64,000 nucleotides of DNA from contig NZ_JAGDYM010000014.1 of the NCBI RefSeq assembly GCF_017565745.1, forward strand, positions 1-64,000. The letters run 5' to 3'. This stretch comes from Leucobacter weissii (GTDB lineage: Bacteria > Actinomycetota > Actinomycetes > Actinomycetales > Microbacteriaceae). The notes under the pieces are model-generated. The model was given only the letters and a program-made list of their open reading frames with translations, ran no database searches and was not told where the DNA came from. Below, in pieces: positions 1-64,000 of this stretch (position 1 is its first letter; each line of letters starts with the position of its first letter). The translations under genes were made by a program, and so were the position numbers.

Positions 1-17
1 GCCGACGCCGACGAGCA

Positions 18-56
18 GTGTGAGGGTGCATCTTCCACGAACATGCACTCTCACAC
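18..56. terminator. Intergenic hairpin upstream of the azoreductase
   Basis: A 14-bp inverted repeat (18-31 against 43-56, one mismatch) encloses an 11-nt loop. No T-run follows on either strand, so it is either an actinobacterial terminator without a U tract for a gene to the left of the window, or an extragenic palindrome. Apart from this hairpin and a weak ribosome-binding sequence (ACGGAGAA) before position 214, bases 1-213 show nothing I can support as a gene. Confidence 0.5.
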
Positions 57-213
57 CCCGCCCAGCGATACCTCAACCCGCATCTTCACGCTGAAGCGCC
101 TTCAGAAATCTTGAACTTGCGGGGAATGGCTAGGGCACGTCGCGCGGGACCGAGGACGAAACGCTCATCGACGTGGATAATCGGACGAACCAGAGAACAA
201 CGGAGAATCACAG

Positions 214-846
214 ATGCCAACCCTGCTGCACCTCGACTCATCCATCGCCGGCGAGCGCTCGAGAACTCGTGCCCTGACCCGGGCCGTCGCCGAGAGCTGG
301 CGCTCCCGGGGCGATCAGTTCCGCGTCGTCCACCACGACCTCCACGAGGAGCCGCCGCAGCACATCGGCGAGGTGGCGCAGCACTGGCCCGAGCGGCTCC
401 GCGACGGTGCCGAGCTCTCCGAGCAGGCGGCCGCGGCGCAGAGGCGAGCGGTCGACGAGCTGCTCGCCGCCGATGTGCTCCTGGTCGGCGCGCCGACCTA
501 CAACTTCGGGCTGCCGTCGACGCTGAAGGCCTGGATAGATCTGGTGCACGTTCCCGGGCTGACGGTCCCGTTCGACGAGCCCGTGCAGCCGCTCCGGGGG
601 CGATCCGCGATCGTCGTCACGGCCCAGGGCGGCGCACCGGACGAGACGGAGGACGGCCCGGCGGAGAGCCCGGCGGCGCACTCCCTCCGGCTGGTCCTCG
701 AAGGAAGCTTCGGCATGGAGGTGCAGGTCGTCGGGACGAGCCGCACCCTGGCGGATCTGCTGCCCGACCTCGATCCCGCACGCGCGGCCGAGGAGTTCGC
801 GCGAGCCCTGGATCGTGCGCGCGCCCTCGGAGCGGGCGTGCGCTGA
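214..846 (+). CDS. azoR: FMN-dependent NADH:quinone/azo oxidoreductase (AzoR family)
   Basis: A 210-residue flavodoxin-fold protein matching the usual AzoR length. The N-terminus (LLHLDSSIAGERSRTRALT) is the phosphate loop that holds FMN, and APTYNFGLPSTLKAWID near residue 92 is the family signature that packs on the flavin. Family members are cytosolic homodimers that reduce quinones and azo compounds by two electrons from NADH, usually as protection against electrophilic quinones. The ATG at 214 follows a weak ribosome site, ACGGAGAA. It runs convergently into the TetR gene only 27 bp downstream. The family call is firm; the physiological substrate is unknown. Confidence 0.9.
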   Translation: MPTLLHLDSSIAGERSRTRALTRAVAESWRSRGDQFRVVHHDLHEEPPQHIGEVAQHWPERLRDGAELSEQAAAAQRRAVDELLAADVLLVGAPTYNFGLPSTLKAWIDLVHVPGLTVPFDEPVQPLRGRSAIVVTAQGGAPDETEDGPAESPAAHSLRLVLEGSFGMEVQVVGTSRTLADLLPDLDPARAAEEFARALDRARALGAGVR

Positions 847-873
847 CTCGGGCGCCGATGCGACGCCGTCGAC

Positions 874-1518
874 TCAGATGGGCTCGGTGATCGCGAAGAG
901 CACCTCGCTGATCCGCCTCGCGAGTTCGTCGACCCCGCCGGGCGCCGCGGCGCCGCTGAGCGCCGTGATCTTGATGGCGCGCTCGTACTCCCCGCCGAGA
1001 ATGGCGAGGGCGTGCTCGGCGGGCAGCGTGAAGCGGCGCCCGGCGGCCGCGAGGGCGGATTCCACCGGACCGACGATCGCGGCGTGCGAGCGGCTCAGGA
1101 ACTCGGCGTAGCCCGCCGACATCTCCCGGTCGCGCATCGCGAGCAGGCAGAACTCCGTCTCGAGCACGTACCAGGCCGTCGTGTCTCCCTTCGGCGCCAG
1201 GATCTGCGCGATGTACTCGGCCGCCTGCTCCGGGCCGATGGCGCAGCTCTGCCCGCGCAGGATGGGTGCGAGTTCGTCCGTGGTGTCCTGCAGCTCCGCC
1301 GACTGGCGTGCGAATTCGCGCTCCAGCAGCACGAGGAACAGCTCCTCCTTGCTGTCGAAGTTCGAGTAGAAGGCTCCGCGGGTGAATCCCGCGCGACTGC
1401 AGATCGCCTCGACGGAGGCGCCCTGCAGGCCCTCCTCGACGAACACCTCGGTGGCGGCCTCGAGCAGCCGGTCGCGGGTCGCCTGACGGCGCGCGCTCGG
1501 CGCGACGCTCTCGGTCAT
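874..1518 (-). CDS. TetR-family repressor, divergent from the MMPL exporter
   Basis: A 214-residue TetR protein. The helix-turn-helix lies near residues 10-55 (RLLEAATEVFVEEGLQGASV, then the recognition segment GFTRGAFYSNFDSKEELF), followed by a variable ligand-binding half. I chose the ATG at 1518 because GGAGG stands 7-8 nt upstream; the open frame extends further but without a better start. It is divergent from the MMPL/YhgE pair, and two palindromes in the intergenic gap fit its operators. It most likely represses the exporter and itself until a hydrophobic ligand binds. The ligand is unknown. Confidence 0.88.
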   Translation of the reverse strand: MTESVAPSARRQATRDRLLEAATEVFVEEGLQGASVEAICSRAGFTRGAFYSNFDSKEELFLVLLEREFARQSAELQDTTDELAPILRGQSCAIGPEQAAEYIAQILAPKGDTTAWYVLETEFCLLAMRDREMSAGYAEFLSRSHAAIVGPVESALAAAGRRFTLPAEHALAILGGEYERAIKITALSGAAAPGGVDELARRISEVLFAITEPI

Positions 1519-1590
1519 CGGATCCTCCCTCGGGTGCGCGGGGCGGCCTCGCCCTCGGCGTCGATGCTCAGCTTTCTCGAAGCCAAGCCG

Positions 1591-1628
1591 GATACATTCC
1601 TGTATCGATACGGATACACTAGTGTATC
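1591..1628. promoter_or_regulatory. Twin TetR-type operators between the repressor and MMPL genes
   Basis: Two 16-bp palindromes lie side by side: GATACATTCCTGTATC (1591-1606) and GATACACTAGTGTATC (1613-1628). Both share the frame GATACA-N4-TGTATC and their centres are 22 bp apart, two helical turns. Placement between divergent tetR and mmpL genes makes them probable binding sites for the TetR at 874-1518. Confidence 0.75.
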
Positions 1629-1706
1629 GAGCCGGAGTTCTCCAGAGCGACCGGACCGTCCTCCCCGGTTCTTCCTCGCCGTCCCGCCCCGCGACCGAAA
1701 GGCACC

Positions 1707-4451
1707 ATGTCATCACTGCTCTACGCGCTCGCAGGATGGGCGAACCGCGCGAGAATCCTGGTCCTGTGCGCCTGGATCGCCGTGCTCGCACTGCTCGGCG
1801 CGGGCGCCGTGTTCCTCTCGCAGGGGACGAACGCCCCCATCACCATCCCGGGCACCGAGTCGCAGCAGGCGATCGACACGCTCAGCCGCACCTTCCCCGA
1901 GGTCAGCGGCACCAGCGCGACCATCATCGTGGTCGCGCCGGAGGGGGAGCGGGTCGACGACCCCGCCTACGAGCAGCGCATCGTCGAGAGCGCGGAGGAG
2001 CTCGAGGAGCTCGACTCCGTCGCCGCCGTCTCGACCCCGTTCTCCGAGCTTGCGCCCAGCGAGCTCAGCGACGACGGCCGGGCCGCGCTCATCACGGTGC
2101 AGCTCGACGCGAGCGTGAACACCGTGCCGGCGGCGACCGAGGAGGCCATCCCCGATCTCACGGCCGAGCTGCGGGACGCGCTTCCAGCCGGGGCGGAGGC
2201 ATCCTACGGCGGCGAGCTCTACTCCACCTCGATCCCCGGGTTCACCATCACCGAGGCCATCGGCGTGGTGGTCGCGTTCATCGTGCTCGTCCTCACCCTC
2301 GGCTCGCTCGTCGCCGCGGGCATGCCGCTCATCATCGCGCTCCTCGGCGTCGGCATCTCGGTCGCGGGCATCTACTTCTCGACCGCGTTCCTCGACATGA
2401 CCTCGACGACGCCCATGCTCGCTCTCATGCTCGGTCTCGCCGTCGGCATCGACTACACGCTCTTCATCGTCAGCCGTCACCAGGAGCAGTTGCGCGCGGG
2501 CGTGCCCGTCGACGAGTCGATCGCCCGGGCCACCGCGACGAGCGGCAGCGCGGTGGTGTTCGCCGGCCTCACCGTGATCATCGCGCTCGTCGGGCTCTCG
2601 GTGGCCGGCATCCCGTTCCTCACCGCGCTCGGCGTCGCCGCGGCGGCCGCCGTCGCGGTCGCGGTGCTCATCGCGGTCACGCTCACTCCCGCGATCCTCG
2701 GGATGGCCGGGATCCGGATCCTCCCGCGCAAGCAGCGGCGTGCGCTGAGCGCGCAGGATCCCGAGTCCGAGACGGGCTCCGCTCCGCGCTCCAGCACGCG
2801 GGCGGAGCGCTTCTTCGTCGGCTGGGTGCGCGCGGTCACCGCCAAGCCGATCATCACCGTGCTCGTGGTGCTCATCGGCCTCGGCGCGGCCGCCCTGCCC
2901 GCCTTCGGTCTGCGCCTGGCGCTGCCGGGCGCGGAGACGCTGGAGGCCGACAACCCCGCACGCGTCACCTACGAGCTCACCGGCGAGCACTTCGGCGAGG
3001 GCGCCAACGGGCCGCTGCTGCTCACGGGATCGATCATCCACAGCACCGACCCGCTCGGGCTGATGGACGATCTGGCCGACGAGGTGCGGGCCATCCCCGG
3101 CGTGGCCGACGTGCCGCTCGCCACCCCGAACCAGGGCGCGGACACCGGCATCATCCAGGTGATCCCGGACGAAGGGCCGCAGGCCCAGAGCACGGCGGAC
3201 CTGGTGGCGGAGCTCCGGTCCCATCACGACGAATGGGTCGAGGAGTACGGCGTCAGCCTCGCGGTCACGGGCTTCACCGCCGTCGGCATCGACGTCTCCC
3301 AGCTGCTGTTCGAGGCGCTGATCCCGTTCGGGATCCTCGTGGTCGGGCTCTCCCTGGTGCTGCTGGCCATGGTGTTCCGCAGCGTCTGGGTGCCGATCAA
3401 GGCGACGCTCGGCTATCTGCTCTCGGTGGGCGCCGCGTTCGGCGCCGTCGTCGCCGTGTTCCAGTGGGGATGGTTCGCCGAGCCGCTGCACGTGCACCAC
3501 GCCGGGCCGGTGCTGAGCTTCATGCCGATCATCCTGATGGGCGTGCTCTTCGGCCTCGCGATGGACTACGAGGTGTTCCTCGTCTCGCGCATCCGAGAGG
3601 AGGTCGTGCACGGCGCCGACTCCCGCGCCGCGATCCGCCGCGGCTTCGTCGGCTCCGCGCGCGTCGTCACCGCGGCCGCCATCATCATGTTCGCGGTGTT
3701 CGCCGCCTTCGTCCCCGAGGGCGATCCGTCGATCAAGGTCATCGCCCTGGGGCTGGCCGTGGGCGTCTTCGTCGACGCCTTCATCGTGCGCATGATCCTC
3801 GTGCCCGCCGTGCTGCAGCTGCTCGGCGATCAGGCCTGGTGGATGCCGCGCTGGCTCGACCGGCTGCTCCCGTCCTTCGACGTCGAGGGCGAGGGTCTCG
3901 CCCGGGAGCTCGAGTTCGCGAACTGGCCGCCGGACGCCCCGGACGCGAGCATCGCCGGATCCCGGATCACGCTGCCCGGGGGGATCTCGGTACCCGAGCT
4001 GCGCGTCGCCCCGGAGGCCGCGCTCCTGCTCGATCCGGCCGACCCGGCGTCGCTGCCGCTCGCCGGGGTGCTCAGCGGTCGCGGACCGGTGAAGACGGGA
4101 ACCCTCAAGGTCCGGGGCCTGCTGCTCCCCGAGCGCGCGAGCTCGCTGCGCTCGCGAGCGGCCTGGGCGACCCCGTCGACCCTCGCCGAGACGCTGGAGG
4201 ACGAGCCCGAACTGCTCGTCCTCGACCTGCGCAGCACCGGCGCGGCGACGGGCACCCTGCACGCGGCCGAGCAGGCGTGGGCGAACCGCGAGCTGCTGAC
4301 CGAGCGCGCGGAGCTCGCGAGCCGGGGCGAGGCGACACCGGTGACGGTGGTGGCGCTCGGCCTGGCCGAATCGGCGGCCGCAGCGCTGCCGCCCGGCACC
4401 GCGCTGGTGAGACCGGGACGACTGCTGGAGACGATCGGAGCTGAGCGATGA
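1707..4451 (+). CDS. MMPL/RND-family membrane exporter
   Basis: A 914-residue transporter with the duplicated RND layout. TM1 starts near residue 15, an extracytoplasmic domain follows (residues ~45-185), then TM2-6. A second copy has TM7 near residue 380, another outer domain and TM8-12 ending near residue 705. The paired DYTLFIVSR and DYEVFLVSR segments mark TM4 and TM10 and carry the Asp-Tyr pair expected for proton relay in MMPL proteins. A soluble tail of about 200 residues follows TM12. Members export lipids, siderophores or drugs by proton antiport. The gene overlaps yhgE by ATGA (4448-4451), so the two are translationally coupled. Substrate unknown. Confidence 0.9.
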   Translation: MSSLLYALAGWANRARILVLCAWIAVLALLGAGAVFLSQGTNAPITIPGTESQQAIDTLSRTFPEVSGTSATIIVVAPEGERVDDPAYEQRIVESAEELEELDSVAAVSTPFSELAPSELSDDGRAALITVQLDASVNTVPAATEEAIPDLTAELRDALPAGAEASYGGELYSTSIPGFTITEAIGVVVAFIVLVLTLGSLVAAGMPLIIALLGVGISVAGIYFSTAFLDMTSTTPMLALMLGLAVGIDYTLFIVSRHQEQLRAGVPVDESIARATATSGSAVVFAGLTVIIALVGLSVAGIPFLTALGVAAAAAVAVAVLIAVTLTPAILGMAGIRILPRKQRRALSAQDPESETGSAPRSSTRAERFFVGWVRAVTAKPIITVLVVLIGLGAAALPAFGLRLALPGAETLEADNPARVTYELTGEHFGEGANGPLLLTGSIIHSTDPLGLMDDLADEVRAIPGVADVPLATPNQGADTGIIQVIPDEGPQAQSTADLVAELRSHHDEWVEEYGVSLAVTGFTAVGIDVSQLLFEALIPFGILVVGLSLVLLAMVFRSVWVPIKATLGYLLSVGAAFGAVVAVFQWGWFAEPLHVHHAGPVLSFMPIILMGVLFGLAMDYEVFLVSRIREEVVHGADSRAAIRRGFVGSARVVTAAAIIMFAVFAAFVPEGDPSIKVIALGLAVGVFVDAFIVRMILVPAVLQLLGDQAWWMPRWLDRLLPSFDVEGEGLARELEFANWPPDAPDASIAGSRITLPGGISVPELRVAPEAALLLDPADPASLPLAGVLSGRGPVKTGTLKVRGLLLPERASSLRSRAAWATPSTLAETLEDEPELLVLDLRSTGAATGTLHAAEQAWANRELLTERAELASRGEATPVTVVALGLAESAAAALPPGTALVRPGRLLETIGAER

Positions 4452-6646
4452 GCGGGGCGGAGAGCAGAGTGTTCGAACGACTGCGCGGAGGCCGCGCGAT
4501 CACCTGGCGCACCGTGCTCGGTCTGGTGCTGGTCCCGCTCGTCGCGGCGGGAGTCCTGCTGTGGGGGCTGTGGAACCCCACCGAGCGGCTCGACGGCATG
4601 ACCGCCGCCGTCGTCAACCTCGACGAGCCGGCGACGGTCGACGGCGAGACCGTGCCGATGGGCCGCGTCCTCGCCGCCGAGCTCATCGGCGAGGCGGAGC
4701 TCGGCGAGAGCGAGGACGACAACTTCACCTGGCAGCTGACGGATGAGGACGACGCGGCGTCGGGTCTCGAGGACGGCAGGTACGCCACCGTGGTGACCAT
4801 CCCGGAGGAGTTCTCCAGCGCCGCCACCTCGGTCTCGCGCGGAGCGGACGAGGCCGAGGCCGCGACCATCGACATCCGGACGAGCGACCGGGGGCGCCTG
4901 CTCGACTCAGCGCTCTCGAACATCGTCACCGCGACCGCCACGCGGGTACTCAACGAGCAGCTCGGCGCGCAGTACGTCGGCAATGTGTTCGTCGGCATGA
5001 ACGAGCTCGGCGCGGGCATCGGGGAGGCCGCCGGGGGAGCCTCTCAGCTCGCGACGGGAGGATCCGCGCTGACGAGCGGCGCCGACGAGCTGGCGGACGG
5101 GACGTCGCAGCTGGCGGACGGCGCCTCGGAGCTGGCCACCGGCACGTCCGGCCTCTCCGACGGCGCGTCCCAGCTGGCCGAGGGCACCTCCGGTCTCGCC
5201 ACGGGCACGTCGGAGCTCGCGGACGGCGCCTCCGAACTCGCGGACGGCACGTCGGAGCTCTCCGGCGGGGTCGAGAAGCTCGCCGAGGGGGCGTCGGGGC
5301 TCTCGGACGGCCTGAGCGAGCTCGCTTCGGGAGCGAAGACCGCGGCGAAGGGCGGCTCGACGCTGGCCGACGGCGTCGAGACCTACACCGACGGCGCCGG
5401 GCAGGCGATCACGGGGCTGCAAGAGGGCGGGGCTGCGGCCATCGAGCCGCTGACGCAGTATCGCGATGCGATCGACGCGGATCTCATCCCCATGCCGAGC
5501 CCCGAGGCGAAGTCCCAGGCGATCGCCGGGTTGAACCAGCTGATCGACGGGCTCGCCGCGGCGGCCTCGACGGACCCGAACACCGACCTCAACCGGCTGA
5601 AGGCGGCCGGGGCTCCGCTCGCCACGGGCGCGCGCGAGTCCGCGAAGGGCCAGAAGACGCTCGCCGACGCCGTCGCGCAGACCTCGGGCGGCGCGGCCGA
5701 GCTCTCCGGCGGCCTCGACGAGCTCGCGAAGAACGTCCCCGCGCTCGCGAAGGGCGCCGAGCAGCTCGCGGCCGGCACCGGCGAGCTCTCGGAAGGCGCC
5801 GCGGAGCTGGCCGACGGCACGGGCGAGCTGGCGACGGGAGCACAGGAGCTGGCGGGAGGGACCGGCGAGTTCGCTCTCGGTGCGCGCGAGCTCGCCGGGG
5901 GCACCGGGGAGCTCGCGGACGGCGTCCGCCAGTCCGCAGACGGGGCCCGCGAGCTCGCCGACGGGCTCGGCGAAGCCTCCGACGGGATCCCGAGCTACAC
6001 CGACTCCCAGGCCGAACGGCTGGCGGAGACGATGGTCGCCCCCGTCTCGGCTGAGGGCGCGGACGACGAGCTGTTCAACGCCTCCGGCGTGCCGCTCTTC
6101 GCCGGTATCGCGCTCTGGGCCGGCGCGCTCGCCGCCTTCCTCGTGCTGTCGCCGCTGTGGCGCCGCACCGGCGAGGCGGCGCGGGGCACCGGCTTCCTCA
6201 CGCTGCGCAGTGCGCTGCCCGCCATCGGGCTCGGCGCCGTGCAGGGGCTCATCGCGGGCGCGGTGCTTCCTCCGCTGCTCGGCTACAACCTCTCCCAGGG
6301 CTTCGGCTTCCTGGGGCTCGCGGTCGTCGCGGGTATCGCCTTCGCGCTCGTCAACCAGGGGCTCTCGGCGCTGCTCGGCGGCTTCGGCCGCTTCCTCTCC
6401 TTCGTCCTGCTGGTGGTCGCCTTCGCGATCGGCGTGATCTCCACAGCCCCGCCGGTGCTGCAGGCGATCGGGGACGCGAGCCCCATCGGGGCGCTGTTCG
6501 CCGGGTTCCAGGCCGTCGCGCTCGGCACCGGGAGCGCCGGGGGCGCGCTCGCCGTGCTGATCCTCTGGGGCCTCGGCGGTCTGCTGCTCACGGCCTTCGC
6601 CATCGCGCGGGATCGCCGCCGCTGGGCCGCCGCAGCGCCCGCATAG
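4448..6646 (+). CDS. YhgE/Pip family membrane protein with heptad repeats
   Basis: A 732-residue protein with the classic YhgE/Pip layout. There is one N-terminal membrane segment (residues ~18-40), a long extracytoplasmic region, and about five C-terminal membrane segments (residues ~545-725). The middle carries two blocks of 7-residue repeats of the form LADGTSE or LATGTSG (residues ~200-300 and ~410-515), predicted to form long coiled helices. Family members include the phage-infection protein Pip and parts of type VII-like surface machinery; many actinobacterial copies follow MMPL genes, as here. Its role with the exporter is inferred from coupling. The repeats are also visible in the DNA as near-identical blocks. 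Confidence 0.88.
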   Translation: MSGAESRVFERLRGGRAITWRTVLGLVLVPLVAAGVLLWGLWNPTERLDGMTAAVVNLDEPATVDGETVPMGRVLAAELIGEAELGESEDDNFTWQLTDEDDAASGLEDGRYATVVTIPEEFSSAATSVSRGADEAEAATIDIRTSDRGRLLDSALSNIVTATATRVLNEQLGAQYVGNVFVGMNELGAGIGEAAGGASQLATGGSALTSGADELADGTSQLADGASELATGTSGLSDGASQLAEGTSGLATGTSELADGASELADGTSELSGGVEKLAEGASGLSDGLSELASGAKTAAKGGSTLADGVETYTDGAGQAITGLQEGGAAAIEPLTQYRDAIDADLIPMPSPEAKSQAIAGLNQLIDGLAAAASTDPNTDLNRLKAAGAPLATGARESAKGQKTLADAVAQTSGGAAELSGGLDELAKNVPALAKGAEQLAAGTGELSEGAAELADGTGELATGAQELAGGTGEFALGARELAGGTGELADGVRQSADGARELADGLGEASDGIPSYTDSQAERLAETMVAPVSAEGADDELFNASGVPLFAGIALWAGALAAFLVLSPLWRRTGEAARGTGFLTLRSALPAIGLGAVQGLIAGAVLPPLLGYNLSQGFGFLGLAVVAGIAFALVNQGLSALLGGFGRFLSFVLLVVAFAIGVISTAPPVLQAIGDASPIGALFAGFQAVALGTGSAGGALAVLILWGLGGLLLTAFAIARDRRRWAAAAPA

Positions 6647-6654
6647 GGGGAGGA

Positions 6655-6660
6655 TAGGCT
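6655..6660 (+). promoter_or_regulatory. -10 box of a leaderless promoter
   Basis: TAGGCT lies 6 nt before the ATG at 6667, placing the transcription start on or next to the start codon. It would give the unknown gene at 6667 its own leaderless transcript despite being only 20 bp after yhgE. Confidence 0.5.
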
Positions 6661-6666
6661 GACGGC

Positions 6667-7764
6667 ATGCCCTCGCGCGCAGGATCCTCGTCCGAGCCGT
6701 TCCCGTGGACGGGCGACGTCGCACGGGGGGACTGGATCGCCGAACGCCTTGACGGGGACCGGCGCGAGACCGACGACGGGGTGCCGCGTATCGGCCCGGC
6801 GCTCGGCGACCTCGTGCCCGCGGGCTTCGATGCGCTGGTGCGGGTGCTGCACCCGTTCCGGCGCGATCGTCCGGAGGGGATGAGCTGGCCCGAGTGGGAG
6901 CGCCTGGCGGACGGCGAGCGGGCCGCTGGGCGCGGCGGCGAGCTGCCCGAGATCCGGGAGGAGCCGATCGGCTGGGAGGCCACGGCCGCCGCGCACGGTG
7001 CCGAGTTCGCGCCGGACTCGCTGGCGCCCGGGATCCTCGGGCTCGCGCACGACGGCCGGCCGCCCGACGGCACCGGGAGCCACCCCTCCGGCTGGCGCTA
7101 CGATCTGCCGGCGGACGGCCGACTCGACGTGCGCGCCCTCGCCGCCGTCGCCCGGGTGCTGTCCGCGCACACCGCGACCCCCGATCGCGGGATCGCCGCC
7201 GTGTGGGAGGGCTACGGCGGGCTCGTCAGCGCGCAGGGCGTGGGCTTCGTGGTGTTCGTCCCGGAGCCGGAGTGGTCCGCGCCGCGGTGGGTGCGCCGGG
7301 CGTGGGCCCGACTCTGCGGCGCCTGGGGCGCGTTTCAGGCGCATCGCCGAAGCTTCGGTCTGCGCGCCGCCCTGCGGGCGCGGCTCCTGCCCCGGTGGGA
7401 GCAGCCCGCCGGCAGCGGCCTGCTCTCGAGGGAGGCGGCGAACGGCCCGCGCCTGGAGCTCCCCGACCGCGCCTACGTCTGCTTCGAGGCGGGCGTGGAG
7501 AGCTTCGCCGACGGGCGCTGGACGGGCCGGGCGCCCTGGATCGCGCCCGACGAGCTCGCTCAGGGCGCTCAGGACGCTCAGTCCCCCAACCTCGTCTGGC
7601 CGGAGGACCGCGCCTGGTTCCTGATCAGCGAGATCGACTTCGACTCGACGCTCATCGCCTGCTCACGGGCCTGCGCCGACGCGCTGCTCGCGGCGTCCGG
7701 CGTCGAGGCCGCGGAGATCGACCGCGACACCCCGCTCTGGGATCCGCTCCCCGCGGACGAGTGA
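6667..7764 (+). CDS. Protein of unknown function, 365 aa
   Basis: I do not recognise a family. The 365-residue product has no signal peptide or convincing membrane segment and is rich in Trp, Arg and acidic residues (for example WPEWERL, WRYDLP, APRWVRRAWARLCGAW). The pattern suggests a soluble protein. Its last third holds a well-defined ending around EIDFDSTLIACSRACADALL, which looks like the remainder of an SMI1/KNR4-like or suppressor-type fold, but this is only an impression. The coding bias and the leaderless -10 box (TAGGCT, 6 nt upstream) support a real gene. It follows yhgE by 20 bp and may be co-transcribed as well as independently started. Confidence 0.75.
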   Translation: MPSRAGSSSEPFPWTGDVARGDWIAERLDGDRRETDDGVPRIGPALGDLVPAGFDALVRVLHPFRRDRPEGMSWPEWERLADGERAAGRGGELPEIREEPIGWEATAAAHGAEFAPDSLAPGILGLAHDGRPPDGTGSHPSGWRYDLPADGRLDVRALAAVARVLSAHTATPDRGIAAVWEGYGGLVSAQGVGFVVFVPEPEWSAPRWVRRAWARLCGAWGAFQAHRRSFGLRAALRARLLPRWEQPAGSGLLSREAANGPRLELPDRAYVCFEAGVESFADGRWTGRAPWIAPDELAQGAQDAQSPNLVWPEDRAWFLISEIDFDSTLIACSRACADALLAASGVEAAEIDRDTPLWDPLPADE

Positions 7765-7931
7765 CGGCAGTGCGACGAGCGGGCGCTCAGCCCGCGGCCG
7801 GATCGACGCGGGTGACGCCGCAGAGCACCTGCACACGTTTGTCGGGGGCGCCGCGCACTGATGCCAAGAAGAACCCGTGGCAGGTGCAGTGGTGAACAGA
7901 ACCTGCACATGTGCGGCATCGGGGTGGGGGA
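7765..7931. other. Intergenic region with a repeated dodecamer between convergent genes
   Basis: The gap between two convergent genes holds two copies of ACCTGCACAYGT, at 7827-7838 and 7901-7912, with an inverted partial copy (CAGGTGCAG) at 7881-7889. The inverted pair can form an imperfect hairpin and may act as a two-way terminator. No small coding frame is convincing here. Confidence 0.35.
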
Positions 7932-9038
7932 TCACGGCACGCGGCGGATCCACTCCTCGGTCGAGAACTTCTCGGCGACGAGCCGCTCGGCCTCGGCGTA
8001 CTCGGCCTCAGCGACCTCGCCCGGGGTGCCGCCGTGCCGCTGCACGAAGGTCTCGACCAGGCGCTCGGTGATCCGCTCGCGCGACAGCCCGGTCTGGCTG
8101 CGCAGCGGGTCGACGCGCTTCTGCGCGCTCGTGGTGCCCTTGTCGCTCAGCTTCTCGCGCCCGATGCGCAGCACGCGCGTCATGGCCTCGGCGTCCATGT
8201 CGTAGGCGAGGGTCACATGATGCAGCACGGCGCCGCTCGCGAGACGCTTCTGGGCGGCGCCCCCGATCTTGCCGAGCGGGCTGGTGATGTCGTTGAGCGG
8301 CTGGTAGACGGCCTCGATGCCGAGGGAGCGCAGCCCCTCGAGCACCCACTCGTCGAGAAAGGCGTACGATTCGGCGAAACCCATGCCCTGCACGAGCTCC
8401 GCGGGGGCGTAGAGCGAGTAGGTGATGCAGGACGCGGGCTCCATGAACATCGCCCCGCCGCCCGAGATGCGCCGCACCAGTTGCGCACCCGCGGCGGCGA
8501 GCTGCTCCTCGTCCACCTCGTTGCGCACCGACTGGAAGCTGCCGATGAACACGGCGGTGCGATCCCACTCCCAGATCCGCAGGGTGGGCCCCCGCTCGCC
8601 GCGTCCGACGGCGTTCGTCAGCGCTTCGTCGAGGGCGGCGTTGTGCATCGGCGAGATCGCGCGGCTGCGCACGATGCTCCAGTCGTAATCCCGCCACTGC
8701 GCGGCGCCCGTCAGCGCGCGCCGGATCGCGACGCCGATGCCCTCCGGCGTGACCCCGAGCAGCTGCGCGCCCTCCGGCAGCGCGCGCGCGATCGTGGCGG
8801 CGATCTCCTCGACGGTGCTGTCCGCGGGCAGGCCGACGGTGCTGTCCGCGGGCGGTCCAGCGGAGCCGTTCCCGGACGAGCCGCCCACCGCGGCGTTGAT
8901 CCGCTCGAGCGCGTCGTCGGGTTCGAGGAAGAAGTCTCCGCTCAGCCGGAAGCCCGCGATCCTCCCCTCGTGCGTCTCGAAATCGACGACGACCAGCTTG
9001 CCGCCGGGAACCTTGTACTCGCCGTGGTGCGCGCTCAT
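7932..9038 (-). CDS. lplA: Lipoate-protein ligase A with an N-terminal accessory domain
   Basis: A 368-residue ligase that would attach lipoate to 2-oxoacid dehydrogenase E2 and glycine-cleavage H proteins through lipoyl-AMP. The catalytic domain (residues ~120-365) holds the RRISGGGAMF loop and the KIGGAAQKR lysine motif that binds the activated lipoate. The first ~115 residues (starting GEYKVPGGKLVVVDF) resemble the small accessory domain that sits at the C-terminus in E. coli LplA, so the domain order is swapped. An 8-residue tandem duplication (ADSTVGLP/ADSTVEEI) lies in the linker. Its ATG overlaps the stop of the upstream tetR gene by ATGA, making a two-gene operon. Confidence 0.9.
   Translation of the reverse strand: MSAHHGEYKVPGGKLVVVDFETHEGRIAGFRLSGDFFLEPDDALERINAAVGGSSGNGSAGPPADSTVGLPADSTVEEIAATIARALPEGAQLLGVTPEGIGVAIRRALTGAAQWRDYDWSIVRSRAISPMHNAALDEALTNAVGRGERGPTLRIWEWDRTAVFIGSFQSVRNEVDEEQLAAAGAQLVRRISGGGAMFMEPASCITYSLYAPAELVQGMGFAESYAFLDEWVLEGLRSLGIEAVYQPLNDITSPLGKIGGAAQKRLASGAVLHHVTLAYDMDAEAMTRVLRIGREKLSDKGTTSAQKRVDPLRSQTGLSRERITERLVETFVQRHGGTPGEVAEAEYAEAERLVAEKFSTEEWIRRVP
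8810..8853 (-). repeat. 24-bp tandem duplication inside lplA
   Basis: A 20-bp identical segment occurs at 8810-8829 and 8834-8853, a period of 24 bp. It keeps the reading frame and doubles an ADSTV-containing 8-residue stretch in the domain linker. It looks like recent slippage or duplication. Confidence 0.8.
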
Positions 9039-9691
9039 GGTTCCAGGCTACGCCTCGCGTCGCCGGCGCGCAGGCTCTCGAGGCGGTCCGTGAACCCGAC
9101 GATCAGCGTCTCGAGTCCGAGCTCGAAGGTCTGCTTCGCGCGGAGCGCGTCCGTCTCGTCCTCGATGAGCGAGCGCAGCACCGGGTAGTCGCCGTCGGCC
9201 GCGGGCTGCACCATCTGGACGGGAGCGACGAGATCGAGCACGGAGCCCAGCACGAAGCTCTCCACCACGGTGAAGACCGCGACGATCTCCCCCGGCGGCC
9301 AGCCGACCTGCAGCAGCGAGCGGGCGATGACCTCGTACTGCGCGATGAGCTCGGGGGCCTGCACGGGGTTGGTGGTGAGCAGCGGGATCGTCTCGGGGTG
9401 TTTCGCGAACGCGTCCGCGTACGAGCGCGCCCAGTCGGCCAGAGCCGCGTCCCAGGGCTTCGTCTCGAAGGAGCTGCAGTCGATGTCCGCGACGACCCGG
9501 GAGCGCACGCGCTCGATGATGTACTGCTTGTTCGGCACGTGGCTGTAGATCGTGGGCGCGCTGATGCCCAGGTGCTTCGCCAGCTTGCTCAGGGTGAACG
9601 TTCCCGAGGGCTCGTCGTGGATGAGTTCGAGCGCGGCCTCGACGATGCGCTCTTCGGTGATGTGGGCGCGCACGGCCCGAGGGGGTTTCAT
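9035..9691 (-). CDS. TetR-family repressor upstream of lplA
   Basis: A 218-residue TetR protein. Its helix-turn-helix (RIVEAALELIHDEPSGTFTL, then LAKHLGISAPTIYSHVPNKQ) spans residues ~13-55. The C-terminal half has the compact helical build of TetR class C proteins. It starts at 9691 and is divergent from the amidohydrolase operon at 9842. Two CCTAA-N5-TTRGG-like palindromes in the shared gap are likely operators. It is translationally coupled to lplA, so it probably controls itself, the ligase and perhaps the divergent operon. Ligand unknown. Confidence 0.85.
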   Translation of the reverse strand: MKPPRAVRAHITEERIVEAALELIHDEPSGTFTLSKLAKHLGISAPTIYSHVPNKQYIIERVRSRVVADIDCSSFETKPWDAALADWARSYADAFAKHPETIPLLTTNPVQAPELIAQYEVIARSLLQVGWPPGEIVAVFTVVESFVLGSVLDLVAPVQMVQPAADGDYPVLRSLIEDETDALRAKQTFELGLETLIVGFTDRLESLRAGDARRSLEP

Positions 9692-9766
9692 CGCTGTTCG
9701 TCCGGCTCCTCGCTGGGGTCTGAGTCACCACGTTAGCACCCCGGGCGCCGGTCATCGAGCCGTCTG

Positions 9767-9800
9767 CCTAATAATATTTGGAAATCCTAATCTTGTTAGG
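9767..9800. promoter_or_regulatory. Twin TetR-type operators in an AT-rich divergent promoter
   Basis: CCTAATCTTGTTAGG (9786-9800) is a perfect 5-bp-arm palindrome. CCTAATAATATTTGG (9767-9781) is the same motif with one mismatched arm base. They are 19 bp apart in the most AT-rich part of the gap between the tetR gene (start 9691) and the amidohydrolase (start 9842), as expected for TetR operators overlapping both promoters. Confidence 0.65.
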
Positions 9801-9841
9801 TAACATCGGTGTGCAACACGATGGTCCGAGGAAGGACGGGG

Positions 9842-11500
9842 ATGACCGGGAACTCACCCACGCTGCTCAGCGGCGGGCGCATCTGGGACGGCGAGGCCCT
9901 CCGGCCCGCGGCCCTGCTGATCGACGGCGCGACGATCGGGCGAGTGATCCCGGCCGGGGAGGACCTCCCGGATCTCCCGGATGCCTCGGTGGTCGACCTC
10001 GGCGGCGACGTCGTCTTCCCGGGGTTCGTCGACGCGCACGCTCACCCGCTCATCGGCGGGACGGAGTTCGCCGGAGCCCCGGTGCGGGACGCCGGCTCGG
10101 TGCGCGAAGCGGTGCGCATCGTCGCGGAGTTCGCCCGCGAGCATCCCGAGCTCCCGTGGATCGTCGGCGAGGGCTTCGACCTCAGCATCGATCCGCGCGG
10201 CATCTACTTCGCGGCCGATCTCGACTCGGTGGTCTCGGACCGGCCGGTGGCGCTGCGCTCGAGCGACATCCACACGATGTGGGCGAACAGCCGCGCCCTC
10301 CGACTCGCCGGCATCACCGATCGCACCCCGGACCCGCGAGACGGGGTGATCGAGCGCGACGGGGTCGGCCGGCCGACGGGAACACTGCGCGAATGGGGCG
10401 CCTTCATGCCGCTCTACCGCGCGATCCCCCGCCGCCCGCACACCGAGACCGCCGAGGCGCTGCTGCGCGGACTCGGCAGGCTCAGCCGCGAGGGCGTCTC
10501 GACGGCGCAGGACGCGTGGGTGGAGCTGGAGGATCTGGAGGCCTATCTCATCGCGGCGAGGCGCGGGCTGCCGCTGCGGCTGAACCTGGCGTTCCGCGCC
10601 GAACCCGGGTCCTGGCGGAGCCGGCTGCGCGACTTCGCCGAGGCGCGCCGCGCGGTGGAGGGGCTGGGCTTCGAGACGTTCACGGCCCGCACCGTCAAGT
10701 TCTTCGCCGACGGCATCGTCGAGGGCGGGACCGCCCACGTCGGCGAGCCCTATCACGGCGGTTCGTGCTGCGGCCTCCCCGCCTGGGACGAGAGCGAGCT
10801 GAACGCCGCCGCGGCGGCGTTCGACGACCTGGGGTTCCAGCTGCACATCCACGCGATCGGCGACGCGGGCGTCGCCCGCGCCCTCGGCGCGATCGAGCAC
10901 GCCGCCGACGCGAACGGCGACCGGGACCGCCGGCCCGTGATCGCCCACGCGCAGCTCGTCAACCCTCCCGAGATCGCGCGCCTGCTCGCCGCCGACGTCA
11001 CCGTCGCCGTGCAGCCCTACTGGGCGAAGCTCGACTCGGTGGTGAGGCACCTGACCAACGAGCGGCTGCGCGGCGAGCGCGAGCTGCGTCAGTACCCCTT
11101 CCGCACGCTGCACGACGCCGGCGTGCGCCTGGCCTCGTCGAGCGACTATCCGATCACGACGCCGAGCGTGCTCGACGCGATGGCCGTCGCGATGGCCCGC
11201 GACGAGCACGGCGACCTGAGCCGTTCCTGGCTCCCGGAGCAGCGCCTCGGCTTCCGGGCGATCGCGCGGGCGGCCACGGCCGGCTCGGCCTACACGCAGT
11301 TCGCGGATCGGCGCCTCGGCGTGATCGCCGAGGGCGCGGCGGCCGATCTCGCCATCGTCTCCGGCCTGCCCGATGCTCCGGCCGCGAGCGAACTGCTGAG
11401 CGCCCGGGTCGAGGCCACCTGGTTCGGCGGCGCGCCCGTCTTCACCCGCCCGGAATCTCACCGCAACCCGTCGAATGAGGAGAACCGTGTCCACCGATAA
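9842..11500 (+). CDS. YtcJ-like metal-dependent amidohydrolase
   Basis: A 552-residue enzyme of the amidohydrolase superfamily, YtcJ group. FPGFVDAHAHPL near residue 60 is the first metal-binding HxH. VKFFADGIVEGG, the LHIHAIGD histidine, the IAHAQ histidine and SSDYPIT (catalytic Asp) follow in the usual order. Members hydrolyse C-N bonds of amides or cyclic imides using one or two metals in the cytosol. The ATG at 9842 is preferred over 9809 because GAGGAAGGA lies just before it. The stop overlaps the next gene by 14 nt. With an amino-acid-type permease and an M24 peptidase behind it, it probably handles an N-acylated or amide compound. Confidence 0.85.
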   Translation: MTGNSPTLLSGGRIWDGEALRPAALLIDGATIGRVIPAGEDLPDLPDASVVDLGGDVVFPGFVDAHAHPLIGGTEFAGAPVRDAGSVREAVRIVAEFAREHPELPWIVGEGFDLSIDPRGIYFAADLDSVVSDRPVALRSSDIHTMWANSRALRLAGITDRTPDPRDGVIERDGVGRPTGTLREWGAFMPLYRAIPRRPHTETAEALLRGLGRLSREGVSTAQDAWVELEDLEAYLIAARRGLPLRLNLAFRAEPGSWRSRLRDFAEARRAVEGLGFETFTARTVKFFADGIVEGGTAHVGEPYHGGSCCGLPAWDESELNAAAAAFDDLGFQLHIHAIGDAGVARALGAIEHAADANGDRDRRPVIAHAQLVNPPEIARLLAADVTVAVQPYWAKLDSVVRHLTNERLRGERELRQYPFRTLHDAGVRLASSSDYPITTPSVLDAMAVAMARDEHGDLSRSWLPEQRLGFRAIARAATAGSAYTQFADRRLGVIAEGAAADLAIVSGLPDAPAASELLSARVEATWFGGAPVFTRPESHRNPSNEENRVHR

Positions 11501-12980
11501 CCACAGCCCAGCGCCCACGGCATCGCCGCCCCGGGACGACGTGATGAAGCGAGAGTTCACCCTCTGGTCGACGTTCTCGCTCGCATTCGTCTTCATCTCG
11601 CCCATCGTCGCCATGTACGGGATCTTCGGTCTCGGCCTCGAACTCATCGGTCCCGCGTTCTGGTGGGGCTGGGTGGTGACCCTCGCGGGCCAGCTCACCG
11701 TCGCCATCACGCTCGGCGTGCTCGCGTCCCGGTGGCCGCTGGCCGGCGGCGTCTACCAGTGGTCGAGGCGGCTCGTCAATCCGCGGTACGGCTGGTTCGC
11801 CGGCTGGGCCTACACCTGGGCACTGCTCATCGCGCTCAGCTCGGTGTCCTACGCCGGCGCGGTGTTCATCGCCCTGCTCTTCGACCTCGACGCCACGGCC
11901 ACCGGCGTGCTGGTCGTGCTGGCCGTCCTCTTCCTCACGGTCACCACGGTCGTGAACATCGCCGGGCGAGCCGTCGTCAAGTTCGTGGCCACCGCCTGCA
12001 TCATCGCCGAGGTGATCGGCTCCCTCGGCGTCGCCGTCTACCTGCTGCTCTTCCACCGCGAGCAGGATCCCTCCATCCTGCTCGAGGGCCTGCAGGCGGC
12101 GCCCGAGACGCCCTTCATGATGACGCCCTTCGTCCTGCTCGTCGCGATCGCCGGCTGGTCGTTCCTCGGCTTCGAGAGCGCGAGCAGCATCGCGGAGGAG
12201 GTGAAGAACCCGAAGCACGCCGTGCCCCGCGCGATCGTGTACTCGCTCCTCGGGGTCGGCGCGGTCATCCTCTTCACGAGCTTCGCGATCCTCCTCGCGA
12301 TCCCGGATCTGCAGCAGATCCTCGCCGCGTCCGAGGGCGACCCGATCATCGCGATCCTCGCCTACCACTTCCCTCCCGTGGTCGTGAAGCTCATCCTCGG
12401 CATGTTCGTCATCGCCTTCCTGGCGAGCCTGGTCGGGATCCAGGCGGCCTGCTCGCGGTTGATCTGGGCGAACGCCCGCGAGGACGAGCTGCCGTTCTCC
12501 GGGTGGCTCAAGAAGCTCCGCGGACCGAGCCGTCTGCCCAGCAACTCGATCCTGCTCACCGGGGTGGTCTCGATCCTCGCGCTGCTGCTGCTGCAGAACG
12601 ACGACATCAACACCCTCCTCGTCGCCTTCACCACGGTCGGCTTCTACGCGGCCTTCACCTTCCCGGTGCTCGGGCTCGCGATCGCCCGCATCCGCGGCAC
12701 CTGGAAGCCGGGGGAGCGGCTCTTCATGGGGCGCTTCGGCCTCGGCATCGCGTGGGTCGCGCTCGCCTGGCTGGTGCTCGAGATCACGAACGTGCTCTGG
12801 CCCAGGGAATCCGCGGATCTCTGGCTGATCAACTACGCGCCGCTCATCGCCTCGGTCGGGGTGGCGCTGGTGGGCGAACTCGTCTACCGGCTCTCGCCCG
12901 TGGGCCGCGGCGTCGTGAGACCATCGAACGAGGCGCCCGCCCGCACCCCCGCCGCGCCCGCACCCAGTGAGGAGAACTGA
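11487..12980 (+). CDS. APC-superfamily amino acid/polyamine permease
   Basis: A 497-residue transporter with about 12 membrane segments. The first begins near LWSTFSLAFVFISPIVAMYG, and the segment FESASSIAEEVKNPKHAVPR is the conserved APC loop after TM6. Members import amino acids, polyamines or related amines with protons. I chose the GTG at 11487 because GAGGAGA at 11477-11483 is well placed; the ATG at 11475 lies within that site. It sits inside a three-gene operon between an amidohydrolase and an M24 peptidase, suggesting it supplies their substrate. The substrate itself cannot be named. Confidence 0.88.
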   Translation: MSTDNHSPAPTASPPRDDVMKREFTLWSTFSLAFVFISPIVAMYGIFGLGLELIGPAFWWGWVVTLAGQLTVAITLGVLASRWPLAGGVYQWSRRLVNPRYGWFAGWAYTWALLIALSSVSYAGAVFIALLFDLDATATGVLVVLAVLFLTVTTVVNIAGRAVVKFVATACIIAEVIGSLGVAVYLLLFHREQDPSILLEGLQAAPETPFMMTPFVLLVAIAGWSFLGFESASSIAEEVKNPKHAVPRAIVYSLLGVGAVILFTSFAILLAIPDLQQILAASEGDPIIAILAYHFPPVVVKLILGMFVIAFLASLVGIQAACSRLIWANAREDELPFSGWLKKLRGPSRLPSNSILLTGVVSILALLLLQNDDINTLLVAFTTVGFYAAFTFPVLGLAIARIRGTWKPGERLFMGRFGLGIAWVALAWLVLEITNVLWPRESADLWLINYAPLIASVGVALVGELVYRLSPVGRGVVRPSNEAPARTPAAPAPSEEN

Positions 12981-12981
12981 C

Positions 12982-14163
12982 ATGAGCGCGCTCTACCGCT
13001 GGCCCGACTACGACGCGGTCGAACTGCACCGCGCCAGATCCGCCCGCGTGCAGGCCTTCATGCGCGAGCAGGAGCTCGACGCCCTGCTGCTGGTGGGGCC
13101 CGACCACATCCGCTACGCGACCGACTTCCGCGCCCACCTCACCAACGAGTCCGAGTGGTTCGCCGCGCTGGTGACCCGCGACGGGGAGGCCGAGATCTTC
13201 CTGCCCTACATCGACGAGACGATCGTCGACCCCTACCCGGAACTGCCCTGGGTGCGGGCGGTGCACGCCGTCGCGTCCTGGTCGGCCGCGACGGCGAACC
13301 CGGCGACCTGGATCGCCGCCGTCGCCCGGGCGGCGAGGAGCCTGGGCAGCCGCCTGCGGCTCGGCATCGACTCGGTCGACCAGGGGCTGCTCTCCGGCCT
13401 GCAGCGGGAGCTCGACCTCACGCCGGTGCCCGTCGGCACCGGCCTGCACCGACTCCGTCGCGAGAAGCATCCGACCGAGGTGCTGCTGCTCGACGCGGTC
13501 TCGCGGGTCAACGCGGGCGCGATGGAGGCGGCCCTCGGCGCCGCGCGGGTCGGCGGCACCGACCACGAGGTGCTCGCGGCGGCGATGGCCTATCAGCAGG
13601 CGGCCGGCGTCGAGTTCGTCACGCACTCGGTGTGCAATCTGCGCAACGGCACGGGAGACTGGTTCGCGGGCGGGCGCCGCTTCGCCGAGGGCGACCCCTT
13701 CTTCTTCGACATCGGCTGCTACGGACCGGGCGGCTACGCCTCCGACGCCGGGCGCACCGGATTCGTGGGGGAGCCGGCGCCCGAGCATCTCGCCGCCTAC
13801 GAGCACCTGCAGACCGCCTATCGGATCGCGCAGGATCTCGCGGTTCCGGGCGCGAAGGCCTCGTCGCTGCTCGCCGCCTGCAACGAGTACCTCGAGTCGC
13901 ACGGTCTCGGGCGCACGCCCTACGCCATCGGGCACGGCGTGGGCCTGCGCATCTGCGAGCTGCCCACCCTCTTCTCTCCGGGGCTCATGGACGAGGACGT
14001 GACGCTCGTCGAGGGCGAGGTCATCGCCCTCGAGCCCGAGACGACGGTCGTGGTCGACGGCCGGGCGACGGTCTTCAAGATCGAGGACGACTTCGTGGTC
14101 GAGGCGCACGGGCTGCGGCGGCTGACCGAGATCCCCGGGCCGGAGGAGTTCGTCGGCGCGTGA
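12982..14163 (+). CDS. M24-family metallopeptidase (Xaa-Pro dipeptidase-like)
   Basis: A 393-residue pita-bread-fold protein. The N-terminal creatinase-like domain (residues 1-150) precedes the catalytic domain. All five metal ligands of true peptidases appear to be present: Asp in FFFDIGCYG, Asp in YASDAGRT, His in IGHGVGL, Glu in ALEPETTV and Glu in FKIEDDF. Creatinases lack these, so a two-metal hydrolase is more likely. Members cleave Xaa-Pro dipeptides or related amides in the cytosol. GAGGAGAA sits before the ATG at 12982, two bases after the permease stop. Some M24 proteins have other lyase activities, so the exact reaction is open. Confidence 0.85.
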   Translation: MSALYRWPDYDAVELHRARSARVQAFMREQELDALLLVGPDHIRYATDFRAHLTNESEWFAALVTRDGEAEIFLPYIDETIVDPYPELPWVRAVHAVASWSAATANPATWIAAVARAARSLGSRLRLGIDSVDQGLLSGLQRELDLTPVPVGTGLHRLRREKHPTEVLLLDAVSRVNAGAMEAALGAARVGGTDHEVLAAAMAYQQAAGVEFVTHSVCNLRNGTGDWFAGGRRFAEGDPFFFDIGCYGPGGYASDAGRTGFVGEPAPEHLAAYEHLQTAYRIAQDLAVPGAKASSLLAACNEYLESHGLGRTPYAIGHGVGLRICELPTLFSPGLMDEDVTLVEGEVIALEPETTVVVDGRATVFKIEDDFVVEAHGLRRLTEIPGPEEFVGA

Positions 14164-14203
14164 GCGCCGGGCCCGGTTCAGGCCGGGGACGGGCCGATGC
14201 GGC

Positions 14204-15070
14204 TCATTCCACGCGCCCCAGCATCCAGGTGACGATGTCGGCGGTCGCCTCGTCGCGGTCGACCTCGTTCAGCAGCTCGTGCCGGGAGCCGGGGTAGATC
14301 CGGAGGGAGACGTCCCGCACGCCCACGGCGCGGTAGGCGTCGGCCAGGCGCTGCAGGCCGTCGCCGCGGCTCAACGGGTCGTCGCCCCCCGACACGATGA
14401 GCAGGGGCAGCTCGGCCGGGATCCCGCGCTTCGGCACGCCGTACAGCCGCAGCCCGTCGGCGAGCCCGAACAGCCGCAGGATGTCCGCCTCGAAGCAGAG
14501 CGGATCCGCGATGAAGGCCGCCACGCTCGCGGCGTCGCTGCTGAGCCACTCGAAGCCGTTCGCGTCGGGCCCTCCCCAGCGCCGGTTCAGGTCGCCGGAC
14601 TCCATGGCACGGGGCGTGCGGTAGGCGCTGCCCGAGAGCACCACGGCGTCGAAGGCGCGGGGCTCGCGGTTCAGGATCCGCTGCGTCATCAGCGAGCCCC
14701 ACGAATGGCTGAACATGATGAGCGGCAGGCCGGGGTGCCGTTCGCGGGCGATCGCGGTGAGGCGCAGGACCGCGGCCTCCGCCGCGCGCAGGCCGCCCGG
14801 TCCGAGACGGCCCAGCTGCGCGAGGTCGCCGCGGTGCTGGCTCCTGCCGGTCTCGCCGTGCCCCCGATGGTCGTCGGCGAAGACCGCGAAGCCGTTCGCG
14901 GTGAGCACGTCGGCGAAGGCGTCGTAGCGGCGCGCGTGCTCGCCGATGCCGTGCGCGATCTGGACGATCGCGTGCGGCCCGCCGGACCCGGCGGGCACGG
15001 CCCACGAGTAGGCGCTGATCTCGATCCCCTCGGCGTCCGTGTAGGTGAAGCGATCCGGCTCGTTGCTCAT
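14204..15070 (-). CDS. Alpha/beta hydrolase, monoacylglycerol-lipase/lysophospholipase type
   Basis: A 288-residue serine hydrolase. The oxyanion motif is QIAHGIGEHARRYD, the nucleophile elbow is FSHSWGS, the acid is in VSGGDDPLS and the histidine in YPGSRHELLNE. These follow the order and spacing of PldB/monoacylglycerol lipases, except that the usual GHSMGG elbow reads SHSWGS. It would cleave monoacyl lipids or small esters in the cytosol. A -10 box (TACAGT) lies 6 nt before the ATG, so the message is probably leaderless. Its promoter is back-to-back with that of the next gene in a 56-bp gap. Confidence 0.85.
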   Translation of the reverse strand: MSNEPDRFTYTDAEGIEISAYSWAVPAGSGGPHAIVQIAHGIGEHARRYDAFADVLTANGFAVFADDHRGHGETGRSQHRGDLAQLGRLGPGGLRAAEAAVLRLTAIARERHPGLPLIMFSHSWGSLMTQRILNREPRAFDAVVLSGSAYRTPRAMESGDLNRRWGGPDANGFEWLSSDAASVAAFIADPLCFEADILRLFGLADGLRLYGVPKRGIPAELPLLIVSGGDDPLSRGDGLQRLADAYRAVGVRDVSLRIYPGSRHELLNEVDRDEATADIVTWMLGRVE

Positions 15071-15076
15071 GCTCCC

Positions 15077-15120
15077 ACTGTAAACCGTGCGTCGCGGGCG
15101 ACGGGCGGCGAGCATAGACT
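15077..15120. promoter_or_regulatory. Back-to-back leaderless promoters
   Basis: On the minus strand TACAGT (15077-15082) is 6 nt from the ATG at 15070. On the plus strand TAGACT (15115-15120) is 6 nt from the ATG at 15127. Both genes of the divergent pair would thus be transcribed without a 5' leader from a gap of only 56 bp. Confidence 0.6.
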
Positions 15121-15126
15121 CGTGGT

Positions 15127-16074
15127 ATGGCTCATCCTCAAGCGCCCCTGATCGTGTCCCTGCCCAGCGGCGAAGGCCTGGAGGAGGCGGTCGGCGGGAT
15201 CGCCGACGTGGAGTTCGTCGCCTGGGATCTCGAGGGGCCGCCGCCGCGGGAGCGGATCGATGTCGTGGTGCCTCCCTACTGGGGCGGCGCGCGGAGGCTC
15301 GCCGAGCTCGCCGGCGTCGAGACACGCCTCGTGCAGTGGCAGTCCATCGGCTACGACGGCGTCGCGGAGGCTCTGCCGTCGGGCGTGCAGCTCGCCAATG
15401 CCGCGACCGTGCACGAGACCTCGACGGCCGAGCTCGCCCTCGCCCTCGCTCTGGCGGCCCAGCGCGGCATCCCCGGGTTCGTGCGCGACGGCGACCAGCG
15501 CCGCTGGCAGCTGCGCTCCTTCCCCAGCCTCGCCGATCGACGCGTGCTGCTCGTGGGCTACGGCGGCGTGGGCAAGGCGATCGAGGCGCGGCTCACGGGC
15601 TTCGAGGCGCGCCTCACCCGGCTCGCCCGAACCGCGCGGACGGACCGCAACCTCGCGGGCGAGGAGGTCGAGATCCGAGGGCTCGACCGCCTGCACGCGG
15701 CGCTCGCCGAAGCGGAGGTGGCGATCCTCGCGGTGCCGCTGACCGACGACACCCGAGGGCTCATGGACGCGGCTGCGCTGGCCGCGCTGCCCGACGGCGC
15801 ACTGCTGGTCAACGTCGCCCGCGGCCCGGTCGTCGACACCGACGCGCTCGTCTCCGAGTTGAACGCGGGGCGTCTTAGGGCCGCGCTCGACGTCACGGAG
15901 CCGGAGCCGCTGCCCGCCGGACACCCGCTCTGGAACTGTCCGAACCTGCTGATCACGCCCCACGTCGGCGGGGATTCGAGCGCGATGCTGCCCCGTATGG
16001 CGGCCCTGATCCGCCGCCAGATCGGGCACCTCCGCGCCGGCGAGGCGCCCGAGAACCTGGTCCTCGGCGGCTGA
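15127..16074 (+). CDS. NAD(P)-dependent D-2-hydroxyacid dehydrogenase
   Basis: A 315-residue dehydrogenase reducing 2-oxoacids to D-2-hydroxyacids or the reverse. The nucleotide-binding glycine motif is VGYGGVGKA near residue 141. The catalytic Arg (NVARGPVVD), Glu (DVTEPEPLP) and His (TPHVGGDS) triad is complete. The N-terminal half is shorter and more divergent than in typical family members. The message is probably leaderless (TAGACT, 6 nt upstream). It ends convergently 31 bp from the methyltransferase gene. The substrate is unknown. Confidence 0.85.
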   Translation: MAHPQAPLIVSLPSGEGLEEAVGGIADVEFVAWDLEGPPPRERIDVVVPPYWGGARRLAELAGVETRLVQWQSIGYDGVAEALPSGVQLANAATVHETSTAELALALALAAQRGIPGFVRDGDQRRWQLRSFPSLADRRVLLVGYGGVGKAIEARLTGFEARLTRLARTARTDRNLAGEEVEIRGLDRLHAALAEAEVAILAVPLTDDTRGLMDAAALAALPDGALLVNVARGPVVDTDALVSELNAGRLRAALDVTEPEPLPAGHPLWNCPNLLITPHVGGDSSAMLPRMAALIRRQIGHLRAGEAPENLVLGG

Positions 16075-16105
16075 GGCGGCCCGCCGCGTCAGAACCCCGC
16101 CCGGG

Positions 16106-17449
16106 TCAGTCGCGGAGGAACACCGCGAGCGTCTCGAAGTGATGCGTGTGCGGGAAGAGGTCGAGGGCGCGCAGCGAGACCGGGGTGTAGCCCAACTCGC
16201 GCAGGGTGGCCGTGTCGCGGGCCAGCGCCACCGGATCGCAGGCGACGTAGACGATGTTGGCGGGCGCCACTTCGCCGAGCCCGGCGCAGACCTCGCCGCC
16301 GGCCCCGGATCTCGGCGGGTCGAGCACCACGGTGCCGCGTCGCAGTCGTTCGCGGACGGGCGCCGCGGCCGCCCGCAGCTCGGCGAGGTGCCGGTCCACC
16401 CGGGCGGTCACGGTGAGCGCGCCGACGAGATCCGCCAGGTTCTCGGCCGCGTCGTCGGTCGCTCCCGGGTCGCTCTCGACGGTGGTGATCCGCAGGCCCG
16501 GTCCGGCGGCCTCGGCCACCGCCGCGGCGAGCAGACCGGCGCCCCCGTAGAGGTCGAGGTTCGCGGCGCCCGGGTCGAAGCGATCCGAGCCGGCCAGCTC
16601 GAGGATCGCGTCCCGCACCGCCTCGAAGAGCGTCACCGGCGCTTCGCGATGCACCTGCCAGAAGCCGCCCGCCCGCACCAGGAACTCCCGCCCGCCCACC
16701 GACTCCCGCACCGGATCGTCGGCGCCCGCGCGGCGGCGCTCGCCCGGGTACGAGACGAGCATGCGGGGGTCGTCGGCGCTCGGCGAGACGAGATCGACCG
16801 CCTCCGCCTCAGATATGGCCTCGTCCAGCGGCGCGATCCATCCGATCTCCTCGACCGCGAGCGGCAGCGACGCGGTGCGGATCACGCGGCGGCTGCGCGC
16901 CGCGTACGGTCCCACCTCGCCCGTCTCGGGATCGACGTGGAGGCGCACACGGGTGCGGTAGCCGAGGCCGGGGGCCGAGGTATGCGTGGTGCCGTCGAGG
17001 CCGGGGGCCTCCGCCTCCGCATCGCCCGGCAGCGACTCGACCTGGAGGACGCCGCCGCCGAGATCCCGCAGCGCGTCGGTGCCGAGTCCGCCGAAGCGCC
17101 GCAGCGCGTCGGTGAGCACCTCGGCCTTGAGCGCGCGCTGCCGGGGCAGGGCGATGTGCCCGAACTCGGCTCCTCCTGGCCGCTCGGCCGGATCCCGCTC
17201 GAGTCCCGCCTCCGGCCAGATGTGCGGTCTGCGATCCTCCGAGGGATCGAGCACCTCGACGGTCGCGGCTCGGGCGAAGGACTTCTTGCGCGCTTCGGTG
17301 ATGCGGGCGCGCACCCGCTCGCCCGGGATCGCGTCGGCGACGAACACGACGCGCCCCTCGTGGCGGGCGACGCCGACGCCGCCGTGAGCGATCCCGGTGA
17401 GGTCGAGTTCGACGAGATCGCCGACGGAGAGTGCTGCGTTTTCTGGCAT
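16106..17449 (-). CDS. TrmA/RlmD-type RNA (uracil-C5)-methyltransferase
   Basis: A 447-residue SAM-dependent enzyme. An N-terminal TRAM domain (VGDLVELDLTGIAHGG to about residue 60) precedes the methyltransferase domain with LDLYGGAGLLA (SAM loop), VLDPPRSGAG and the catalytic cysteine in VYVACDP. Members methylate uridine in tRNA or 23S rRNA. The iron-sulfur cysteines of RlmD-type enzymes are absent: where CGGC is expected, the sequence reads GGAEFGHIALP. I take the ATG at 17449, which leaves proper spacing from GAGGGAGA; an ATG at 17458 would touch that site. Confidence 0.88.
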   Translation of the reverse strand: MPENAALSVGDLVELDLTGIAHGGVGVARHEGRVVFVADAIPGERVRARITEARKKSFARAATVEVLDPSEDRRPHIWPEAGLERDPAERPGGAEFGHIALPRQRALKAEVLTDALRRFGGLGTDALRDLGGGVLQVESLPGDAEAEAPGLDGTTHTSAPGLGYRTRVRLHVDPETGEVGPYAARSRRVIRTASLPLAVEEIGWIAPLDEAISEAEAVDLVSPSADDPRMLVSYPGERRRAGADDPVRESVGGREFLVRAGGFWQVHREAPVTLFEAVRDAILELAGSDRFDPGAANLDLYGGAGLLAAAVAEAAGPGLRITTVESDPGATDDAAENLADLVGALTVTARVDRHLAELRAAAAPVRERLRRGTVVLDPPRSGAGGEVCAGLGEVAPANIVYVACDPVALARDTATLRELGYTPVSLRALDLFPHTHHFETLAVFLRD

Positions 17450-17507
17450 GCCCACCATTCTCCCTCGAATCCCGTCGCGGTGCTGCGGCCGCGTGAGTGG
17501 GACGGGA

Positions 17508-17558
17508 TTGCGCGAGTGTACCCGGGTTCTACCGCCCAAAGGGGGTACACTCGCGCAA
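17508..17558. repeat. 16-bp perfect inverted repeat in a divergent intergenic gap
   Basis: TTGCGCGAGTGTACCC (17508-17523) is perfectly inverted at 17543-17558 around a 19-nt loop. It lies between two divergent genes, so it cannot be a shared terminator. It may be an operator, an extragenic palindrome or a leader hairpin of one of the genes. Confidence 0.75.
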
Positions 17559-17600
17559 CAGCGACCCGTTCGCGAGGGGGAGCGCAGCTCGCGAGGGGAA

Positions 17601-17606
17601 TAGGAT
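17601..17606 (+). promoter_or_regulatory. -10 box of a leaderless promoter for maf
   Basis: TAGGAT lies 7 nt before the ATG at 17614, placing the transcription start at or next to the start codon. No ribosome-binding sequence is needed or well placed. Confidence 0.5.
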
Positions 17607-17613
17607 CGCTGGT

Positions 17614-18252
17614 ATGCGGCTCTACCTCGCCTCGACCTCTCCCGCCCGGCTCTCGGTCCTGCGCGCGGCCGGCATCGAGCCGGTCTGCTTCGCCCCCGAC
17701 GTCGACGAGGCCGCGGAGGCGGCGGCGAGGGAGCGCGAGCTGGGCAGGCCGCTCACCGCTCCTGAGCTGACGGAGTACCTCGGCCGGTTGAAGGCGGAGG
17801 ACGTCGTGCGCCGCCACGGCGGTGAGATCGACGGCCTGGTGCTCGGAGGTGACTCCGCGTTCCTCCTGGACGGTGAGATCCTGGGCAAGCCGCACGAGCC
17901 GGAGATCGCCCTGGCGCGCGCGAAGCAGCACCGCGGGCGCACCGGAGTGCTCCACTCGGGGCACTGGCTGATCGATCATCGCGAGGGCGGCGTGCGGGGC
18001 GCGCGCGGCGCGGTCGACACCGCGTCGGTGACGCTGGCCGCCGATATCCCCGACCGTGAGCTCGAAGCCTACGTCGCCACGGGCGAGCCGCTCGAACTCG
18101 CGGGCGGCTTCGCGATCGACGGCCTGGCCGGTGCCTTCATCGAGCGGATCGAGGGGGCGCCGAGCTGCGTGATCGGCCTCTCGCTCCCCGCTCTCCGTCG
18201 TCTGGTGATCGAGCTGGGCCACGGATACCAGGAGCTCTGGAACCGAGGCTGA
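17614..18252 (+). CDS. maf: Maf-family nucleotide pyrophosphatase
   Basis: A 212-residue Maf protein. LYLASTSPARLSVL is the canonical N-terminal Maf signature (S-x-S-x-x-R). The catalytic Asp lies in LGGDSAFLLDG, and ELAGGFAIDGLAGAFIERIEG is the conserved C-terminal motif. These cytosolic enzymes hydrolyse non-canonical or modified nucleoside triphosphates (dTTP, UTP, m7GTP-like) to monophosphates, acting in nucleotide-pool cleaning or septum control. It reads from a leaderless promoter. Actinobacterial maf genes are often near carboxylase genes; none is seen here. Confidence 0.93.
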   Translation: MRLYLASTSPARLSVLRAAGIEPVCFAPDVDEAAEAAARERELGRPLTAPELTEYLGRLKAEDVVRRHGGEIDGLVLGGDSAFLLDGEILGKPHEPEIALARAKQHRGRTGVLHSGHWLIDHREGGVRGARGAVDTASVTLAADIPDRELEAYVATGEPLELAGGFAIDGLAGAFIERIEGAPSCVIGLSLPALRRLVIELGHGYQELWNRG

Positions 18253-18383
18253 CGAACGCTCGTGATGCGCTCAGAGGACGCCGGGAGCGCCGGGGCCGCG
18301 GATCCGTCGGATTCGGGCGGCGGATCCGGCTCGAACCAATGAAGCCGCGCGGCAGGAGCCCGGGACACGGACAGGAGCGCACC

Positions 18384-18827
18384 ATGGGACGAGCGAGCGG
18401 CAGGAGGGCGCTTGCGCTCCTCGGCGCGATCGGGCTCGGGCTGACGCTCGGAGCCTGCGCGGCCGAGACGGAGCCGGAGAAGATGGAGCCGGAGAAGGCG
18501 GCGCCGGTCGGGGGCGACGTGATCGCACCGCTCTCCGTGGCGCTCGGCGATCTCCCGCGGGATACCGGGGCTCCCGCCGAGCCGCTCGAACTCGTCGTCG
18601 GCCAGGTGCTCAACGTCTCCGTCGACGACGATCGGGTGCGGGAGGCGCTCACCGCGGAGGTCTCCGATCCCGCGGTGCTCCGCTTCGCCCCGGGGCGCGC
18701 CGACGGGAGCGCCGAGTTCAATCCCGGTCTCGTCGCGCTCGCGCCCGGCGAGACCGAGGTGGCGATGGACGTCTTCTTCTACGACTGGGATCCGCCGCGG
18801 TTCACCGTGGTGGTCTCCGAACGGTAG
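18384..18827 (+). CDS. Predicted lipoprotein of unknown function
   Basis: A 147-residue secreted lipoprotein. The signal peptide (GRRALALLGAIGLGLTLGAC) ends in the lipobox LGAC, with Cys24 as the acylation site. The mature part is small and acidic, beginning with Glu/Pro-rich EPEKMEPEKAAP and ending with a beta-rich domain that resembles proteins with an Ig-like or chagasin-type fold (PLELVVGQVLNVSVDD, then a closing TVVVSER strand). That likeness is only an impression. I prefer the ATG at 18384, which has ACAGGAG before it. Neighbouring genes give no clue. Confidence 0.75.
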   Translation: MGRASGRRALALLGAIGLGLTLGACAAETEPEKMEPEKAAPVGGDVIAPLSVALGDLPRDTGAPAEPLELVVGQVLNVSVDDDRVREALTAEVSDPAVLRFAPGRADGSAEFNPGLVALAPGETEVAMDVFFYDWDPPRFTVVVSER

Positions 18828-18852
18828 CGGGGACGGCGGGAGACGGCGCCCG

Positions 18853-19152
18853 TCAGCGTACGATCGCCGCCCCGGTGATACGGGCCGCGTCCTCCAGCGA
18901 ACCGAGGTTCTCGGCGCTCGCCGCGCCCGCCTCGCGCAACTGCTCGGCCGCCTGCGCCGCCCGCCCGCCCGCGGCGCAGTAGACCAGGTAGTCGGCGTGC
19001 TTGTCGAGGCCGGGAAGCGCGTCCGCGAACTCGCCGCTGTTGAAGTCGAGGGGCACCGATCCCTCGAGGTAGCCGTTCGCGCGCTCGTCTGCGGAGCGCA
19101 CGTCGAGCACGACGGTGTTCGACGGCGCCGGGGTGGGGGGCTGTCCTGACAT
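18853..19152 (-). CDS. Single-domain rhodanese
   Basis: A 99-residue rhodanese-like protein. The catalytic cysteine is in LVYCAAGGRAAQAA, the six-residue active loop (CAAGGR) of single-domain thiosulfate sulfurtransferases. VVLDVRSADE at the N-terminus is the usual start of the fold. It may carry persulfide sulfur in the cytosol. It starts at 19152 and is divergent from the SDR gene at 19328. No sulfur-metabolism neighbours are present. Confidence 0.88.
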   Translation of the reverse strand: MSGQPPTPAPSNTVVLDVRSADERANGYLEGSVPLDFNSGEFADALPGLDKHADYLVYCAAGGRAAQAAEQLREAGAASAENLGSLEDAARITGAAIVR

Positions 19153-19248
19153 GATGGTCCTTTCGCGGTGGCCTGCGACGAGTCTACGAGATGGCGGGTG
19201 CGGAGCGCATGCGGGCGCACGTGCGGGTCGATCCCGGCCCGTCTCCGG

Positions 19249-19263
19249 CGATACCAGCCATCT
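19249..19263. promoter_or_regulatory. Shared catabolic operator, copy 1
   Basis: CGATACCAGCCATCT, whose reverse complement matches the island consensus CGATRRCTGGYATCG at 14 of 15 positions. It lies 65 bp before the SDR start at 19328, outside any gene. Confidence 0.6.
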
Positions 19264-19327
19264 CCGGGCACGGGGCGGGCGGGGGTCGCTAGGGGCGAGG
19301 ATGGAAGCACTCGAGGAGGAGGAGACG

Positions 19328-20092
19328 ATGGGTCGTTTGCAGGGCAAGGTCGCGCTGATCACCGGGATCGGTGCCGGGATGGGCCGTGAGGCGGCGCGCC
19401 GTTTCGCGGCGGAGGGCGCGACGGTGGTCGGTTGCGACCTGAACGTCGAGGGGCTCGAGGAGACGCTGCGGCTCGTGCGCGAGGCCGGGGGCGAGATCTC
19501 GGGCAGCGCGCCGGTCGATGTCGGCGACGCCCGGGCCGTGGAGGCGTGGATCGACGCCGCCGGGGCGGAGCACGACGGTATCGACGTGCTCTACAACAAC
19601 GCGTCGATCCAGCGGTTCGGCGCGATCGACGAGATCGGCGTGGAGGATTGGGAGTTCGCGATCGACATGGAGCTCAACCTCGTGTTCTACGCGGTGCGCG
19701 CCGCGTGGAAGCACCTGAAGCGGCGCGGGGGCGTGATCGTGAACATCGGTTCGATCGCGGGGACGCGCGGGGTCGAGTTCATGCCGCAGAACGCGCACGG
19801 AGCGGCGAAGGCGGGGGTGATCAACCTGACGCAGCAGTTGGCGGTCGAGGGCGGCCCGCACGGGATTCGCGCGGTGTGCGTCTCGCCGGGGTTCATCGAG
19901 ACGCCCGCGACGCGCTTCCTGGTGGAGGATCCGCCCGCGCCGCTCAAGGCGACGTGGGATCGGATCCCGCTGCGCCGGGTCGGTCGCCCGGATGACGTGG
20001 TGAGTGCGGCCGTGTTCCTGGCGTCGGACGAGGCGTCGTGGATCACGGGCGTGAACCTCGTGGTCGACGGCGGCGGCTCGGTACTCGGCTGA
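19328..20092 (+). CDS. SDR-family protein with His replacing the catalytic Tyr
   Basis: A 254-residue short-chain dehydrogenase. The TGIGAGMG cofactor loop, YNNAS and NIGSIAG serine motif are present. The active-site YxxxK reads HGAAK (in FMPQNAHGAAKAGV), so the catalytic tyrosine is replaced by histidine while the lysine stays. The C-terminus (GVNLVVDGGGS) is typical. Such a change should alter or abolish ordinary alcohol dehydrogenation. GAGGAGGAGGAG before the ATG at 19328 is a very strong ribosome site; an upstream ATG at 19301 is less likely. It carries an island operator 65 bp upstream and ends 4 bp from the convergent RidA gene. Confidence 0.85.
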   Translation: MGRLQGKVALITGIGAGMGREAARRFAAEGATVVGCDLNVEGLEETLRLVREAGGEISGSAPVDVGDARAVEAWIDAAGAEHDGIDVLYNNASIQRFGAIDEIGVEDWEFAIDMELNLVFYAVRAAWKHLKRRGGVIVNIGSIAGTRGVEFMPQNAHGAAKAGVINLTQQLAVEGGPHGIRAVCVSPGFIETPATRFLVEDPPAPLKATWDRIPLRRVGRPDDVVSAAVFLASDEASWITGVNLVVDGGGSVLG

Positions 20093-20096
20093 GCCC

Positions 20097-20492
20097 TCAG
20101 GCGTGCGCGACCGCCTCGATCTCGATCCGCAGCCCGGGGTCGATCAGTCGACGGACGAGCACGAGCGAGTTGGCCGGGAGGCCTCCGGGGAACGCGAGTG
20201 GGAAGGCCCGGTCCATGTAGGGCACCAGCTCGTCCAGGTCCTTCTCGTCGACGACGAAGATCGTGAGCTTCACGACGTGCTCGAGTCCGAGCCCGACGGC
20301 ATCGAGCGCGGCACCGATGTTCGCCACGGCCTGCCGGGTCTGCGCGACGATTCCCGGTCCGACCGACTCGCCGTCGGGCCCTCCTCCCACCTGCCCGGAG
20401 ACGAAGGCCAGCGGCCCCACCGCGACGACCTGGGAGTACGGTCCGGGCGGATCCAGCAGCGCGCCCGGGTTGACGAAGCTCCTCGGCTCCAC
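20097..20492 (-). CDS. RidA/YjgF family enamine/imine deaminase-like protein
   Basis: A 131-residue RidA-family protein. GPYSQVVAVGPLAFVSGQVG and the arginine-bearing segment LVLVRRLIDPGLRIEIEAVA fit the trimeric fold whose Arg-Glu pair activates water. The family includes 2-iminobutanoate deaminase and 2-aminomuconate deaminase, so its place in a catabolic operon suggests removal of nitrogen from a ring-cleavage product. The start is GTG at 20492, 7 bp after the hydrolase. It is the last gene of the seven-gene minus-strand operon. Confidence 0.85.
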   Translation of the reverse strand: MEPRSFVNPGALLDPPGPYSQVVAVGPLAFVSGQVGGGPDGESVGPGIVAQTRQAVANIGAALDAVGLGLEHVVKLTIFVVDEKDLDELVPYMDRAFPLAFPGGLPANSLVLVRRLIDPGLRIEIEAVAHA

Positions 20493-20499
20493 GGCCGCC

Positions 20500-21660
20500 T
20501 CAGACGAGCTCGCCGAAGGTCTCGGCCACCCAGTCGGCGATGATGCCGGCGACGTAGGGCATGTTGTCGATCGAGATGTGCTCGGTGCCGCCCTCCGGGT
20601 CGTCGAAGAGCCGCAGTTCCCGTTTGGGGCTGTTCACCGCCTGCTCGTAGGTCTGATGGGCGTACTTGACGTTGATCTGGCGGTCCCCGACGCCGTGCGT
20701 GATGAGGATCGGCGAGGTGATCCGCTCGGCCACGCCGTTCAGGTGCATGCCTCGGGTCCGTTCCACGAAGTCGTCCATGTCGGCGGCGCCCCACACCCAG
20801 AACACGTGGTCCCAGTAGTGCGGCACCGGGTTCTCGCCCTCGCGCTGACGCCGGCCCTCCTGCACCTCGAACCAGTTGTGGTTGGCGCCCCACGCGACGC
20901 CCAGCTTCAGCCGCTTCTCGAACGCGAGCGCGCGCGGCGCGTAGTATCCGCCGAGCGACCAGCCCACGACCCCGATCCTCTCGGCGTCGACGCCGAGGGC
21001 ATCGGCCTCGGACTCGAGCCAGTCGACGATCGCGGCCGCCCACGCCTCGGTGTCGTGGCGCGCCGTCAGCCCGCGCAGCCGCAGCGCCTCCCCGGATCCG
21101 GGGGTGTCGATCATCAGGGTCGAGACGCCGCGCTGGGCGAGCATCTGGGGGAACCCCGAGTAGTACATCATCTCCTTGGTGGAGTCGAGGCCGTTCCACT
21201 GGATGATCACGGGGTGCGGCCCGTCCCCGGGCGCGCGGTGGAAGTAGCCGGGCAGCGAGGAGCCCTCGTAGGGGATCTCGACACGGGTGAGCGGCACCCG
21301 CAGCAGCTCCACGTGCTTGAGCAGCAGATCGATCGACTTCTGGTAGGCGGCGTTCCGGCCGCTCCAGCCGGGCGATTGCAGACGCTCCGCCTGCGAGGTG
21401 TAGAGCGAGGCCCGGTAGTAGGTCTCACCCGCGCCGATGGTGCGGCCGCGGGCCTCGTCGTCCTGCGCCTTCGCGATCAGGCGGTCGGCGACGGCCGACC
21501 ACGACGCGTACAGCTCCTCGGTGCCCGCGTCGTCGCCGTGCAGCGCCGCCTCGAGCACCGGCCGGCAGGCGCGGTCGACCTCGTCGATGTAGCCGCCGTT
21601 GTTGAGCGTCGCGACGACCGACATGCTCCACACGTAGTTGGTGGGGAAGTACATGAACAT
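20500..21660 (-). CDS. Alpha/beta hydrolase of the C-C-cleaving DHPON-hydrolase/Ayg1-like type
   Basis: A 386-residue hydrolase with a helical N-terminal domain of about 125 residues before the catalytic core. The triad reads Ser235 (GWSLGGYY), Asp326 (THGVGDRQIN) and His361 (GGTEHISID), with HPVIIQWNGLDSTKE forming the oxyanion side. This layout matches 2,6-dihydroxypseudooxynicotine hydrolase and fungal Ayg1, which cut C-C bonds of 1,3-diketone-like substrates. It may therefore hydrolyse a ring-derived ketone in this operon. AGGAGA precedes the ATG at 21660. The substrate is inferred only by family. Confidence 0.8.
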   Translation of the reverse strand: MFMYFPTNYVWSMSVVATLNNGGYIDEVDRACRPVLEAALHGDDAGTEELYASWSAVADRLIAKAQDDEARGRTIGAGETYYRASLYTSQAERLQSPGWSGRNAAYQKSIDLLLKHVELLRVPLTRVEIPYEGSSLPGYFHRAPGDGPHPVIIQWNGLDSTKEMMYYSGFPQMLAQRGVSTLMIDTPGSGEALRLRGLTARHDTEAWAAAIVDWLESEADALGVDAERIGVVGWSLGGYYAPRALAFEKRLKLGVAWGANHNWFEVQEGRRQREGENPVPHYWDHVFWVWGAADMDDFVERTRGMHLNGVAERITSPILITHGVGDRQINVKYAHQTYEQAVNSPKRELRLFDDPEGGTEHISIDNMPYVAGIIADWVAETFGELV

Positions 21661-21701
21661 GGGGATCTCCTGGGGTGCGGGTCGGGGCGGATCCGTGCGG
21701 A

Positions 21702-22127
21702 TCAGTGCGGGATGCCGAGCTCGGCGACGGTCCCGTCGCGGCGGATGGCGGTGAACGAGTTGTAGGCGACGAGGATGTCGGCGAACCTGCCCGCCTCGTC
21801 GAGCCGGTAGGAGATCACGCCCCGGAACTCGAAGCGATCGCCCGCGACGACCGGCCCGAACGTCGACTCCTCGTCGTCGCGCTCGGCGGTGAAGTACGTC
21901 ACCATGCGGATCGCCGCGTTCGTCTCGGAGCCGACGAAGTCGCTCGGCGCGAGCTCCTCCGTGAACGTCGACCAGATCTTGGCGTAGTGATCCTTCATGC
22001 CCTGCACTCCCGTGTACTCGAGGGTGCCGTTCTGCATGTGCAGGTCGTCGGCCAGGTAGTCGTCGAACGCGGTCGCGTCCTTCCGGTTGAATCGTGCGAT
22101 GTAGTCGTCGAATCTCTGCTGGTCCAT
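21702..22127 (-). CDS. SnoaL/NTF2-like small protein
   Basis: A 141-residue protein with the NTF2-like cone fold (MDQQRFDDYIARFNRKDATAFDDYLADD, then strands ending DILVAYNSFTAI). Family members are cyclases, isomerases, dehydratases or ligand binders. Histidines and acids in LHMQNG and DHYAKIW could line the cavity. It lies 41 bp upstream of the C-C hydrolase gene within the same operon, so it probably acts on the same metabolite. The exact reaction cannot be told. Confidence 0.8.
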   Translation of the reverse strand: MDQQRFDDYIARFNRKDATAFDDYLADDLHMQNGTLEYTGVQGMKDHYAKIWSTFTEELAPSDFVGSETNAAIRMVTYFTAERDDEESTFGPVVAGDRFEFRGVISYRLDEAGRFADILVAYNSFTAIRRDGTVAELGIPH

Positions 22128-22172
22128 CTGCGTCTCCTCGGGTCTCGTGTGCGGTGCCGGGCGCTGGTGCGG

Positions 22173-22967
22173 CTATCCCGTTGCGGTCGTGGCGTCCCGC
22201 ACGGCGTCGGAGAGGTACGTCGCGACTCCGGAGAGCAGCTGGCCCCCGTCGACGCCGACCTCGGCGCCGGTGACGTACGAGGCGGCGTCCGACAGCAGGA
22301 ACACGACGACGCTCGCGACCTCCTCCGGGCGTCCGCCCCGGTGCAGGGGCGAGACCGCCAGGTTCGCCTCCAGGAAGGCGGGCGGCGCGCTCGCCGTCAT
22401 GTCGGTGTGGATGTAGCCGGGATGCACCAGGTTCACCCGGATGCCGCGCGGCCCCAGCTCGGTGGCGGCGGAGTGGCTGAGCCCCCGGATCGCCCACTTG
22501 CTGGTGGTGTAGGCGGCCGTGTAGTGGCCGGTGACGCCGGCCGCGGAGCCGATGTTGACGATCGAGGATCCCGCGCCCATCGCGGGCAGCAGCGCCTGGA
22601 TGCCGAGCATCGCGCCGGTCACGTTGATCGCGAGCACGCGATCCCAGTCCTCGCGCTCGACCGCGCCGATGCGCACGCGGTGCGTCACCCCGGCGTTGTT
22701 GACGAGGCCCTTCACCGGGGTTCCGGAGAGCGCCGCGGCGAGCGACGCCCAGCCGGCCTCGTCGGTGACGTCGAGGCGACGGTACTCGACCGCGCCGGGA
22801 AGCCCCGCGGCGGCGGCCAGCAGCTCGGGCGCCTCTTCGGCGACGTCGACGGCGACGACCCGCGCGCCGTTGCGGGCCAGGAGGAGCGACTCCTCGGCGC
22901 CCTGGCCGCCCGCGGCGCCCGTGACGACGAACAGTTCGCCGGAGAGGCCCGGCAGGATCGGGCTCAT
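22173..22967 (-). CDS. SDR-family NAD(P)-dependent oxidoreductase
   Basis: A 264-residue classical SDR. The VTGAAGGQG cofactor loop, VNNAG, the IGSAAG serine and the catalytic YTTSK (in YTAAYTTSKWAIRG) are all present, followed by LVHPGYIHTDM and the closing VGVDGGQLL. It would oxidise or reduce a hydroxyl or keto group of an operon intermediate. Its ATG at 22967 overlaps the stop of the upstream VOC gene by ATGA. Asp in VVAVDVAEE after the second strand suggests NAD preference. Confidence 0.88.
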   Translation of the reverse strand: MSPILPGLSGELFVVTGAAGGQGAEESLLLARNGARVVAVDVAEEAPELLAAAAGLPGAVEYRRLDVTDEAGWASLAAALSGTPVKGLVNNAGVTHRVRIGAVEREDWDRVLAINVTGAMLGIQALLPAMGAGSSIVNIGSAAGVTGHYTAAYTTSKWAIRGLSHSAATELGPRGIRVNLVHPGYIHTDMTASAPPAFLEANLAVSPLHRGGRPEEVASVVVFLLSDAASYVTGAEVGVDGGQLLSGVATYLSDAVRDATTATG

Positions 22968-23380
22968 CCCCCCACCGCCCGGTCGCGGTCCACCAGCTCG
23001 ATGAAGTTGCCCTCGGGGTCGGTGACGTAGGCGAAGCGCACGCCCGGCTCGGGCGACGGCGACGGCGGGCTCACGACGCCGGCGCCGGCGGCGACGAGGG
23101 CGGCGAAGACGGCCTCGATGTCGTCGACCCGGAAGCAGAGGTGCCCCCAGCCCTGCGCCAGCAGCTCGTCGGGAGCGGAGCGGGCGGGTGCGCGGTGCGC
23201 GGATCCGGCCCGTTCGAGGAACTCGACGGCGACCCCGTCGGGGCCGAGCAGGAACGCCCCGCGCAGCCCGAGCTCGGCGACCTCGAACGGCTTCGCCAGG
23301 GGGAAGCCGAAGGCGTGCCGATACCACGCCAGCTGCGCGTCGAGGTCGCCGACCGACAGCCCCACATGATCGATGTGCAT
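22964..23380 (-). CDS. VOC-superfamily (glyoxalase/dioxygenase-like) protein
   Basis: A 138-residue single-module VOC protein. His4-type ligand in MHIDHVGLSV, Glu in VAVEFLERA, His in WGHLCFRVDD and Glu in EGNFIELVD form the usual metal site of methylmalonyl-CoA epimerase/glyoxalase relatives. Members isomerise, epimerise or dioxygenate small substrates. It lies between the cupin and SDR genes in the operon and overlaps the SDR by 4 bp. The reaction is unknown. Confidence 0.82.
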   Translation of the reverse strand: MHIDHVGLSVGDLDAQLAWYRHAFGFPLAKPFEVAELGLRGAFLLGPDGVAVEFLERAGSAHRAPARSAPDELLAQGWGHLCFRVDDIEAVFAALVAAGAGVVSPPSPSPEPGVRFAYVTDPEGNFIELVDRDRAVGG

Positions 23381-23388
23381 CCGTCCTC

Positions 23389-23931
23389 CTAGTCGCGCGG
23401 CCCGTGGCGCATCAGGCGCTCGCGCACATCGGACGGGAGCGCGTCGAGCAGATCGGCCTGGAACTCGCCGTCCACGAGCACGAAGGCGACGCGCGCGATG
23501 CTGTCGCCGCGGTTCGCCCACGCATGATCGGTGCCGCGCTGCACGACGATGTCGCCCGCCTCGGCGGTGACCTCGCTGTCGTCGAGGATCAGGGTGATCC
23601 GGCCCTCGAGCACGATCCCGTAGTCGATGGACTCCGTGCGGTGCACCGGCGACTGCAGGCCCCGCTCGTCGAGGTGACCGGGCAGGAACTCGTTGATCCG
23701 GATCCGCGTGCCCCGCGGCGGCGGCGGCACGGTGACGTCGCCGATCGTCGGATCCTCCGGTCCCGCGTGGATCTGCGCGGGGGAGGGCTCCGTGCGCCAC
23801 ACCTCGTGGAACGCGACGCCGTCCTCCGGGAGCTCCTTCGTCACGGGCACCGGACCGTCGCTCACGACGATCGAGGCTCCGTCGGCATCGTGTCCCGTCA
23901 CGATCCGCCGCGGCGCGCGGAAGCCGCTCAC
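23389..23931 (-). CDS. Cupin-domain protein
   Basis: A 180-residue protein with one cupin module in its second half: SPVHRTESIDYGIVLEGR is cupin motif 1 (His and acidic ligands) and GTDHAWANRG is motif 2 (His). The first 90 residues start FRAPRRIVTGHDADGAS and hold an extra beta segment, as in a group of bacterial and fungal cupins of unknown reaction found beside monooxygenases. It could be a dioxygenase or isomerase. I chose the GTG at 23931 because it overlaps the monooxygenase stop by GTGA, which is translational coupling. Confidence 0.8.
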   Translation of the reverse strand: MSGFRAPRRIVTGHDADGASIVVSDGPVPVTKELPEDGVAFHEVWRTEPSPAQIHAGPEDPTIGDVTVPPPPRGTRIRINEFLPGHLDERGLQSPVHRTESIDYGIVLEGRITLILDDSEVTAEAGDIVVQRGTDHAWANRGDSIARVAFVLVDGEFQADLLDALPSDVRERLMRHGPRD

Positions 23932-25064
23932 GGCTCCGGCACCAGTGCGACGAGGGCCTCGGCCATGACCCTTCCCGGGTCGGCATCGGGGCTGCCGGGG
24001 TGCTGCTCCCAGTGCGCCAACTGGAGCGACGCGTCGACGACGCCCTTGACCCTGGGCACCCGGCGCGCGTGGAAGGCGGTGAGCTGCTCCTCGAGCTCGC
24101 CCTCGGCGGTGAGGTACTCGGCGAGGAGCAGGGAGTCCTCCACGCACTGCGCGGCTCCCTGCGCGATCAGCGGCGGCACCGCGTGCACGGCCTCGCCGAG
24201 GGCGAGCACCCGGCCCGTGTGCCAGGGGCCCTCGACGAAGATCCACTCGATCTCCTGGAAGTTGAGGAACGTCGATTCGTCGATCGTCTCGCGCAGGAAG
24301 TCGAACTCGCCGTGGAAGTCCGCCATGAGGCGCCGCACTTCCTGCCAGTCGCTCAGACCGTTGGCGGGCCGAACCGGGTCGCAGAGCACGAACACGTAGC
24401 ACTGCGTGTCGCTGACGGGGGTGTAGCCGACCTTGAACGCGCCGCCCGGCCCGCCCGTGCCATCGGGGAAGGCGATGGCGCCGAGCATGTCGGGCCGCCG
24501 CTCGGTGACGGCTCGCCAGATGCCGAGACCGCTGGGCGCGCGATCCTCGGTGATCCCGAGCTTCGGCCGGGTCTGCGACTTGATGCCCTCGGCGACGATG
24601 ATCAGGTCCCACGACTCGGTCGTGCCGTCCGAGAGCGTCGCCGTCGCGAAGCCGTCGTGGTTCTCGAAGGAGTCGAGCTGCGTGCCCAGCCGGATCTCGA
24701 CCCCCAGCGATTCCGCGCGCCGCAGCAGGATCTCGTGGATGTCGGGCCGGAGGGCGCCGATCGTCGGTGGGAGGTCCGGCCCGCCCGTGCGGGGGGTGTC
24801 GAGATGGGTCATCACCCGGCCGTCGGCGAAGACCAGCGTGACGCCCCGCTCCTCGGGGAACCCCTTCGCGAGCACCTCGTCCACCACGCCGAGCTCCCGG
24901 AACACCCGGAGCGCATTGCCCTGGATCGTCAGGCCGTGACCGACCCGTGCCCAGGCGGGAGCGCGCTCGATGAGCGTCGAGACGATCCCCTTCTTCGCGA
25001 GCGCTATCGCCGCGGTCAGGCCGGTGAATCCCCCACCGACGATCAGCACCTTGCCGACTGACAT
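23928..25064 (-). CDS. FAD-dependent aromatic-type monooxygenase
   Basis: A 378-residue class A flavoprotein hydroxylase. GGGFTGLTAAIALAKKG at residues ~9-25 binds ADP. Residues ~290-300 (VLALGEAVHAVPPLIAQGA) are the second FAD motif, with GE in place of the common GD. Arg39-Val-type residues after RAPAWARVGHG contact FAD. Relatives hydroxylate phenols, salicylate or hydroxypyridines using NAD(P)H and oxygen. As first gene of the seven-gene operon it probably carries out an early hydroxylation. GAGGAG stands 9 nt before the ATG at 25064, and an island operator lies 113 bp upstream. Confidence 0.88.
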   Translation of the reverse strand: MSVGKVLIVGGGFTGLTAAIALAKKGIVSTLIERAPAWARVGHGLTIQGNALRVFRELGVVDEVLAKGFPEERGVTLVFADGRVMTHLDTPRTGGPDLPPTIGALRPDIHEILLRRAESLGVEIRLGTQLDSFENHDGFATATLSDGTTESWDLIIVAEGIKSQTRPKLGITEDRAPSGLGIWRAVTERRPDMLGAIAFPDGTGGPGGAFKVGYTPVSDTQCYVFVLCDPVRPANGLSDWQEVRRLMADFHGEFDFLRETIDESTFLNFQEIEWIFVEGPWHTGRVLALGEAVHAVPPLIAQGAAQCVEDSLLLAEYLTAEGELEEQLTAFHARRVPRVKGVVDASLQLAHWEQHPGSPDADPGRVMAEALVALVPEP

Positions 25065-25176
25065 CTTCGTCACTCTCCTCACGGACGCGCCGTCACATCC
25101 TCGGGGCGATGCCTTCGCCCTCACATCCTGTGTCGACGTTAGGGGTGACCGGGCGGTGACCGCCACCCGCGGGCGC

Positions 25177-25191
25177 CGATGCCAGCTATCG
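25177..25191. promoter_or_regulatory. Shared catabolic operator, copy 2
   Basis: CGATGCCAGCTATCG; its reverse complement CGATAGCTGGCATCG matches the island consensus at every position. It lies 113 bp before the FAD monooxygenase start at 25064 and just beyond the 3' end of the LysR gene. Confidence 0.7.
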
Positions 25192-25233
25192 GCCCGCCCG
25201 TGGTGCCGGGGCCCCGCGGGCGACCGCCCCGGT

Positions 25234-26148
25234 CTACGGTGCGGTCCCCAGCGCGCCGGAGCCGACCACCGCCGCGATCGTGTCGCGGAACCAGGCGTGC
25301 GCGGGATCGTGTCCGTGCGCCGGGTGCCACCACAGGCGCTCCACGAGCTCGACGGTCGGGAAGGGCGTCGGCACCGCGACGGTCGTCGTGCCGCTGCGCT
25401 CGACGAGTCGGCGCGGCACGACCCCGATGAGGTCGGTGCCGATGACGATGGGCGGGATCGAGAGCAGCGTCGACGTCGCGACCCGTACCTCGGGCCGCAG
25501 ATCCAGCTCGCGCATCCGGCGCTCGGCGGGAGTCAGATGCGCGCGACCGAAATCGCAGCGGATGTGCGGGCTGGCGAGGAAGTCCTCGAGGGTGATGCTC
25601 CCGTCCGCGACGAGCGGATTGTCCCGGTCGGCGACCACCACGTACTCGTCCCGGAAGAGTTCGAAGCTCGGCGCCTCGATGCCGATGCCCGGCACCGTGA
25701 CGATGAAGTCGTTCGAGAGCAGATCCCTTCCGGCCGCCGTGGGCTCGGTGGGGAGGCGCCGCAGGTCGAAGGCCAGTCCGTCGCCCGCGGCGACCACGAT
25801 GCCGAAGACCGGTCGCAGCTCGATCGCGGCGTAGTCGGTGAGCTGGATCCCGAATCGGCGCTGGGTCAGCTCCGGCTGGAACGGCTCCTTCTGCCCGAGG
25901 GCCTGGGCCACGAGCGGAAGCGTGAGCTGGACCTGCGGCAGGAGCTGATGCGCGAGCGGCGTCAGCTCGTAGTCCCGCCCGATGCGCACGAGCAGCTCGT
26001 CCTGGAACACCGTCCGCAGCCGCGCGAGGGCCGACGACATGGTGGACTGGCCCATGCCGATGCGCTCTCCGGCGCGCGTGACGTTCGCCTCTTCGAGCAG
26101 GGCGCGCAGCGCGACGAGGAGGTTCAGATCCGGGTCACCGATAGCCAT
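25234..26148 (-). CDS. LysR-family regulator (NodD/NahR-like)
   Basis: A 304-residue LysR protein. The N-terminal winged helix (DLNLLVALRALLEEANVTRA, GERIGMGQSTMSSALARLR, DELLVRIGRDYELTP) is of the NodD/LinR/NahR type, followed by a periplasmic-binding-like effector domain. It belongs to the same subfamily as the LysR at 52122. It is divergent from the extradiol dioxygenase gene and upstream of the monooxygenase operon, so it may activate either. Its message looks leaderless (TACCAT 7 nt from the ATG). Aromatic compounds are common effectors for this subfamily. Confidence 0.88.
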   Translation of the reverse strand: MAIGDPDLNLLVALRALLEEANVTRAGERIGMGQSTMSSALARLRTVFQDELLVRIGRDYELTPLAHQLLPQVQLTLPLVAQALGQKEPFQPELTQRRFGIQLTDYAAIELRPVFGIVVAAGDGLAFDLRRLPTEPTAAGRDLLSNDFIVTVPGIGIEAPSFELFRDEYVVVADRDNPLVADGSITLEDFLASPHIRCDFGRAHLTPAERRMRELDLRPEVRVATSTLLSIPPIVIGTDLIGVVPRRLVERSGTTTVAVPTPFPTVELVERLWWHPAHGHDPAHAWFRDTIAAVVGSGALGTAP

Positions 26149-26149
26149 G

Positions 26150-26164
26150 CGATGTATGGTATTC
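26150..26164. promoter_or_regulatory. Divergent promoter region with a degenerate operator
   Basis: On the minus strand TACCAT (26156-26161) lies 7 nt before the LysR start, a leaderless -10 box. The overlapping plus-strand sequence CGATGTATGGTATTC shares about 11 of 15 positions with the island operator. I treat it as a possible weak copy only. Confidence 0.35.
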
Positions 26165-26253
26165 GCTTCACCCGATGGTCACCCGCCCGAGCCCGACGTA
26201 CGCTCGGAGTGTCGCGCCCGCTGCGCGTCCGTTTTCACTTCGAGGAAGGGTCG

Positions 26254-27192
26254 ATGATGACTGACAGGCTGGTCTCCCACCTGCGCTACGCCGCGCTCGC
26301 CGTACCGAATTTCGAGGAGGAGCGCGATTTCTTCGTCACGCACTGGGGGCTCTCGGAGGCGCACGGCGAGGAGGGGCTGTCGTATCTCGCGGCGGAGGGG
26401 TCGCCCGAGCCCTACATCCTGCGGCTGCGCCGGGACGAGAAGCGGGTCGACCTGGTGGGCTTCGGGGTGCGGAGCCGCGAGGATGTGGCGCGGCTCGCCG
26501 AGAAGCTCCGGGCGGAGGACGTGCGGTTCGTCCACGAGCCGCGGGAGCTGACGCAGTACGGCGGCGGCTACGGCTTCCGCGTGTTCGACGGCGACGGTCG
26601 CACCCTCGAGTTCTCCACCGGATACGAACTGCGTCAGTCGCGCAAGATCCGGGAGCGCGAGCCGATCCCGGTGAAGCTGTCGCACTTCGTCTACAACTCG
26701 GCCAACCTCAACGAGACCGTGCAGTGGTACATCGACCACCTCGACTTCGCGATCTCCGATTCGCTGGTGCGGCCCGACGGCACCGACATGATGCACTTCC
26801 TCCGCTGCAACGAGAACCATCACTCGATCGCGGTGGCCCAGGGACCGCACCACTCGATGCACCACATGTCGTTCGAGATGCGCAGCATCGAGGAGTGGAT
26901 GCGCGGCGCGGGCAAGATCCTGCGCGCCGGCGCGCGCATGGTCTGGGGCCCGGGGCGGCACAACGCCGGCGACAACACCTTCGCCTACTTCCTCGACCCG
27001 GCGGGGAACACGATCGAGTACACGACGGAGCTCGCGGTGCTCGACGAGGACACCTGGCACCCGTCCCGGCACGACATCAGCGAGCTGTCGACGCAGGATC
27101 AGTGGGGCACCGCCGCGGAGATGAGCGAACTGGTCGCCCGGGAGTCGTTCAACGACATCGACACGGGGCTGTTCGTCGCGCCGCCGGTCTGA
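26254..27192 (+). CDS. Type I extradiol ring-cleavage dioxygenase
   Basis: A 312-residue two-module VOC dioxygenase like catechol 2,3-dioxygenase and BphC. The second module carries the full active site: Fe ligands His144 (KLSHF), His204 (MHHMSF) and Glu255 (NTIEYT), plus second-shell His190 (NENHHSIAV), His236 (PGRHNAG) and Tyr245 (FAYF). The spacing between His236, Tyr245 and Glu255 equals that of BphC. It would open a catechol or hydroxylated heteroaromatic ring next to, not between, the hydroxyls. GAGGAAGG precedes ATGs at 26254 and 26257. No meta-cleavage partners of standard type lie beside it; the C-C hydrolase and FAH-like enzymes are candidates. Confidence 0.9.
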   Translation: MMTDRLVSHLRYAALAVPNFEEERDFFVTHWGLSEAHGEEGLSYLAAEGSPEPYILRLRRDEKRVDLVGFGVRSREDVARLAEKLRAEDVRFVHEPRELTQYGGGYGFRVFDGDGRTLEFSTGYELRQSRKIREREPIPVKLSHFVYNSANLNETVQWYIDHLDFAISDSLVRPDGTDMMHFLRCNENHHSIAVAQGPHHSMHHMSFEMRSIEEWMRGAGKILRAGARMVWGPGRHNAGDNTFAYFLDPAGNTIEYTTELAVLDEDTWHPSRHDISELSTQDQWGTAAEMSELVARESFNDIDTGLFVAPPV

Positions 27193-27238
27193 CGGGCGTC
27201 CGGGCGCGGGTCCGCAGCGAGGCGGGCGCTCACCCGCC
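27193..27238. terminator. Short hairpin between convergent genes
   Basis: GGCGGG (27221-27226) pairs with CCCGCC (27233-27238) around CGCTCA, overlapping the stop codon of the minus-strand dehydrogenase. No T-run is present. It is a weak candidate for a two-way terminator in a 37-bp convergent gap. Confidence 0.35.
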
Positions 27239-28225
27239 CGGGCGGTTCACCGGCGAATCGGGGAGGCCCGTCTCGTGCAGCGCGACGGCGTTCTGCGCCT
27301 GGATCCGCACGTATTCGATCTCGGTGCGCGCCGAGAAATAGGCGATGTGCGGGGTGAGCACCACGTCGTCGCGGTCGAGGAGCGGATGGCCGGGCGCCGG
27401 AGGCTCCTGGGAGAGCACGTCGAGCGCCGCGCCGGAGAGCCGTCCCGCGTCGAGCGCTGCGGCGAGGGCGGCTTCGTCGACGAGGCCGCCGCGCGACACG
27501 TTCACGAGGACCGCGCCTCGCGGCATCTCCGAGAGGAAGTCGCCGTCGATCATCCCGGTGGTCTCCGGGGTGAGCGGCAGGTGCAGGGAGAGCGCGTTCG
27601 CGGTGCGGCGCACCTCCTCCAGGCTCGTGCGGGAGATCCCGAGCGACGCGAGGTCGGCGCGGACCTCGGGGGTGTCCGGCAGCAGCGGGTCGTAGCCCAC
27701 GATCGAGCCGAAGAGGGGGCCCGCGAGCCGGGCCAGCTCGCGCCCGATCCTGCCGAGGCCGACGATGCCGAGCGTCGTCTCGCTCAGGCGCGGCGGCGGC
27801 GAGGGCGCGCGGTCGTTCCACTCCTCGGGATTGGCCGACGCCGTGTAGAAGGGCAGCTGGCGCGCGCTGCTGAGCAGGAGCGCGAGCGCGTGCGTGGCGA
27901 CCTCCTCGGTGGCGGCGCCGGGGACGTTGGTCACCCAGACCCCGTGCTCGGTCGCGGCCGCGACGTCGACGTAGTCGAATCCCATCGACATGAGCGACAC
28001 GATGCGAAGCCGCGGCAGCGCCTCGATGATCTCCCGGGTGACCGGCGAATAGCCGGGCAGCAGCGCGACGGCGTCGCGGGCGCCGGCGATGATCTCGCCG
28101 GCGTCGCGGCTGCCGAGCACGCGCACCTCGAAGCCGTGCTCCTCGAGCAGGCGGATCCCGATCGCCGGATCGGTGTCGTCGACGTCGGTGTAGACCGCGA
28201 TCGGTCGCGTGGTGTCGGCGGTCAT
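27230..28225 (-). CDS. D-2-hydroxyacid dehydrogenase, coupled to a ThDP enzyme
   Basis: A 331-residue D-isomer 2-hydroxyacid dehydrogenase. The glycine motif is VGLGRIGRELA, Arg is in NVSRGGLVD, Glu in DVLSQEPPAPG and His in LTPHIAYFSA, so the triad is complete. It starts at 28225, overlapping the stop of the thiamine-diphosphate enzyme by 4 bp. The pair would interconvert 2-oxoacids: one by reduction, the other by decarboxylation or condensation. It differs strongly from the dehydrogenase at 15127. The substrate is unknown. Confidence 0.88.
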   Translation of the reverse strand: MTADTTRPIAVYTDVDDTDPAIGIRLLEEHGFEVRVLGSRDAGEIIAGARDAVALLPGYSPVTREIIEALPRLRIVSLMSMGFDYVDVAAATEHGVWVTNVPGAATEEVATHALALLLSSARQLPFYTASANPEEWNDRAPSPPPRLSETTLGIVGLGRIGRELARLAGPLFGSIVGYDPLLPDTPEVRADLASLGISRTSLEEVRRTANALSLHLPLTPETTGMIDGDFLSEMPRGAVLVNVSRGGLVDEAALAAALDAGRLSGAALDVLSQEPPAPGHPLLDRDDVVLTPHIAYFSARTEIEYVRIQAQNAVALHETGLPDSPVNRPGG

Positions 28226-29862
28226 GCGGTCGCGCCTCCTTCCGGCAGCTCGAATCCCGCCTGGTCGATGTGGATCAGCTGCAGTCCGCCCTCGCGGAGG
28301 GCGGCGTCGACGGCGGCGGCCAGCTCGCCGGGGGCGCCGGCCCGGCGGCCGGTACCGCCGAACGCCGTGGCGACGGCCGGCCAGTCCGGCTGCACGAGGT
28401 CGACGCCGATCGGCGCGATGCCCGCGTCGGCCTCGTTCTGCTTGATCTCGGCGTATCCGCCGTTGTCGACCACGATGACGGTGACGTCCTCGCGCTGCTC
28501 CACCACCGTGATGAACTCGTTCATCGAGAACATGAGCGCGCCGTCGCCGATCACCACGAACGACGGGCGGTCCGGGCGCGCGATCCGCGAGCCGAGCGCG
28601 GCCGGCAGGCCGTAGCCGAGCGTCGCGTAGGTGGTCATGTACGGGGTGGAGTTGGGCTCGGACACGCGCAGCACGTTGAGCAGGCCCCAGTAGGCGATCT
28701 GCGAGGAGTCCGTCGACACGATCGCGCGCTCGGGCAGCGCCGCCGCGATGACCTCCGCGAGCGCGGTGTTCTCGGGTGACAGCTCGGCGCACTCGGCGCG
28801 CGCGGCGGCGCGCGTCCGCGCCGCCCCGGGCGCCCCGTCGCGCGGGGATGCGCTGCCGAGCGCAGCGAGCTCGTCGAGGATCGCCGCCAGCGCGACCCTC
28901 GCGTCGCCCACGAGCCCGATCCGCGCCGGCTGGTTCTTGTCGATCTGGGAGGCCAGCAGGTCGATGCGGATCACCGAGCCCCGCGCCTCCAGGCGCTCCA
29001 CCCAGAGCTCGGCCTCGCCGAGCTTCGAGCCGACGACGAGCAGCACGTCGGCGTCGCGGGCCCGGTTCCGGGCGGCCGGCAGGCGCAGGTTCGCGCCGAG
29101 GGCGAGCGGGTGGTGCTCGTCGAGCACGCCCTTCGCGTTGCCGGTGGTGACGACCGGCGCGCCGAGCCGTTCGGCGAGCGCGCGCAGCTCCGCGGCGGCG
29201 GCGCGGGATCCGCCGCCCGCGAGGACGACCGGATCCTGCGCGGAGGCGAGCAGCGCGGCCGCCTCGGCGACGGCGGCGGGATCGGGGCGCGCGGCGGGGG
29301 CGAATGCGCGAGCCCGGAGGGCCCCGTCAGCGACCTCGGCGGTCTCCTCGAGCAGGTCGAGGGGCACCTCGATGTAGACCGGTCGCGGCCGCGTCGTCGC
29401 GAAGAGCTCGAACGCGTCGTGCACCGCCTCGACGGCCTCCTCGGCGGTCCGCACGCGGCGCCCCCACTCCACGATGGCGGAGGCGGCGCCCAGCTGATCC
29501 TTCGTCTCGTGCAGCGTGCCGACGTCGGCGAACTCCGCGCCCCTCGCCGGTCCGGGGGAGAGGAGGATCATCGGGCGGGACTCGCAGTAGGCGGTTCCGG
29601 CCGCCGAGAGCGCGTTCAGCAGACCGGGGCCGCTCGTCGTGATGACCACGCCGGGTTTCCCCGTCTGCAGCGACCAGCCGTCGGCCGCGTACCCGGCCCC
29701 CTGCTCGTGGCGCGAGGTGACCGCGCGGATGCCCAGTGCGTCCAGCGGTCGGTAGAACTCGAGGTTGTGGGTGCCCGGGATCCCGAACACGGTGTCGATG
29801 CCGTAGTGGTGCAGGGTCTCGATGATCACCCAGCCGGTGGTGCGCTGGCGTACGGTTTCCAT
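28222..29862 (-). CDS. Thiamine-diphosphate-dependent enzyme (acetolactate-synthase-like; AruI-like decarboxylase?)
   Basis: A 546-residue enzyme with the three ThDP-family domains. The catalytic Glu is in SRHEQGAGYAADG near residue 53. The central domain spans residues ~190-330. The Mg-ThDP motif is GDGALMFSMNEF followed by VIVVDNGGYAE. The N-terminal sequence TVFGIPGTHNLEFYR is close to what I recall for 5-guanidino-2-oxopentanoate decarboxylase (AruI), but benzoylformate decarboxylase-type and acetolactate-synthase-type reactions remain possible. It is first in a two-gene operon with a hydroxyacid dehydrogenase and is separated from the upstream transporter by a strong hairpin. Confidence 0.85.
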   Translation of the reverse strand: METVRQRTTGWVIIETLHHYGIDTVFGIPGTHNLEFYRPLDALGIRAVTSRHEQGAGYAADGWSLQTGKPGVVITTSGPGLLNALSAAGTAYCESRPMILLSPGPARGAEFADVGTLHETKDQLGAASAIVEWGRRVRTAEEAVEAVHDAFELFATTRPRPVYIEVPLDLLEETAEVADGALRARAFAPAARPDPAAVAEAAALLASAQDPVVLAGGGSRAAAAELRALAERLGAPVVTTGNAKGVLDEHHPLALGANLRLPAARNRARDADVLLVVGSKLGEAELWVERLEARGSVIRIDLLASQIDKNQPARIGLVGDARVALAAILDELAALGSASPRDGAPGAARTRAAARAECAELSPENTALAEVIAAALPERAIVSTDSSQIAYWGLLNVLRVSEPNSTPYMTTYATLGYGLPAALGSRIARPDRPSFVVIGDGALMFSMNEFITVVEQREDVTVIVVDNGGYAEIKQNEADAGIAPIGVDLVQPDWPAVATAFGGTGRRAGAPGELAAAVDAALREGGLQLIHIDQAGFELPEGGATA

Positions 29863-29908
29863 GGTTCCTCACGTCTTGGTTCTGCGGTGCCGCACCGCGT
29901 GGTCGGTT

Positions 29909-29946
29909 CCGGTGCTCCGCGGGCGTCGACGCCCGCGGAGCACCGG
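29909..29946. terminator. 38-bp perfect palindrome after the MHS transporter
   Basis: A 19-bp inverted repeat with no forced spacer: the left arm begins CCGGTGCTCCGCGGG at 29909 and its complement ends at 29946. It begins five bases after the minus-strand transporter stop and before the ThDP gene. This is the place of a terminator, although only a GC stem and no U tract is present. Confidence 0.7.
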
Positions 29947-29950
29947 GGTG

Positions 29951-31306
29951 CTACGTGCCCGGCTGGTCGATCGCGGTCGTGTCGAGCCGCGCCGTGAACG
30001 AGCCGGTCACCGGGGCCGCGTCGGAGTGCTGCGGGGCGAAGCGCACGCCGATCCAGGCGACCACCGTCAGCAGGCCGAAGAAGGCCACGACGGACCAGAA
30101 GTTGCCGTCGGTCAGCACGAGCAGCAGCGAGGCGATCGCCGGCGAGAGCCCGCCCCAGACCGCAGCTCCGATGCCGTAGGAGAGGGACATCGAGGTGTAG
30201 CGCGACTGCGGCCGGAACATCTGCGCCATGAGGGTGGAGAGCGGTGCCCACGCGCCGCTCAGCGTGACGCGGATGAGGATCACGAACACCCAGATCAGTG
30301 CCACGTTCTTCGCCTGGATCGAGAGCACCAGCGGGATGATCACGAGGAAGGAGGGGATGATGCCGAGGTACATGACCGTCTTCGGCCCGATCTTGTCGCC
30401 CAGCGCGGCGAGCGGGAGCGTGACCAGCATCTCCACGAGCGACGCGATGGTCAGCGCGCCGAGGATGACGGTCGGGTCGAGGCCGATCTCGGGGGAGTCG
30501 GCGTAGTTCTGCACGAAGGTCGTCGCGATGACGTAGCCTCCGGAGGACATCGCGATGATGCAGAAGCCGAGCAGGATCGGGCCCCAGTTGTTCTTCAGCG
30601 CGAAGAGGATGGGGGTCGACTGCTCCTGGCCCTCGACCTTCTCGGCGAACACGGGGGTCTCCTCGACGCGGTAGCGCACCCAGAAGCCCACGCCGATCAG
30701 CACGATGCTGAAGAGGAACGGCAGGCGCCAGCCCCAGCTCAGCAGGGCGTCCTGCCCGAGTGCGGACAGCGCCCAGAACGCTCCGGTGGCCATGAGGGCG
30801 CCGAGGGGGTTGCCGACCTGGGTGAAGCCGCCGTAGAAGGTCTTCCACTTCTGCGGCGCGCTCTCGACCGCCATGAGGCTCGCGCCGCCCCACTCGCCGC
30901 CGACGGCGAGGCCCTGCGCCATGCGGCAGAGGATCAGCAGGATCGGGCCCCAGATGCCGATGGCCGCGTAGCCGGGGAGCACGCCGACGAGCGTCGTGGC
31001 AACGCCCATCAGCACCAGGGTGATGGTCAGCGCCGGCTTGCGGCCGAGCTTGTCGCCGATGTGCCCGAAGATGATGCCGCCGAGCGGGCGCATGAAGAAC
31101 GCCACGGCATAGGTGCCGAACGACGCCAGCGTGGCGAGCGCGGGATCGAGATCCTCGGGGAAGAAGACGTGGGGGAAGACGATCGCCGCGGCGGTGGCGT
31201 AGACGTAGAAGTCGTACCACTCGATGGAGGTGCCGACGAGGGCGGCCATGCCGCCCTTCAGCGCCCTTCTGTGGGTGTTCGGCGCTGCGGCCGGTGATGC
31301 GGACAT
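29951..31306 (-). CDS. MHS-type MFS transporter (metabolite:H+ symporter)
   Basis: A 451-residue carrier with 12 predicted membrane helices. The N-terminal GTSIEWYDFYVYATAAA, the loop GHIGDKLGRKPAL and CRMAQGLAVGGEWGGA are hallmarks of the metabolite:H+ symporter family (ShiA, KgtP, ProP, PcaT). Members import organic or aromatic acids and betaines with protons. It likely feeds the catabolic enzymes around it. It lies 37 bp downstream of the amidohydrolase gene on the same strand. The cargo cannot be named. Confidence 0.9.
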   Translation of the reverse strand: MSASPAAAPNTHRRALKGGMAALVGTSIEWYDFYVYATAAAIVFPHVFFPEDLDPALATLASFGTYAVAFFMRPLGGIIFGHIGDKLGRKPALTITLVLMGVATTLVGVLPGYAAIGIWGPILLILCRMAQGLAVGGEWGGASLMAVESAPQKWKTFYGGFTQVGNPLGALMATGAFWALSALGQDALLSWGWRLPFLFSIVLIGVGFWVRYRVEETPVFAEKVEGQEQSTPILFALKNNWGPILLGFCIIAMSSGGYVIATTFVQNYADSPEIGLDPTVILGALTIASLVEMLVTLPLAALGDKIGPKTVMYLGIIPSFLVIIPLVLSIQAKNVALIWVFVILIRVTLSGAWAPLSTLMAQMFRPQSRYTSMSLSYGIGAAVWGGLSPAIASLLLVLTDGNFWSVVAFFGLLTVVAWIGVRFAPQHSDAAPVTGSFTARLDTTAIDQPGT

Positions 31307-31343
31307 GTGAGCTCCTTTGCTGGGTTCCGGATGGGTGGTCGGG

Positions 31344-33014
31344 TCAGAGGGCGTAGACGCGCTCGCCGCCGACCCAGGTCGAGGTGACGCGGATCGAGGA
31401 GATGCTCGCCGTCTCGGTGTCGTAGGGGTCCCGGTCGAGTACGGCGAAGTCGGCGCGTTTGCCGAGTTCGATGCTGCCGAGCTCGTCTTCGCGTCCGAGC
31501 GCGCGCGCTGCGGTGATGGTGTGGGCGCGCAGGGCGGTGTCGATCGACACCGCGAGGTCGTCGGGTCCGAGTCGCGCGCCCCGTCGGGTGGTGCGGGTGA
31601 CGGCGGCGTGGACCGCTTCCATCGGTCGCGGGTCGGCGACGGGCGCGTCGGAGGAGATCGTGACGGGGACGCCGGCGCGTTCGAACTCGCCGAGGGGGTT
31701 GAAGCGCTCGCCGGGGGTGCCGATGGCGTGCTGGACGCCCTCTCCCCAGTTGTAGTGGTGCTGGGGCTGGTTCACCGGGTAGATGCCGGCTGCGGCGATG
31801 CGCTCGATCTGCTCGGGGGTGGGGAGGCCGCAGTGCTCGATGCGGTGGCGGGCGTCGGGGTCCGGGCGGTCGGCGAGCGCGGTCTCGATGGCGCCGATGA
31901 CCATCTCCAGCGCGGTGGGGGATTGGGAGTGGGTGGCGGTCTGGAGGCCGACGCGGTGGGCCTTTCTGATGAGCTCGGTGTAGTCGCCGGGCTCGTGGTA
32001 CAGCTGCCCGGTGCGGCAGGGATCGCCGACGTAGCCGTCGGGGAAGTAGGCCGTCCAGCCGCCGAGGGTGCCGTCGGAGTAGAACTTGATACCGGCGAAG
32101 CTGAGGTGCTCGTTGCCGAACTGGCCGTGGAGGCCCATCTCGAGGGCGTCGTCGAGGAGATGGGAGAGCAGGTACATGCTGATGCGGACCTTGAGGGCGC
32201 CGGACTCGGCCAGGCGGAGGTACATGTCGAACTCGCGGCGGCTGACCTGGGCGTCGCCGATCGTGGTGACGCCGCCCGCGAGGAAGTTCTCCTGCGCCGC
32301 GGCCAGCTGGCGCTGGTGCTCCTCCGGTTCGTCGGCGAGGTGGAAGTTCGGTCCGTGGTGACCGATCTTCACGCCCTCGAGGCCGGTGAGGACGTTGCAG
32401 GCGGCGTCGGAGAGCTCGCCGGTGAGTTCGCCGTGCTCGTCGCGGAAGAACTCGCCGCCTCGCGGGTTCGGGGTGTCTCTCGTGACACCGTGCTGTTCGA
32501 AGGTGTACGAGTTGACCACGCCGCCGTGGCCCGACGCGTTCATGAGGTAGACCTCGCGGTCGGTCGCGACCTCGTCGAGCTCGAGACGCGTCGGATGCCG
32601 GCGCTCGGCGAGGTTGCGCTGCTCGTAGCCGTAGCCGCGGACGGGGCGCCCCGCGGGCAGGGTCTTCGCGGCCTCGCGCAGCAGTGCGACGATCTCGGGG
32701 ATCGAGCCGGCCCGGTCGGGGCCGCAGTCGACCCAGCTCATCATCTGGCCGAGCATGAGGGGGTGGGCGTGGGCGTCGATGAAGCCGGGAACGATCACGG
32801 CGTCCCCGAGATCGATCACGTCGGGCGCGAGCGCGCTCGTCTGCGCGGCCGCGGCGCGGCAGGCGTCGATCGTGCCGACCTGCCGGATCCGGTCGCCGAT
32901 CACCAGGAAGGCCTCCGGGGCGCTGCCGGACTCGTCGAGGGCGTGGATGCGCGCGGCGGTGACGATCTTCGGCGCGGTCGGCGCGGGGGCCTGGGTGAAC
33001 GCGAGCTTGCGCAC
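31344..33014 (-). CDS. YtcJ-like amidohydrolase, second copy
   Basis: A 556-residue metal-dependent amidohydrolase. VPGFIDAHAHPLMLG gives the metal-binding HxH. GIKFYSDGTLGG, the ATHSQSP histidine, the RIEHCGLP histidine and ISSDAPV (catalytic Asp) follow. It is only distantly like the amidohydrolase at 9842, so it is not a recent duplicate. I prefer the GTG at 33014 because AAGGAG lies 6 nt before it; the frame can be extended to a GTG at 33056 without a ribosome site. It is divergent from the tandem-Lrp gene, its probable regulator, and followed by an MHS transporter. Confidence 0.85.
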   Translation of the reverse strand: MRKLAFTQAPAPTAPKIVTAARIHALDESGSAPEAFLVIGDRIRQVGTIDACRAAAAQTSALAPDVIDLGDAVIVPGFIDAHAHPLMLGQMMSWVDCGPDRAGSIPEIVALLREAAKTLPAGRPVRGYGYEQRNLAERRHPTRLELDEVATDREVYLMNASGHGGVVNSYTFEQHGVTRDTPNPRGGEFFRDEHGELTGELSDAACNVLTGLEGVKIGHHGPNFHLADEPEEHQRQLAAAQENFLAGGVTTIGDAQVSRREFDMYLRLAESGALKVRISMYLLSHLLDDALEMGLHGQFGNEHLSFAGIKFYSDGTLGGWTAYFPDGYVGDPCRTGQLYHEPGDYTELIRKAHRVGLQTATHSQSPTALEMVIGAIETALADRPDPDARHRIEHCGLPTPEQIERIAAAGIYPVNQPQHHYNWGEGVQHAIGTPGERFNPLGEFERAGVPVTISSDAPVADPRPMEAVHAAVTRTTRRGARLGPDDLAVSIDTALRAHTITAARALGREDELGSIELGKRADFAVLDRDPYDTETASISSIRVTSTWVGGERVYAL

Positions 33015-33212
33015 GGGGAACTCCTTCGTCTCGAATCGATACGAGGGTACGCTCACCTGCTCCCAGAAGAAAAGCAGAAAAAGCGCTGAATCGGATACTT
33101 CCGCTGGAACGTTAGCTTATGGTCGCATTTCGCCGCCCATATGCGTCGATAAGCGTCCTATCTGTGATCTTTTGTCATGCGCGGGCACGGGCATTCTGGC
33201 ATGATGCTGGGC
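33015..33212. other. Relatively AT-rich divergent promoter region
   Basis: This 198-bp gap separates the amidohydrolase and Lrp genes. It is noticeably richer in A and T than its surroundings (for example the run AGAAGAAAAGCAGAAAAAG at 33066-33084). It contains CGATA-N7-TATCT at 33147, which has island-operator-like arms but a longer spacer. It probably holds both promoters and Lrp sites. I see no gene in it. Confidence 0.5.
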
Positions 33213-34136
33213 ATGGACGACTTCGACGAGGACCTCATCCGCGCCCTGCAGCTCGACGGCCGGGCGCAGTTCTCGGCGCTCGCCGCCGACCTCGGGGTGC
33301 ACCGCACCCTCGTCGCCCAGCGCGTCCACGAGCTGCTCGCCTCGGGCGAGATCCGGATCCTCGCCGCGGTGCATCCCCGCGCGGTGGGGCTGCCGATCCA
33401 GGCGAATCTGCAGCTGCGCATCAGCGGGCCGACCTCGCCGGTGTTCGAGCGCCTGAGCGAGTTCACCAACGTCGTCTTCCTGTCCGAGATCAGCGGGCAG
33501 AACCAGGCGGTGGCGGAGGTGTGGGCGGCCGATCGCGAGGACGTCGCGCGCGCCGTGCGCGCGATTCAGGCGATCGAGGGGGTCGTCGAGACGCAGTTCT
33601 CCCTCTACGACCGGGTGCTGCGCCGGCTGCGACTCGGAGAGGATCCCGAAGCCGGCGATCTGGCCTTCGACGATTTCGACATCGCGCTCATCGCCGAGCT
33701 CCAGCTCGACGGCCGGCTCACCTTCGGCGAGCTCGCGAAGCGCACCGGGCGATCCGCTTCGGCGTGCCGCGCGCGCGTGCTGAGGCTGCTCGAATCCGGC
33801 GTGATGCGCATCGGCGCCGTGCGCAGCCGCCGCAGCGCGACCACCTCCGTGCTCTCGGGCGTCGGGATCGTGCTCAGGGGCGACGCGGAAGGGGCGGCCG
33901 CGGCCGAGGAGCTGCTGCTCGGCATCCCCACCATCGAATTCGCGGCGCGCACGCTGGGGCGCTACGCGCTCATCGCGACGATCGCCGCCCGCTCGCTCGC
34001 CGACTACACGGACATCGTCCGGAGGATCAGGGCCCATCGCGGCGTGCGCCTCGTCGAGACCTGGGTGCACGCCTTCGTCTGGCTCGAGCGCTACGAGTGG
34101 AGCCTCGACCGTCTCGCGCGCAGCCGCGGCGTCTGA
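33213..34136 (+). CDS. Tandem-duplicated Lrp/AsnC-family regulator
   Basis: A 307-residue protein made of two Lrp units. The first winged helix is DEDLIRALQLDGRAQFSALA to about residue 50, followed by a RAM-type domain. The second starts DDFDIALIAELQLDGRLTFG near residue 155, again followed by a RAM-type domain. Most Lrp proteins have one unit of about 150 residues, so this is a fused dimer, a form known in actinobacteria. It probably senses an amino acid or its metabolite and controls the divergent amidohydrolase and MHS transporter. The ATG at 33213 is chosen from three in-frame ATGs; no ribosome site decides it. Confidence 0.85.
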   Translation: MDDFDEDLIRALQLDGRAQFSALAADLGVHRTLVAQRVHELLASGEIRILAAVHPRAVGLPIQANLQLRISGPTSPVFERLSEFTNVVFLSEISGQNQAVAEVWAADREDVARAVRAIQAIEGVVETQFSLYDRVLRRLRLGEDPEAGDLAFDDFDIALIAELQLDGRLTFGELAKRTGRSASACRARVLRLLESGVMRIGAVRSRRSATTSVLSGVGIVLRGDAEGAAAAEELLLGIPTIEFAARTLGRYALIATIAARSLADYTDIVRRIRAHRGVRLVETWVHAFVWLERYEWSLDRLARSRGV

Positions 34137-34159
34137 GCGGCGCGAAGCTGCGCGCCGCT
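34136..34159. terminator. Two-way hairpin between the lrp and tetR genes
   Basis: AGCGGCGCG (34136-34144) pairs perfectly with CGCGCCGCT (34151-34159) around a 6-nt loop. It starts on the last base of the lrp stop codon and lies in the 50-bp gap of a convergent gene pair, so it can end both transcripts. Confidence 0.6.
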
Positions 34160-34186
34160 GCGTCAGTCCGCGGAGCCGCCGCGGAA

Positions 34187-34852
34187 TCACGGGAGCGATC
34201 CGCTGAGCAGCATGAGGCGGCACATCGCGACGAGGCGCTCGCCCAGGTCATCCGGTCCGAGTGCGCCTTCGGCCCGGAACTCCGAGCCGAAGGTCACGTC
34301 CCACGAGGTCGCCTCGAACGCCATCGCGAAGGTCGATCTGATCGTGGGCTCGGGCTCTGCGGCGGCGAAGTCGCCGGCCCGGTCCATCAGTCGGGCCGTG
34401 AAGGCATCGGCCATGGCGCCGACTGCGCGGGTGCCTCGAGCGCGCATCGTCGGGTCGACCGCGGCGCGCAGCACGATGGCGCGGACGATCGCGGCATGCT
34501 CCTGGAAGTGGCCCACGAGCAGTCGGATCGCCCGCTCGACGAACTCGTCCGCGGGAAGGGCCCCCCAGGCCTCCGACGGCGCGTAGAGTCCGGCGACCTC
34601 GGCGGAGAGCCGTTCGAGCACGTGATCGTGGATGGCCCGCGCGAGCGCCTCCTTGCTCTCGAAGCGGGTGTAGAGCGCACCTGCCGAGACCCCGGAGCGC
34701 CGGCACACCTCCGCGATGGCGAGACCCTCGTAGCCGTGCTCGGCGAACACCTCTGCTCCGGCGGTGAGGACGCGTTCGAGGGTGCGGCGGGATCGTTCCT
34801 GGAGCGGGGGGCGGAATCCCGAGCTCGCACGCGGTGGTGCGGAGGGCGTCAC
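34187..34852 (-). CDS. TetR-family repressor encoded within the P450 operon
   Basis: A 221-residue TetR protein. The helix-turn-helix is RTLERVLTAGAEVFAEHGYE followed by CRRSGVSAGALYTRFESKEA (residues ~22-65). It starts with GTG at 34852, overlapping the ferredoxin-reductase stop by GTGA, so it is the fourth and last gene of the P450 operon. Such placement allows autoregulation through the AT-rich palindrome at 37452-37471 ahead of the operon. The inducer is probably the P450 substrate or product. Confidence 0.88.
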   Translation of the reverse strand: MTPSAPPRASSGFRPPLQERSRRTLERVLTAGAEVFAEHGYEGLAIAEVCRRSGVSAGALYTRFESKEALARAIHDHVLERLSAEVAGLYAPSEAWGALPADEFVERAIRLLVGHFQEHAAIVRAIVLRAAVDPTMRARGTRAVGAMADAFTARLMDRAGDFAAAEPEPTIRSTFAMAFEATSWDVTFGSEFRAEGALGPDDLGERLVAMCRLMLLSGSLP

Positions 34853-35970
34853 GATCCCGGTGTCGCAGATGTCGCGGACGCCAGCGCGCGAAGGCGTGGG
34901 GTGGGGATGCGATAGCCCGCCGCTGCGGCCCCGCCGGGCCACTGCAGGAGGGCCCGGCCATCGGAGAGATCGCCGTCGAGGACGACGGGGCTTTCGCCGA
35001 TCGGGGGCGTTCCCGAGATCTTCACCTCCAAGCCGTAGGCCTCGGTCCAGGCGTAAGAAACCGTTGCCGGCACCGGCGCGTCGTCATCGAGCAGGCCGCG
35101 CGCGGCGGCTGCGCCCTGTGCGAGCGCACTCATCCAGCTGCGGTCGCTCCGCAGGCGGCCGTCGGGGGTGCGCACGACGGCGGCGTCGCCGGCGACAACC
35201 ACCCCGTCCCGGAGCCGACAGTGCTGGTCCACAACGTAGGCCTCGGACCTGCTCGCAGGCGCGCCTGTCGTATCGAAGCTCCTCGCCTTGCTGCCGATGG
35301 CTGCGAGCACGAGGTCGGCGTCGAGCCGCTCGCCCGCCGCGGTGGTGAAGCCCCCGTCCCGGAAGTCGCCGCCGGCGCTCTCGACGAGCCGGACACCCGC
35401 TTGAGCCGCACGCGCCTCGATCAGCTCGGCTAGCATCGGCCCGATGCGGCGCGCCAGCGCTCGAGGCCTGACGACGAGCGATGTCTCGGCACCCTGGGTG
35501 CGGGCGGCGGAGGCGAGCTCGTGAGCCAGGAACCCGGATCCCACCACGAGCACCGAGCGGGCCGCGCGCAACCGCGGGGCGATCCGTACGGCGTCCTCGA
35601 TGGTCTGGAGCACCTCGATCGTCGGATCCGACGGTCGCCGTGCGGCGGTGCCGGTGGCGATCACGAGGCCGTCGTAGGGGCGCCGCTCGCCGTGGGCCAG
35701 CTCGACGCTCCGTGCGTCGAAGTCGACCCGGACGGCGCGCGCACTGGTATGCACCTCGGCGTCCGCGACGTCGAGCGCGAGGTCGGAGGCGTCGACCTCG
35801 CCGCGCAGGAGCGTCTTGGAGAGCGGCGGGCGCGAATAGGGTGCGGTGCTCTCGGCGCAGAGCATTTCGATGGTGCCCTCGTGGCCGTGCCCGCGGAGCG
35901 CGACGGCCGCGGCCGCGGCCGCGGGCCCGCCGCCGACGATGACGACGCGCCCGTTGCGGCGAAGGCCCAT
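34849..35970 (-). CDS. NAD(P)H-dependent ferredoxin reductase
   Basis: A 373-residue FAD/NAD-linked reductase of the putidaredoxin/rubredoxin reductase class. The FAD motif is VIVGGGPAAAAAAVAL, the NAD motif VLVVGSGFLAHELA, and VVAGDAAVVRTPDGR is the second FAD contact. It would pass electrons from NAD(P)H to the [3Fe-4S]-type ferredoxin encoded just upstream and so to the P450. The ATG at 35970 overlaps the ferredoxin stop by one base in TGATG; a GTG one codon earlier is possible. Confidence 0.9.
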   Translation of the reverse strand: MGLRRNGRVVIVGGGPAAAAAAVALRGHGHEGTIEMLCAESTAPYSRPPLSKTLLRGEVDASDLALDVADAEVHTSARAVRVDFDARSVELAHGERRPYDGLVIATGTAARRPSDPTIEVLQTIEDAVRIAPRLRAARSVLVVGSGFLAHELASAARTQGAETSLVVRPRALARRIGPMLAELIEARAAQAGVRLVESAGGDFRDGGFTTAAGERLDADLVLAAIGSKARSFDTTGAPASRSEAYVVDQHCRLRDGVVVAGDAAVVRTPDGRLRSDRSWMSALAQGAAAARGLLDDDAPVPATVSYAWTEAYGLEVKISGTPPIGESPVVLDGDLSDGRALLQWPGGAAAAGYRIPTPRLRALASATSATPGS

Positions 35971-36170
35971 CACTCGCCCCGCACCAGCAGTGCCGCGACG
36001 GGGCAGACCCGGGCCCCGGCGGCAGCGGCCGCCCGGTCGGCGTCGGGGACGTCGGCACCGTCGTGCTCGAAGACGACGTACCCCTCGTCATCGAGCGCGT
36101 ACAGTTCCGGGGAGACTTCCGCGCACAGGCCGTGGCCCTCGCAGCGTTCCATGATCACGTCGATGCGCAT
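35970..36170 (-). CDS. P450-partner ferredoxin with a CxxHxxC cluster motif
   Basis: A 66-residue ferredoxin of the actinobacterial P450-partner type. The cluster motif reads CEGHGLC followed by VCPVAAL, so the second cysteine of the usual set is replaced by His. This points to a [3Fe-4S] cluster or an unusual four-iron cluster. It shuttles electrons from the reductase to the P450. Its ATG at 36170 overlaps the P450 stop by one base (TGATG) and its stop overlaps the reductase start, so the three proteins are made together. Confidence 0.92.
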   Translation of the reverse strand: MRIDVIMERCEGHGLCAEVSPELYALDDEGYVVFEHDGADVPDADRAAAAAGARVCPVAALLVRGE

Positions 36171-37384
36171 CAGCGTCCTCCGGTGGTGACGAGGCGGAGC
36201 GGGATGCTGGCCCACGTGTTGAGCATGGAGTTCTCGGCGATCACCGGTTCTCCGATGAGCTCGATCCGCTCGACCGAGTCGAGCAGCGCATGGAACAGCG
36301 CGTGCAGTTCGAGCCGTGCGACTCCCTGTCCGGCGCAGCCGTGGGTGCCGTAGCCGAAGGCGAGATGATCGAGCGGGTTTCGGCGCACGTCGAAGGCGTC
36401 CGGAGACTCCCACTTGCGCTCATCCCGGTTCGCCGAAGCGAGTAGCGTCCACACCCGGCTTCCGGCCGGAATGGTCAGCCCGCTTACCTCGGCATCGCGG
36501 GCCGCAACTCGGGTGAAGCCGCGGATCGGGCTCTCGTAGCGCACGAGCTCGTTGATGGCCGACGCGACGAGGCCCGGGTCCTCTTGGAGGATGCGCCACT
36601 GCTCGGGGTGCTCCGCGAAGGTCACGAGCAGGTGGCCGATCGCGGTGGCCGTGGTCTCGAGCGACGGGCCGATGTAGTCGATGAGCAGCACGGGGCACTT
36701 CTGCTCCGGGATGACGCCCTCATCGGCGGCGGCGAGCACCGAGGCGCCGAGGCTGCCCGGTGCGAGATCCCGGCGTGCCGCGAGGTCCGAGGTGTAGCCG
36801 GCGATGCAGCGGGACATCTCGTTGTTGTGCGGCGTGCGCTCGCTCGTCGGCCCGAGATTGTCGGTGCCGCCCTGGGCCCACTCGAACAGACGATCGCGGT
36901 TCTGCTCCGGCAGCCCGAGGAAGTCGGGGATTACCGAGAGCGGCATGGCCTGGGCCAGGTCCGTGACTCCCTCGATGCGGCCCCTGTCTGCGCCCTTTAC
37001 GAGCGCGGCCGTCACGACCCCGCGCGCCTTCTCCGCGATCTCATCGCGGCGTCCGCGCACGGCGCGGGGCTGGAGGCCGGTCGCGACGACCGAGCGTAGC
37101 AGATCGTGCTCCGGGGGATCGCTCGCCAGCGTGGTGCCCCGGAGGATCTCGTTGATCGATTGGGTGAAGCCGACGCCCTCCCCCGAGATGAAGGTCTCGT
37201 GATCGGCGAGGACGGAGCGCACCGCGTCGTAGCTCGTGATGGCGTAGACGTCGTGCTGTTCGAGCCGCACGACGTCGCTCAGGTCGCGCAGCTGCCGGTA
37301 CTGCTCGAGCCGCGAGGCGCGGTCGTACGAGGCGAAAAGGTCGAGGTCGGTGCTGGGCGGGCTGGGGGACAGGGTGGTGGGCAT
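36170..37384 (-). CDS. Cytochrome P450
   Basis: A 404-residue soluble P450. The heme-binding loop is FGYGTHGCAG with Cys350 as thiolate ligand. The ExxR motif is in NELVRYESP. The I helix carries IGPSLETTA, where the acid-threonine pair used for oxygen activation is kept but the preceding AGG-like segment is altered. It would hydroxylate or dealkylate an unknown hydrophobic substrate. AAGGAGGAG stands before the ATG at 37384. It is first in a P450-ferredoxin-reductase-TetR operon, so all redox partners are local. An AT-rich palindrome lies about 70 bp upstream. Confidence 0.95.
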   Translation of the reverse strand: MPTTLSPSPPSTDLDLFASYDRASRLEQYRQLRDLSDVVRLEQHDVYAITSYDAVRSVLADHETFISGEGVGFTQSINEILRGTTLASDPPEHDLLRSVVATGLQPRAVRGRRDEIAEKARGVVTAALVKGADRGRIEGVTDLAQAMPLSVIPDFLGLPEQNRDRLFEWAQGGTDNLGPTSERTPHNNEMSRCIAGYTSDLAARRDLAPGSLGASVLAAADEGVIPEQKCPVLLIDYIGPSLETTATAIGHLLVTFAEHPEQWRILQEDPGLVASAINELVRYESPIRGFTRVAARDAEVSGLTIPAGSRVWTLLASANRDERKWESPDAFDVRRNPLDHLAFGYGTHGCAGQGVARLELHALFHALLDSVERIELIGEPVIAENSMLNTWASIPLRLVTTGGR

Positions 37385-37451
37385 GGGCTCCTCCTTGAGC
37401 TGCATTCGGGCGATCGTGTACGAGGTTCGCGAGATTGCGTACATAAACAGA

Positions 37452-37471
37452 AACAGAATATTGATTCTGTT
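37452..37471. promoter_or_regulatory. AT-rich palindromic operator ahead of the P450 operon
   Basis: AACAGAAT (37452-37459) and ATTCTGTT (37464-37471) form a perfect palindrome with a 4-bp spacer. Outer bases ACATAA (37441-37446) and TTATGT (37470-37475) extend the symmetry loosely. It stands out against GC-rich surroundings and is 68 bp before the P450 start. It is the likely site for the TetR encoded at the end of the operon. Confidence 0.7.
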
Positions 37472-37487
37472 ATGTAGAGCTCCTCGT

Positions 37488-37502
37488 CGATACCAGCTAT
37501 CG
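37488..37502. promoter_or_regulatory. Shared catabolic operator, copy 3
   Basis: CGATACCAGCTATCG, the best symmetrical copy; its complement is CGATAGCTGGTATCG with 5-bp perfect arms CGATA/TATCG. It lies 57 bp before the MFS gene and 104 bp before the divergent P450 gene. Confidence 0.75.
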
Positions 37503-37558
37503 ACTCGCCCGGCCGGACGCGGCATCAGTATGGGAGCAACGGGCACCGAGGAGGGACG

Positions 37559-38830
37559 ATGACGCGATCGGATGGCGCCGCACCGGCCGAGACCGGCGCG
37601 GCTGAGGGCACCGGGCCTCGGGCGGGTCGCGGGCTGACCGCCCCGATCCTGCTGAGCGTCGGGGCGCTCGCGATGCTGGGACCCCTGTCGACCGACGTCT
37701 TCCTGCCCGCGCTGCCGACGATCGCCGAGGAGTTCGCGACGACCTCGGAACGGGTGCAGTTCTCGCTCACGGCCACGACCGTCGGCCTGGCGATCGGGCA
37801 GCTGTTCTCCGGGCCGCTCTCCGACGCGATCGGCCGTCGTCGCCCGCTGCTCGTCGGCAGCGCCGCCATGACCCTGTTCTCCGTGGCCTGCGCGGCCGCC
37901 CCGGAGCTGTGGCTGCTCATCGCGGCCTGCTTCCTCATGGGCCTCGGCGCCTCGACCGGCGGCACCGTGGGGCGGGCGGTGGTGTCCGATGTCGCGGTGG
38001 GCACCGAGATCACCCGGGGCTTCGCCCTGCTCGGCACGCTGATGTCGCTCGGGCCGGTGATCGCCCCGGTCGTGGGCGTGCTCCTCATGATCCCCTGGGG
38101 CTGGCGGGGCATCTTCATCGGCCTCGCCGCGGTCTCTGCTCTGATCTTCGCGGCCCTCGCCGCCTTCGTGCCGGAGTCGCTGCCGCCCGCCCGACGGGTG
38201 CGCGGCGGCGTGTCCGCGGTGCCGCGCTCGGTGTCGGCGGCCGCGAGATCGCGGGCCTTCTGGTGCGGCGCGATCTCGGTGTGGGCGGCGTTCGCGGCGA
38301 GCTTCTCCTACATCGCCGGGTCGTCCTACGTACTGCAGCTGGGCCTCGGCTTCAGCAGCGCCGCCTACGCCGTCACGTTCGCGGTCAACGGCGTCGGCCT
38401 CATGGCCGTCGGGCTGCTCGCCGCCCGCCTGTCGCGCCGGTGGAACGACCACGCCCTCGTCGGGTTCGGGCTCGTCGTGCTCTCGATCGGCGCGGCGCTC
38501 GTCGCCGTCGCCGGTCTCACCGGCCGGCTCTCCCCCTGGCTGATCCTCCCCGGATTCTTCTGCCTGGCCGCCGCCTGCGGCCTCTACATCGGACCGGCGC
38601 TGTCGGTCGCCGTCCAGGGCCTGCGGCACATCGCGGGCACCGTGCTCGCCCTCGTGGGCGCGATCCAGTTCGTCGTCGCGGGCCTCGTGTCGCCGATCTC
38701 GGCTCTCGGCGGGGGCACCGACCTGACGGCGATGGCGGCGCTGGTGGTCGGCGGCAGCGCGGTGGCGTGGGCCGGCTGGTTCCTCCTGCGCCCGCGCGCC
38801 GAGCGGCTCGAGGGGGCGCCGCGGCGATGA
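37559..38830 (+). CDS. Bcr/CflA-type MFS drug-efflux transporter
   Basis: A 423-residue MFS protein with 12 predicted membrane helices. PLSTDVFLPALPTIAEEF in TM1 and GQLFSGPLSDAIGRRRPLL (loop 2-3) are typical of the Bcr/CflA drug-resistance group. Members export drugs or pathway intermediates by proton antiport. GAGGAGGGACG precedes the ATG at 37559, and an island operator lies 57 bp upstream. It could export a toxic intermediate of the catabolic island. It is divergent from the P450 operon. Confidence 0.88.
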   Translation: MTRSDGAAPAETGAAEGTGPRAGRGLTAPILLSVGALAMLGPLSTDVFLPALPTIAEEFATTSERVQFSLTATTVGLAIGQLFSGPLSDAIGRRRPLLVGSAAMTLFSVACAAAPELWLLIAACFLMGLGASTGGTVGRAVVSDVAVGTEITRGFALLGTLMSLGPVIAPVVGVLLMIPWGWRGIFIGLAAVSALIFAALAAFVPESLPPARRVRGGVSAVPRSVSAAARSRAFWCGAISVWAAFAASFSYIAGSSYVLQLGLGFSSAAYAVTFAVNGVGLMAVGLLAARLSRRWNDHALVGFGLVVLSIGAALVAVAGLTGRLSPWLILPGFFCLAAACGLYIGPALSVAVQGLRHIAGTVLALVGAIQFVVAGLVSPISALGGGTDLTAMAALVVGGSAVAWAGWFLLRPRAERLEGAPRR

Positions 38831-38839
38831 CTGGTATCC
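38825..38839. promoter_or_regulatory. Shared catabolic operator, copy 4
   Basis: CGATGACTGGTATCC matches the consensus at 14 of 15 positions. It overlaps the stop codon of the MFS gene and is 59 bp before the flavin oxidase gene at 38898. A possible -10 box, TAGGCT, follows at 38874-38879. Confidence 0.7.
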
Positions 38840-38897
38840 CGGTTCACGCGTGGCCCGCGCTGCGCCGGATGCGTAGGCTCGCAGCGGAGGTTCAACG

Positions 38898-40301
38898 ATG
38901 ATCCAGGATGCAGCTGAGTTCACCGGCCGGCTCGTCACGCCGGCCGACACCGACTTCGAGGAGGCCGTGCTCGGCCGGGTGTTCAACGGGCGCCGACCCG
39001 ACCGCCGACCGGAGGCCGTGCTCCTGGCGGCCGACGAGCGCGACGTCGTGAGCGGCGTGCGGCTCGCCGCCGAGCGCGGATGGACGATCGCGGTGCGCTC
39101 CGGCGGCCACGCCTGGGCGGTGTGGAGCGTGCGCGACGGCGGCCTGCTCATCGACCTCGGCGCGCTGCGCGGCATCGAGTACGACGAGGCGACCGGGATC
39201 GTGAGCGCCGGGCCGGCGACCAAGGGCGGCGACGAGCTCTCCCCGTTCCTCGAGGAGCGGGGACGCTTCTTCAACGGCGGCCACTGCCCGAGCGTCGGCA
39301 TCGGCGGCTTCCTCCTGCAGGGCGGGCAGGGCTGGAACCAGCGCGGCTGGGGCTGGGCGGCCGAGAGCGTCGTGGCCGTCGACGTGGTCACCGCGGACGG
39401 CGAGCTCGTGCGGGCCGACGAGACGCGGAACAGCGACCTCTTCTGGGCGGCGCGCGGCGCGGGGCCTTCGTTCCCCGGCATCGTCGTGCGCTTCCACCTC
39501 CGCACGCGACCCGGGTTCGGCGCGCTCGCGCACACCGTGCACGGCTACGAGCTGGCCGACTTCGAGGAGGCGCTGACCTGGCTGTACGGGGCCCACCACC
39601 GCATCCCCGACAACGTCGAGATCGTGGCGGTCTCGACGCGCACCCAGGTGCCCGACGGCGGGGAGCGCCGCCTGTTCCTGGTCACCGGTGTGGCCTTCGG
39701 CGACGACCTCGACCACGCCAGGGCCTCGCTCGCCGAGTTCAACTCCTCGCCGATCCTCGACCGGGCGGTGTTCGTCCAGGACGCCGCGGAGTCGACGCTG
39801 GCGGCGCAGCGCGCGCAGCAGGAGCTGCAGAACCCGGAGGGGTGGCAGTACCTCACCGACAACGCCTGGATCGACGCCGACCCCACGCCCGACGGGATCG
39901 CCTTCGCCGTCGAACGGCTGCGGCCGCTGTTCACCGAGAACCCCACGGAGCGGGGCTTCGCGATCTGGATGAGCAACGCGCCCCTGCGCCGCGAGCTGCC
40001 GGACATGGCCTTCTCCCTGCAGACGGAGGCCTACGTGGCGAGCTACACGGTCTACGAGGATCCGGCGGACTACCGGCGCAACCGCGACTGGCTGGACGCG
40101 GTCATGGCCCACGCGCAGCCCGTCACCGCCGGCCAGTACCTGGGGGACTCGGACATGACCAACCGCCAGCTCCGCTTCATGGCGCCCGAGAACTGGGAGC
40201 GCCTGCGGAGGGTCATCGCGGACCGGGATCCCGAGGGGCGCTTCGCGCGCTATCTGGCGCGCGATCCCGAGAACCTGAACATCAACCACTGGGAGCTCTG
40301 A
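38898..40301 (+). CDS. BBE-type FAD-linked oxidase with bicovalent flavin
   Basis: A 467-residue member of the berberine-bridge-enzyme-like flavoproteins. His71 (VRSGGHAW) and Cys130 (GGHCPSVGIGGF) are the two residues that anchor FAD covalently at C8-alpha and C6. The C-terminal YLARDPENLNINHW is the BBE domain ending. Members oxidise alcohols, sugars or amine rings (for example 6-hydroxynicotine) with oxygen. No signal peptide is seen. GGAGGTTC precedes the ATG at 38898 and an island operator lies 59 bp upstream. An RpiB-like and a quinone-oxidoreductase gene follow in the same operon. Confidence 0.9.
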   Translation: MIQDAAEFTGRLVTPADTDFEEAVLGRVFNGRRPDRRPEAVLLAADERDVVSGVRLAAERGWTIAVRSGGHAWAVWSVRDGGLLIDLGALRGIEYDEATGIVSAGPATKGGDELSPFLEERGRFFNGGHCPSVGIGGFLLQGGQGWNQRGWGWAAESVVAVDVVTADGELVRADETRNSDLFWAARGAGPSFPGIVVRFHLRTRPGFGALAHTVHGYELADFEEALTWLYGAHHRIPDNVEIVAVSTRTQVPDGGERRLFLVTGVAFGDDLDHARASLAEFNSSPILDRAVFVQDAAESTLAAQRAQQELQNPEGWQYLTDNAWIDADPTPDGIAFAVERLRPLFTENPTERGFAIWMSNAPLRRELPDMAFSLQTEAYVASYTVYEDPADYRRNRDWLDAVMAHAQPVTAGQYLGDSDMTNRQLRFMAPENWERLRRVIADRDPEGRFARYLARDPENLNINHWEL

Positions 40302-40305
40302 GATC

Positions 40306-40824
40306 ATGACACGAATCCACATCGCCGCCGATCACGGCGGATACGAGCTGGGGCGGACGCTGCAGGAGCGCGCGATCGCGGCCGGGCACGACGTCGTCTG
40401 GCACGGCGCCGACGAGCTCGACCCCGGCGACGACTACCCCGTCTTCGCCGTGCGGGTGGGCGCGGCCGCGGTCGCGGATCAGGACGCCGCCGTCGACGCG
40501 TTCGCCGTCCTCGTGGCGGGCGAGCCGGCGGCCACGGCGGTCGCCGCCAACAAGGTGAACGGCGCGCGCGCCGTCCACGCGGTCTCGCCGAACGAGGCGA
40601 TCGCGGCCCGCCGCATCGTCGACGCCAACGTGCTCGTGATCGCCGGCGTGGCCTGGGACGAGCAGGCCTGGCTCACGCTCGGGGCCTTCATCCGGACGGG
40701 GATGGAGCACGTGGTCGATCACGGCCGCCGCATCCTGCAGATCGAGGAGTACGAGAACGCGGGTACGATCGAGGGCTGGGCGGTGCAGCTCGAACCCGAG
40801 CAGATCGCCCGGCACTACGACTGA
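40306..40824 (+). CDS. RpiB/LacAB-family isomerase-like protein lacking the catalytic Cys
   Basis: A 172-residue protein of the RpiB/LacAB sugar-phosphate isomerase fold. RIHIAADHGGYELG and AANKVNGARAVHAVSPNEA match the family. The segment that carries the catalytic base in active isomerases (CGTGIGMS) reads AGEPAATA here, so the cysteine is missing. It either isomerises a different compound by another base or has lost activity. It starts 4 bp after the BBE-type oxidase stop, within the same operon. A carbohydrate-like acid released in the pathway is one possible substrate. Confidence 0.8.
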   Translation: MTRIHIAADHGGYELGRTLQERAIAAGHDVVWHGADELDPGDDYPVFAVRVGAAAVADQDAAVDAFAVLVAGEPAATAVAANKVNGARAVHAVSPNEAIAARRIVDANVLVIAGVAWDEQAWLTLGAFIRTGMEHVVDHGRRILQIEEYENAGTIEGWAVQLEPEQIARHYD

Positions 40825-40834
40825 GGAGGGCGCC

Positions 40835-41749
40835 ATGAGCCGAGTCGCGCGGTACGAGATCCCCGGCGGCCCCGAGGTGCTGCGGATCGCCGAGGTCGAC
40901 GATCCTGCGCCTGCGGCGGGCGAGGTGCTGCTGCGCGTCGCGAGCGCGGGGCTCAATCCCTTCGACGCGAAGGTGCGCAGCGGCTTCATCCCCTCGGACG
41001 CGCCCTTCCCGAGGCGGATCGGCAGCGACGTCGCGGGCACCGTGATCGCCGTGGGCGATGGCGCCCGCTACTGGGACGGCGGCGACGTCGCCGTGGGCGA
41101 CGAGGTGCTCGGCCGGGCGAGCGGCTCGGTCGCGCAGCGGGCGCTCGCGCGCGCGGAGGATCTCGCGCGCCGCCCCGAGGCGCTGCCCGTGGCGGTCGCC
41201 GGCGGCCTCAACGTCGCCGGGCTCACCGCCGTATCGGTTCTGGCGACCGTGCCGGTGGGCGAGGGCGACACGGTGCTCGTCGGCGGTGCCGCGGGCGCGG
41301 TGGGGATCGTCGCGGCGCAGCTCGCGGTCGCCGCCGGAGCCCGGGTCGTCGGCACCGCCTCGCCGCGCAACCACGACCTCCTGCGCTCCATCGGGGTCGC
41401 GCCCGTCGCCCACGGTGCGGGCCTCTCCGACCGGGTGCGCCCGCTCGGCACCCCGACCGCCGTCTACGACTGCCACGGCCGCGACGCGCTCGACGCGGGA
41501 CTGGCGCTGGGCGTGCCCGCCGACCGCATGGTGGCGATCGCCGCGTACGACGCCGTCGACGAGCTCGGCGTGCGGAGCGTGGAGCGCAAGGCGCGGACCG
41601 CTCAGAACCTCGCGCGCCTCGCCGACGAGATCGCCGCGGGGCGATTGCGTCTCCCCGTCGCGCGGACCTTCGCCCTCGACGAGGTGGCGGCCGCGTTCAC
41701 CGAGCTGGAGGGCCCGCACGCCCCGGGCAAGATCGTGGTGCTGCCGTAG
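40835..41749 (+). CDS. Zinc-independent MDR-family NADP:quinone oxidoreductase
   Basis: A 304-residue medium-chain dehydrogenase/reductase of the quinone-oxidoreductase class. The N-terminal GroES-like part has GLNPFDAKVRSG. The nucleotide motif is LVGGAAGAVGIVAAQLA, and the ending HAPGKIVVLP is typical. Zinc ligands are absent, as usual for this group. It would reduce quinones or enones with NADPH. GAGGAGG precedes the ATG at 40835; it is the last gene of the three-gene operon from 38898. Confidence 0.88.
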   Translation: MSRVARYEIPGGPEVLRIAEVDDPAPAAGEVLLRVASAGLNPFDAKVRSGFIPSDAPFPRRIGSDVAGTVIAVGDGARYWDGGDVAVGDEVLGRASGSVAQRALARAEDLARRPEALPVAVAGGLNVAGLTAVSVLATVPVGEGDTVLVGGAAGAVGIVAAQLAVAAGARVVGTASPRNHDLLRSIGVAPVAHGAGLSDRVRPLGTPTAVYDCHGRDALDAGLALGVPADRMVAIAAYDAVDELGVRSVERKARTAQNLARLADEIAAGRLRLPVARTFALDEVAAAFTELEGPHAPGKIVVLP

Positions 41750-41811
41750 CGAATCGCGGCCCCGCCCTCGAAACGTAGCAGCGGCCCCTTCCCCTCCCCG
41801 TCCCTCTCGCT

Positions 41812-41872
41812 GAATCGGGGACGCAGATGCGCATTATCGGCACCGGGCAACCTGCATATGCGTCCCCGATTC
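41812..41872. repeat. Large inverted repeat between convergent genes
   Basis: A 19-bp arm at 41812-41830 (starting GAATCGGGGACGCAG) is inverted at 41854-41872 with one mismatch, around a 23-nt loop. The gap of 171 bp between the quinone oxidoreductase and aldehyde dehydrogenase genes holds nothing else. It may end both transcripts, but its arm length and loop resemble a repetitive extragenic palindrome. Confidence 0.75.
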
Positions 41873-41920
41873 CGGGATCGCCTCGAGGTCTCAGCCTGAG
41901 CGGTTCGGCGGGGGTCGCGC

Positions 41921-43297
41921 TCAGCCCTCCCAGACGGTCTTGAGATTGCAGAACTCGCGGATACCGGCCGCGGCCAGCTCCCGGCCGACCCCGGAGTCCT
42001 TCACCCCGCCGAAGGGCAGCTCGGGATACGACGCGGTCATGCCGTTGACGAAGACCGCCCCGGCGTCGAGGCGATCGATGAACCACTCCCGCTCCTCCTC
42101 GTCCCGCGTCCACACGGCCGAGCTCAGCCCGAAGGTCGTGCCGTTGGCGAGGCGCAGCGCATCCTCCCGGCTCGCCGCACGGTAGACGGCGGCGACGGGG
42201 CCGAAGGCCTCCTCCAGGTAGAGGCGCATCTCCGGGGTCACCCCCTCGAGCACCGTGGGCTCGTAGAACCACCCGTCGCGCTCGGGCACCGTGCCGCCGG
42301 TGAGCAGGTGCGCTCCCTTGGCGACCGCGTCGGCCACCTGCTCCTCCAGCTCGTCGCGCCCGCTCTGCGTGGCGATCGGACCGACGTCGGTGCCCTCGTC
42401 GAAGGGATCGCCGACGGTCAGCGCCGCGACCTGCTCGGCGAAGAGCCGGGTGAACTCGTCGTAGACGTCCGCGTGGACGATGAAGCGCTTGGCGGCGATG
42501 CACGACTGGCCGTTGTTCTGGTTGCGCGCCGTCACCGCCACGGTCGCGGCGCGCTCGAGGTCGGCGCTCGGCATCACGATGAAGGGGTCGGATCCGCCGA
42601 GCTCGAGCACCACGTGCTTCACCTCGGAGCCCGCGATCGCGGCGAGGGACCGGCCGGCGGGCTCGGATCCCGTCAGCGTCGCCGCCTTCACCCGGCCGTC
42701 GCGGAGCACCCCCTCGACCCGCGAAGCCGGGATGAGCAGCGTGCGGAACGCCCCGGCGGGGAAGCCCGCTCGCTCGAAGAGGGTATCGAGGTAGATCGCC
42801 GACTGCGGGACGTTCGAGGCGTGCTTGAGCAGGCCGGCGTTGCCGGCCATGAGCGCGGGCCCGGCGAAGCGGAGCACCTGCCAGAGCGGGTAGTTCCAGG
42901 GCATCACCGCGAGGACGATGCCGATCGGGGCGTAGCGGGTGCCCGCCGCAGAGGCGCCGACGACCGACGGATCGGCCAGGGGCTCGGGCGCGAGGAACTC
43001 CTCGGCGTGATCCGCGTAGAACCGGAGGCCCTTCGCCGACTTCAGCACCTCGGCCCGCGCGCCCGCGAGGGGCCGCCCCATCTCGAGCGTGATCAGTCTC
43101 CCCAGCCGCTCGACCTCCTCCTCGAGGAGATCGGCGGCGCGGCGCATCCACCCGGCGCGCTGCGCGAAGCTCGTCTGCCGCAGGGTCTCGTAGGCCGACT
43201 GCGCCTGCGCGATCCGATCCTCGACTTCGGCGTCCGTGTGCGCTTCGAAGGTCTGCTCCGTGACTCCGGTGGTCGGGTTGATCGTCGCGATGGCCAT
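41921..43297 (-). CDS. NAD(P)-dependent aldehyde dehydrogenase
   Basis: A 458-residue aldehyde dehydrogenase. The catalytic cysteine is in NNGQSCIAAKRF, the general base Glu in VVLELGGSDPF, and PWNYPLWQVLRF is the cofactor loop. Its length and sequence resemble succinate-semialdehyde dehydrogenase-type enzymes. It would oxidise a semialdehyde of the catabolic pathway. It stands alone and is divergent from the GntR operon, with an island operator in the shared gap, 98 bp before its ATG at 43297. Confidence 0.92.
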   Translation of the reverse strand: MAIATINPTTGVTEQTFEAHTDAEVEDRIAQAQSAYETLRQTSFAQRAGWMRRAADLLEEEVERLGRLITLEMGRPLAGARAEVLKSAKGLRFYADHAEEFLAPEPLADPSVVGASAAGTRYAPIGIVLAVMPWNYPLWQVLRFAGPALMAGNAGLLKHASNVPQSAIYLDTLFERAGFPAGAFRTLLIPASRVEGVLRDGRVKAATLTGSEPAGRSLAAIAGSEVKHVVLELGGSDPFIVMPSADLERAATVAVTARNQNNGQSCIAAKRFIVHADVYDEFTRLFAEQVAALTVGDPFDEGTDVGPIATQSGRDELEEQVADAVAKGAHLLTGGTVPERDGWFYEPTVLEGVTPEMRLYLEEAFGPVAAVYRAASREDALRLANGTTFGLSSAVWTRDEEEREWFIDRLDAGAVFVNGMTASYPELPFGGVKDSGVGRELAAAGIREFCNLKTVWEG

Positions 43298-43394
43298 GTG
43301 TGCGCTCCTTCTTCGGATACTCCGCGGTCTCTCCAGGGTACGCCGCGTCCCCGCGAGCGTATGACGAAGCGCGGGAGCCGTCCATAGCCGCGGG

Positions 43395-43409
43395 CGATGA
43401 CTGGCATGG
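43395..43409. promoter_or_regulatory. Shared catabolic operator, copy 5
   Basis: CGATGACTGGCATGG matches the consensus at 13 of 15 positions; the two last bases differ. It lies between the divergent aldehyde dehydrogenase (98 bp) and GntR (47 bp) genes. Confidence 0.6.
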
Positions 43410-43423
43410 GGGATCCGGCCTGG

Positions 43424-43446
43424 TTCGATATTCGATATTCGATAAT
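43424..43446 (+). promoter_or_regulatory. Triple TTCGATA direct repeat ahead of the GntR gene
   Basis: Three tandem copies of TTCGATA (43424, 43431 and 43438) end in AATC. The repeats overlap a possible -10 box GATAAT (43441-43446), ten bases before the ATG. They fit an autoregulatory site for the GntR protein or a phased binding array. Confidence 0.6.
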
Positions 43447-43455
43447 CCTTGGGGC

Positions 43456-44172
43456 ATGACCGCGCTCCAGCCCCGCCGTATGACCGATCAGGTCGTCCGC
43501 GTGCTCCGCGAGCGCATCGTCGCCGGCGCGCTCGCCGCGGGCCGCCGGATCGACATCAACGAGATCGCCGCCGAGCTCGGCGTGAGCCAGACCCCGGTGC
43601 GCGAAGCGATCCTCCAGCTCGAGGCGCTGGGGCTCGTGACGCGCCAGCCGTACCGGGGCAGCGTGGTCGCCGGCATCGATCCGAACCGCCTCGAGGAGGT
43701 GACGGCGCTGCGCATCGATCTCGAGGGACGCGCCACCCTGCTCGGCGTGCCGCGGCTCTCCGAGGCCGACGTCGACCGCATGCGCGAGCTGCACGCCGCG
43801 CTCGCCGCATACGATCGCGCCCACCGCGACGAGGCGGCCCGGCGCTCCGACGGCTTCAACCGGCTCAATCGCGAGTTCCACGGCGTCGTCTACGCCGCGG
43901 CCGATTCGCCGACGCTGCTGCGGATCATCGGCGTCCTCCAGGACGAGGCGGATCGCATGCGGCTGCGCGTCGACATGCGTCGACCCACCGCGGAGGCCTT
44001 TCACGCGCAGATCCTGGACGCCTGCGAACGCCGGGATCCGCAGGCCGCCTGCGAGGCGACGAGGCGGCACCTGCTCGAATCGTACCTCGCGATCCGAGGG
44101 GCGTCGCAGCCGCCCGAGACGGGCATGCTCGCGGACGTGATCCGCGACTCGAGAATGGAGACCAAGCGATGA
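43456..44172 (+). CDS. GntR-family (FadR/FCD-type) regulator
   Basis: A 238-residue GntR protein with an FCD effector domain. The winged helix is DQVVRVLRERIVAGALAAGR, then INEIAAELGVSQTPVREAIL (residues ~10-60). The all-helical FCD part follows and holds metal-type histidines in REFHGVVY and EAFHAQIL. Proteins of this class sense organic acids. It starts an operon with an ornithine-cyclodeaminase-like enzyme (ATGA overlap), a DapA-like lyase, a VAO-type oxidase and an SDR. No ribosome site precedes the ATG, so the message may be nearly leaderless. Confidence 0.88.
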   Translation: MTALQPRRMTDQVVRVLRERIVAGALAAGRRIDINEIAAELGVSQTPVREAILQLEALGLVTRQPYRGSVVAGIDPNRLEEVTALRIDLEGRATLLGVPRLSEADVDRMRELHAALAAYDRAHRDEAARRSDGFNRLNREFHGVVYAAADSPTLLRIIGVLQDEADRMRLRVDMRRPTAEAFHAQILDACERRDPQAACEATRRHLLESYLAIRGASQPPETGMLADVIRDSRMETKR

Positions 44173-45176
44173 CCGCCGACGCATTCCTGGCCGAGCCGCC
44201 GACCCTGTTCCTCACGGACGCCGATGTCGAGGCGCTCGCCGACTGGGAGAGCGCGATCGACGCCCTCCGGGAGGCGTACCGCCGCCCCGACGATGCGGCG
44301 GCCACTCCGGAGCGCGCCGTGGCCGCGACCGCGGGAGGCTGGCAGCGGGTGATGCCCTCCGCTCCTCCCGGTGCGAAGTTCGCCGGCTCGAAGACGATCG
44401 CGGCGTCGATGCGCAACGGGCTCGCGAGCTACCTCATCACCCTCTTCGATCAGCGGGACTCGCGTCTCGCGGCCCTCGTCGACGGCAACCGGATCACCGG
44501 CCTGCGCACCGCGGCCACCGCCGCGGCCGCGCTGACCGCCCTGCTGCCGCCGCGCCCGGTCGTCGCGGCCGTCGTCGGTTCCGGGTTCGAAGCGCGCGCG
44601 CAGCTGCGCGCCGCGTCGCGGGTCGCCGATCTCGCCGAGGTGCGGGTCACGAGTCCCACCGCGGCCAACCGGGAGCGCTTCGCGACCGAGCTGTCGGCCG
44701 AGCTCGACCTCCCCGTCACCGCCGTCGGCGACCCGGAGGCGGCGGTGCGCGGCGCGGGGCTCGTGCTGTGCGCCGCGCGCTCGCGCGACGAGACGCCCAC
44801 CGTGCGCTCGGACTGGGTGTCGGACGACGCGACCGTCGTCTCGGTGGGATCGACGACGCGCTCCCAGCGCGAGCTCGATCCCGCCATCATCGGCCGCGCG
44901 GCCCTCGTGGTCGCCGACGCGCCGGCCGAGGTGCTGCACGACAGCGGCGACCTGATCGCCGCCCGAGGCGCCGGCTTCGATCCCGACGCCATCACCGTCT
45001 CGCTGCACGACCTCCTCGGCGGTCGCGCGGCGCGGCCCGAGCACGGCATCGCCGTCTACAAGTCCACGGGCAGCGGCTTCCAGGACATCGTGCTCGCCGA
45101 GCTGCTCTACGACCGGGCGGTCGCGCAGGGACGCGGCACGCCGCTGCCGGTCGGCGTCCTGACCATCCGCAAGTAA
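44169..45176 (+). CDS. Ornithine cyclodeaminase/mu-crystallin family protein
   Basis: A 335-residue member of the OCD/mu-crystallin/alanine-dehydrogenase-like family. The substrate lysine lies in FAGSKTIAA, the arginine in NRITGLRTAAT, and the Rossmann loop in VVGSGFEARAQL. Members reduce cyclic imines, aminate 2-oxoacids or cyclise ornithine with loss of ammonia. The context suggests reduction of an imine or ketone formed in the pathway rather than proline synthesis. It overlaps the GntR stop by ATGA. Confidence 0.85.
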   Translation: MTADAFLAEPPTLFLTDADVEALADWESAIDALREAYRRPDDAAATPERAVAATAGGWQRVMPSAPPGAKFAGSKTIAASMRNGLASYLITLFDQRDSRLAALVDGNRITGLRTAATAAAALTALLPPRPVVAAVVGSGFEARAQLRAASRVADLAEVRVTSPTAANRERFATELSAELDLPVTAVGDPEAAVRGAGLVLCAARSRDETPTVRSDWVSDDATVVSVGSTTRSQRELDPAIIGRAALVVADAPAEVLHDSGDLIAARGAGFDPDAITVSLHDLLGGRAARPEHGIAVYKSTGSGFQDIVLAELLYDRAVAQGRGTPLPVGVLTIRK

Positions 45177-45217
45177 CGCAGACCACCACCCAGACCGTCT
45201 TCCGAAGGAGAAGCCTC

Positions 45218-46237
45218 ATGGCCGGATATACGAAAGCCGAAGCCCGCGAGTGGGCCCGCGAGCGGCTCATCGGCGCCGTCAACTGCACCATCCCCTCGTT
45301 CACGGGCGACCTCACCGCCATCAACGAGCGCGGCATCCGGCACGACGTGCGACTCGCGAAGGAGCACGGCTTCCTCGGCAGCCTGGGCGTCTCCGAGGTG
45401 AACATCACCCTGCCCGAGTATCTCGAGTTCCTCGAGATCATGGTCGACGAGGCGCGGGGCGGGCTCGTGGTCGTGCACCACGCGAGCTGGAGCACCCTCG
45501 AGCAGAACATCGAGGCGGTCCGGGGCGCCGAGGCCGCCGGGGCCGAACTCGTGCTGCTCTCGTACCCGCCGAACTTCTACCCCGAGTCTGAGCAGGAGAT
45601 CTACGACTACACCAGGGCGGTCTGCGAGGCCACGAACCTCGCGGTGATCCTCTTCCCGATGTTCCTGTGGGGCTTCAGCTCGCGCATCCACCCCTCCGAC
45701 ATCCCCGCGCGGCTCATCCGCCGTCTGCTCGACGACGTCCCCAACATCGCCGTCATCAAGGCCGAGGGCGGCTTCCCCAGCATCATGGGCATCGTCGAGG
45801 CCCATCGGCTCTTCGGCGAGGAGGTCGTGATCTCGTGCCCGATCGAGGGCGAGCTGCTGCCGCTCGGGCAGCTGATCCCGATCCAGCTCTCGGCGACGAG
45901 CGACCACGAGTTCTGGGGGCCCACGATCCCCGAGGCGATGCGGCTGCTGCGCGAGGAGCGGTTCGACGAGGTGACGGAGCTCTACTGGAGGATGCATCCG
46001 GCCCGCAAGGTGAAGGGCCAGATGGCCCAGCAGCTCAACGGCGGCCACTTCATCGACCGCCAGCTGTGGAAGTTCCAGGGCTGGCTGCGCGGCTACAACG
46101 GCGGCCCGCTGCGCCTGCCGACCCAGCGCATCCACGACCCGCAGATGAACGCGCTGCGCAAGGGGCTGATCGATGCCGGCTTCGAGCCGACCGCCGATCC
46201 GCTGCGCGACTTCTTCGTCGGGCGAAACCCGGCCTGA
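45218..46237 (+). CDS. DapA-family lyase lacking the catalytic Tyr
   Basis: A 339-residue TIM-barrel protein of the dihydrodipicolinate synthase/N-acetylneuraminate lyase family. The Schiff-base lysine is Lys181 (NIAVIKAEGG). At the position of the catalytic tyrosine of DapA the sequence reads Phe146 (VILFPMFLWGF), and the GTTGE loop reads LGVSE. It is longer than DapA (about 290) by a C-terminal helical tail. It is thus probably an aldolase or hydratase acting on a ring-derived 2-oxoacid, not a lysine-pathway enzyme. AAGGAGAAG precedes the ATG. Confidence 0.83.
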   Translation: MAGYTKAEAREWARERLIGAVNCTIPSFTGDLTAINERGIRHDVRLAKEHGFLGSLGVSEVNITLPEYLEFLEIMVDEARGGLVVVHHASWSTLEQNIEAVRGAEAAGAELVLLSYPPNFYPESEQEIYDYTRAVCEATNLAVILFPMFLWGFSSRIHPSDIPARLIRRLLDDVPNIAVIKAEGGFPSIMGIVEAHRLFGEEVVISCPIEGELLPLGQLIPIQLSATSDHEFWGPTIPEAMRLLREERFDEVTELYWRMHPARKVKGQMAQQLNGGHFIDRQLWKFQGWLRGYNGGPLRLPTQRIHDPQMNALRKGLIDAGFEPTADPLRDFFVGRNPA

Positions 46238-46256
46238 GGCCGCCGGCCGACGGCGT

Positions 46257-46288
46257 CGCCCCGGCCGGATCGACCTCCGGCCGGGGCG
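46257..46288. terminator. 13-bp hairpin between the DapA-like and VAO-type genes
   Basis: CGCCCCGGCCGGA (46257-46269) is perfectly inverted at 46276-46288 around TCGACC. It lies 19 bases after the DapA-like stop in an 89-bp gap. No U tract follows. It may lower read-through into the downstream oxidase gene or protect the upstream mRNA. Confidence 0.6.
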
Positions 46289-46326
46289 GTTCCCCACCCC
46301 GCACGATCGACTCGAAGGAGAGACCG

Positions 46327-47928
46327 ATGAGCCGCACGACCCCGGCATTCATTCCCGCGGTGCGCACCGCCGCCGACTCGGACGAGGTGCGCGCGGCACT
46401 GCGCGAGATCGCCGCGGCCATCGGCGAGGATCGCGTCATCCTCGGCGACGGCGGCGGGGAGTACCGGGATCCCTACCAGCCCGAGGGGTGGGAGGCGTTC
46501 GAGACCGCCGGCGTCGTGCAGCCCGACCGCACCGAGGACGTGCAGGCGATCGTGCGGATCGCGGCCGCGCACGGGGTTCCGGTCTGGGCGCAGGGGCAGG
46601 GGCGCAACAACGGCTACGGCGGCGCGGCTCCGCGGGTGTCCGGCGGCATCACCGTCAACTTCCGGCGCATGAACCGGGTGCTCGAGATCGATGAGGAACT
46701 CGGCTACGCGGTCGTGGAGCCCGGGGTCTCGTTCGCTGAGCTCTACGACGCCGTCGAAGCGGCGGGCGCGGATCTCATGGTGAGCGTGCCGGATCTCGGC
46801 TGGGGGTCGATGGGCGGCAACCAGCAGGACAACGGGCTCACCTACCTCCCGTACGGCAAGGACTGGCGGAACATCTGCGGGCTCGAGGTCGTCACCGCCG
46901 ACGGCGGGCTGCTGCGCACCGGTATGGGCGCGATGGAGGGCAACGACTCCTGGCATCTCTACCGGCGCAGCCTCGGGCCCACCATCGAGCCGCTCTTCTT
47001 CCAGGGCAGCTTCGGGATCGTGACGAGGCTCGGCGTCTGGCTCATGCCGAAGCCCGAGGCGATCACCCACGTGCACATCGACGTGACGCGCGACGAGGAT
47101 CTCATCCCGCTCGTCGACACCCTGCGCCGGCTGCGGCTTGACGGCACGATCGACGGCGTGCCCTGCATCCTCAACACCCTGCTGATCGCCTCGACGATCG
47201 CGCCGCGCTCGCACTGGTACGAGCCGGAGGAGGGGGTGATCCCGGACCGCGTCATCGACGAGATCGCTGAGCGGATCGGCGTCGGCCGCTGGCACCTGCG
47301 TCTCGCCCTCTACGGCGACCGGCCGGTCAACGAGCACAATCTGGCGAAGATCGAGCGCGCGTTCGGCGGCATTCCCGATGCCCGGATCCGCAGCACGACG
47401 ACCGGACCGGACGAGTGGGCGGATCTGCCCGACCCGTCCGACCGCGTCTACGCGGGAGTGCCAAACCAGGACTGGACGACCATGTCGGGATGGCGCGGGG
47501 GCACGCACGGCGGGCACATGTCGTTCACGCCGGTCGCGCCGCTCACCGGCCGGCAGACGTACGAGCTGCAGATGTGGCTGAAGTCGCAGTTCGAGCGGAA
47601 CGGCATCGACCACACGGCCGATCTCATCGTCGTCAACGAGCGCTCCCTGTGCAGCGTGGCCGGCATCACCTTCGACGTCGACGACGCGGCAGCGACGGCG
47701 GAGGCCTACCGGGTCATGCAGGAGCTCGTGCGCGAGGCCGGCAGGATCGGCTACGGCGAGTACCGCGCCCACCTGCACTTCATGGACCTCGCGCAGGAGC
47801 AGTTCGGCTACGGCGACCACGCCTATCGCCGCTTCGTCGAGAAGATCAAGGACGCCGTCGATCCGCAGGGCATCCTCAGCCCCGGACGGCACGGCATCTG
47901 GCCGGCGGCGCTGCGGGGGGAGCGGTGA
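46327..47928 (+). CDS. Vanillyl-alcohol-oxidase/p-cresol-methylhydroxylase-type flavoprotein
   Basis: A 533-residue VAO-family oxidase. Asp156 (SVPDLGWGS), Tyr479-Arg480 (GYGEYRAHL) and His397 (GGHMSFTPV) align with the catalytic Asp170, Tyr503-Arg504 and flavin-linking His422 of vanillyl alcohol oxidase. VDPQGILSPGRHGIWP is the family ending, and GQGRNNGYGGAAPRVSG the FAD loop. It would oxidise a 4-alkylphenol, a 4-hydroxybenzyl alcohol or ether through a quinone methide. No signal peptide is present, so it is probably an oxygen-using cytosolic oxidase rather than a cytochrome-linked enzyme. Its stop overlaps the SDR start by GTGA. Confidence 0.9.
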   Translation: MSRTTPAFIPAVRTAADSDEVRAALREIAAAIGEDRVILGDGGGEYRDPYQPEGWEAFETAGVVQPDRTEDVQAIVRIAAAHGVPVWAQGQGRNNGYGGAAPRVSGGITVNFRRMNRVLEIDEELGYAVVEPGVSFAELYDAVEAAGADLMVSVPDLGWGSMGGNQQDNGLTYLPYGKDWRNICGLEVVTADGGLLRTGMGAMEGNDSWHLYRRSLGPTIEPLFFQGSFGIVTRLGVWLMPKPEAITHVHIDVTRDEDLIPLVDTLRRLRLDGTIDGVPCILNTLLIASTIAPRSHWYEPEEGVIPDRVIDEIAERIGVGRWHLRLALYGDRPVNEHNLAKIERAFGGIPDARIRSTTTGPDEWADLPDPSDRVYAGVPNQDWTTMSGWRGGTHGGHMSFTPVAPLTGRQTYELQMWLKSQFERNGIDHTADLIVVNERSLCSVAGITFDVDDAAATAEAYRVMQELVREAGRIGYGEYRAHLHFMDLAQEQFGYGDHAYRRFVEKIKDAVDPQGILSPGRHGIWPAALRGER

Positions 47929-48665
47929 GCGCGGGCGCCGCGGGCGTTCCCGGCGGCGGCCGGGTCGCGCTGGTGACGGGCGGGGCTCGTGGCATCGGCG
48001 CGGCCGTCGCCGCGCGGCTCCGCGCCGACGGCCTGCGGGTGGCGAGCCTGGATCTGCTGCGCCCGCCGCGGCCCCGCGAGGGGGTCGTCGATCTGGAGTG
48101 CGACATCGCCGATCCCGCGGCGGTCGCCGCCGCCGTCGAACACGTCGGCGCCGTCCTCGGCCCCGTCGACACCGTGATCCACGGCGCCGCCTATCAGGTG
48201 CTGGCGGAGTTCGACCGGCTCGATCCCGCAGTGTGGGATCGCACCTTCCGCGTGAACGTCGACGGCGGCTTCAACGTGGTGCGGGCGGTGCTTCCCGACA
48301 TGCGGGAGGCCGGTCGGGGCCGGATCGTGATGATCACCTCGTCGAGTCAGTTCGCTCCGCCGCCCATGATGACCCACTACATCGCGAGCAAGGGCGCGCT
48401 CACCGGGATGGTGCGCGCTCTCGCGACCGAACTCGGCCCGCACGGCATCACCGTGAACGCGGTCGCGCCGGGGCTCACCGCGACCGAGCACGCGCTCGGC
48501 GACGTGCCCGAGGCGCACTTCGCCGCGGTGCGCTCGCGGCAGGCGATCCCGCGCACGGGCCGGCCCGAGGACATCGCGGCGGTGGTGTCGTTCGCGGTCT
48601 CCGCCGACGCGGCGTTCATGACCGGCCAGACCCTGCTGGTGGACGGCGGGGAGAGCCGGATCTGA
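47925..48665 (+). CDS. SDR-family oxidoreductase coupled to the VAO-type oxidase
   Basis: A 246-residue classical SDR. The cofactor loop is VTGGARGIGAAVA, the serine is in MITSSSQFA, the catalytic YxxxK is YIASK, and the ending TLLVDGGES is typical. It starts with GTG at 47925, overlapping the oxidase stop. It would oxidise or reduce the alcohol or ketone next to the oxidase step. Asp in ASLDLLRPP favours NAD. Confidence 0.88.
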   Translation: MSAGAAGVPGGGRVALVTGGARGIGAAVAARLRADGLRVASLDLLRPPRPREGVVDLECDIADPAAVAAAVEHVGAVLGPVDTVIHGAAYQVLAEFDRLDPAVWDRTFRVNVDGGFNVVRAVLPDMREAGRGRIVMITSSSQFAPPPMMTHYIASKGALTGMVRALATELGPHGITVNAVAPGLTATEHALGDVPEAHFAAVRSRQAIPRTGRPEDIAAVVSFAVSADAAFMTGQTLLVDGGESRI

Positions 48666-48683
48666 GGCCTGCCCCGGTCCGGG

Positions 48684-48698
48684 CGATGGCAAGCATCC
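48684..48698. promoter_or_regulatory. Shared catabolic operator, copy 6 (variant centre)
   Basis: CGATGGCAAGCATCC keeps both arms of the island motif but has AA in place of TG in the centre. It lies 65 bp before the cyclase gene, the same distance as copy 1 from its gene. Confidence 0.5.
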
Positions 48699-48762
48699 CC
48701 CGGCGCGGGTGTCGCGGGGCGGCGCGACCGCGCAGGATAGAGTCAGCGAGCGAAGGAGCCAC

Positions 48763-49563
48763 ATGCGATTCGTCGACCTGTCGATGCCACTGGACGATGT
48801 CGTCCCCGTCGATCCCCCGTTCCTGAAGCCGAGGATCGAGTTCAAGGATCACACCGCCGGCCTCGCCGACCTGCGCGCCATGTACGGGATCCTGCCCGAG
48901 CAGCTGCTCGACGGCCAGGGTCTCGCCGCCGAGACGGTGACGATCACGACGCACGCCGGCACCCATGTCGACGCGCCCTGGCACTACCATCCGACGATGA
49001 ACGGCGGCGAGCGCGCCTGGACCATCGACGAAGTGCCCCTCGACTGGTTCTTCCGGCCGGGGGTGCGGCTCGACCTGCGGCACCTGCCGAGCGGCCACCT
49101 CGTCACGCCGGCCGACATCGATGCCGCGCTCGCGAGGATCGACTACCGGCTGCGTCCCCTCGACATCGTGCTCATGCACACGGTCGCGGCGGCGGCCTAC
49201 GGCCGCGACGACTACATCGACACCGGCGTGGGCTTCGGGCGCGCCGCGACCCTGCACCTCACCGATCAGGGCATCCGCGTGGTCGGCACCGACGCGTGGG
49301 GCTGGGATCTGCCGGTCAGCTCGGGCCGCCGTCGCTTCGAGGAGACGGGAGACCCCTCGACCGTGTGGGAGGGGCACAAGGCCGGTGCGGACGTCGGCTA
49401 CTGCCAGATCGAGAAGCTGCAGAACCTCGGATCGCTCCCGGATCACGGCTTCACCGTCGCCTGCTTCCCCGCGAAGGTGCGCGGGGCCTCTGCCGGCTGG
49501 ACCCGCGCCGTCGCGATCCTCGGCGACGAGCCCGAGGGCCGCGGCGGACGCGACGAATCGTAA
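48763..49563 (+). CDS. Cyclase/kynurenine-formamidase-like metal hydrolase
   Basis: A 266-residue protein of the cyclase (KynB/isatin hydrolase) family. The metal motif HAGTHVDAPWHY (HxGTHxDxP) holds zinc or manganese, and a second histidine cluster follows. Members open amide or lactam rings: kynurenine formamidase, isatin hydrolase and related enzymes. It may hydrolyse a ring-derived lactone, lactam or formyl amide. AAGGAG precedes the ATG at 48763. It is followed after 9 bp by a fumarylacetoacetase-family gene. Confidence 0.87.
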   Translation: MRFVDLSMPLDDVVPVDPPFLKPRIEFKDHTAGLADLRAMYGILPEQLLDGQGLAAETVTITTHAGTHVDAPWHYHPTMNGGERAWTIDEVPLDWFFRPGVRLDLRHLPSGHLVTPADIDAALARIDYRLRPLDIVLMHTVAAAAYGRDDYIDTGVGFGRAATLHLTDQGIRVVGTDAWGWDLPVSSGRRRFEETGDPSTVWEGHKAGADVGYCQIEKLQNLGSLPDHGFTVACFPAKVRGASAGWTRAVAILGDEPEGRGGRDES

Positions 49564-49572
49564 GGGGGGACG

Positions 49573-50550
49573 ATGCGCATCGCACGCTGGGAGACCGACG
49601 GCCGGCTCGAGGAGGGCCTGGTGCACGGGGATCGGGTGATCCCCTTCCCTGACGGCACCACCACGGCCGGCCTGCTGGCCGCGGGCCTGGCCACCGCGCT
49701 GGAGGTCGGTGCGGAGATGCTCGCCGCGGCGGACGGGCGGGGGACGGCGCTCGCCGCCGTGCGGCTGCTCGCTCCCCTGCAGCCGTCGTCGATCCGCGAT
49801 TTCGTGGCCTTCGAGGAGCACGTCGAGGGCGTGTCGGTGTCGGTCGACGGCCGGGGTGGCGTGTCCGAGGCCTGGTACCGCTACCCCACCTTCTACTTCA
49901 CCAACCCCCACTCGGTGCTCGGGCCGGACGAGCGGGTCACTCCGCCGCGGTGCGAGGCGCTCGACTTCGAGCTCGAGGTCGCGGTCGTGGTCGGTGCGCC
50001 GCCCCGCGACGGATCGGATCTCACCCCGGGCGAGGGCGCCGAGGCGATCTTCGGCTACACGATCATGAACGACTGGTCCGCGCGCGATGTGCAGGCCCGC
50101 GAGATGCAGGTCCGCCTCGGCCCCGCGAAGGGGAAGGATTTCGGAACGGCCCTCGGCCCCTGGATCGTCACGGCGGACGAGTTCGCCGACCTCGTCGACG
50201 ACGAGGGCTTCCTGCCGCTCGAACTGGAGGCGCTCGTCAACGGTGAGCGGGTCGGACACGATCTGCTCTCGAACATGGGCTGGCCGCTGGGGGAGCTGGT
50301 CGCCTACGCGTCGCGCAACACCCGGGTCGTTCCGGGGGACCTGCTCGGCTCCGGAACGGCCGGGAACGGCGGCTGCCTGGGCGAGCTGTGGGGGAGGAAC
50401 GGCGCGCGCACGCCGCCGCCGCTGGTCGCGGGCGACACCGTCACGCTGCGGGTCGAGCGCATCGGCGAGCTGCACGGGATCGTGGGCGCCGCGCGCGAGG
50501 TGCCCGAGATCCCGCCGGCGCGCCCGAGGTCACGGGCGCGCACCCGCTGA
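49573..50550 (+). CDS. Fumarylacetoacetate hydrolase-family protein, copy A
   Basis: A 325-residue FAH-fold protein. The metal ligands are Glu-Glu in LDFELEVAVVV and Asp in MNDWSARDVQ, with GPAKGKDFGTALGPW completing the site. An N-terminal domain of about 75 residues and a basic tail (RPRSRARTR) flank it. Members hydrolyse fumarylacetoacetate or fumarylpyruvate, or decarboxylate and hydrate oxo-dienoates of meta-cleavage. It is co-transcribed with the cyclase. It is the closest paralogue of the gene at 51079, with the same core motifs. Confidence 0.88.
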   Translation: MRIARWETDGRLEEGLVHGDRVIPFPDGTTTAGLLAAGLATALEVGAEMLAAADGRGTALAAVRLLAPLQPSSIRDFVAFEEHVEGVSVSVDGRGGVSEAWYRYPTFYFTNPHSVLGPDERVTPPRCEALDFELEVAVVVGAPPRDGSDLTPGEGAEAIFGYTIMNDWSARDVQAREMQVRLGPAKGKDFGTALGPWIVTADEFADLVDDEGFLPLELEALVNGERVGHDLLSNMGWPLGELVAYASRNTRVVPGDLLGSGTAGNGGCLGELWGRNGARTPPPLVAGDTVTLRVERIGELHGIVGAAREVPEIPPARPRSRARTR

Positions 50551-50552
50551 GA

Positions 50553-50567
50553 ACCGCCTGTGGCGGT
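50553..50567. terminator. Small hairpin after the first FAH gene
   Basis: ACCGCC and GGCGGT pair around TGT three bases after the stop codon at 50550. The stem is short and lacks a U tract, so this is a weak terminator candidate. The rest of the gap to 50786 contains a weak operator copy and the promoter TAAGGT (50731-50736). Confidence 0.4.
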
Positions 50568-50681
50568 CGCGAGCACGATGCTCCGGCACGAGAGGCACGC
50601 TCCGCGACCGGTGCGGAGCGCCATTCTCGTGGCGGAGGGGGCTTCTCGCCGCTCGATCGCATCGGCGGACCGGCCGCTCGC

Positions 50682-50696
50682 CGATAGGAGGCATTG
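50682..50696. promoter_or_regulatory. Shared catabolic operator, weak copy
   Basis: CGATAGGAGGCATTG agrees with the island consensus at 12 of 15 positions. It lies 90 bp before the small monooxygenase-type gene and upstream of a possible -10 box TAAGGT at 50731. Confidence 0.4.
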
Positions 50697-50785
50697 CGCC
50701 CGGCCGGTAGCCGGCGCGTGCCGAGATCCGTAAGGTGAGATCCGCGGGGGACACCCGACGAAGAAGTTGAGAGAGGAAACCCGAA

Positions 50786-51079
50786 ATGGCCTTTGTCTGT
50801 TCTGCAACCTGGACCGCCAAGCCCGGTGAGGAGGAGACGGTGCGCCAGGCGCTGGAGCGCCTCTCGCCCGCCTCGCGCGAGGAGCCCGGCAACGTCTACT
50901 ACCAGGCCTACCGGAGCCCGGAGGAGCCGAACGTCTTCCGCATCTTCGAGGTCTACACCGACGAGGCCGCGTTCAAGGCGCACGGCACCTACCCGCACTT
51001 CGAGCAGTGGGCGCTCGGTCAGGCGATCCCCGCCCTCGAGACGCGGCAGCGGGATTTCTACGAGACCCTGGACTTCTGA
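50786..51079 (+). CDS. Antibiotic-biosynthesis-monooxygenase (ABM)-fold small protein
   Basis: A 97-residue ferredoxin-like alpha/beta barrel protein. FVCSATWTAKPGEEETVRQA and NVFRIFEVYTDEAAFKAHG are typical of the ABM family, whose members oxygenate quinol-type substrates without cofactor or act as heme or ligand binders. It overlaps the downstream FAH gene by one base (TGATG). It could oxidise a hydroquinone intermediate. AGAGAGGAAA precedes the ATG. Confidence 0.83.
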   Translation: MAFVCSATWTAKPGEEETVRQALERLSPASREEPGNVYYQAYRSPEEPNVFRIFEVYTDEAAFKAHGTYPHFEQWALGQAIPALETRQRDFYETLDF

Positions 51080-52041
51080 TGCCGCGCTACGTGCGCTACC
51101 GCGAGCACGGGATCGTGCACACGGGCGTCGTCCGCCACGATCGCGTGCAGGATCTGCCGGGGGATCCCGACATCCTGACGCTGCTCCAGGCGCCGGAGGC
51201 CGAGCGCGCGGATGTGCTGCTGCGCTCGGGCAGGCAGCAGCGCAAGCCGGTCGAGCAGACCCAGCTGCTGACGCCGGTGGAGCCGCGCGCGATGCGCGAC
51301 TTCGTGGCCTTCGAGGCGCACATCGCGGGGATGAAGAAGAGCGAGCCGGGCGATGGGAGCGTGCCCGAACCGTGGTACGAGGCCCCCGCCTTCCTCTTCA
51401 TGAACCCCTGGTCCGTCGTCGGCACCGGCGCCGAGATCCCCATGCCCCCGTTCACCGAACGGCTCGACTTCGAGCTCGAGGTCGCCGCGATCGTCAAGAA
51501 CACGGTCCGCGACGTGCCGATCGAGGAGGCCGCCGGGCACATCGCCGGCTACTGCATCCTGAACGACTGGAGCGCGCGCGACATCCAGGGCCGCGAGATG
51601 CGGATCGGGCTCGGCCCCTCCAAGGGCAAGGACTTCGCCAACACCCTCGGCCCGTGGATCACCACGCCGGACGAACTCGAGCCGTATCGCGACGGCGACC
51701 GCTTCGACCTCGAGATGACCGTCGAGGTCAACGGCGAGGTGATCGGCGGCGACAACCTGCGGAACATGTCGTGGTCGTTCGAGGAGATGCTCGTGCACGC
51801 GTCCCGCGATGCCTGGGTCGGCGCGGGCGATGCGCTCGCCTCGGGCACCGCCTCGACCGGCGCCCTCTCCGAGCGCTGGAGCCGGAGCGGTGCGCTCACG
51901 CCCCCGCCGCTGCGGGTCGGCGACGTGGTGCGGATGACGGTGGCGGGGCTCGGATCGATCGAGAACCGCGTCGTGGAGCAGACGAGCCCCGGGCACACGG
52001 TGCCGCGGGCGCGGCGGACCTACGGCCCCGATCGGCTGTAG
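51079..52041 (+). CDS. Fumarylacetoacetate hydrolase-family protein, copy B
   Basis: A 320-residue FAH-fold protein closely related in motifs to the product of 49573. The metal site reads Glu-Glu in LDFELEVAAIV and Asp in LNDWSARDIQ, followed by GPSKGKDFANTLGPW. MRDFVAFEAHIAG and WSRSGALTPPPLRVGD are shared with copy A (DFVAFEEHVEG, GRNGARTPPPLVAGD). The ABM-type gene just before it is translationally linked. Two such enzymes suggest successive or parallel C-C cleavage steps. Confidence 0.88.
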   Translation: MPRYVRYREHGIVHTGVVRHDRVQDLPGDPDILTLLQAPEAERADVLLRSGRQQRKPVEQTQLLTPVEPRAMRDFVAFEAHIAGMKKSEPGDGSVPEPWYEAPAFLFMNPWSVVGTGAEIPMPPFTERLDFELEVAAIVKNTVRDVPIEEAAGHIAGYCILNDWSARDIQGREMRIGLGPSKGKDFANTLGPWITTPDELEPYRDGDRFDLEMTVEVNGEVIGGDNLRNMSWSFEEMLVHASRDAWVGAGDALASGTASTGALSERWSRSGALTPPPLRVGDVVRMTVAGLGSIENRVVEQTSPGHTVPRARRTYGPDRL

Positions 52042-52121
52042 GGAGGGCCCCGGTGCCCCGCGGGCATCGGGGCGGGATCGGCTATGCTGTGACGAACGCA
52101 CAATGGAGTGAAAGTCGGGTC

Positions 52122-53054
52122 ATGGAAGATCTGCGAGGCATCGACATCAACCTGCTCATGGTGCTCGACGCCGTGCTCGCGGAGCGCAACCTGACGAAGG
52201 CGGGCGAGTCCATCGGCCTCACGCAGCCGGCCGTCAGCGGGGCCGTGGCGAAGCTGCGCAAGGTGACCGGCGACCCGCTGCTCGTGCGCTCCGGCCGCAC
52301 CTTCGAGCTCACCGACCACGCGAGGGAGCTGCAGCCGATCGTGAGCGAGGCGCTCACGGAGGTCGCCCGCACCTTCAACCTCCGCCCGATGTTCGACCCG
52401 CGCACGAGCGACCGGCAGTTCCGCATCTCGGCCTCCGACTACGCGCTCTCCGTCATGACCGCGCCGCTGCTGGCGGTGCTGGAGCAGGAGGCGCCGGAGA
52501 TCTCGGTCGAGTTCGATGCGCTCAACAGCATCGACCCCGTCGACCTGCTCCGCAAGGACGTCGTCGTCACGGCGGCGAACCGCGCCGTGCCCGGCAAGCA
52601 CCAGGCGCTGTTCTCGGACACGTTCGTCTGCCTCGTGCGGGCGGGACACCCGCGCCTGCGGGACGGCGCGCTCACGCTCGAGGATCTCGGGGAGATGCCC
52701 TACATCGACGTGGCGTTCGCCGAGGACGTCGTGGCCGTGGCGAACGACGCGCTCCACGACGCCGGGGTGGCGCCCCGCGTGACCATGAGCGTGACCGGCT
52801 TCCTCCCGATCCCGTTCCTGCTCGAGGGGACCGACATGTACGGCTTCGTCCCGGCGCGGGTCGCCGAGCAGTACGCCGGCCCGCTGGACCTCGTGATCGC
52901 CAGGACCCCGCTCTCGCATCGCACCCTCGTGGAGGTCGTGTACTGGCATCCCTCGAAGACGGACGACCCCGCGCTGCGCTGGCTCATCGGCATTCTGCGC
53001 CAGACCGCCGAACGGATCGAGTTCTCGTCCGAGGCGGAGCCGGCGGGCGTGTGA
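52122..53054 (+). CDS. LysR-family regulator (NodD/NahR-like)
   Basis: A 310-residue LysR protein. The winged helix is DINLLMVLDAVLAERNLTKA, then IGLTQPAVSGAVAKLRK and DPLLVRSGRTFELT. The effector domain follows to the C-terminus. It is of the same NodD/NahR-like subfamily as the regulator at 25234. It sits at the end of the FAH cluster and is the best positioned candidate to bind the repeated 15-bp operator. A -10-like TATGCT is present at 52083. The ATG at 52122 lacks a clear ribosome site. Confidence 0.88.
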   Translation: MEDLRGIDINLLMVLDAVLAERNLTKAGESIGLTQPAVSGAVAKLRKVTGDPLLVRSGRTFELTDHARELQPIVSEALTEVARTFNLRPMFDPRTSDRQFRISASDYALSVMTAPLLAVLEQEAPEISVEFDALNSIDPVDLLRKDVVVTAANRAVPGKHQALFSDTFVCLVRAGHPRLRDGALTLEDLGEMPYIDVAFAEDVVAVANDALHDAGVAPRVTMSVTGFLPIPFLLEGTDMYGFVPARVAEQYAGPLDLVIARTPLSHRTLVEVVYWHPSKTDDPALRWLIGILRQTAERIEFSSEAEPAGV

Positions 53055-53076
53055 GCGTTCGGAGCGCCCGAGGGGT

Positions 53077-53379
53077 TCAGCGGAGCCGTTCCGGGAAGCC
53101 GACGGCGGCGCTGCGCAGCGGCGGTGCGAGCGCGATCGCGGCGGCGCGATCCGGGTCCGCCTCGTAGGCGCGCTCGGCGCGCAGGAACGCCTCCCGGTCC
53201 CCCGGGTGCGAGATCGCCCAGGTGAAGGCCTCGTGCTCGGCGTCCAGATAGGCCCACTCGATCGCGAACCCGGCGCGCTCCCGCAGTGCGGGGATGTGCG
53301 CCGACCACCAGCTCCCGAACTCCTCGGCGGTGCCGGGGGCGAGCTCGTAGCGCCGGAGCATGAGGGTGCGGTCGCTCAT
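53077..53379 (-). CDS. Small NIPSNAP/EthD-like protein
   Basis: A 100-residue protein whose pattern (TLMLRRYELAPGTAEEFGSWWSA, then FAIEWAYLDAEHEAFTWAIS) fits a dimeric alpha/beta-barrel fold of the NIPSNAP or EthD type. Such proteins are often found beside catabolic dehydrogenases and may bind or isomerise intermediates. Its ATG overlaps the SDR stop by one base (TGATG at 53379-53381), so they form an operon. It ends convergently with the LysR gene. Confidence 0.7.
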   Translation of the reverse strand: MSDRTLMLRRYELAPGTAEEFGSWWSAHIPALRERAGFAIEWAYLDAEHEAFTWAISHPGDREAFLRAERAYEADPDRAAAIALAPPLRSAAVGFPERLR

Positions 53380-54182
53380 CAGTCGCTCACCAGGGTGCCG
53401 CCGTCGACGACGAGGTTCTGCCCGGTGGTGAACCCGCCCGCCTGCGACGCCAGGTAGAGCACCGTGCCCGCCACGTGCGCGGCCTCGCCGAACCGTCGCA
53501 GCGGGGTCTTCCGAAGCCGTTCGTCCCTGCCCGGGCCCTCCGTGATGGGTCGCGCGAACCCGGTCTCGATCACGCCGGGCGAGATCGCGTTCACCCGCAC
53601 CCCGGAGGCTCCCCACTGCACGGCGAGGTTGCGGGCGAGTTGGGCGTTCGCGGCCTTGGTGAGGCCGTAGAGGCCGATCTGCGAGTTGCCGCGGAGTCCC
53701 GACAGGCTCGACATGACGATGAAGGCGCCGCCGCCGCGCTCGGCCATGTGCGGGATCGTGAGGTTGGCGAGCCGCAGCACGCTGCGGACGTGCACGTCGA
53801 ACATGCGATCGAGCTGCTCGTCGGTGCTCGTGAGGTGCGGCCCGGTGTCGAGTGCCAGGCCGGCGTTGCAGAACACCGTGTCGATGCGCCCGTGCGCGTC
53901 GAGCGCGGTGCCGACGAGCGCGGTCAGCTCCTCCTCCGAGGTCACGTCGCAGGCCCGCCCCTCGACGGGCAGCCCCTCGGCGCGCAGCCCCGCCGCGGCG
54001 CCGGCCGGGTCCTCGTCTCCGAGTCCGCTCAGCACGGTTCGCGCGCCGGCGGAGGCGAGCAGCCTCGCCGTGGCGAGCCCGATCCCCGAGGTCGCTCCGG
54101 TGACCAGAGCCACCGTGCCTTGGAGGGAGAAGAGTTCGGCCGCCGATGGTGCGGCTCCGGTCGGCGGCGTCGATGCGGTCAT
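53379..54182 (-). CDS. SDR-family oxidoreductase
   Basis: A 267-residue classical SDR. The cofactor loop is VTGATSGIGLATA, the serine is in MSSLSGL, the catalytic YxxxK is YGLTK, and the ending NLVVDGGTLVSD is typical. The first 20 residues are a Pro/Ala/Thr-rich extension. It heads a two-gene operon and is divergent from the ABC importer. A full island operator lies 48 bp before its ATG. Confidence 0.88.
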   Translation of the reverse strand: MTASTPPTGAAPSAAELFSLQGTVALVTGATSGIGLATARLLASAGARTVLSGLGDEDPAGAAAGLRAEGLPVEGRACDVTSEEELTALVGTALDAHGRIDTVFCNAGLALDTGPHLTSTDEQLDRMFDVHVRSVLRLANLTIPHMAERGGGAFIVMSSLSGLRGNSQIGLYGLTKAANAQLARNLAVQWGASGVRVNAISPGVIETGFARPITEGPGRDERLRKTPLRRFGEAAHVAGTVLYLASQAGGFTTGQNLVVDGGTLVSD

Positions 54183-54229
54183 GGCGCCAACGGTAGCCCG
54201 CGAGGGGTCGCCCGCGACAGCGCTCTCGG

Positions 54230-54244
54230 CGATGACTGGCATCG
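54230..54244. promoter_or_regulatory. Shared catabolic operator, copy 7
   Basis: CGATGACTGGCATCG matches the consensus at every position. It lies 48 bp before the minus-strand SDR gene and 159 bp before the divergent ABC importer gene. Confidence 0.75.
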
Positions 54245-54264
54245 GCCCCACCCATCCGCACGAT

Positions 54265-54279
54265 CGATAGCTGTTATTG
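54265..54279. promoter_or_regulatory. Shared catabolic operator, weak tandem copy
   Basis: CGATAGCTGTTATTG agrees with the consensus at 13 of 15 positions. It lies 35 bp from copy 7 and toward the ABC importer. A third partial half (CGATACCAGG, 54384-54393) overlaps the ribosome site of the importer gene. Confidence 0.5.
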
Positions 54280-54402
54280 CCGCGCGGCGCTGGCGAGCGA
54301 GGGCTCGGACGTCTTGACTGGGTGCAGGCTCCCACCGGCGGAGCCTTGCGGCAGCGCGGCCGAACCGATCGCAGCGTTGCCGCCGATACCAGGAGGTAAC
54401 TT

Positions 54403-55539
54403 GTGATCAAGGCAAAGGCGGCGGCATCCGCATCGATGCTGGTACTGGCCGCGCTCATCCTCTCCGGCTGCAGCGAGGCGCCGGAGGAGACCGACGATCC
54501 GACGACCGAGGTCAGCGCGGAGGCGCAGGAGGCGCTGGACCGGGCCTACGAGGGCGTCGGCTCGGATCTGAGCGATCTGGCGAGCACGACGGTCCCCGAG
54601 GGGCTCGATCTCTACGTCATGTCCTGCGGCGAGCAGCTCGCGACCTGCGCGAAGCCCGCCGCTGCCGTGGTCGAGGCCGGCGAGGCGGCGGGGTGGAGCG
54701 CGCAGATCGTCGACGGGAAGCTCAGCCCGGAGGGCTTCGCCACCGCGATCCGGCAGGCGATCGCGGGCGGTGCGGATGTGCTCGTGCCGATCGGCATCAG
54801 CTGCGGCGCCGCGGCGGCGGCCTTCCAGGAGGCGGCTGACGCGGGGGTCACCATCATCGGCGGCGGCGGCGTCGACGACTGCGACCCGAAGGTGTGGGAC
54901 TCCGAGCGCCTGTGGCTGTCGGACGCCGGCGAGTTCGGGTTCTTCGGCGTCTTCGGCGAGCTCATGGCGGACTACGCCTACGGCAAGAACGACGGCGAGG
55001 TCAAGGCGATCGTGATCAACAGCACGACGAACGCCTGGGGGCCGTGGATCACCGAGTCCTTCGAGTCGCAGCTGGACGAGCTCGGCGGCGGCGAGGTGCT
55101 CGAGGTCATCGATGTCTCGGATCCGGAGACCGCCGACAACTCCTACCTGCAGAAGGTCACGAGCTCCCTACTGGCGAACCCGGAGGCCAACGCGCTGATC
55201 GTCCCGACCGACAGCTATCTCGAGACCGGCCTCGCCGCCGCGGTCGATCAGGCCGGCTTCGCCGATCAGCTGACCGTGATCGGCGCCTTCGGCGGCGACG
55301 GGGCGATCGACATGATCCGTTCGGGCCAGCCCGGCATCGATGCGACCGTCGCCATGGCCACGACCTGGGAGGGCTGGGGCTCCGTCGACACCGCGATCCG
55401 CATCCTCGACGGTCAGGACCCCGCCTACATCGGACAGTCGGTCCAGGTGGTGGACGCCGGGCACAACCTCCCGGAATCCGGCGGCTACGACGGCTCGATC
55501 GACTTCCGCGCCGAGTTCCTCGAGGCGTGGGGCAAGTGA
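54403..55539 (+). CDS. Sugar-type ABC importer substrate-binding lipoprotein
   Basis: A 378-residue lipoprotein of the RbsB/periplasmic-binding-protein-like group. The signal peptide ends in the lipobox LSGC (residues ~21-24). The mature protein has the two-lobed pattern: LDLYVMSCGEQLATCAKPA, IIGGGGVDDC, and an ending near YIGQSVQVVDAGHN. Cysteines in the first lobe are unusual for the class. It would capture a sugar or sugar-like ligand outside the membrane. The start is GTG at 54403 with AGGAGG before it. It overlaps the ATPase gene by GTGA. Confidence 0.88.
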   Translation: MIKAKAAASASMLVLAALILSGCSEAPEETDDPTTEVSAEAQEALDRAYEGVGSDLSDLASTTVPEGLDLYVMSCGEQLATCAKPAAAVVEAGEAAGWSAQIVDGKLSPEGFATAIRQAIAGGADVLVPIGISCGAAAAAFQEAADAGVTIIGGGGVDDCDPKVWDSERLWLSDAGEFGFFGVFGELMADYAYGKNDGEVKAIVINSTTNAWGPWITESFESQLDELGGGEVLEVIDVSDPETADNSYLQKVTSSLLANPEANALIVPTDSYLETGLAAAVDQAGFADQLTVIGAFGGDGAIDMIRSGQPGIDATVAMATTWEGWGSVDTAIRILDGQDPAYIGQSVQVVDAGHNLPESGGYDGSIDFRAEFLEAWGK

Positions 55540-57137
55540 CCGGTACCCCGATCGCCGTCCCCGGGGCGGCGGGCGCGAGCCCGTCGCCCCGGGGCGACTC
55601 GCCGGCGCTGCGGGTCGCGCACCTGAACAAGCACTTCGCGGGCACCCGCGCCCTCAACGATGCGTCGCTCGACGTCCGCTCCGGCACGGTGCACGCGCTG
55701 CTCGGCGGCAACGGATCGGGCAAGAGCACGACCATCAAGATCCTCGCGGGGGTCTACACCGCGGACGAGGGCGAGCTGGAGGTGTTCGGACGGCCCTACG
55801 AGCTGCAGTCCTACGGCCCGGCCACCGCGCAGGAGGCGGGCCTCCGCTTCGTGCACCAGGATCTCGGCCTGTTCGAGGAGCTCTCCATCGAGGAGAACTT
55901 CGCGCTCGACAACGGGTATCCGCGCCGCGGCGGGAGGATCGACTGGCGCGGGCTCAGAGCCGAGGTCGAGGCGCTGCTCGGGCAGTACGAACTCGACGTC
56001 GATCCCCGTGCGCCCGTGCGACGGCTCCGTCCCTCCGACCGGACCATGGTCGCGATCGCCCGCGCACTGCAGGACCAGGACGACGCCGGGCAGCGGGTGC
56101 TGGTGCTCGATGAGCCCACCGCCCGACTCGCCGCGCACGAGTCCGAGCTGCTGCTGGAGCGCGTGCGCCGTCGAGCGGAGCTGGGGCAGACCGTCGTCAT
56201 CGTCAGCCATCGCCTCCGCGAGGTGCTCGCGGTCGCCGACGACTTCACCGTCTACCGCGACGGACGCGTCGCGGGCACCATCGTGGATCGCTCGCCCTCG
56301 GAGGACGAGCTCATCGAGATCATGGCGGGCGGGCTCGTCAAGGCGCTCCGCCCGACCGGAGAGGCCGAGAGCGCGAAGCGGGAACCGGTGTTCTCGGTCT
56401 CCGGTCTGCGCGGCGGGCCCATCCGCGGCGTCGATTTCACCGTCCACCGCGGCGAGATTCTCGGTCTGGCCGGGCTCGTCGGATCGGGGCGGTCCAGCGT
56501 GCTGAAGATGATCTTCGGCGAGCACGCCCCGGCGAGCGGGAGCATGGAATTCGGCGGAGCGCCCTACGCGCCCGAGAACATCGGCGAGGCGATGGGGCTG
56601 GGGGTGGGGCTGGTGCCCGAGGACCGCACCGGAGAGGGGGCCTTCCTCGACCAGTCGGTCTCGGAGAACATCGCGCTCGCCACCCTGAGCGAGAACTGGA
56701 GCGCCGGCTTCATGCCGCGCAGTCGCGAACGGCGCCGGGCGGAGGACCTCATCCACTCCTTCGGGGTGAAGGTCTCCGGGCCCGAGGCCCTCTTCTCGTC
56801 GATGTCCGGCGGCAACCAGCAGAAGGTCGTGATCTCGAGATGGATGCAGCGCGGCCCGAAGCTCCTGCTCCTCGACGAGCCGACGCAGGGCGTCGACGTG
56901 ATGAGCCGGGCCGACATCTACGAGATCATCCGCCGCGCCGCGGCGGAGGGCTGCGCCATCGTCGTCGCCTCGAGCGACCTCAGCGAGATACACGCGCTCT
57001 GCGACCGCGCCCTCGTGCTGAGCCGGGGAAAGATCTCGGACGAGGTCGTCGCCGGCCAGCTCGACGTCGACGAGCTCACCAGCCTGGTCCTGCGCGAGCG
57101 GACCGTTCACGACACCACCACGGAGACGCAGCAATGA
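55536..57137 (+). CDS. Double-domain ABC ATPase of sugar type (RbsA-like)
   Basis: A 533-residue ATPase with two nucleotide-binding domains. The first has Walker A GGNGSGKST and Walker B LVLDEPTA, but its signature reads LRPSDRT instead of LSGGQ. The second has a degenerate Walker A (GLVGSGRSS), an intact signature MSGGNQQK and Walker B LLLDEPTQ. So one complete composite ATP site can form, as in RbsA-type importers. It is coupled to its neighbours by GTGA (55536) and ATGA (57134) overlaps. Confidence 0.92.
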   Translation: MTGTPIAVPGAAGASPSPRGDSPALRVAHLNKHFAGTRALNDASLDVRSGTVHALLGGNGSGKSTTIKILAGVYTADEGELEVFGRPYELQSYGPATAQEAGLRFVHQDLGLFEELSIEENFALDNGYPRRGGRIDWRGLRAEVEALLGQYELDVDPRAPVRRLRPSDRTMVAIARALQDQDDAGQRVLVLDEPTARLAAHESELLLERVRRRAELGQTVVIVSHRLREVLAVADDFTVYRDGRVAGTIVDRSPSEDELIEIMAGGLVKALRPTGEAESAKREPVFSVSGLRGGPIRGVDFTVHRGEILGLAGLVGSGRSSVLKMIFGEHAPASGSMEFGGAPYAPENIGEAMGLGVGLVPEDRTGEGAFLDQSVSENIALATLSENWSAGFMPRSRERRRAEDLIHSFGVKVSGPEALFSSMSGGNQQKVVISRWMQRGPKLLLLDEPTQGVDVMSRADIYEIIRRAAAEGCAIVVASSDLSEIHALCDRALVLSRGKISDEVVAGQLDVDELTSLVLRERTVHDTTTETQQ

Positions 57138-58150
57138 CCGCAACCACCCCGCCCACGACGAACACCGTGTCGATCCCGGTGAAACGCCGGCCGAAGCCGC
57201 TGCAGCTGCTCGAAGCCTATGCGCTGCCGCTGCTGACGATCCTGGTGTTCGTCTTCTTCGCCTTCTTCCCCGCCTCGGCCGGTGCGTTCCCCACGGTGAA
57301 CAACCTGAACGTGATCCTCGGCAGCCAGGCCGTCGTGGCGCTCATCGCCACCGCGGCGCTGTTCCCGCTGGTCTGCGGCTACTTCGACTTCTCGCTGGGG
57401 GCCACCGCGGCGATGTCGCAGGTGCTCTGCGCCGGGTTCATGGCCCGGATGGGGCTGCCGCTCTGGCTGGCGATCCTGATCCCGGTGCTGCTGGGCACGC
57501 TGGTGGGCCTCGTCAACGGCTTCTTCGTCACCCGGATGAAGATGAGCCCGTTCGTCACGACCCTGGGCATGGCGATGCTCGTCACCGGACTCATGATCTG
57601 GTACACGGGCGGCCAGTCCATCATCAGCGGGATCGATCCCGCGCTCATCCGCTTCGGCTCCTCGCGGCTCCTCGGCATCCCGATGGTCTTCTTCATCACG
57701 CTCGCCGTCGCGGCGATCGCCTGGTACTTCTTCACGCACACGCCGTTCGGCCGGTCCCTCTACGCGATCGGATCGAACGCGACGGCGGCGAAGCTCGTCG
57801 GCCTGCCGGTCACGAAGAACGTCTGGTGGAGCTTCGTGGTCGCGGGCTCGATCGCCGGGCTCGCGGGCGTGCTGCAGCTGGCGAGATCCGGCAGCGGGAC
57901 CGCCTCCGACGGCAATTCGCTGCTCTTCCCCGCGCTGGCGGCGGTCTTCCTGGGCGCGACGGCGATCCGGCCGGGCTTCTTCAACGTGATCGGCACCATC
58001 ATCGGTGCGGTGTTCGTCTCGATCTCGGTGAGCGGGCTGACGCTGTCGGGCGCCAGCGGCTGGGCCTCGAACGTGTTCAACGGCATCGCGCTGCTCGCGG
58101 CGGTCGGTCTCTCGACCTACCTCGGCAGGCGCCAGCGCGCGGGAACCTGA
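57134..58150 (+). CDS. Sugar-type ABC importer permease (RbsC-like)
   Basis: A 338-residue permease with about eight to ten membrane helices, of the branched-chain/ribose type. GLVNGFFVTRMKMSPFVTTLGM is the conserved segment that contacts the ATPase, and YAIGSNATAAKLVGLPV is a second family hallmark. It has a single-subunit permease, so a homodimer is expected. The importer is complete (binding protein, ATPase, permease). It ends convergently with the amino acid permease gene. Confidence 0.92.
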   Translation: MTATTPPTTNTVSIPVKRRPKPLQLLEAYALPLLTILVFVFFAFFPASAGAFPTVNNLNVILGSQAVVALIATAALFPLVCGYFDFSLGATAAMSQVLCAGFMARMGLPLWLAILIPVLLGTLVGLVNGFFVTRMKMSPFVTTLGMAMLVTGLMIWYTGGQSIISGIDPALIRFGSSRLLGIPMVFFITLAVAAIAWYFFTHTPFGRSLYAIGSNATAAKLVGLPVTKNVWWSFVVAGSIAGLAGVLQLARSGSGTASDGNSLLFPALAAVFLGATAIRPGFFNVIGTIIGAVFVSISVSGLTLSGASGWASNVFNGIALLAAVGLSTYLGRRQRAGT

Positions 58151-58172
58151 CGGTCGGCGCGGCGCCGCGGCG

Positions 58173-59645
58173 TCATCCCTCCGCGGCGGCGCCCGACTCG
58201 AGCTGCTGCGCGGAGCGCTTCGCGAGGCTCCGGCGCACGAAGGGCCAGCAGATGATGAGCGCGCCCGTCGCGATGAGGCTGGTCCACACCTGGGTGCGGC
58301 CCGCCTCGGACGAGAGCATGACGGCGAGGATCCCCGCGATCGCGACGATCAGCAGGATGTTCAGCCACGGATGCAGCCACATCTTGAGCTTCAGCCCCGC
58401 CACCTCGTCCGGGGTCATCTTCTGCCGCAGGCGCATCTGCGTGAGCGCGATGAACACGTAGACGAACAGCGCGACGAGACCGGCCGAGTTCATGATGAAG
58501 TCGAAGATGCCCGATCCGGGGGCCGCGAAGTTGACGATCGTCGCGATCACGCCGCCGCTGGTCGAGGCGATGAGCGCCATCACCGGCACGCCGTTGCTCG
58601 CCTTCTTCGCGAAGAGCCGCGGCGCGAAGCCCTGCGCCGCGAGCGACGAGAACATGCGCGAGGCGGAGTAGAGGCCCGAGTTCAGCACCGAGATCACCGC
58701 GGTGAAGATCACGAGCTGCATGACCACGGCCGCGCCCGGCAGGCCGAAGAGCGTGAACACGTAGGTGAACGGCGCGTTCGCGACGTTCGTCGGCTCGGGC
58801 AGCTCGTCCCAGGGCACGATCGTCGCGATGATCAGCACGGCGCCGACGAAGAAGAGCAGGATGCGCCAGATCACGGTGCTCGTCGCCTGCTTGATGCCCT
58901 TCGCGGGATCCTCCGACTCCGCGGAGGCCATCACCGCGATCTCGGTGCCGAAGTACGAGAAGATGACGAGCGCGACGCCGGTGAAGGCGACGCCGAAGCC
59001 GTTCGGCGCGAAGCCGCCGTGCTCCCAGAGATTCGGGATCGAGAACGTCGAGTTCGGCCACAGCCCGAAGGCGTAGAGCAGGCCGGCGCCGAGGAACACC
59101 ACGATCGCGAGCACCTTGACGCTGGCCAGCCAGAACTCGACCTCGCCGAAGGTGCGCACCGAGATCAGGTTGGCCCCGACGAAGATGAGCAGCAGGAGCA
59201 GGGACCAGGCCCAGGACGGCAGGAACGAGAACCAGGCGTGCATCGTCTCGCCGCCGAGCACCGCCTCGTAGGCGAGCACGCCCACCCAGAAGTACCAGTA
59301 GAGCCAGCCGACCAGGTACGCCGCCCAATTGCCGAGGCCGACCCGCGCGTACTCCATGAAGGATCCGATCGCGGGGCGCGCAGCCGCCATCTCGCCGAGC
59401 ATGCGCATGGCGAGGAACACCAGCAGCCCGCCGATGAGGTAGGAGATCACCGCGGCGGGGCCGACCGAGCGGATCACGTTGCCGGAGCCGACGAACAGGC
59501 TGGCGCCGATGATCCCGCCGAGGGTGATCATCGTGACGTGGCGCGGACGGAGCTTCTTGTGCACGGTCCGCACGGAACCGGCGGAGGTCTCCGGGGAGAT
59601 CGGATCCGAGAACGAGGGGGTGTCGCCGTCGGCGGGAGGGTTCAT
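58173..59645 (-). CDS. Amino acid permease (APC/AAT family)
   Basis: A 490-residue APC transporter with 12 predicted membrane helices. HVTMITLGGIIGASLFVGSG is the canonical N-terminal motif of the AAT group (LysP, AroP, GabP, CycA). FGTEIAVMASAESEDPAKGI is the conserved loop after TM6. It imports an amino acid or gamma-aminobutyrate-like compound with protons. The start is uncertain: the minus-strand sequence before the ATG at 59645 is pyrimidine-rich and has no ribosome site. An ATG at 59724 adds 26 residues, also without one. Confidence 0.85.
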   Translation of the reverse strand: MNPPADGDTPSFSDPISPETSAGSVRTVHKKLRPRHVTMITLGGIIGASLFVGSGNVIRSVGPAAVISYLIGGLLVFLAMRMLGEMAAARPAIGSFMEYARVGLGNWAAYLVGWLYWYFWVGVLAYEAVLGGETMHAWFSFLPSWAWSLLLLLIFVGANLISVRTFGEVEFWLASVKVLAIVVFLGAGLLYAFGLWPNSTFSIPNLWEHGGFAPNGFGVAFTGVALVIFSYFGTEIAVMASAESEDPAKGIKQATSTVIWRILLFFVGAVLIIATIVPWDELPEPTNVANAPFTYVFTLFGLPGAAVVMQLVIFTAVISVLNSGLYSASRMFSSLAAQGFAPRLFAKKASNGVPVMALIASTSGGVIATIVNFAAPGSGIFDFIMNSAGLVALFVYVFIALTQMRLRQKMTPDEVAGLKLKMWLHPWLNILLIVAIAGILAVMLSSEAGRTQVWTSLIATGALIICWPFVRRSLAKRSAQQLESGAAAEG

Positions 59646-59777
59646 GCGAGGAGGAGCTTTCTGCGCTGGGGCGCCGTACCCGATTCCGGCGATGCGGGGC
59701 CCGCAATCGGTCGAGAACGTCATTGCGGGGCGGACGCGCCGATGGCCGGAAGGACGAGAATATATCCTAAGCAGTAG

Positions 59778-59789
59778 ATCATATATGAT
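59778..59789. promoter_or_regulatory. AT-only-centred palindrome in a divergent promoter
   Basis: ATCATATATGAT is a perfect 12-bp palindrome in an AT-rich patch (59755-59790) between the permease and the NarL-type regulator. It is 26 bp before the GTG at 59815 and near the -35 position of that promoter. It could be an operator for the regulator itself. Confidence 0.5.
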
Positions 59790-59802
59790 TCGCGGCGGGT
59801 CG

Positions 59803-59808
59803 TAGACT
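59803..59808 (+). promoter_or_regulatory. -10 box of a leaderless promoter for the NarL-type regulator
   Basis: TAGACT lies 6 nt before the GTG at 59815, so the message probably starts at the initiation codon. Confidence 0.5.
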
Positions 59809-59814
59809 TGCCTC

Positions 59815-60540
59815 GTGACCGCGGAGCACCCTACGAACCCTGTCGGCGTCCGACCCGTGCGCGTGCGCCTGCTCAACGACTACGAGGTGGTGGTCCAGGG
59901 GCTCCGCTCGATGCTCGAGCCCCATGCCGGGCGCATCGAGGTCGTCGAGACCGAGGTGATCGACGGCGAGGGGAGCGGCCCCCGCCGTCGCGGTGCGGGG
60001 GACCGGCCGGTGGATCTCACGCTCTACGACACCTTCGGGCGGACCCAGGTCGACCAGGACGCGATCGACGAGGTGCTCGCCGATCCCGCCGCCGGTTCCG
60101 TCGTGGTCTACACCTGGAACATGCAGGGCGCGCTCGTCGATCGTGCCGTCGAGAAGGGCTGCAGCGGGTATCTCGACAAGTCGCTGAGCGCCGACGAGCT
60201 GGTGCGCAGCCTCGAATCGGTCGCCGCCGGCGAGACCGTCGTCTCTCCGATCCGGGAGTACGCGGAGGAGAGGTCGACTGCGGGCGGAGCCTGGCCCGGC
60301 CGGCGCCACGGGCTGACGGAACGCGAGGCGGAGATGATCGCGCTGATCGCCCAGGGCTACACCAATCCGGAGATCGCTGCTCGCAGCTACATCACCGGGA
60401 ACTCGCTCAAATCGTACATCCGCTCCGCCTATCGCAAGATCGGCGTCGAGCGACGCTCGCAGGCCGTCCGTTGGGGGATCGAGCACGGCATGCTGCCGGA
60501 CGAGGAGACCCGTCCGGGCCCTCTCGGCAGCAAATTGTAG
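59815..60540 (+). CDS. NarL/LuxR-family response regulator with an atypical receiver
   Basis: A 241-residue regulator. The receiver (residues ~15-130) keeps a candidate phospho-Asp (LTLYDTFG), Thr (VVVYTWN) and Lys (GYLDKSLS), but the acidic pocket reads NDYE instead of the usual DDH, and a loop rich in Gly/Arg is inserted before the Asp strand. The C-terminal helix-turn-helix is LTEREAEMIALIAQGYTNPE followed by ITGNSLKSYIRSAYRKIGV. No histidine kinase gene is nearby, so it is an orphan. Its message seems leaderless. It starts with GTG. Confidence 0.85.
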   Translation: MTAEHPTNPVGVRPVRVRLLNDYEVVVQGLRSMLEPHAGRIEVVETEVIDGEGSGPRRRGAGDRPVDLTLYDTFGRTQVDQDAIDEVLADPAAGSVVVYTWNMQGALVDRAVEKGCSGYLDKSLSADELVRSLESVAAGETVVSPIREYAEERSTAGGAWPGRRHGLTEREAEMIALIAQGYTNPEIAARSYITGNSLKSYIRSAYRKIGVERRSQAVRWGIEHGMLPDEETRPGPLGSKL

Positions 60541-60704
60541 GGGATCCGGCGCCGTAGGATTACACCCCCCTGGGTGGGCACCCCGGTCGCTACAGTCGAG
60601 GCGGACGCGGGTCACCTCGCGTCGGCCCCGGGGAGTCCGCCGGGGGTCGAGATGCTGCGCGGGCAGGGGCTCCGGGTGCAGCGTGCAACACGGTAAGGCG
60701 CGGC

Positions 60705-61115
60705 TTGGGTACGCTCATCTACGGAGGATCCTCGAGGTTCGACCTCGACGATCGCACGCTCGAGCACGTCAAGGTGGTCGTGGTCGCGCGGCTCCGCAAG
60801 CGGGAGTCCTTCATGCTGAGCCTCCCCCAGCGAGGGCCGTTCGCCGTCGGATCGAGTTCCGTCTGGATCTCTCCCGACGTGCCGATCGGCTTCCAGTTCT
60901 CGAGCAGTCGTGCGGGACCGCTGTCCCGCAGGTGGATCCAGGCGCTCATGGCGATGTCCTACGCCCCGGGCGGCCTGGCGGTCGTGCCCGAGGGCGGCGC
61001 GGGGCCGCCGGAGAGTCGGCCGGACGACCTCCCCGAGCGGGCGGCTCAGTATCATCTTTCACGCGCTGGAGCAAGCGGTTCGGGAGAACGGGTGCTCCGC
61101 GAGGATGAACGGTAG
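60705..61115 (+). CDS. DUF7882-like small protein
   Basis: A 136-residue protein. LIYGGSSRFDLDDRTLEHVKV, RLRKRESFMLSLPQR, SSVWISPDVPIGFQF and LSRRWIQALMAMSYAPGGL are the conserved blocks I recall from a short family restricted to Microbacteriaceae-like actinobacteria (function unknown). The start is a TTG at 60705, 5 nt after a TAAGGC box, perhaps leaderless. The last 35 residues are not part of the core family and may be read-through of a changed stop. It lies upstream of a small gene and the BLUF gene. Confidence 0.65.
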   Translation: MGTLIYGGSSRFDLDDRTLEHVKVVVVARLRKRESFMLSLPQRGPFAVGSSSVWISPDVPIGFQFSSSRAGPLSRRWIQALMAMSYAPGGLAVVPEGGAGPPESRPDDLPERAAQYHLSRAGASGSGERVLREDER

Positions 61116-61205
61116 GCTCGAGGCGCGCCCAACGAGAAGGATCTGGTGCCCCAGCACCCGTCCGGAGACCGGAGGGACGTTCGCAGAGGGGTCGGAGTCG
61201 CCGTT

Positions 61206-61436
61206 ATGAACAGTCCGCGCAGTGAAGAGACCACCTGGGCGAGGGTCGAGGACGGCTTCTACGTCGGGAGCCTCGGCGGCGAGTTCTTCGGCTACATCGA
61301 CCGCGAGGCGGAGGGCCGTTACGTCGCCTACGACAGCCACTCCCGGTCGGTGGGCCGGTTCAGCACGCGCGCCGGCGCGGTGGAGGAGCTGAACAGATTG
61401 ACGGCGCCCTCGCTCAGCGCCCCGGAGGGAGAGTGA
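61206..61436 (+). CDS. Small protein of unknown function, upstream of the BLUF gene
   Basis: A 76-residue acidic protein, W-A-R-V-E-D-G-F-Y-V-G-S-L-G-G-E-F-F-G-Y near the N-terminus, with an aromatic-rich beta pattern and a helical end (AGAVEELNRLTAP). It looks like a small folded domain but I do not recognise it. GGAG stands before the ATG at 61206. Its stop overlaps the BLUF start by GTGA (61433-61436), which is strong evidence that it is a real gene and functionally tied to the photoreceptor. Confidence 0.7.
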   Translation: MNSPRSEETTWARVEDGFYVGSLGGEFFGYIDREAEGRYVAYDSHSRSVGRFSTRAGAVEELNRLTAPSLSAPEGE

Positions 61437-61921
61437 ACATGGTGCGTGTCGCCGCCCCCGCCCCCGAACGCGTCGAGGTCCTGAAGTCCCTCGTCTACTC
61501 CAGCCAGGCGGTCAGCAGATTCGAGGAGGAGGATCTCCGGGAGCTCCTCCGGCGCGCCCGGGCGCACAACGAATCTGCGGGTATCACCGGCATCCTGCTC
61601 TACAAGACGGACCAGTTCATCCAGTTCCTGGAGGGGCCGCCGGCCGAGGTCGACGCGCTGCTGAGCAGGATCCAGAACGATCCCCGGCACACGAACGTGC
61701 GGATCCTCATCGACGACCTCGTCGCGGAGCGCCGGTTCGAGGACTGGACCATGGGATACCGCCCCATGGGCGCGGGATCCGACGAGCCGCTCCCGGGATT
61801 CCGCGACTCCTTCGCCGATATCGCGGCGGCTCCGGACGCCTTCACGACGGGGCGGGCCGCCAAGGAGCTGGCGCTGTGGTTCCGCGTGAGGGTCGGCGAA
61901 CCGGTCGTCTCCCGCGGCTGA
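61433..61921 (+). CDS. BLUF-domain blue-light photoreceptor
   Basis: A 162-residue single-domain BLUF protein. The flavin-switch residues are Tyr22 (SLVYSS), Asn46 (AHNESAGITG), Gln64 (FIQFLEG), and Trp105-Met107 (EDWTMGY). IQNDPRHTNVRIL is the conserved strand-helix turn. All light-active positions are kept, so it should sense blue light through FAD. No output domain is attached, so it must signal by protein contact. It is translationally coupled to the 76-residue gene before it. A NarL-type orphan regulator lies 0.9 kb upstream. Confidence 0.92.
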   Translation: MNMVRVAAPAPERVEVLKSLVYSSQAVSRFEEEDLRELLRRARAHNESAGITGILLYKTDQFIQFLEGPPAEVDALLSRIQNDPRHTNVRILIDDLVAERRFEDWTMGYRPMGAGSDEPLPGFRDSFADIAAAPDAFTTGRAAKELALWFRVRVGEPVVSRG

Positions 61922-61930
61922 GGAGCACCC

Positions 61931-62215
61931 CTACCCGTCCCGGCCGCCCTCGGTCCGATCCTGCGGCTTCGGCGGGCACTTCATGTGGGTGGTCCTGCCG
62001 GGACCTCCCCGGTCGAAGCGGTGCAGGGCCAGCGAGCGCCCGCACACCGGGCACTTCGGATCGGCCGGGGGCACGTACGCCGGTTCGTTCCGATCGCCGA
62101 GCTGCGCGGTCCCCTCGAACTGGTAGAAGAAGCGCTGCATCGCGGCGTAGAAGCCCGGCACCCCGTCGTACGGAGTCTCGTGCCAGAGCCGGCGCCTGGG
62201 TTCTCGTTTGCCCAC
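61931..62215 (-). CDS. Small zinc-ribbon-like protein, divergent from ohrR
   Basis: A 94-residue protein. The N-terminal half (RRLWHETPYDGVPGFYAAMQRFFYQFEGT) is aromatic and followed by a CPVCGR-x-HRF-MKCP pattern, likely one metal-binding zinc ribbon. The tail is basic and Gly-rich. The GTG at 62215 lies 7 nt after a -10 box TAGCAT, so the message is leaderless and shares its promoter gap with the OhrR-type gene. I do not recognise a named family. It ends 9 bp from the convergent BLUF gene. Confidence 0.75.
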   Translation of the reverse strand: MGKREPRRRLWHETPYDGVPGFYAAMQRFFYQFEGTAQLGDRNEPAYVPPADPKCPVCGRSLALHRFDRGGPGRTTHMKCPPKPQDRTEGGRDG

Positions 62216-62222
62216 GAACGAA

Positions 62223-62260
62223 ATGCTAGCACATTCGTTAGGGCGCGAACGAGCTAGGAT
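62223..62260. promoter_or_regulatory. Divergent leaderless promoters and probable OhrR operator
   Basis: TAGCAT on the minus strand (62223-62228) and TAGGAT on the plus strand (62255-62260) are 7 and 6 nt from their start codons. Between and around them GAACGAAATGCTAG and GAACGAGCTAG form near-repeats, with TGCTAGCA (62224-62231) a perfect palindrome and an inverted TTCGTT beside it. An OhrR/MarR dimer would fit here. Confidence 0.6.
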
Positions 62261-62266
62261 GGACGG

Positions 62267-62731
62267 GTGGACGCGACGCCGGATGATCTGCTCGAACTCG
62301 ACCGACAGGTGTGCTTCGCGCTGGCGGTGGCGAGTCGCAGCGTGATCGGCGTGTACCGGCCGGTCCTCGAACCGCTCGGGCTCACGCACCCGCAGTATCT
62401 GGTGATGCTCGCGCTCTGGGGCGATGCCCCGCTGCGCTTCGGGGAGCTCGCCGAGACGCTCCGTCTCGATCCGGCCACGTTGTCGCCGATCGTCAAGCGC
62501 CTCGAGCAGTCGGGTCTGATCGAGCGGATCCCCGTCGAGGGCGACGAGCGCACGTTCCAGATCGTCCCGACCCCGGAGGGCGGCGCGCTGCGGGAGCAGG
62601 CGCTGTCGGTGCCGCCCGCGGTGATCGAACGGCTCGGCCTGCCGGTCGAGCGGCTGCTCGCGCTCCGCGACGAGCTCTCGGCCGTGATCGCCGCCGTCGA
62701 CCGGCCGCATGGAGGAGGCCACGCTGTCTGA
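62267..62731 (+). CDS. ohrR: OhrR-type MarR regulator (organic peroxide sensor)
   Basis: A 154-residue MarR protein of the one-Cys OhrR class. Cys16 in LDRQVCFALAVAS is the peroxidatic cysteine; Tyr29 and Tyr40-like tyrosines (VYRPVL, THPQYLVM) that hydrogen-bond to it are kept. The winged helix is LRFGELAETLRLDPATLSPI followed by the wing GDERTF. It would repress its target until oxidised by an organic hydroperoxide. No ohr gene is in the window; the divergent 94-residue zinc-ribbon-like protein is the only neighbour. It starts with a leaderless GTG at 62267. Confidence 0.88.
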   Translation: MDATPDDLLELDRQVCFALAVASRSVIGVYRPVLEPLGLTHPQYLVMLALWGDAPLRFGELAETLRLDPATLSPIVKRLEQSGLIERIPVEGDERTFQIVPTPEGGALREQALSVPPAVIERLGLPVERLLALRDELSAVIAAVDRPHGGGHAV

Positions 62732-62774
62732 GCGCTGTCCGGTCCGAGTCATCCACAGGGTGCAGAAACAAGGA

Positions 62775-62816
62775 ATCCCCTCGACTTCCGCGTGATTCCG
62801 CGGGAGTCGAGAGGAT
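62775..62816 (-). terminator. Rho-independent terminator of the tRNA gene
   Basis: An 18-bp stem with two mismatches (62775-62792 against 62799-62816) has a 6-nt loop. Read on the minus strand it is followed by TTCCTTGTTTCT. It begins 3 bases after the tRNA 3' end, so it terminates the tRNA transcript; it may also serve the ohrR message from the other side. Confidence 0.8.
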
Positions 62817-62818
62817 GG

Positions 62819-62895
62819 TGGCGCGCCCCGAGGGATTCGAACCCCCGACCTTCTGATCCGTAGTCAGATGCTCTATCCAGCTGAGCTAGGGGCGC
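62819..62895 (-). tRNA. tRNA-Arg (ACG)
   Basis: A full cloverleaf on the minus strand. The acceptor stem GCGCCCC pairs with GGGGCGC; the D arm is GCTCAGCTGGATAGAGC, and the anticodon arm TCTGA-CTACGGA-TCAGA carries ACG. The T arm GGGGG-TTCGAAT-CCCTC has one G-U pair. The 3' CCA is encoded (62819-62821). The first anticodon A is expected to become inosine and read CGU, CGC and CGA. A terminator follows. Confidence 0.97.
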
Positions 62896-62978
62896 ACGTT
62901 GAACTCTCAACCTCAGAGACTTTACCGGATCCGCCCGTGAAACGGAAATCTCCGCGATGCGCCCCGTCGCGATCGGGG

Positions 62979-62984
62979 TACCCT
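62979..62984 (+). promoter_or_regulatory. -10 box of a leaderless promoter for apt
   Basis: TACCCT is 6 nt before the GTG at 62991. It decides the start of the apt gene, since the reading frame is open further upstream through the tRNA region. Confidence 0.55.
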
Positions 62985-62990
62985 GGCAGG

Positions 62991-63527
62991 GTGCCGATCG
63001 AACTCCTCAGCCCCGAACTCGCCCGCGCCGAGCACCTGATCCGCGAGATCCCCGGCTATCCGCAGCCCGGGATCCTGTTCCGCGACATCACCCCGCTGCT
63101 CGCCGACGGCCAGGCGTTCGGCGCCACCGTCGCCGCGCTGATCGAGCCGTTCGCGGGGGAGTTCGACGTGATCGCCGGCGTCGAGGCGCGCGGCTTCCTG
63201 CTCGCCAGCGCCGCGGCGATCGCGGCGGGCACCGGGGTCGTCCCCGTGCGCAAGGCAGGCAAGCTGCCGCAGCCGGCGGCCGCCATCGACTACGCGCTCG
63301 AGTACGGCACGGCGACCATCGAGATGCACGCCGATCTGGAGGCCGGCACCCGGGTGCTGCTGATCGACGACGTGCTGGCCACCGGCGGGACGGTCGCGGC
63401 GGCGCTCGAACTGCTGGAGCGCCTCGGCTACCCGGTGTGCGGCACGGCGGTGCTCTTCGAGATCGACGGGCTCGGCGGTCGGGAGCGCATCGGCCATCAT
63501 CCGCTGCACACCGTCTTCGGCAGTTGA
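62991..63527 (+). CDS. apt: Adenine phosphoribosyltransferase
   Basis: A 178-residue APRT. The PRPP-binding loop is VLLIDDVLATGGT, and YPQPGILFRDITPLLADG with GVEARGFLLASAAA are standard APRT motifs. It converts adenine and PRPP to AMP in purine salvage. I start it at GTG 62991 because of the leaderless -10 box and because the length then equals typical APRTs. The stop overlaps the start of an AraC-type gene by TTGA (63524-63527). Confidence 0.95.
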   Translation: MPIELLSPELARAEHLIREIPGYPQPGILFRDITPLLADGQAFGATVAALIEPFAGEFDVIAGVEARGFLLASAAAIAAGTGVVPVRKAGKLPQPAAAIDYALEYGTATIEMHADLEAGTRVLLIDDVLATGGTVAAALELLERLGYPVCGTAVLFEIDGLGGRERIGHHPLHTVFGS

Positions 63528-64000
63528 ACGGCGCGGCCTCGTCCGCGCCGGCTGACGCGGGGCCCGCCGAGGCGCGCGCGGCGGATGCCGCGCCCGGAGT
63601 CGAGTTGCGGCCGCTGCCGATGTACGAGGCGGACGAGATCCCGGTGGACTTCGTCATCGCCGGCATGTCGGAACGGGTGAGCCGCGACACCGCGTGGCCG
63701 CCCCACTCGCACCCGACGCACGAACTGCTGTGGAACGAGCGGGGCGTGTCGACGGTGCGGATCGATCAGCGCACCTGGATGATCTCGACGAGCTTCGGCC
63801 TGTGGATCCCGGCCGGGGTGCCGCACTCGGGCGCGGCCCCCGCGGGCACCTGGTACCGCACCAGTCACTTCGGCATCCGGCAGGCGCCGCCGCTCGCCGA
63901 CCGCCCGGTCGCGGTGGAGATCGACCCGCTGCTGCGGCTGCTGCTCGCCCGGCTGGACGACCCGCGGCTCGCCGCGGACTCCAGGGATCTGACCGAGCGG
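63524..64000 (+). CDS. AraC-type regulator, N-terminal part (cut by the window end)
   Basis: An open frame from the TTG at 63524 runs off the window (159 codons seen). After about 30 Ala/Pro-rich residues, residues ~55-130 form an AraC-type cupin sensor: WPPHSHPTHELLWNERG, then GLWIPAGVPHSG and WYRTSHFGI. The helix-turn-helix would lie beyond 64000. It overlaps the apt stop by TTGA, so it is translationally coupled; a GTG or ATG further in (ATG at 63620) is an alternative start. The histidine pattern fits regulators of efflux or metal-independent small-molecule sensing. Confidence 0.8.
   Translation, partial: MNGAASSAPADAGPAEARAADAAPGVELRPLPMYEADEIPVDFVIAGMSERVSRDTAWPPHSHPTHELLWNERGVSTVRIDQRTWMISTSFGLWIPAGVPHSGAAPAGTWYRTSHFGIRQAPPLADRPVAVEIDPLLRLLLARLDDPRLAADSRDLTER

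Follow-up and report, generated by a model that had tools for sequence, protein, structure and literature searches.

Sequence comparisons confirmed that a 15-bp word repeated in a catabolic gene cluster of Leucobacter weissii is a real, conserved control site and not a chance repeat, and indicate that this box is most likely read by a pair of related regulators encoded in the same cluster. The DNA analysed, hereafter the window, is a stretch of 64,000 nucleotides. We consider it quite probable, judging from the sites and their surroundings, that the repeat serves two LysR-type proteins, LysR1 and LysR2 (either or both), as their recognition site, from which they would activate some ten promoters belonging to a single catabolic programme.

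Recurrence and conservation of the box

The nine copies listed in a preliminary description (seven main, two weak) were all located again at their coordinates and strands (Table 1), but the list was incomplete, a tenth copy at 26150 having been overlooked. The CTGG "core" ascribed to them turned out to be an off-centre reading of the dyad GATRNCWGNYATC, which is the true core. Their assignment to intergenic DNA holds nearly throughout, the exception being the 38825 copy, which shares 6 terminal bases of the transporter ORF 37559–38830.

Table 1. Boxes, candidate regulators and associated genes in the window (start codons as we chose them; offsets in bp past the box)
Feature	Position	Strand	Context or basis	−10-type sequence	Box to start (bp)	Counterparts
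Box	19249–19263	.	between rhodanese-like gene (−) and SDR gene (+, ATG 19330)	weak look-alike GAGGAT at 33, toward SDR	66	position-conserved but weak: G071 10.1 bits, G073 8.7 bits
Alpha/beta hydrolase	20500–21450	−	best solved relative 2,6-dihydroxypseudooxynicotine hydrolase			
Cupin protein	23389–23928	−	83–85% conserved in G071/G073			
FAD monooxygenase (FAD_binding_3)	23928–25064	−	domain match			
Box	25177–25191	−	upstream of FAD monooxygenase operon; exact motif match	TAACGT 25136–25141	112	G071 22.2 bits, G073 24.8 bits, TANNNT at 34 in both; promoter alignment agrees
LysR1 (HTH_1 + LysR_substrate)	25234–26148	−	domain match; orthologs among related loci			
Box	26150–26164	+	between LysR1 (start 26148, −) and divergent VOC dioxygenase gene	TACGCT 26199–26204		
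VOC-family protein, dioxygenase-type	26257–27192	+	two glyoxalase stretches; divergent from LysR1			
Box	37488–37502	.	between P450 (−) and MFS transporter (+); exact motif match	TANNNT at 33–35 absent on both sides	56 or 103	G073 22.4 bits, likewise without −10
Box	38825–38839	+	upstream of FAD-oxidase (PF01565)/RpiB-like/ADH operon	TAGGCT 38874–38879	58	G073 at 23978, TANNNT at 34
Box	43395–43409	.	between SSADH (−) and GntR (+)	TACGCT 43356–43361, toward SSADH	46 or 97	G071 and G073, TANNNT at 33, pointing to SSADH
GntR/FCD regulator	43456–44172	+	probable target or neighbour, not regulator of the box			
Box	48684–48698	+	upstream of cyclase-FAH1	look-alike CAGGAT at 34; TANNNT at 33–35 absent	64	G071 17.0 bits, G073 21.7 bits
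Box	50682–50696	+	upstream of ABM-FAH2-LysR2	TAAGGT 50731–50736	89	
ABM-domain protein + FAH2 hydrolase	50786–52041	+	first genes of LysR2 operon			
LysR2 (LysR-type regulator)	52122–53054	+	third gene, after ABM and FAH2			
Box	54230–54244	−	exact motif match; SDR gene 53379–54182 (−)	TACCGT 54190–54195, toward SDR gene	47	
Box	54265–54279	+	upstream of ABC-transporter binding-protein gene (GTG 54403)	look-alike TTGACT at 34; TANNNT at 33–35 absent	123	G073 at 55141, 22.7 bits

Loose matching, with up to three mismatches, is by itself weak evidence: it yielded 26 strand-matches in the window where shuffling gave 14.5 on average, and 26 was reached in 2 of 100 shuffles. Strict matching combined with independent data is, by contrast, strong. 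Scanning of the whole Leucobacter genome (3.37 Mb) revealed that strict matches concentrate in the window, which holds all three exact matches and six of the nine with at most one mismatch. The relaxed 12-mer GATRNNWRBYAT occurs at 38 places in the genome (counted by hand), ten of them within 19–54 kb, that is, about 1% of its length. An independent matrix, built from 11 sites in two other Leucobacter genomes, ranked exactly the nine reported copies at the top of the window (13.5–23.7 bits; next, 12.9). The tenth copy is weak by matrix score (11.2 bits). Elsewhere in the genome, where scoring covered pattern candidates only, the independent matrix gave 17–18 bits at a few places (best, C25:173978 at 18.1), and sequence alone is therefore no clean marker. 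Raw pattern counts were likewise rejected as a marker of the regulon, as 60 relatives hold 0–15 matches at up to one mismatch and the highest count (15, in G027) comes from a genome that yet has no LysR2 match.

The box is also conserved at orthologous promoters, with counterparts in the relatives G071 and G073 (Table 1) and beyond. Across 42 non-Leucobacter loci the matrix hit 79 times, against a mean of 4.7 and a maximum of 28 for 200 column-shuffled matrices. The loci span Microbacteriaceae, Micrococcaceae, Demequinaceae, Nocardioidaceae, Micromonosporaceae, Intrasporangiaceae and Streptomycetaceae; their counts are not fully independent, since L124/L133 and L131/L139 overlap on shared contigs and L117/L132 and L118/L151 are duplicates. 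The Leucobacter training genomes (L120, L121) were excluded from this test and from the ABM, VOC, GntR and LysR2 promoter counts, whereas the count of loci with sites of at least 15 bits includes them and the window's own locus (L164). Together, strict genome counts, the independent matrix, the shuffled-matrix test and the promoter geometry rule out a chance repeat.

Promoter geometry

A −10-type hexamer, TANNNT, was found 33–35 bp past the site 45 times and at all remaining offsets together only 8 times, as scored over 86 sites (89 minus 3 near-identical ones). Downstream of the box there is also a −35-like TTS, separated from the −10 by a 17-bp spacer, and the dyad-symmetric site lies upstream of the −35 in fixed helical register. 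Box and facing −10 were present at the ABM promoters of 16 of 21 relatives and at the VOC promoters of 16 of 25. On the other hand, 46 of 114 sites of at least 14 bits, the exact copy at 37488 among them, have TANNNT at 33–35 on neither side. The −10 search also took in 25 of 28 outside places. Of 78 pattern-matched places, only 5 carry the hexamer at 33–35, four of these lying in the clusters of G071/G073 and the fifth (L087) on a different G071 contig, and 36 of the 78 were rated coding by a crude codon-position rule, which also speaks against raw pattern counts as a marker.

The fixed spacing to the promoter suggests an activator box. Activator box is a better reading than the earlier term "operator" because the place upstream of the −35/−10 pair is fixed. 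Distance to the start codon, first given as 47–65 bp, fits only four of the nine copies and was ruled out as a placement rule, with a range of 46–123 bp; it is the −10 that lies at a constant distance. The resulting promoter rule (box, 34 bp, −10) allots target genes to each box, divergent ones too, and by it the 43395 box faces the minus-strand aldehyde dehydrogenase gene and the 54230 box the minus-strand SDR gene. The box does not follow the T-N11-A pattern: read in the matching frame, 69 oriented sites have G at position 2 in 59 cases and T in 2, and C at position 14 in 61 cases and A in 1. Assuming a start 7 bp past the −10, the box would be centred at about −54, the LysR norm being about −65.

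Boxed genes and their probable substrate

The boxed genes probably serve soil bacteria in breaking down flavonoid-like plant compounds. As a whole the gene set resembles that of flavonoid (fde/ifc) catabolism, from which we infer the substrate. The Variovorax ifc cluster serves isoflavone catabolism (PMC11069340), and the parts of its description available to us share with our cluster an FAD monooxygenase, a glyoxalase-type (here VOC) dioxygenase, cupins and a relative of 2,6-dihydroxypseudooxynicotine hydrolase, a likeness at the level of protein class. It is nonetheless a serious possibility, only slightly short of an even prospect, that the same box and regulators serve another phenolic or alicyclic compound. 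The further cluster genes (RpiB-like, DHDPS-family, OCD-family, SSADH and ABC-transporter) go unmentioned in the available excerpts on fde and ifc, and the comparison with FdeE, FdeC and IfcA stayed at the level of protein class. The joint presence of all four ifc classes speaks against such a substrate, as does a plasmid from Comamonadaceae on which a similar gene set adjoins a LysR gene. Annotated plasmid clusters gave no guidance on the pathway, their genes bearing generic names or no annotation.

Candidate regulators and related systems

Three candidates had been put forward, the two LysR proteins and the GntR protein; the former fit and the latter is unlikely. The cluster regulators carry the LysR HTH and substrate-binding domains; LysR2 has orthologs of 75–76% in G071 and G073, and its best solved relatives are the LysR-type regulators 2uyf/1utb, which we take to be DntR. 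LysR1 and VOC diverge from a VOC-facing box in 12 loci. LysR relatives occur in 24 of 24 genomes, hand-picked from 44 loci (L156 excluded), a co-occurrence that is partly built in because LysR1 served to find the loci. Boxes are kept even where a genome has only one LysR of the LysR1/LysR2 group, as seen in one case. None of 32 LysR2 hits has a box in the 250 bp directly upstream, and no site upstream of LysR1 is oriented toward it, although repression would not require such orientation. The preliminary proposal that one regulator controls operons spread across 35 kb and both strands finds good support in the conserved boxes and geometry as far as a single regulatory system is concerned, but this may comprise two paralogs on one box, because LysR1 and LysR2 are an old pair.

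Binding of the box by a different regulator encoded elsewhere, with the LysR proteins using other sites, appears improbable. The missing T-N11-A speaks for it, and with LysR1-based locus choice and unsystematic regulator annotation in relatives a shared regulator may have been overlooked. However, the window's other regulators recur poorly among the 44 loci (TetR in 3, GntR in 7, AsnC in 0, at E≤1e-20), and in the 12 loci mentioned the box separates LysR1 from the gene that diverges from it. Moreover, distant LysR homologs without the cluster lack such a box with a −10: L165–L193, with 1.5-kb flanks, gave one matrix hit at 15 bits and dyads without −10. A paralogous regulon in G004 was rejected, as only one of eight dyad-like places near distant LysR genes has TANNNT (at 33). 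Of seven plasmid clusters that encode related enzymes but no close LysR, six contain no box that faces a −10; a Corynebacterium plasmid of this kind bears a single site of 20.8 bits, with a −10 at 34, which falls outside the enzyme genes.

The rigid spacing to the −10 could also mark a core-promoter element, for example of a special sigma factor, but this is very improbable, since a −35 and a −10 distinct from the motif follow downstream at the normal 17-bp spacing, and since the motif is a dyad, which fits a dimeric protein. The GntR/FCD protein is the least credible reader of the box, even though all 6 GntR hits tested (42 loci) have one upstream. In 17 of the 24 cluster genomes GntR has no match at E≤1e-20 (six have matches of at least 51% and one of 37%), yet one or more sites scoring 15 bits or higher persist in 16 of these 17 loci. 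None of the six boxes has TANNNT at 33–35 facing GntR, and the GntR promoter contains a separate direct repeat.

With the LysR pair as the preferred reader, we infer that one or both proteins act. A LysR dimer would bind GATRNCWGNYATC, the box ending some 10 bp upstream of a TTS-type −35 and 33–35 bp upstream of the TANNNT −10, and the inducer-bound form would activate about ten promoters (activation, inducer and start sites being predicted). Putative targets are the FAD monooxygenase operon, VOC dioxygenase, transporters, FAD oxidase operon, aldehyde dehydrogenase, cyclase-FAH1 and ABM-FAH2-LysR2. The box beside the LysR1 start codon might additionally mediate LysR1 repression, and that upstream of ABM-FAH2-LysR2 positive feedback via LysR2. 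A fuller model remains tentative and, taken whole, rather unlikely: a LysR pair older than the split of several actinobacterial families would jointly read a rigid 13-bp dyad without T-N11-A at about −54, perhaps as mixed oligomers integrating two inducers, and run a dispersed flavonoid-type regulon of about ten promoters.

In the NodD system, several LysR paralogs read one common nod box before many operons; paralogs on one box would be a trait shared with our cluster, whereas box sequence and function differ. FdeR is the LysR activator of the fde operon for naringenin degradation in Herbaspirillum seropedicae (PMC10799723), likewise tied to flavonoid-degradation genes (predicted ones in our case). 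FdeR is described as using T-N11-A boxes that cluster at a single fdeR-fdeA region (PMC10799723), in contrast to the single dyad without T-N11-A at about ten promoters and the two LysR proteins of these Actinomycetota. ThnR is described as one LysR activator of several tetralin-degradation promoters, two of them close and divergent (PMC4834489), as are 54230/54265, and its site lies once at an unusual −75; box and pathway differ, and ThnR is a single regulator with the co-activator ThnY (PMC4834489). The available part of the ifc description names no LysR (PMC11069340), whereas our cluster encodes two.

In the partial texts that our literature search returned, we recognised no report of the motif or of an actinobacterial flavonoid LysR regulon. 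The analysis provides a predicted box, regulator pair and promoter rule for one catabolic programme across seven actinobacterial families. With binding as predicted, the box lends itself well to studying how LysR proteins can recognise DNA that lacks T-N11-A. Since IfcA homologs are reported, in the portion of the text available, from Proteobacteria only (PMC11069340), a comparable actinobacterial system would widen the view of plant-phenolic use by soil bacteria.

Distribution and promoter geometry of the box

The nine copies of the 15-bp dyadic box listed in the preliminary description are all present in the window, which covers 64 kb of the 3.37-Mb genome. A whole-genome pattern search located inside this stretch all three exact matches, 6 of the 9 sites that differ at one position or none, and 10 of the 38 places matching the relaxed 12-mer GATRNNWRBYAT. 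Because this 12-mer was derived from the very sites that it recovers, a separate matrix was made from 11 sites, exclusively of two other Leucobacter genomes, and the nine reported copies were its nine best-scoring sites in the window. A few candidate places beyond the window score 17-18 bits with this matrix; therefore, sequence alone is no clean marker.

Among 86 sites of at least 16 bits, the -10 pattern TANNNT occurred 45 times at 33-35 bp past the box on the best-scoring strand, 30 of them at exactly 34 bp, with the remaining offsets up to 63 bp totalling 8; the fullest 5-bp window in 1000 base shuffles contained 9. On the opposite side TANNNT was found 13 times at 33-35 bp and 10 times at other offsets, as the dyad is able to face either direction. 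When the threshold is lowered to 14 bits, 114 sites qualify: 68 have the pattern at 33-35 bp on one or both sides, and the other 46 lack it on both. Orienting 69 reads gives a profile with GATRNCWGNYATC, a TTS 11-13 bp past the box and the -10 at 34 bp, which defines a 17-bp spacer. Six of the ten window sites conform, as do 2 of 25 relaxed matches inspected elsewhere in the genome. A further apparently non-coding site beyond the window (L024; 20.3 bits with the full matrix) has no TANNNT at 33-35 bp and is a possible additional regulon member.

This -10 rule assigns each box its gene. A -10-like TACCGT in the 54182-54195 region lies 7 bp upstream of the SDR start codon, a distance that suggests a leaderless transcript.

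Boxes, neighboring repeats and related features
Feature	Position	Sequence	-10 element or context
Box	19249		weaker -10 look-alike
Box	25177		TANNNT at 33-35
Box, absent from the preliminary description	26150	CGATGTATGGTATTC	TACGCT at 34; between LysR1 and the divergent VOC gene
Box	37488		no -10 look-alike
Box	38825		TANNNT at 33-35
Box	43395		TANNNT at 33-35; faces the aldehyde dehydrogenase gene
Box	48684		weaker -10 look-alike
Box	50682		TANNNT at 33-35
Box	54230		TANNNT at 33-35; faces the minus-strand SDR gene
Box	54265		weaker -10 look-alike
Direct repeat	43424-43446	TTCGATATTCGATATTCGATA	GntR promoter
Inverted repeat	37452-37471	AACAGAAT-N4-ATTCTGTT	P450 promoter, adjoining box 37488
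Putative inserted module	27230-33056
L024 site	G000:C14:277025-277039	CGATAACAGTCATTG
Corynebacterium occultum plasmid site	L236:23451-23465	CGATAGCTGCCATTG	TANNNT at 34

Conservation in Leucobacter and beyond

LysR2 matches at E<=1e-30 occur in 8 of 54 genus genomes, its own included, and orthologs at 75-76% only in an uncultured Leucobacter MAG (G071) and Ca. Leucobacter sulfamidivorax (G073), which both possess the catabolic cluster. Boxes are conserved at orthologous promoters in both: before the FAD monooxygenase, in the SSADH/GntR gap, and at cyclase-FAH1 and ABM. G073 has others between P450 and MFS and upstream of the FAD oxidase and the ABC binding protein. Counterparts of the 19249 and 26150 copies are conserved in position yet weak (8.7-10.5 bits). 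The 27.2-33.1 kb genes (2-hydroxyacid dehydrogenase, TPP enzyme, MFS, amidohydrolase) were unmatched in the searched stretches of G071 and G073, and this segment holds no site above 7.5 bits; it looks like a boxless insertion into the cluster. Another Leucobacter genome (G027) contains 15 box matches with at most one mismatch and no LysR2 match at E<=1e-30; neither of two inspected exact matches (L086, L091) has a -10, one being coding and the other having no clear coding call.

Alignment of LysR1 yielded 44 loci from named genomes. At 15 bits, the matrix found 87 matches in 74 loci (L120-L193, training loci counted in) versus 3 in reversed sequences; the 42 non-Leucobacter loci gave 79, whereas 200 column-shuffled matrices averaged 4.7 and never exceeded 28. 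In the promoter tally, operon-internal genes were boxless, matching expectation.

Boxes (at least 12 bits, within 250 bp) at gene promoters in 42 loci
Gene	Matches	With box	With -10 facing gene
ABM	21	16	16
FAD monooxygenase	31	13	11
SSADH	23	10	7
FAD oxidase	24	5	5
MFS	19	7	1
PBP	8	5	0
GntR	6	6	0
LysR1	39	12	0
LysR2	32	0	0
FAH2	22	0	0

Proposed assignment to the LysR pair

The GntR protein had been proposed as one candidate regulator of the box. Of 24 searched cluster-bearing genomes, 17 lack a GntR match altogether, one matches at 37% and six match at 51% or more, and 16 of the 17 GntR-less loci still carry a box of at least 15 bits (the exception, Rhodoluna L137, reaches 13.2), which argues against this candidate. 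The direct repeat in the GntR promoter, recurring in G071 and L123, is perhaps GntR's own operator; a -10-like GATAAT adjoins the ATG, and the transcript could conceivably be leaderless. The inverted repeat in the P450 promoter is a candidate operator of another regulator, for example the TetR protein at 34187.

LysR relatives occur in 24 of 24 of these genomes, as the loci were picked via LysR1. Seven plasmid stretches encode related enzymes but have a distant LysR or none, and six of them lack a site facing a -10; the seventh, from Corynebacterium occultum, has one outside the enzyme cluster, and no close LysR relative was found in that stretch. An 84-row tree separates the LysR1 and LysR2 groups, each including Microbacteriaceae, Nocardioidaceae, Micromonosporaceae and a Streptomyces row; support of 88/91 and 86/69 at the two basal forks makes an old pair likely, short of proof. 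Actinacidiphila retains boxes with a single LysR relative at E<=1e-30. On this basis the box is assigned, as a predicted binding site, to the LysR1/LysR2 group, of which one or both members may bind it; of the earlier proposal the two LysR candidates remain.

LysR sites are usually T-N11-A near -65, according to portions of PMC8407307 and PMC4834489, whereas the box has G-N11-C in this frame and a center estimated from sequence at about -54, one helical turn nearer and therefore on the same helix face. The LysR1-box-VOC arrangement resembles the usual layout, outlined in part of PMC4834489, of a regulator divergent from its target with the site between. Of 25 VOC genes in relatives, 16 are preceded by a site of at least 10 bits; its -10 faces VOC in all 16 cases, and in 12 cases the site directly separates LysR1 from VOC.

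Enzymes of the cluster and proposed substrate

The best solved relatives of the FAD monooxygenase are salicylate-monooxygenase-type and methylhydroxypyridine-carboxylate oxygenases, and that of the alpha/beta hydrolase is 2,6-dihydroxypseudooxynicotine hydrolase; the cluster further encodes a cupin, a VOC protein, a cyclase, two FAH proteins, an ABM protein and a SnoaL-like protein. A Diaphorobacter plasmid groups LysR, hydrolase, VOC, FAD enzyme, MFS, cyclase, cupin, FAH and SDR genes. For isoflavone catabolism (ifc) in Variovorax, excerpts of PMC11069340 list cupins and an FAD monooxygenase together with a dioxygenase of the glyoxalase type and a hydrolase that bears weak similarity to 2,6-dihydroxypseudooxynicotine hydrolase, a relationship shared with the Leucobacter cluster; the same excerpts report daidzein degradation unaffected by disruption of this hydrolase. 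The naringenin pathway likewise has a LysR activator, FdeR, as stated in part of PMC10799723. Judged from protein classes alone, orthology aside, our best guess is that the cluster would act on an (iso)flavonoid-type substrate.
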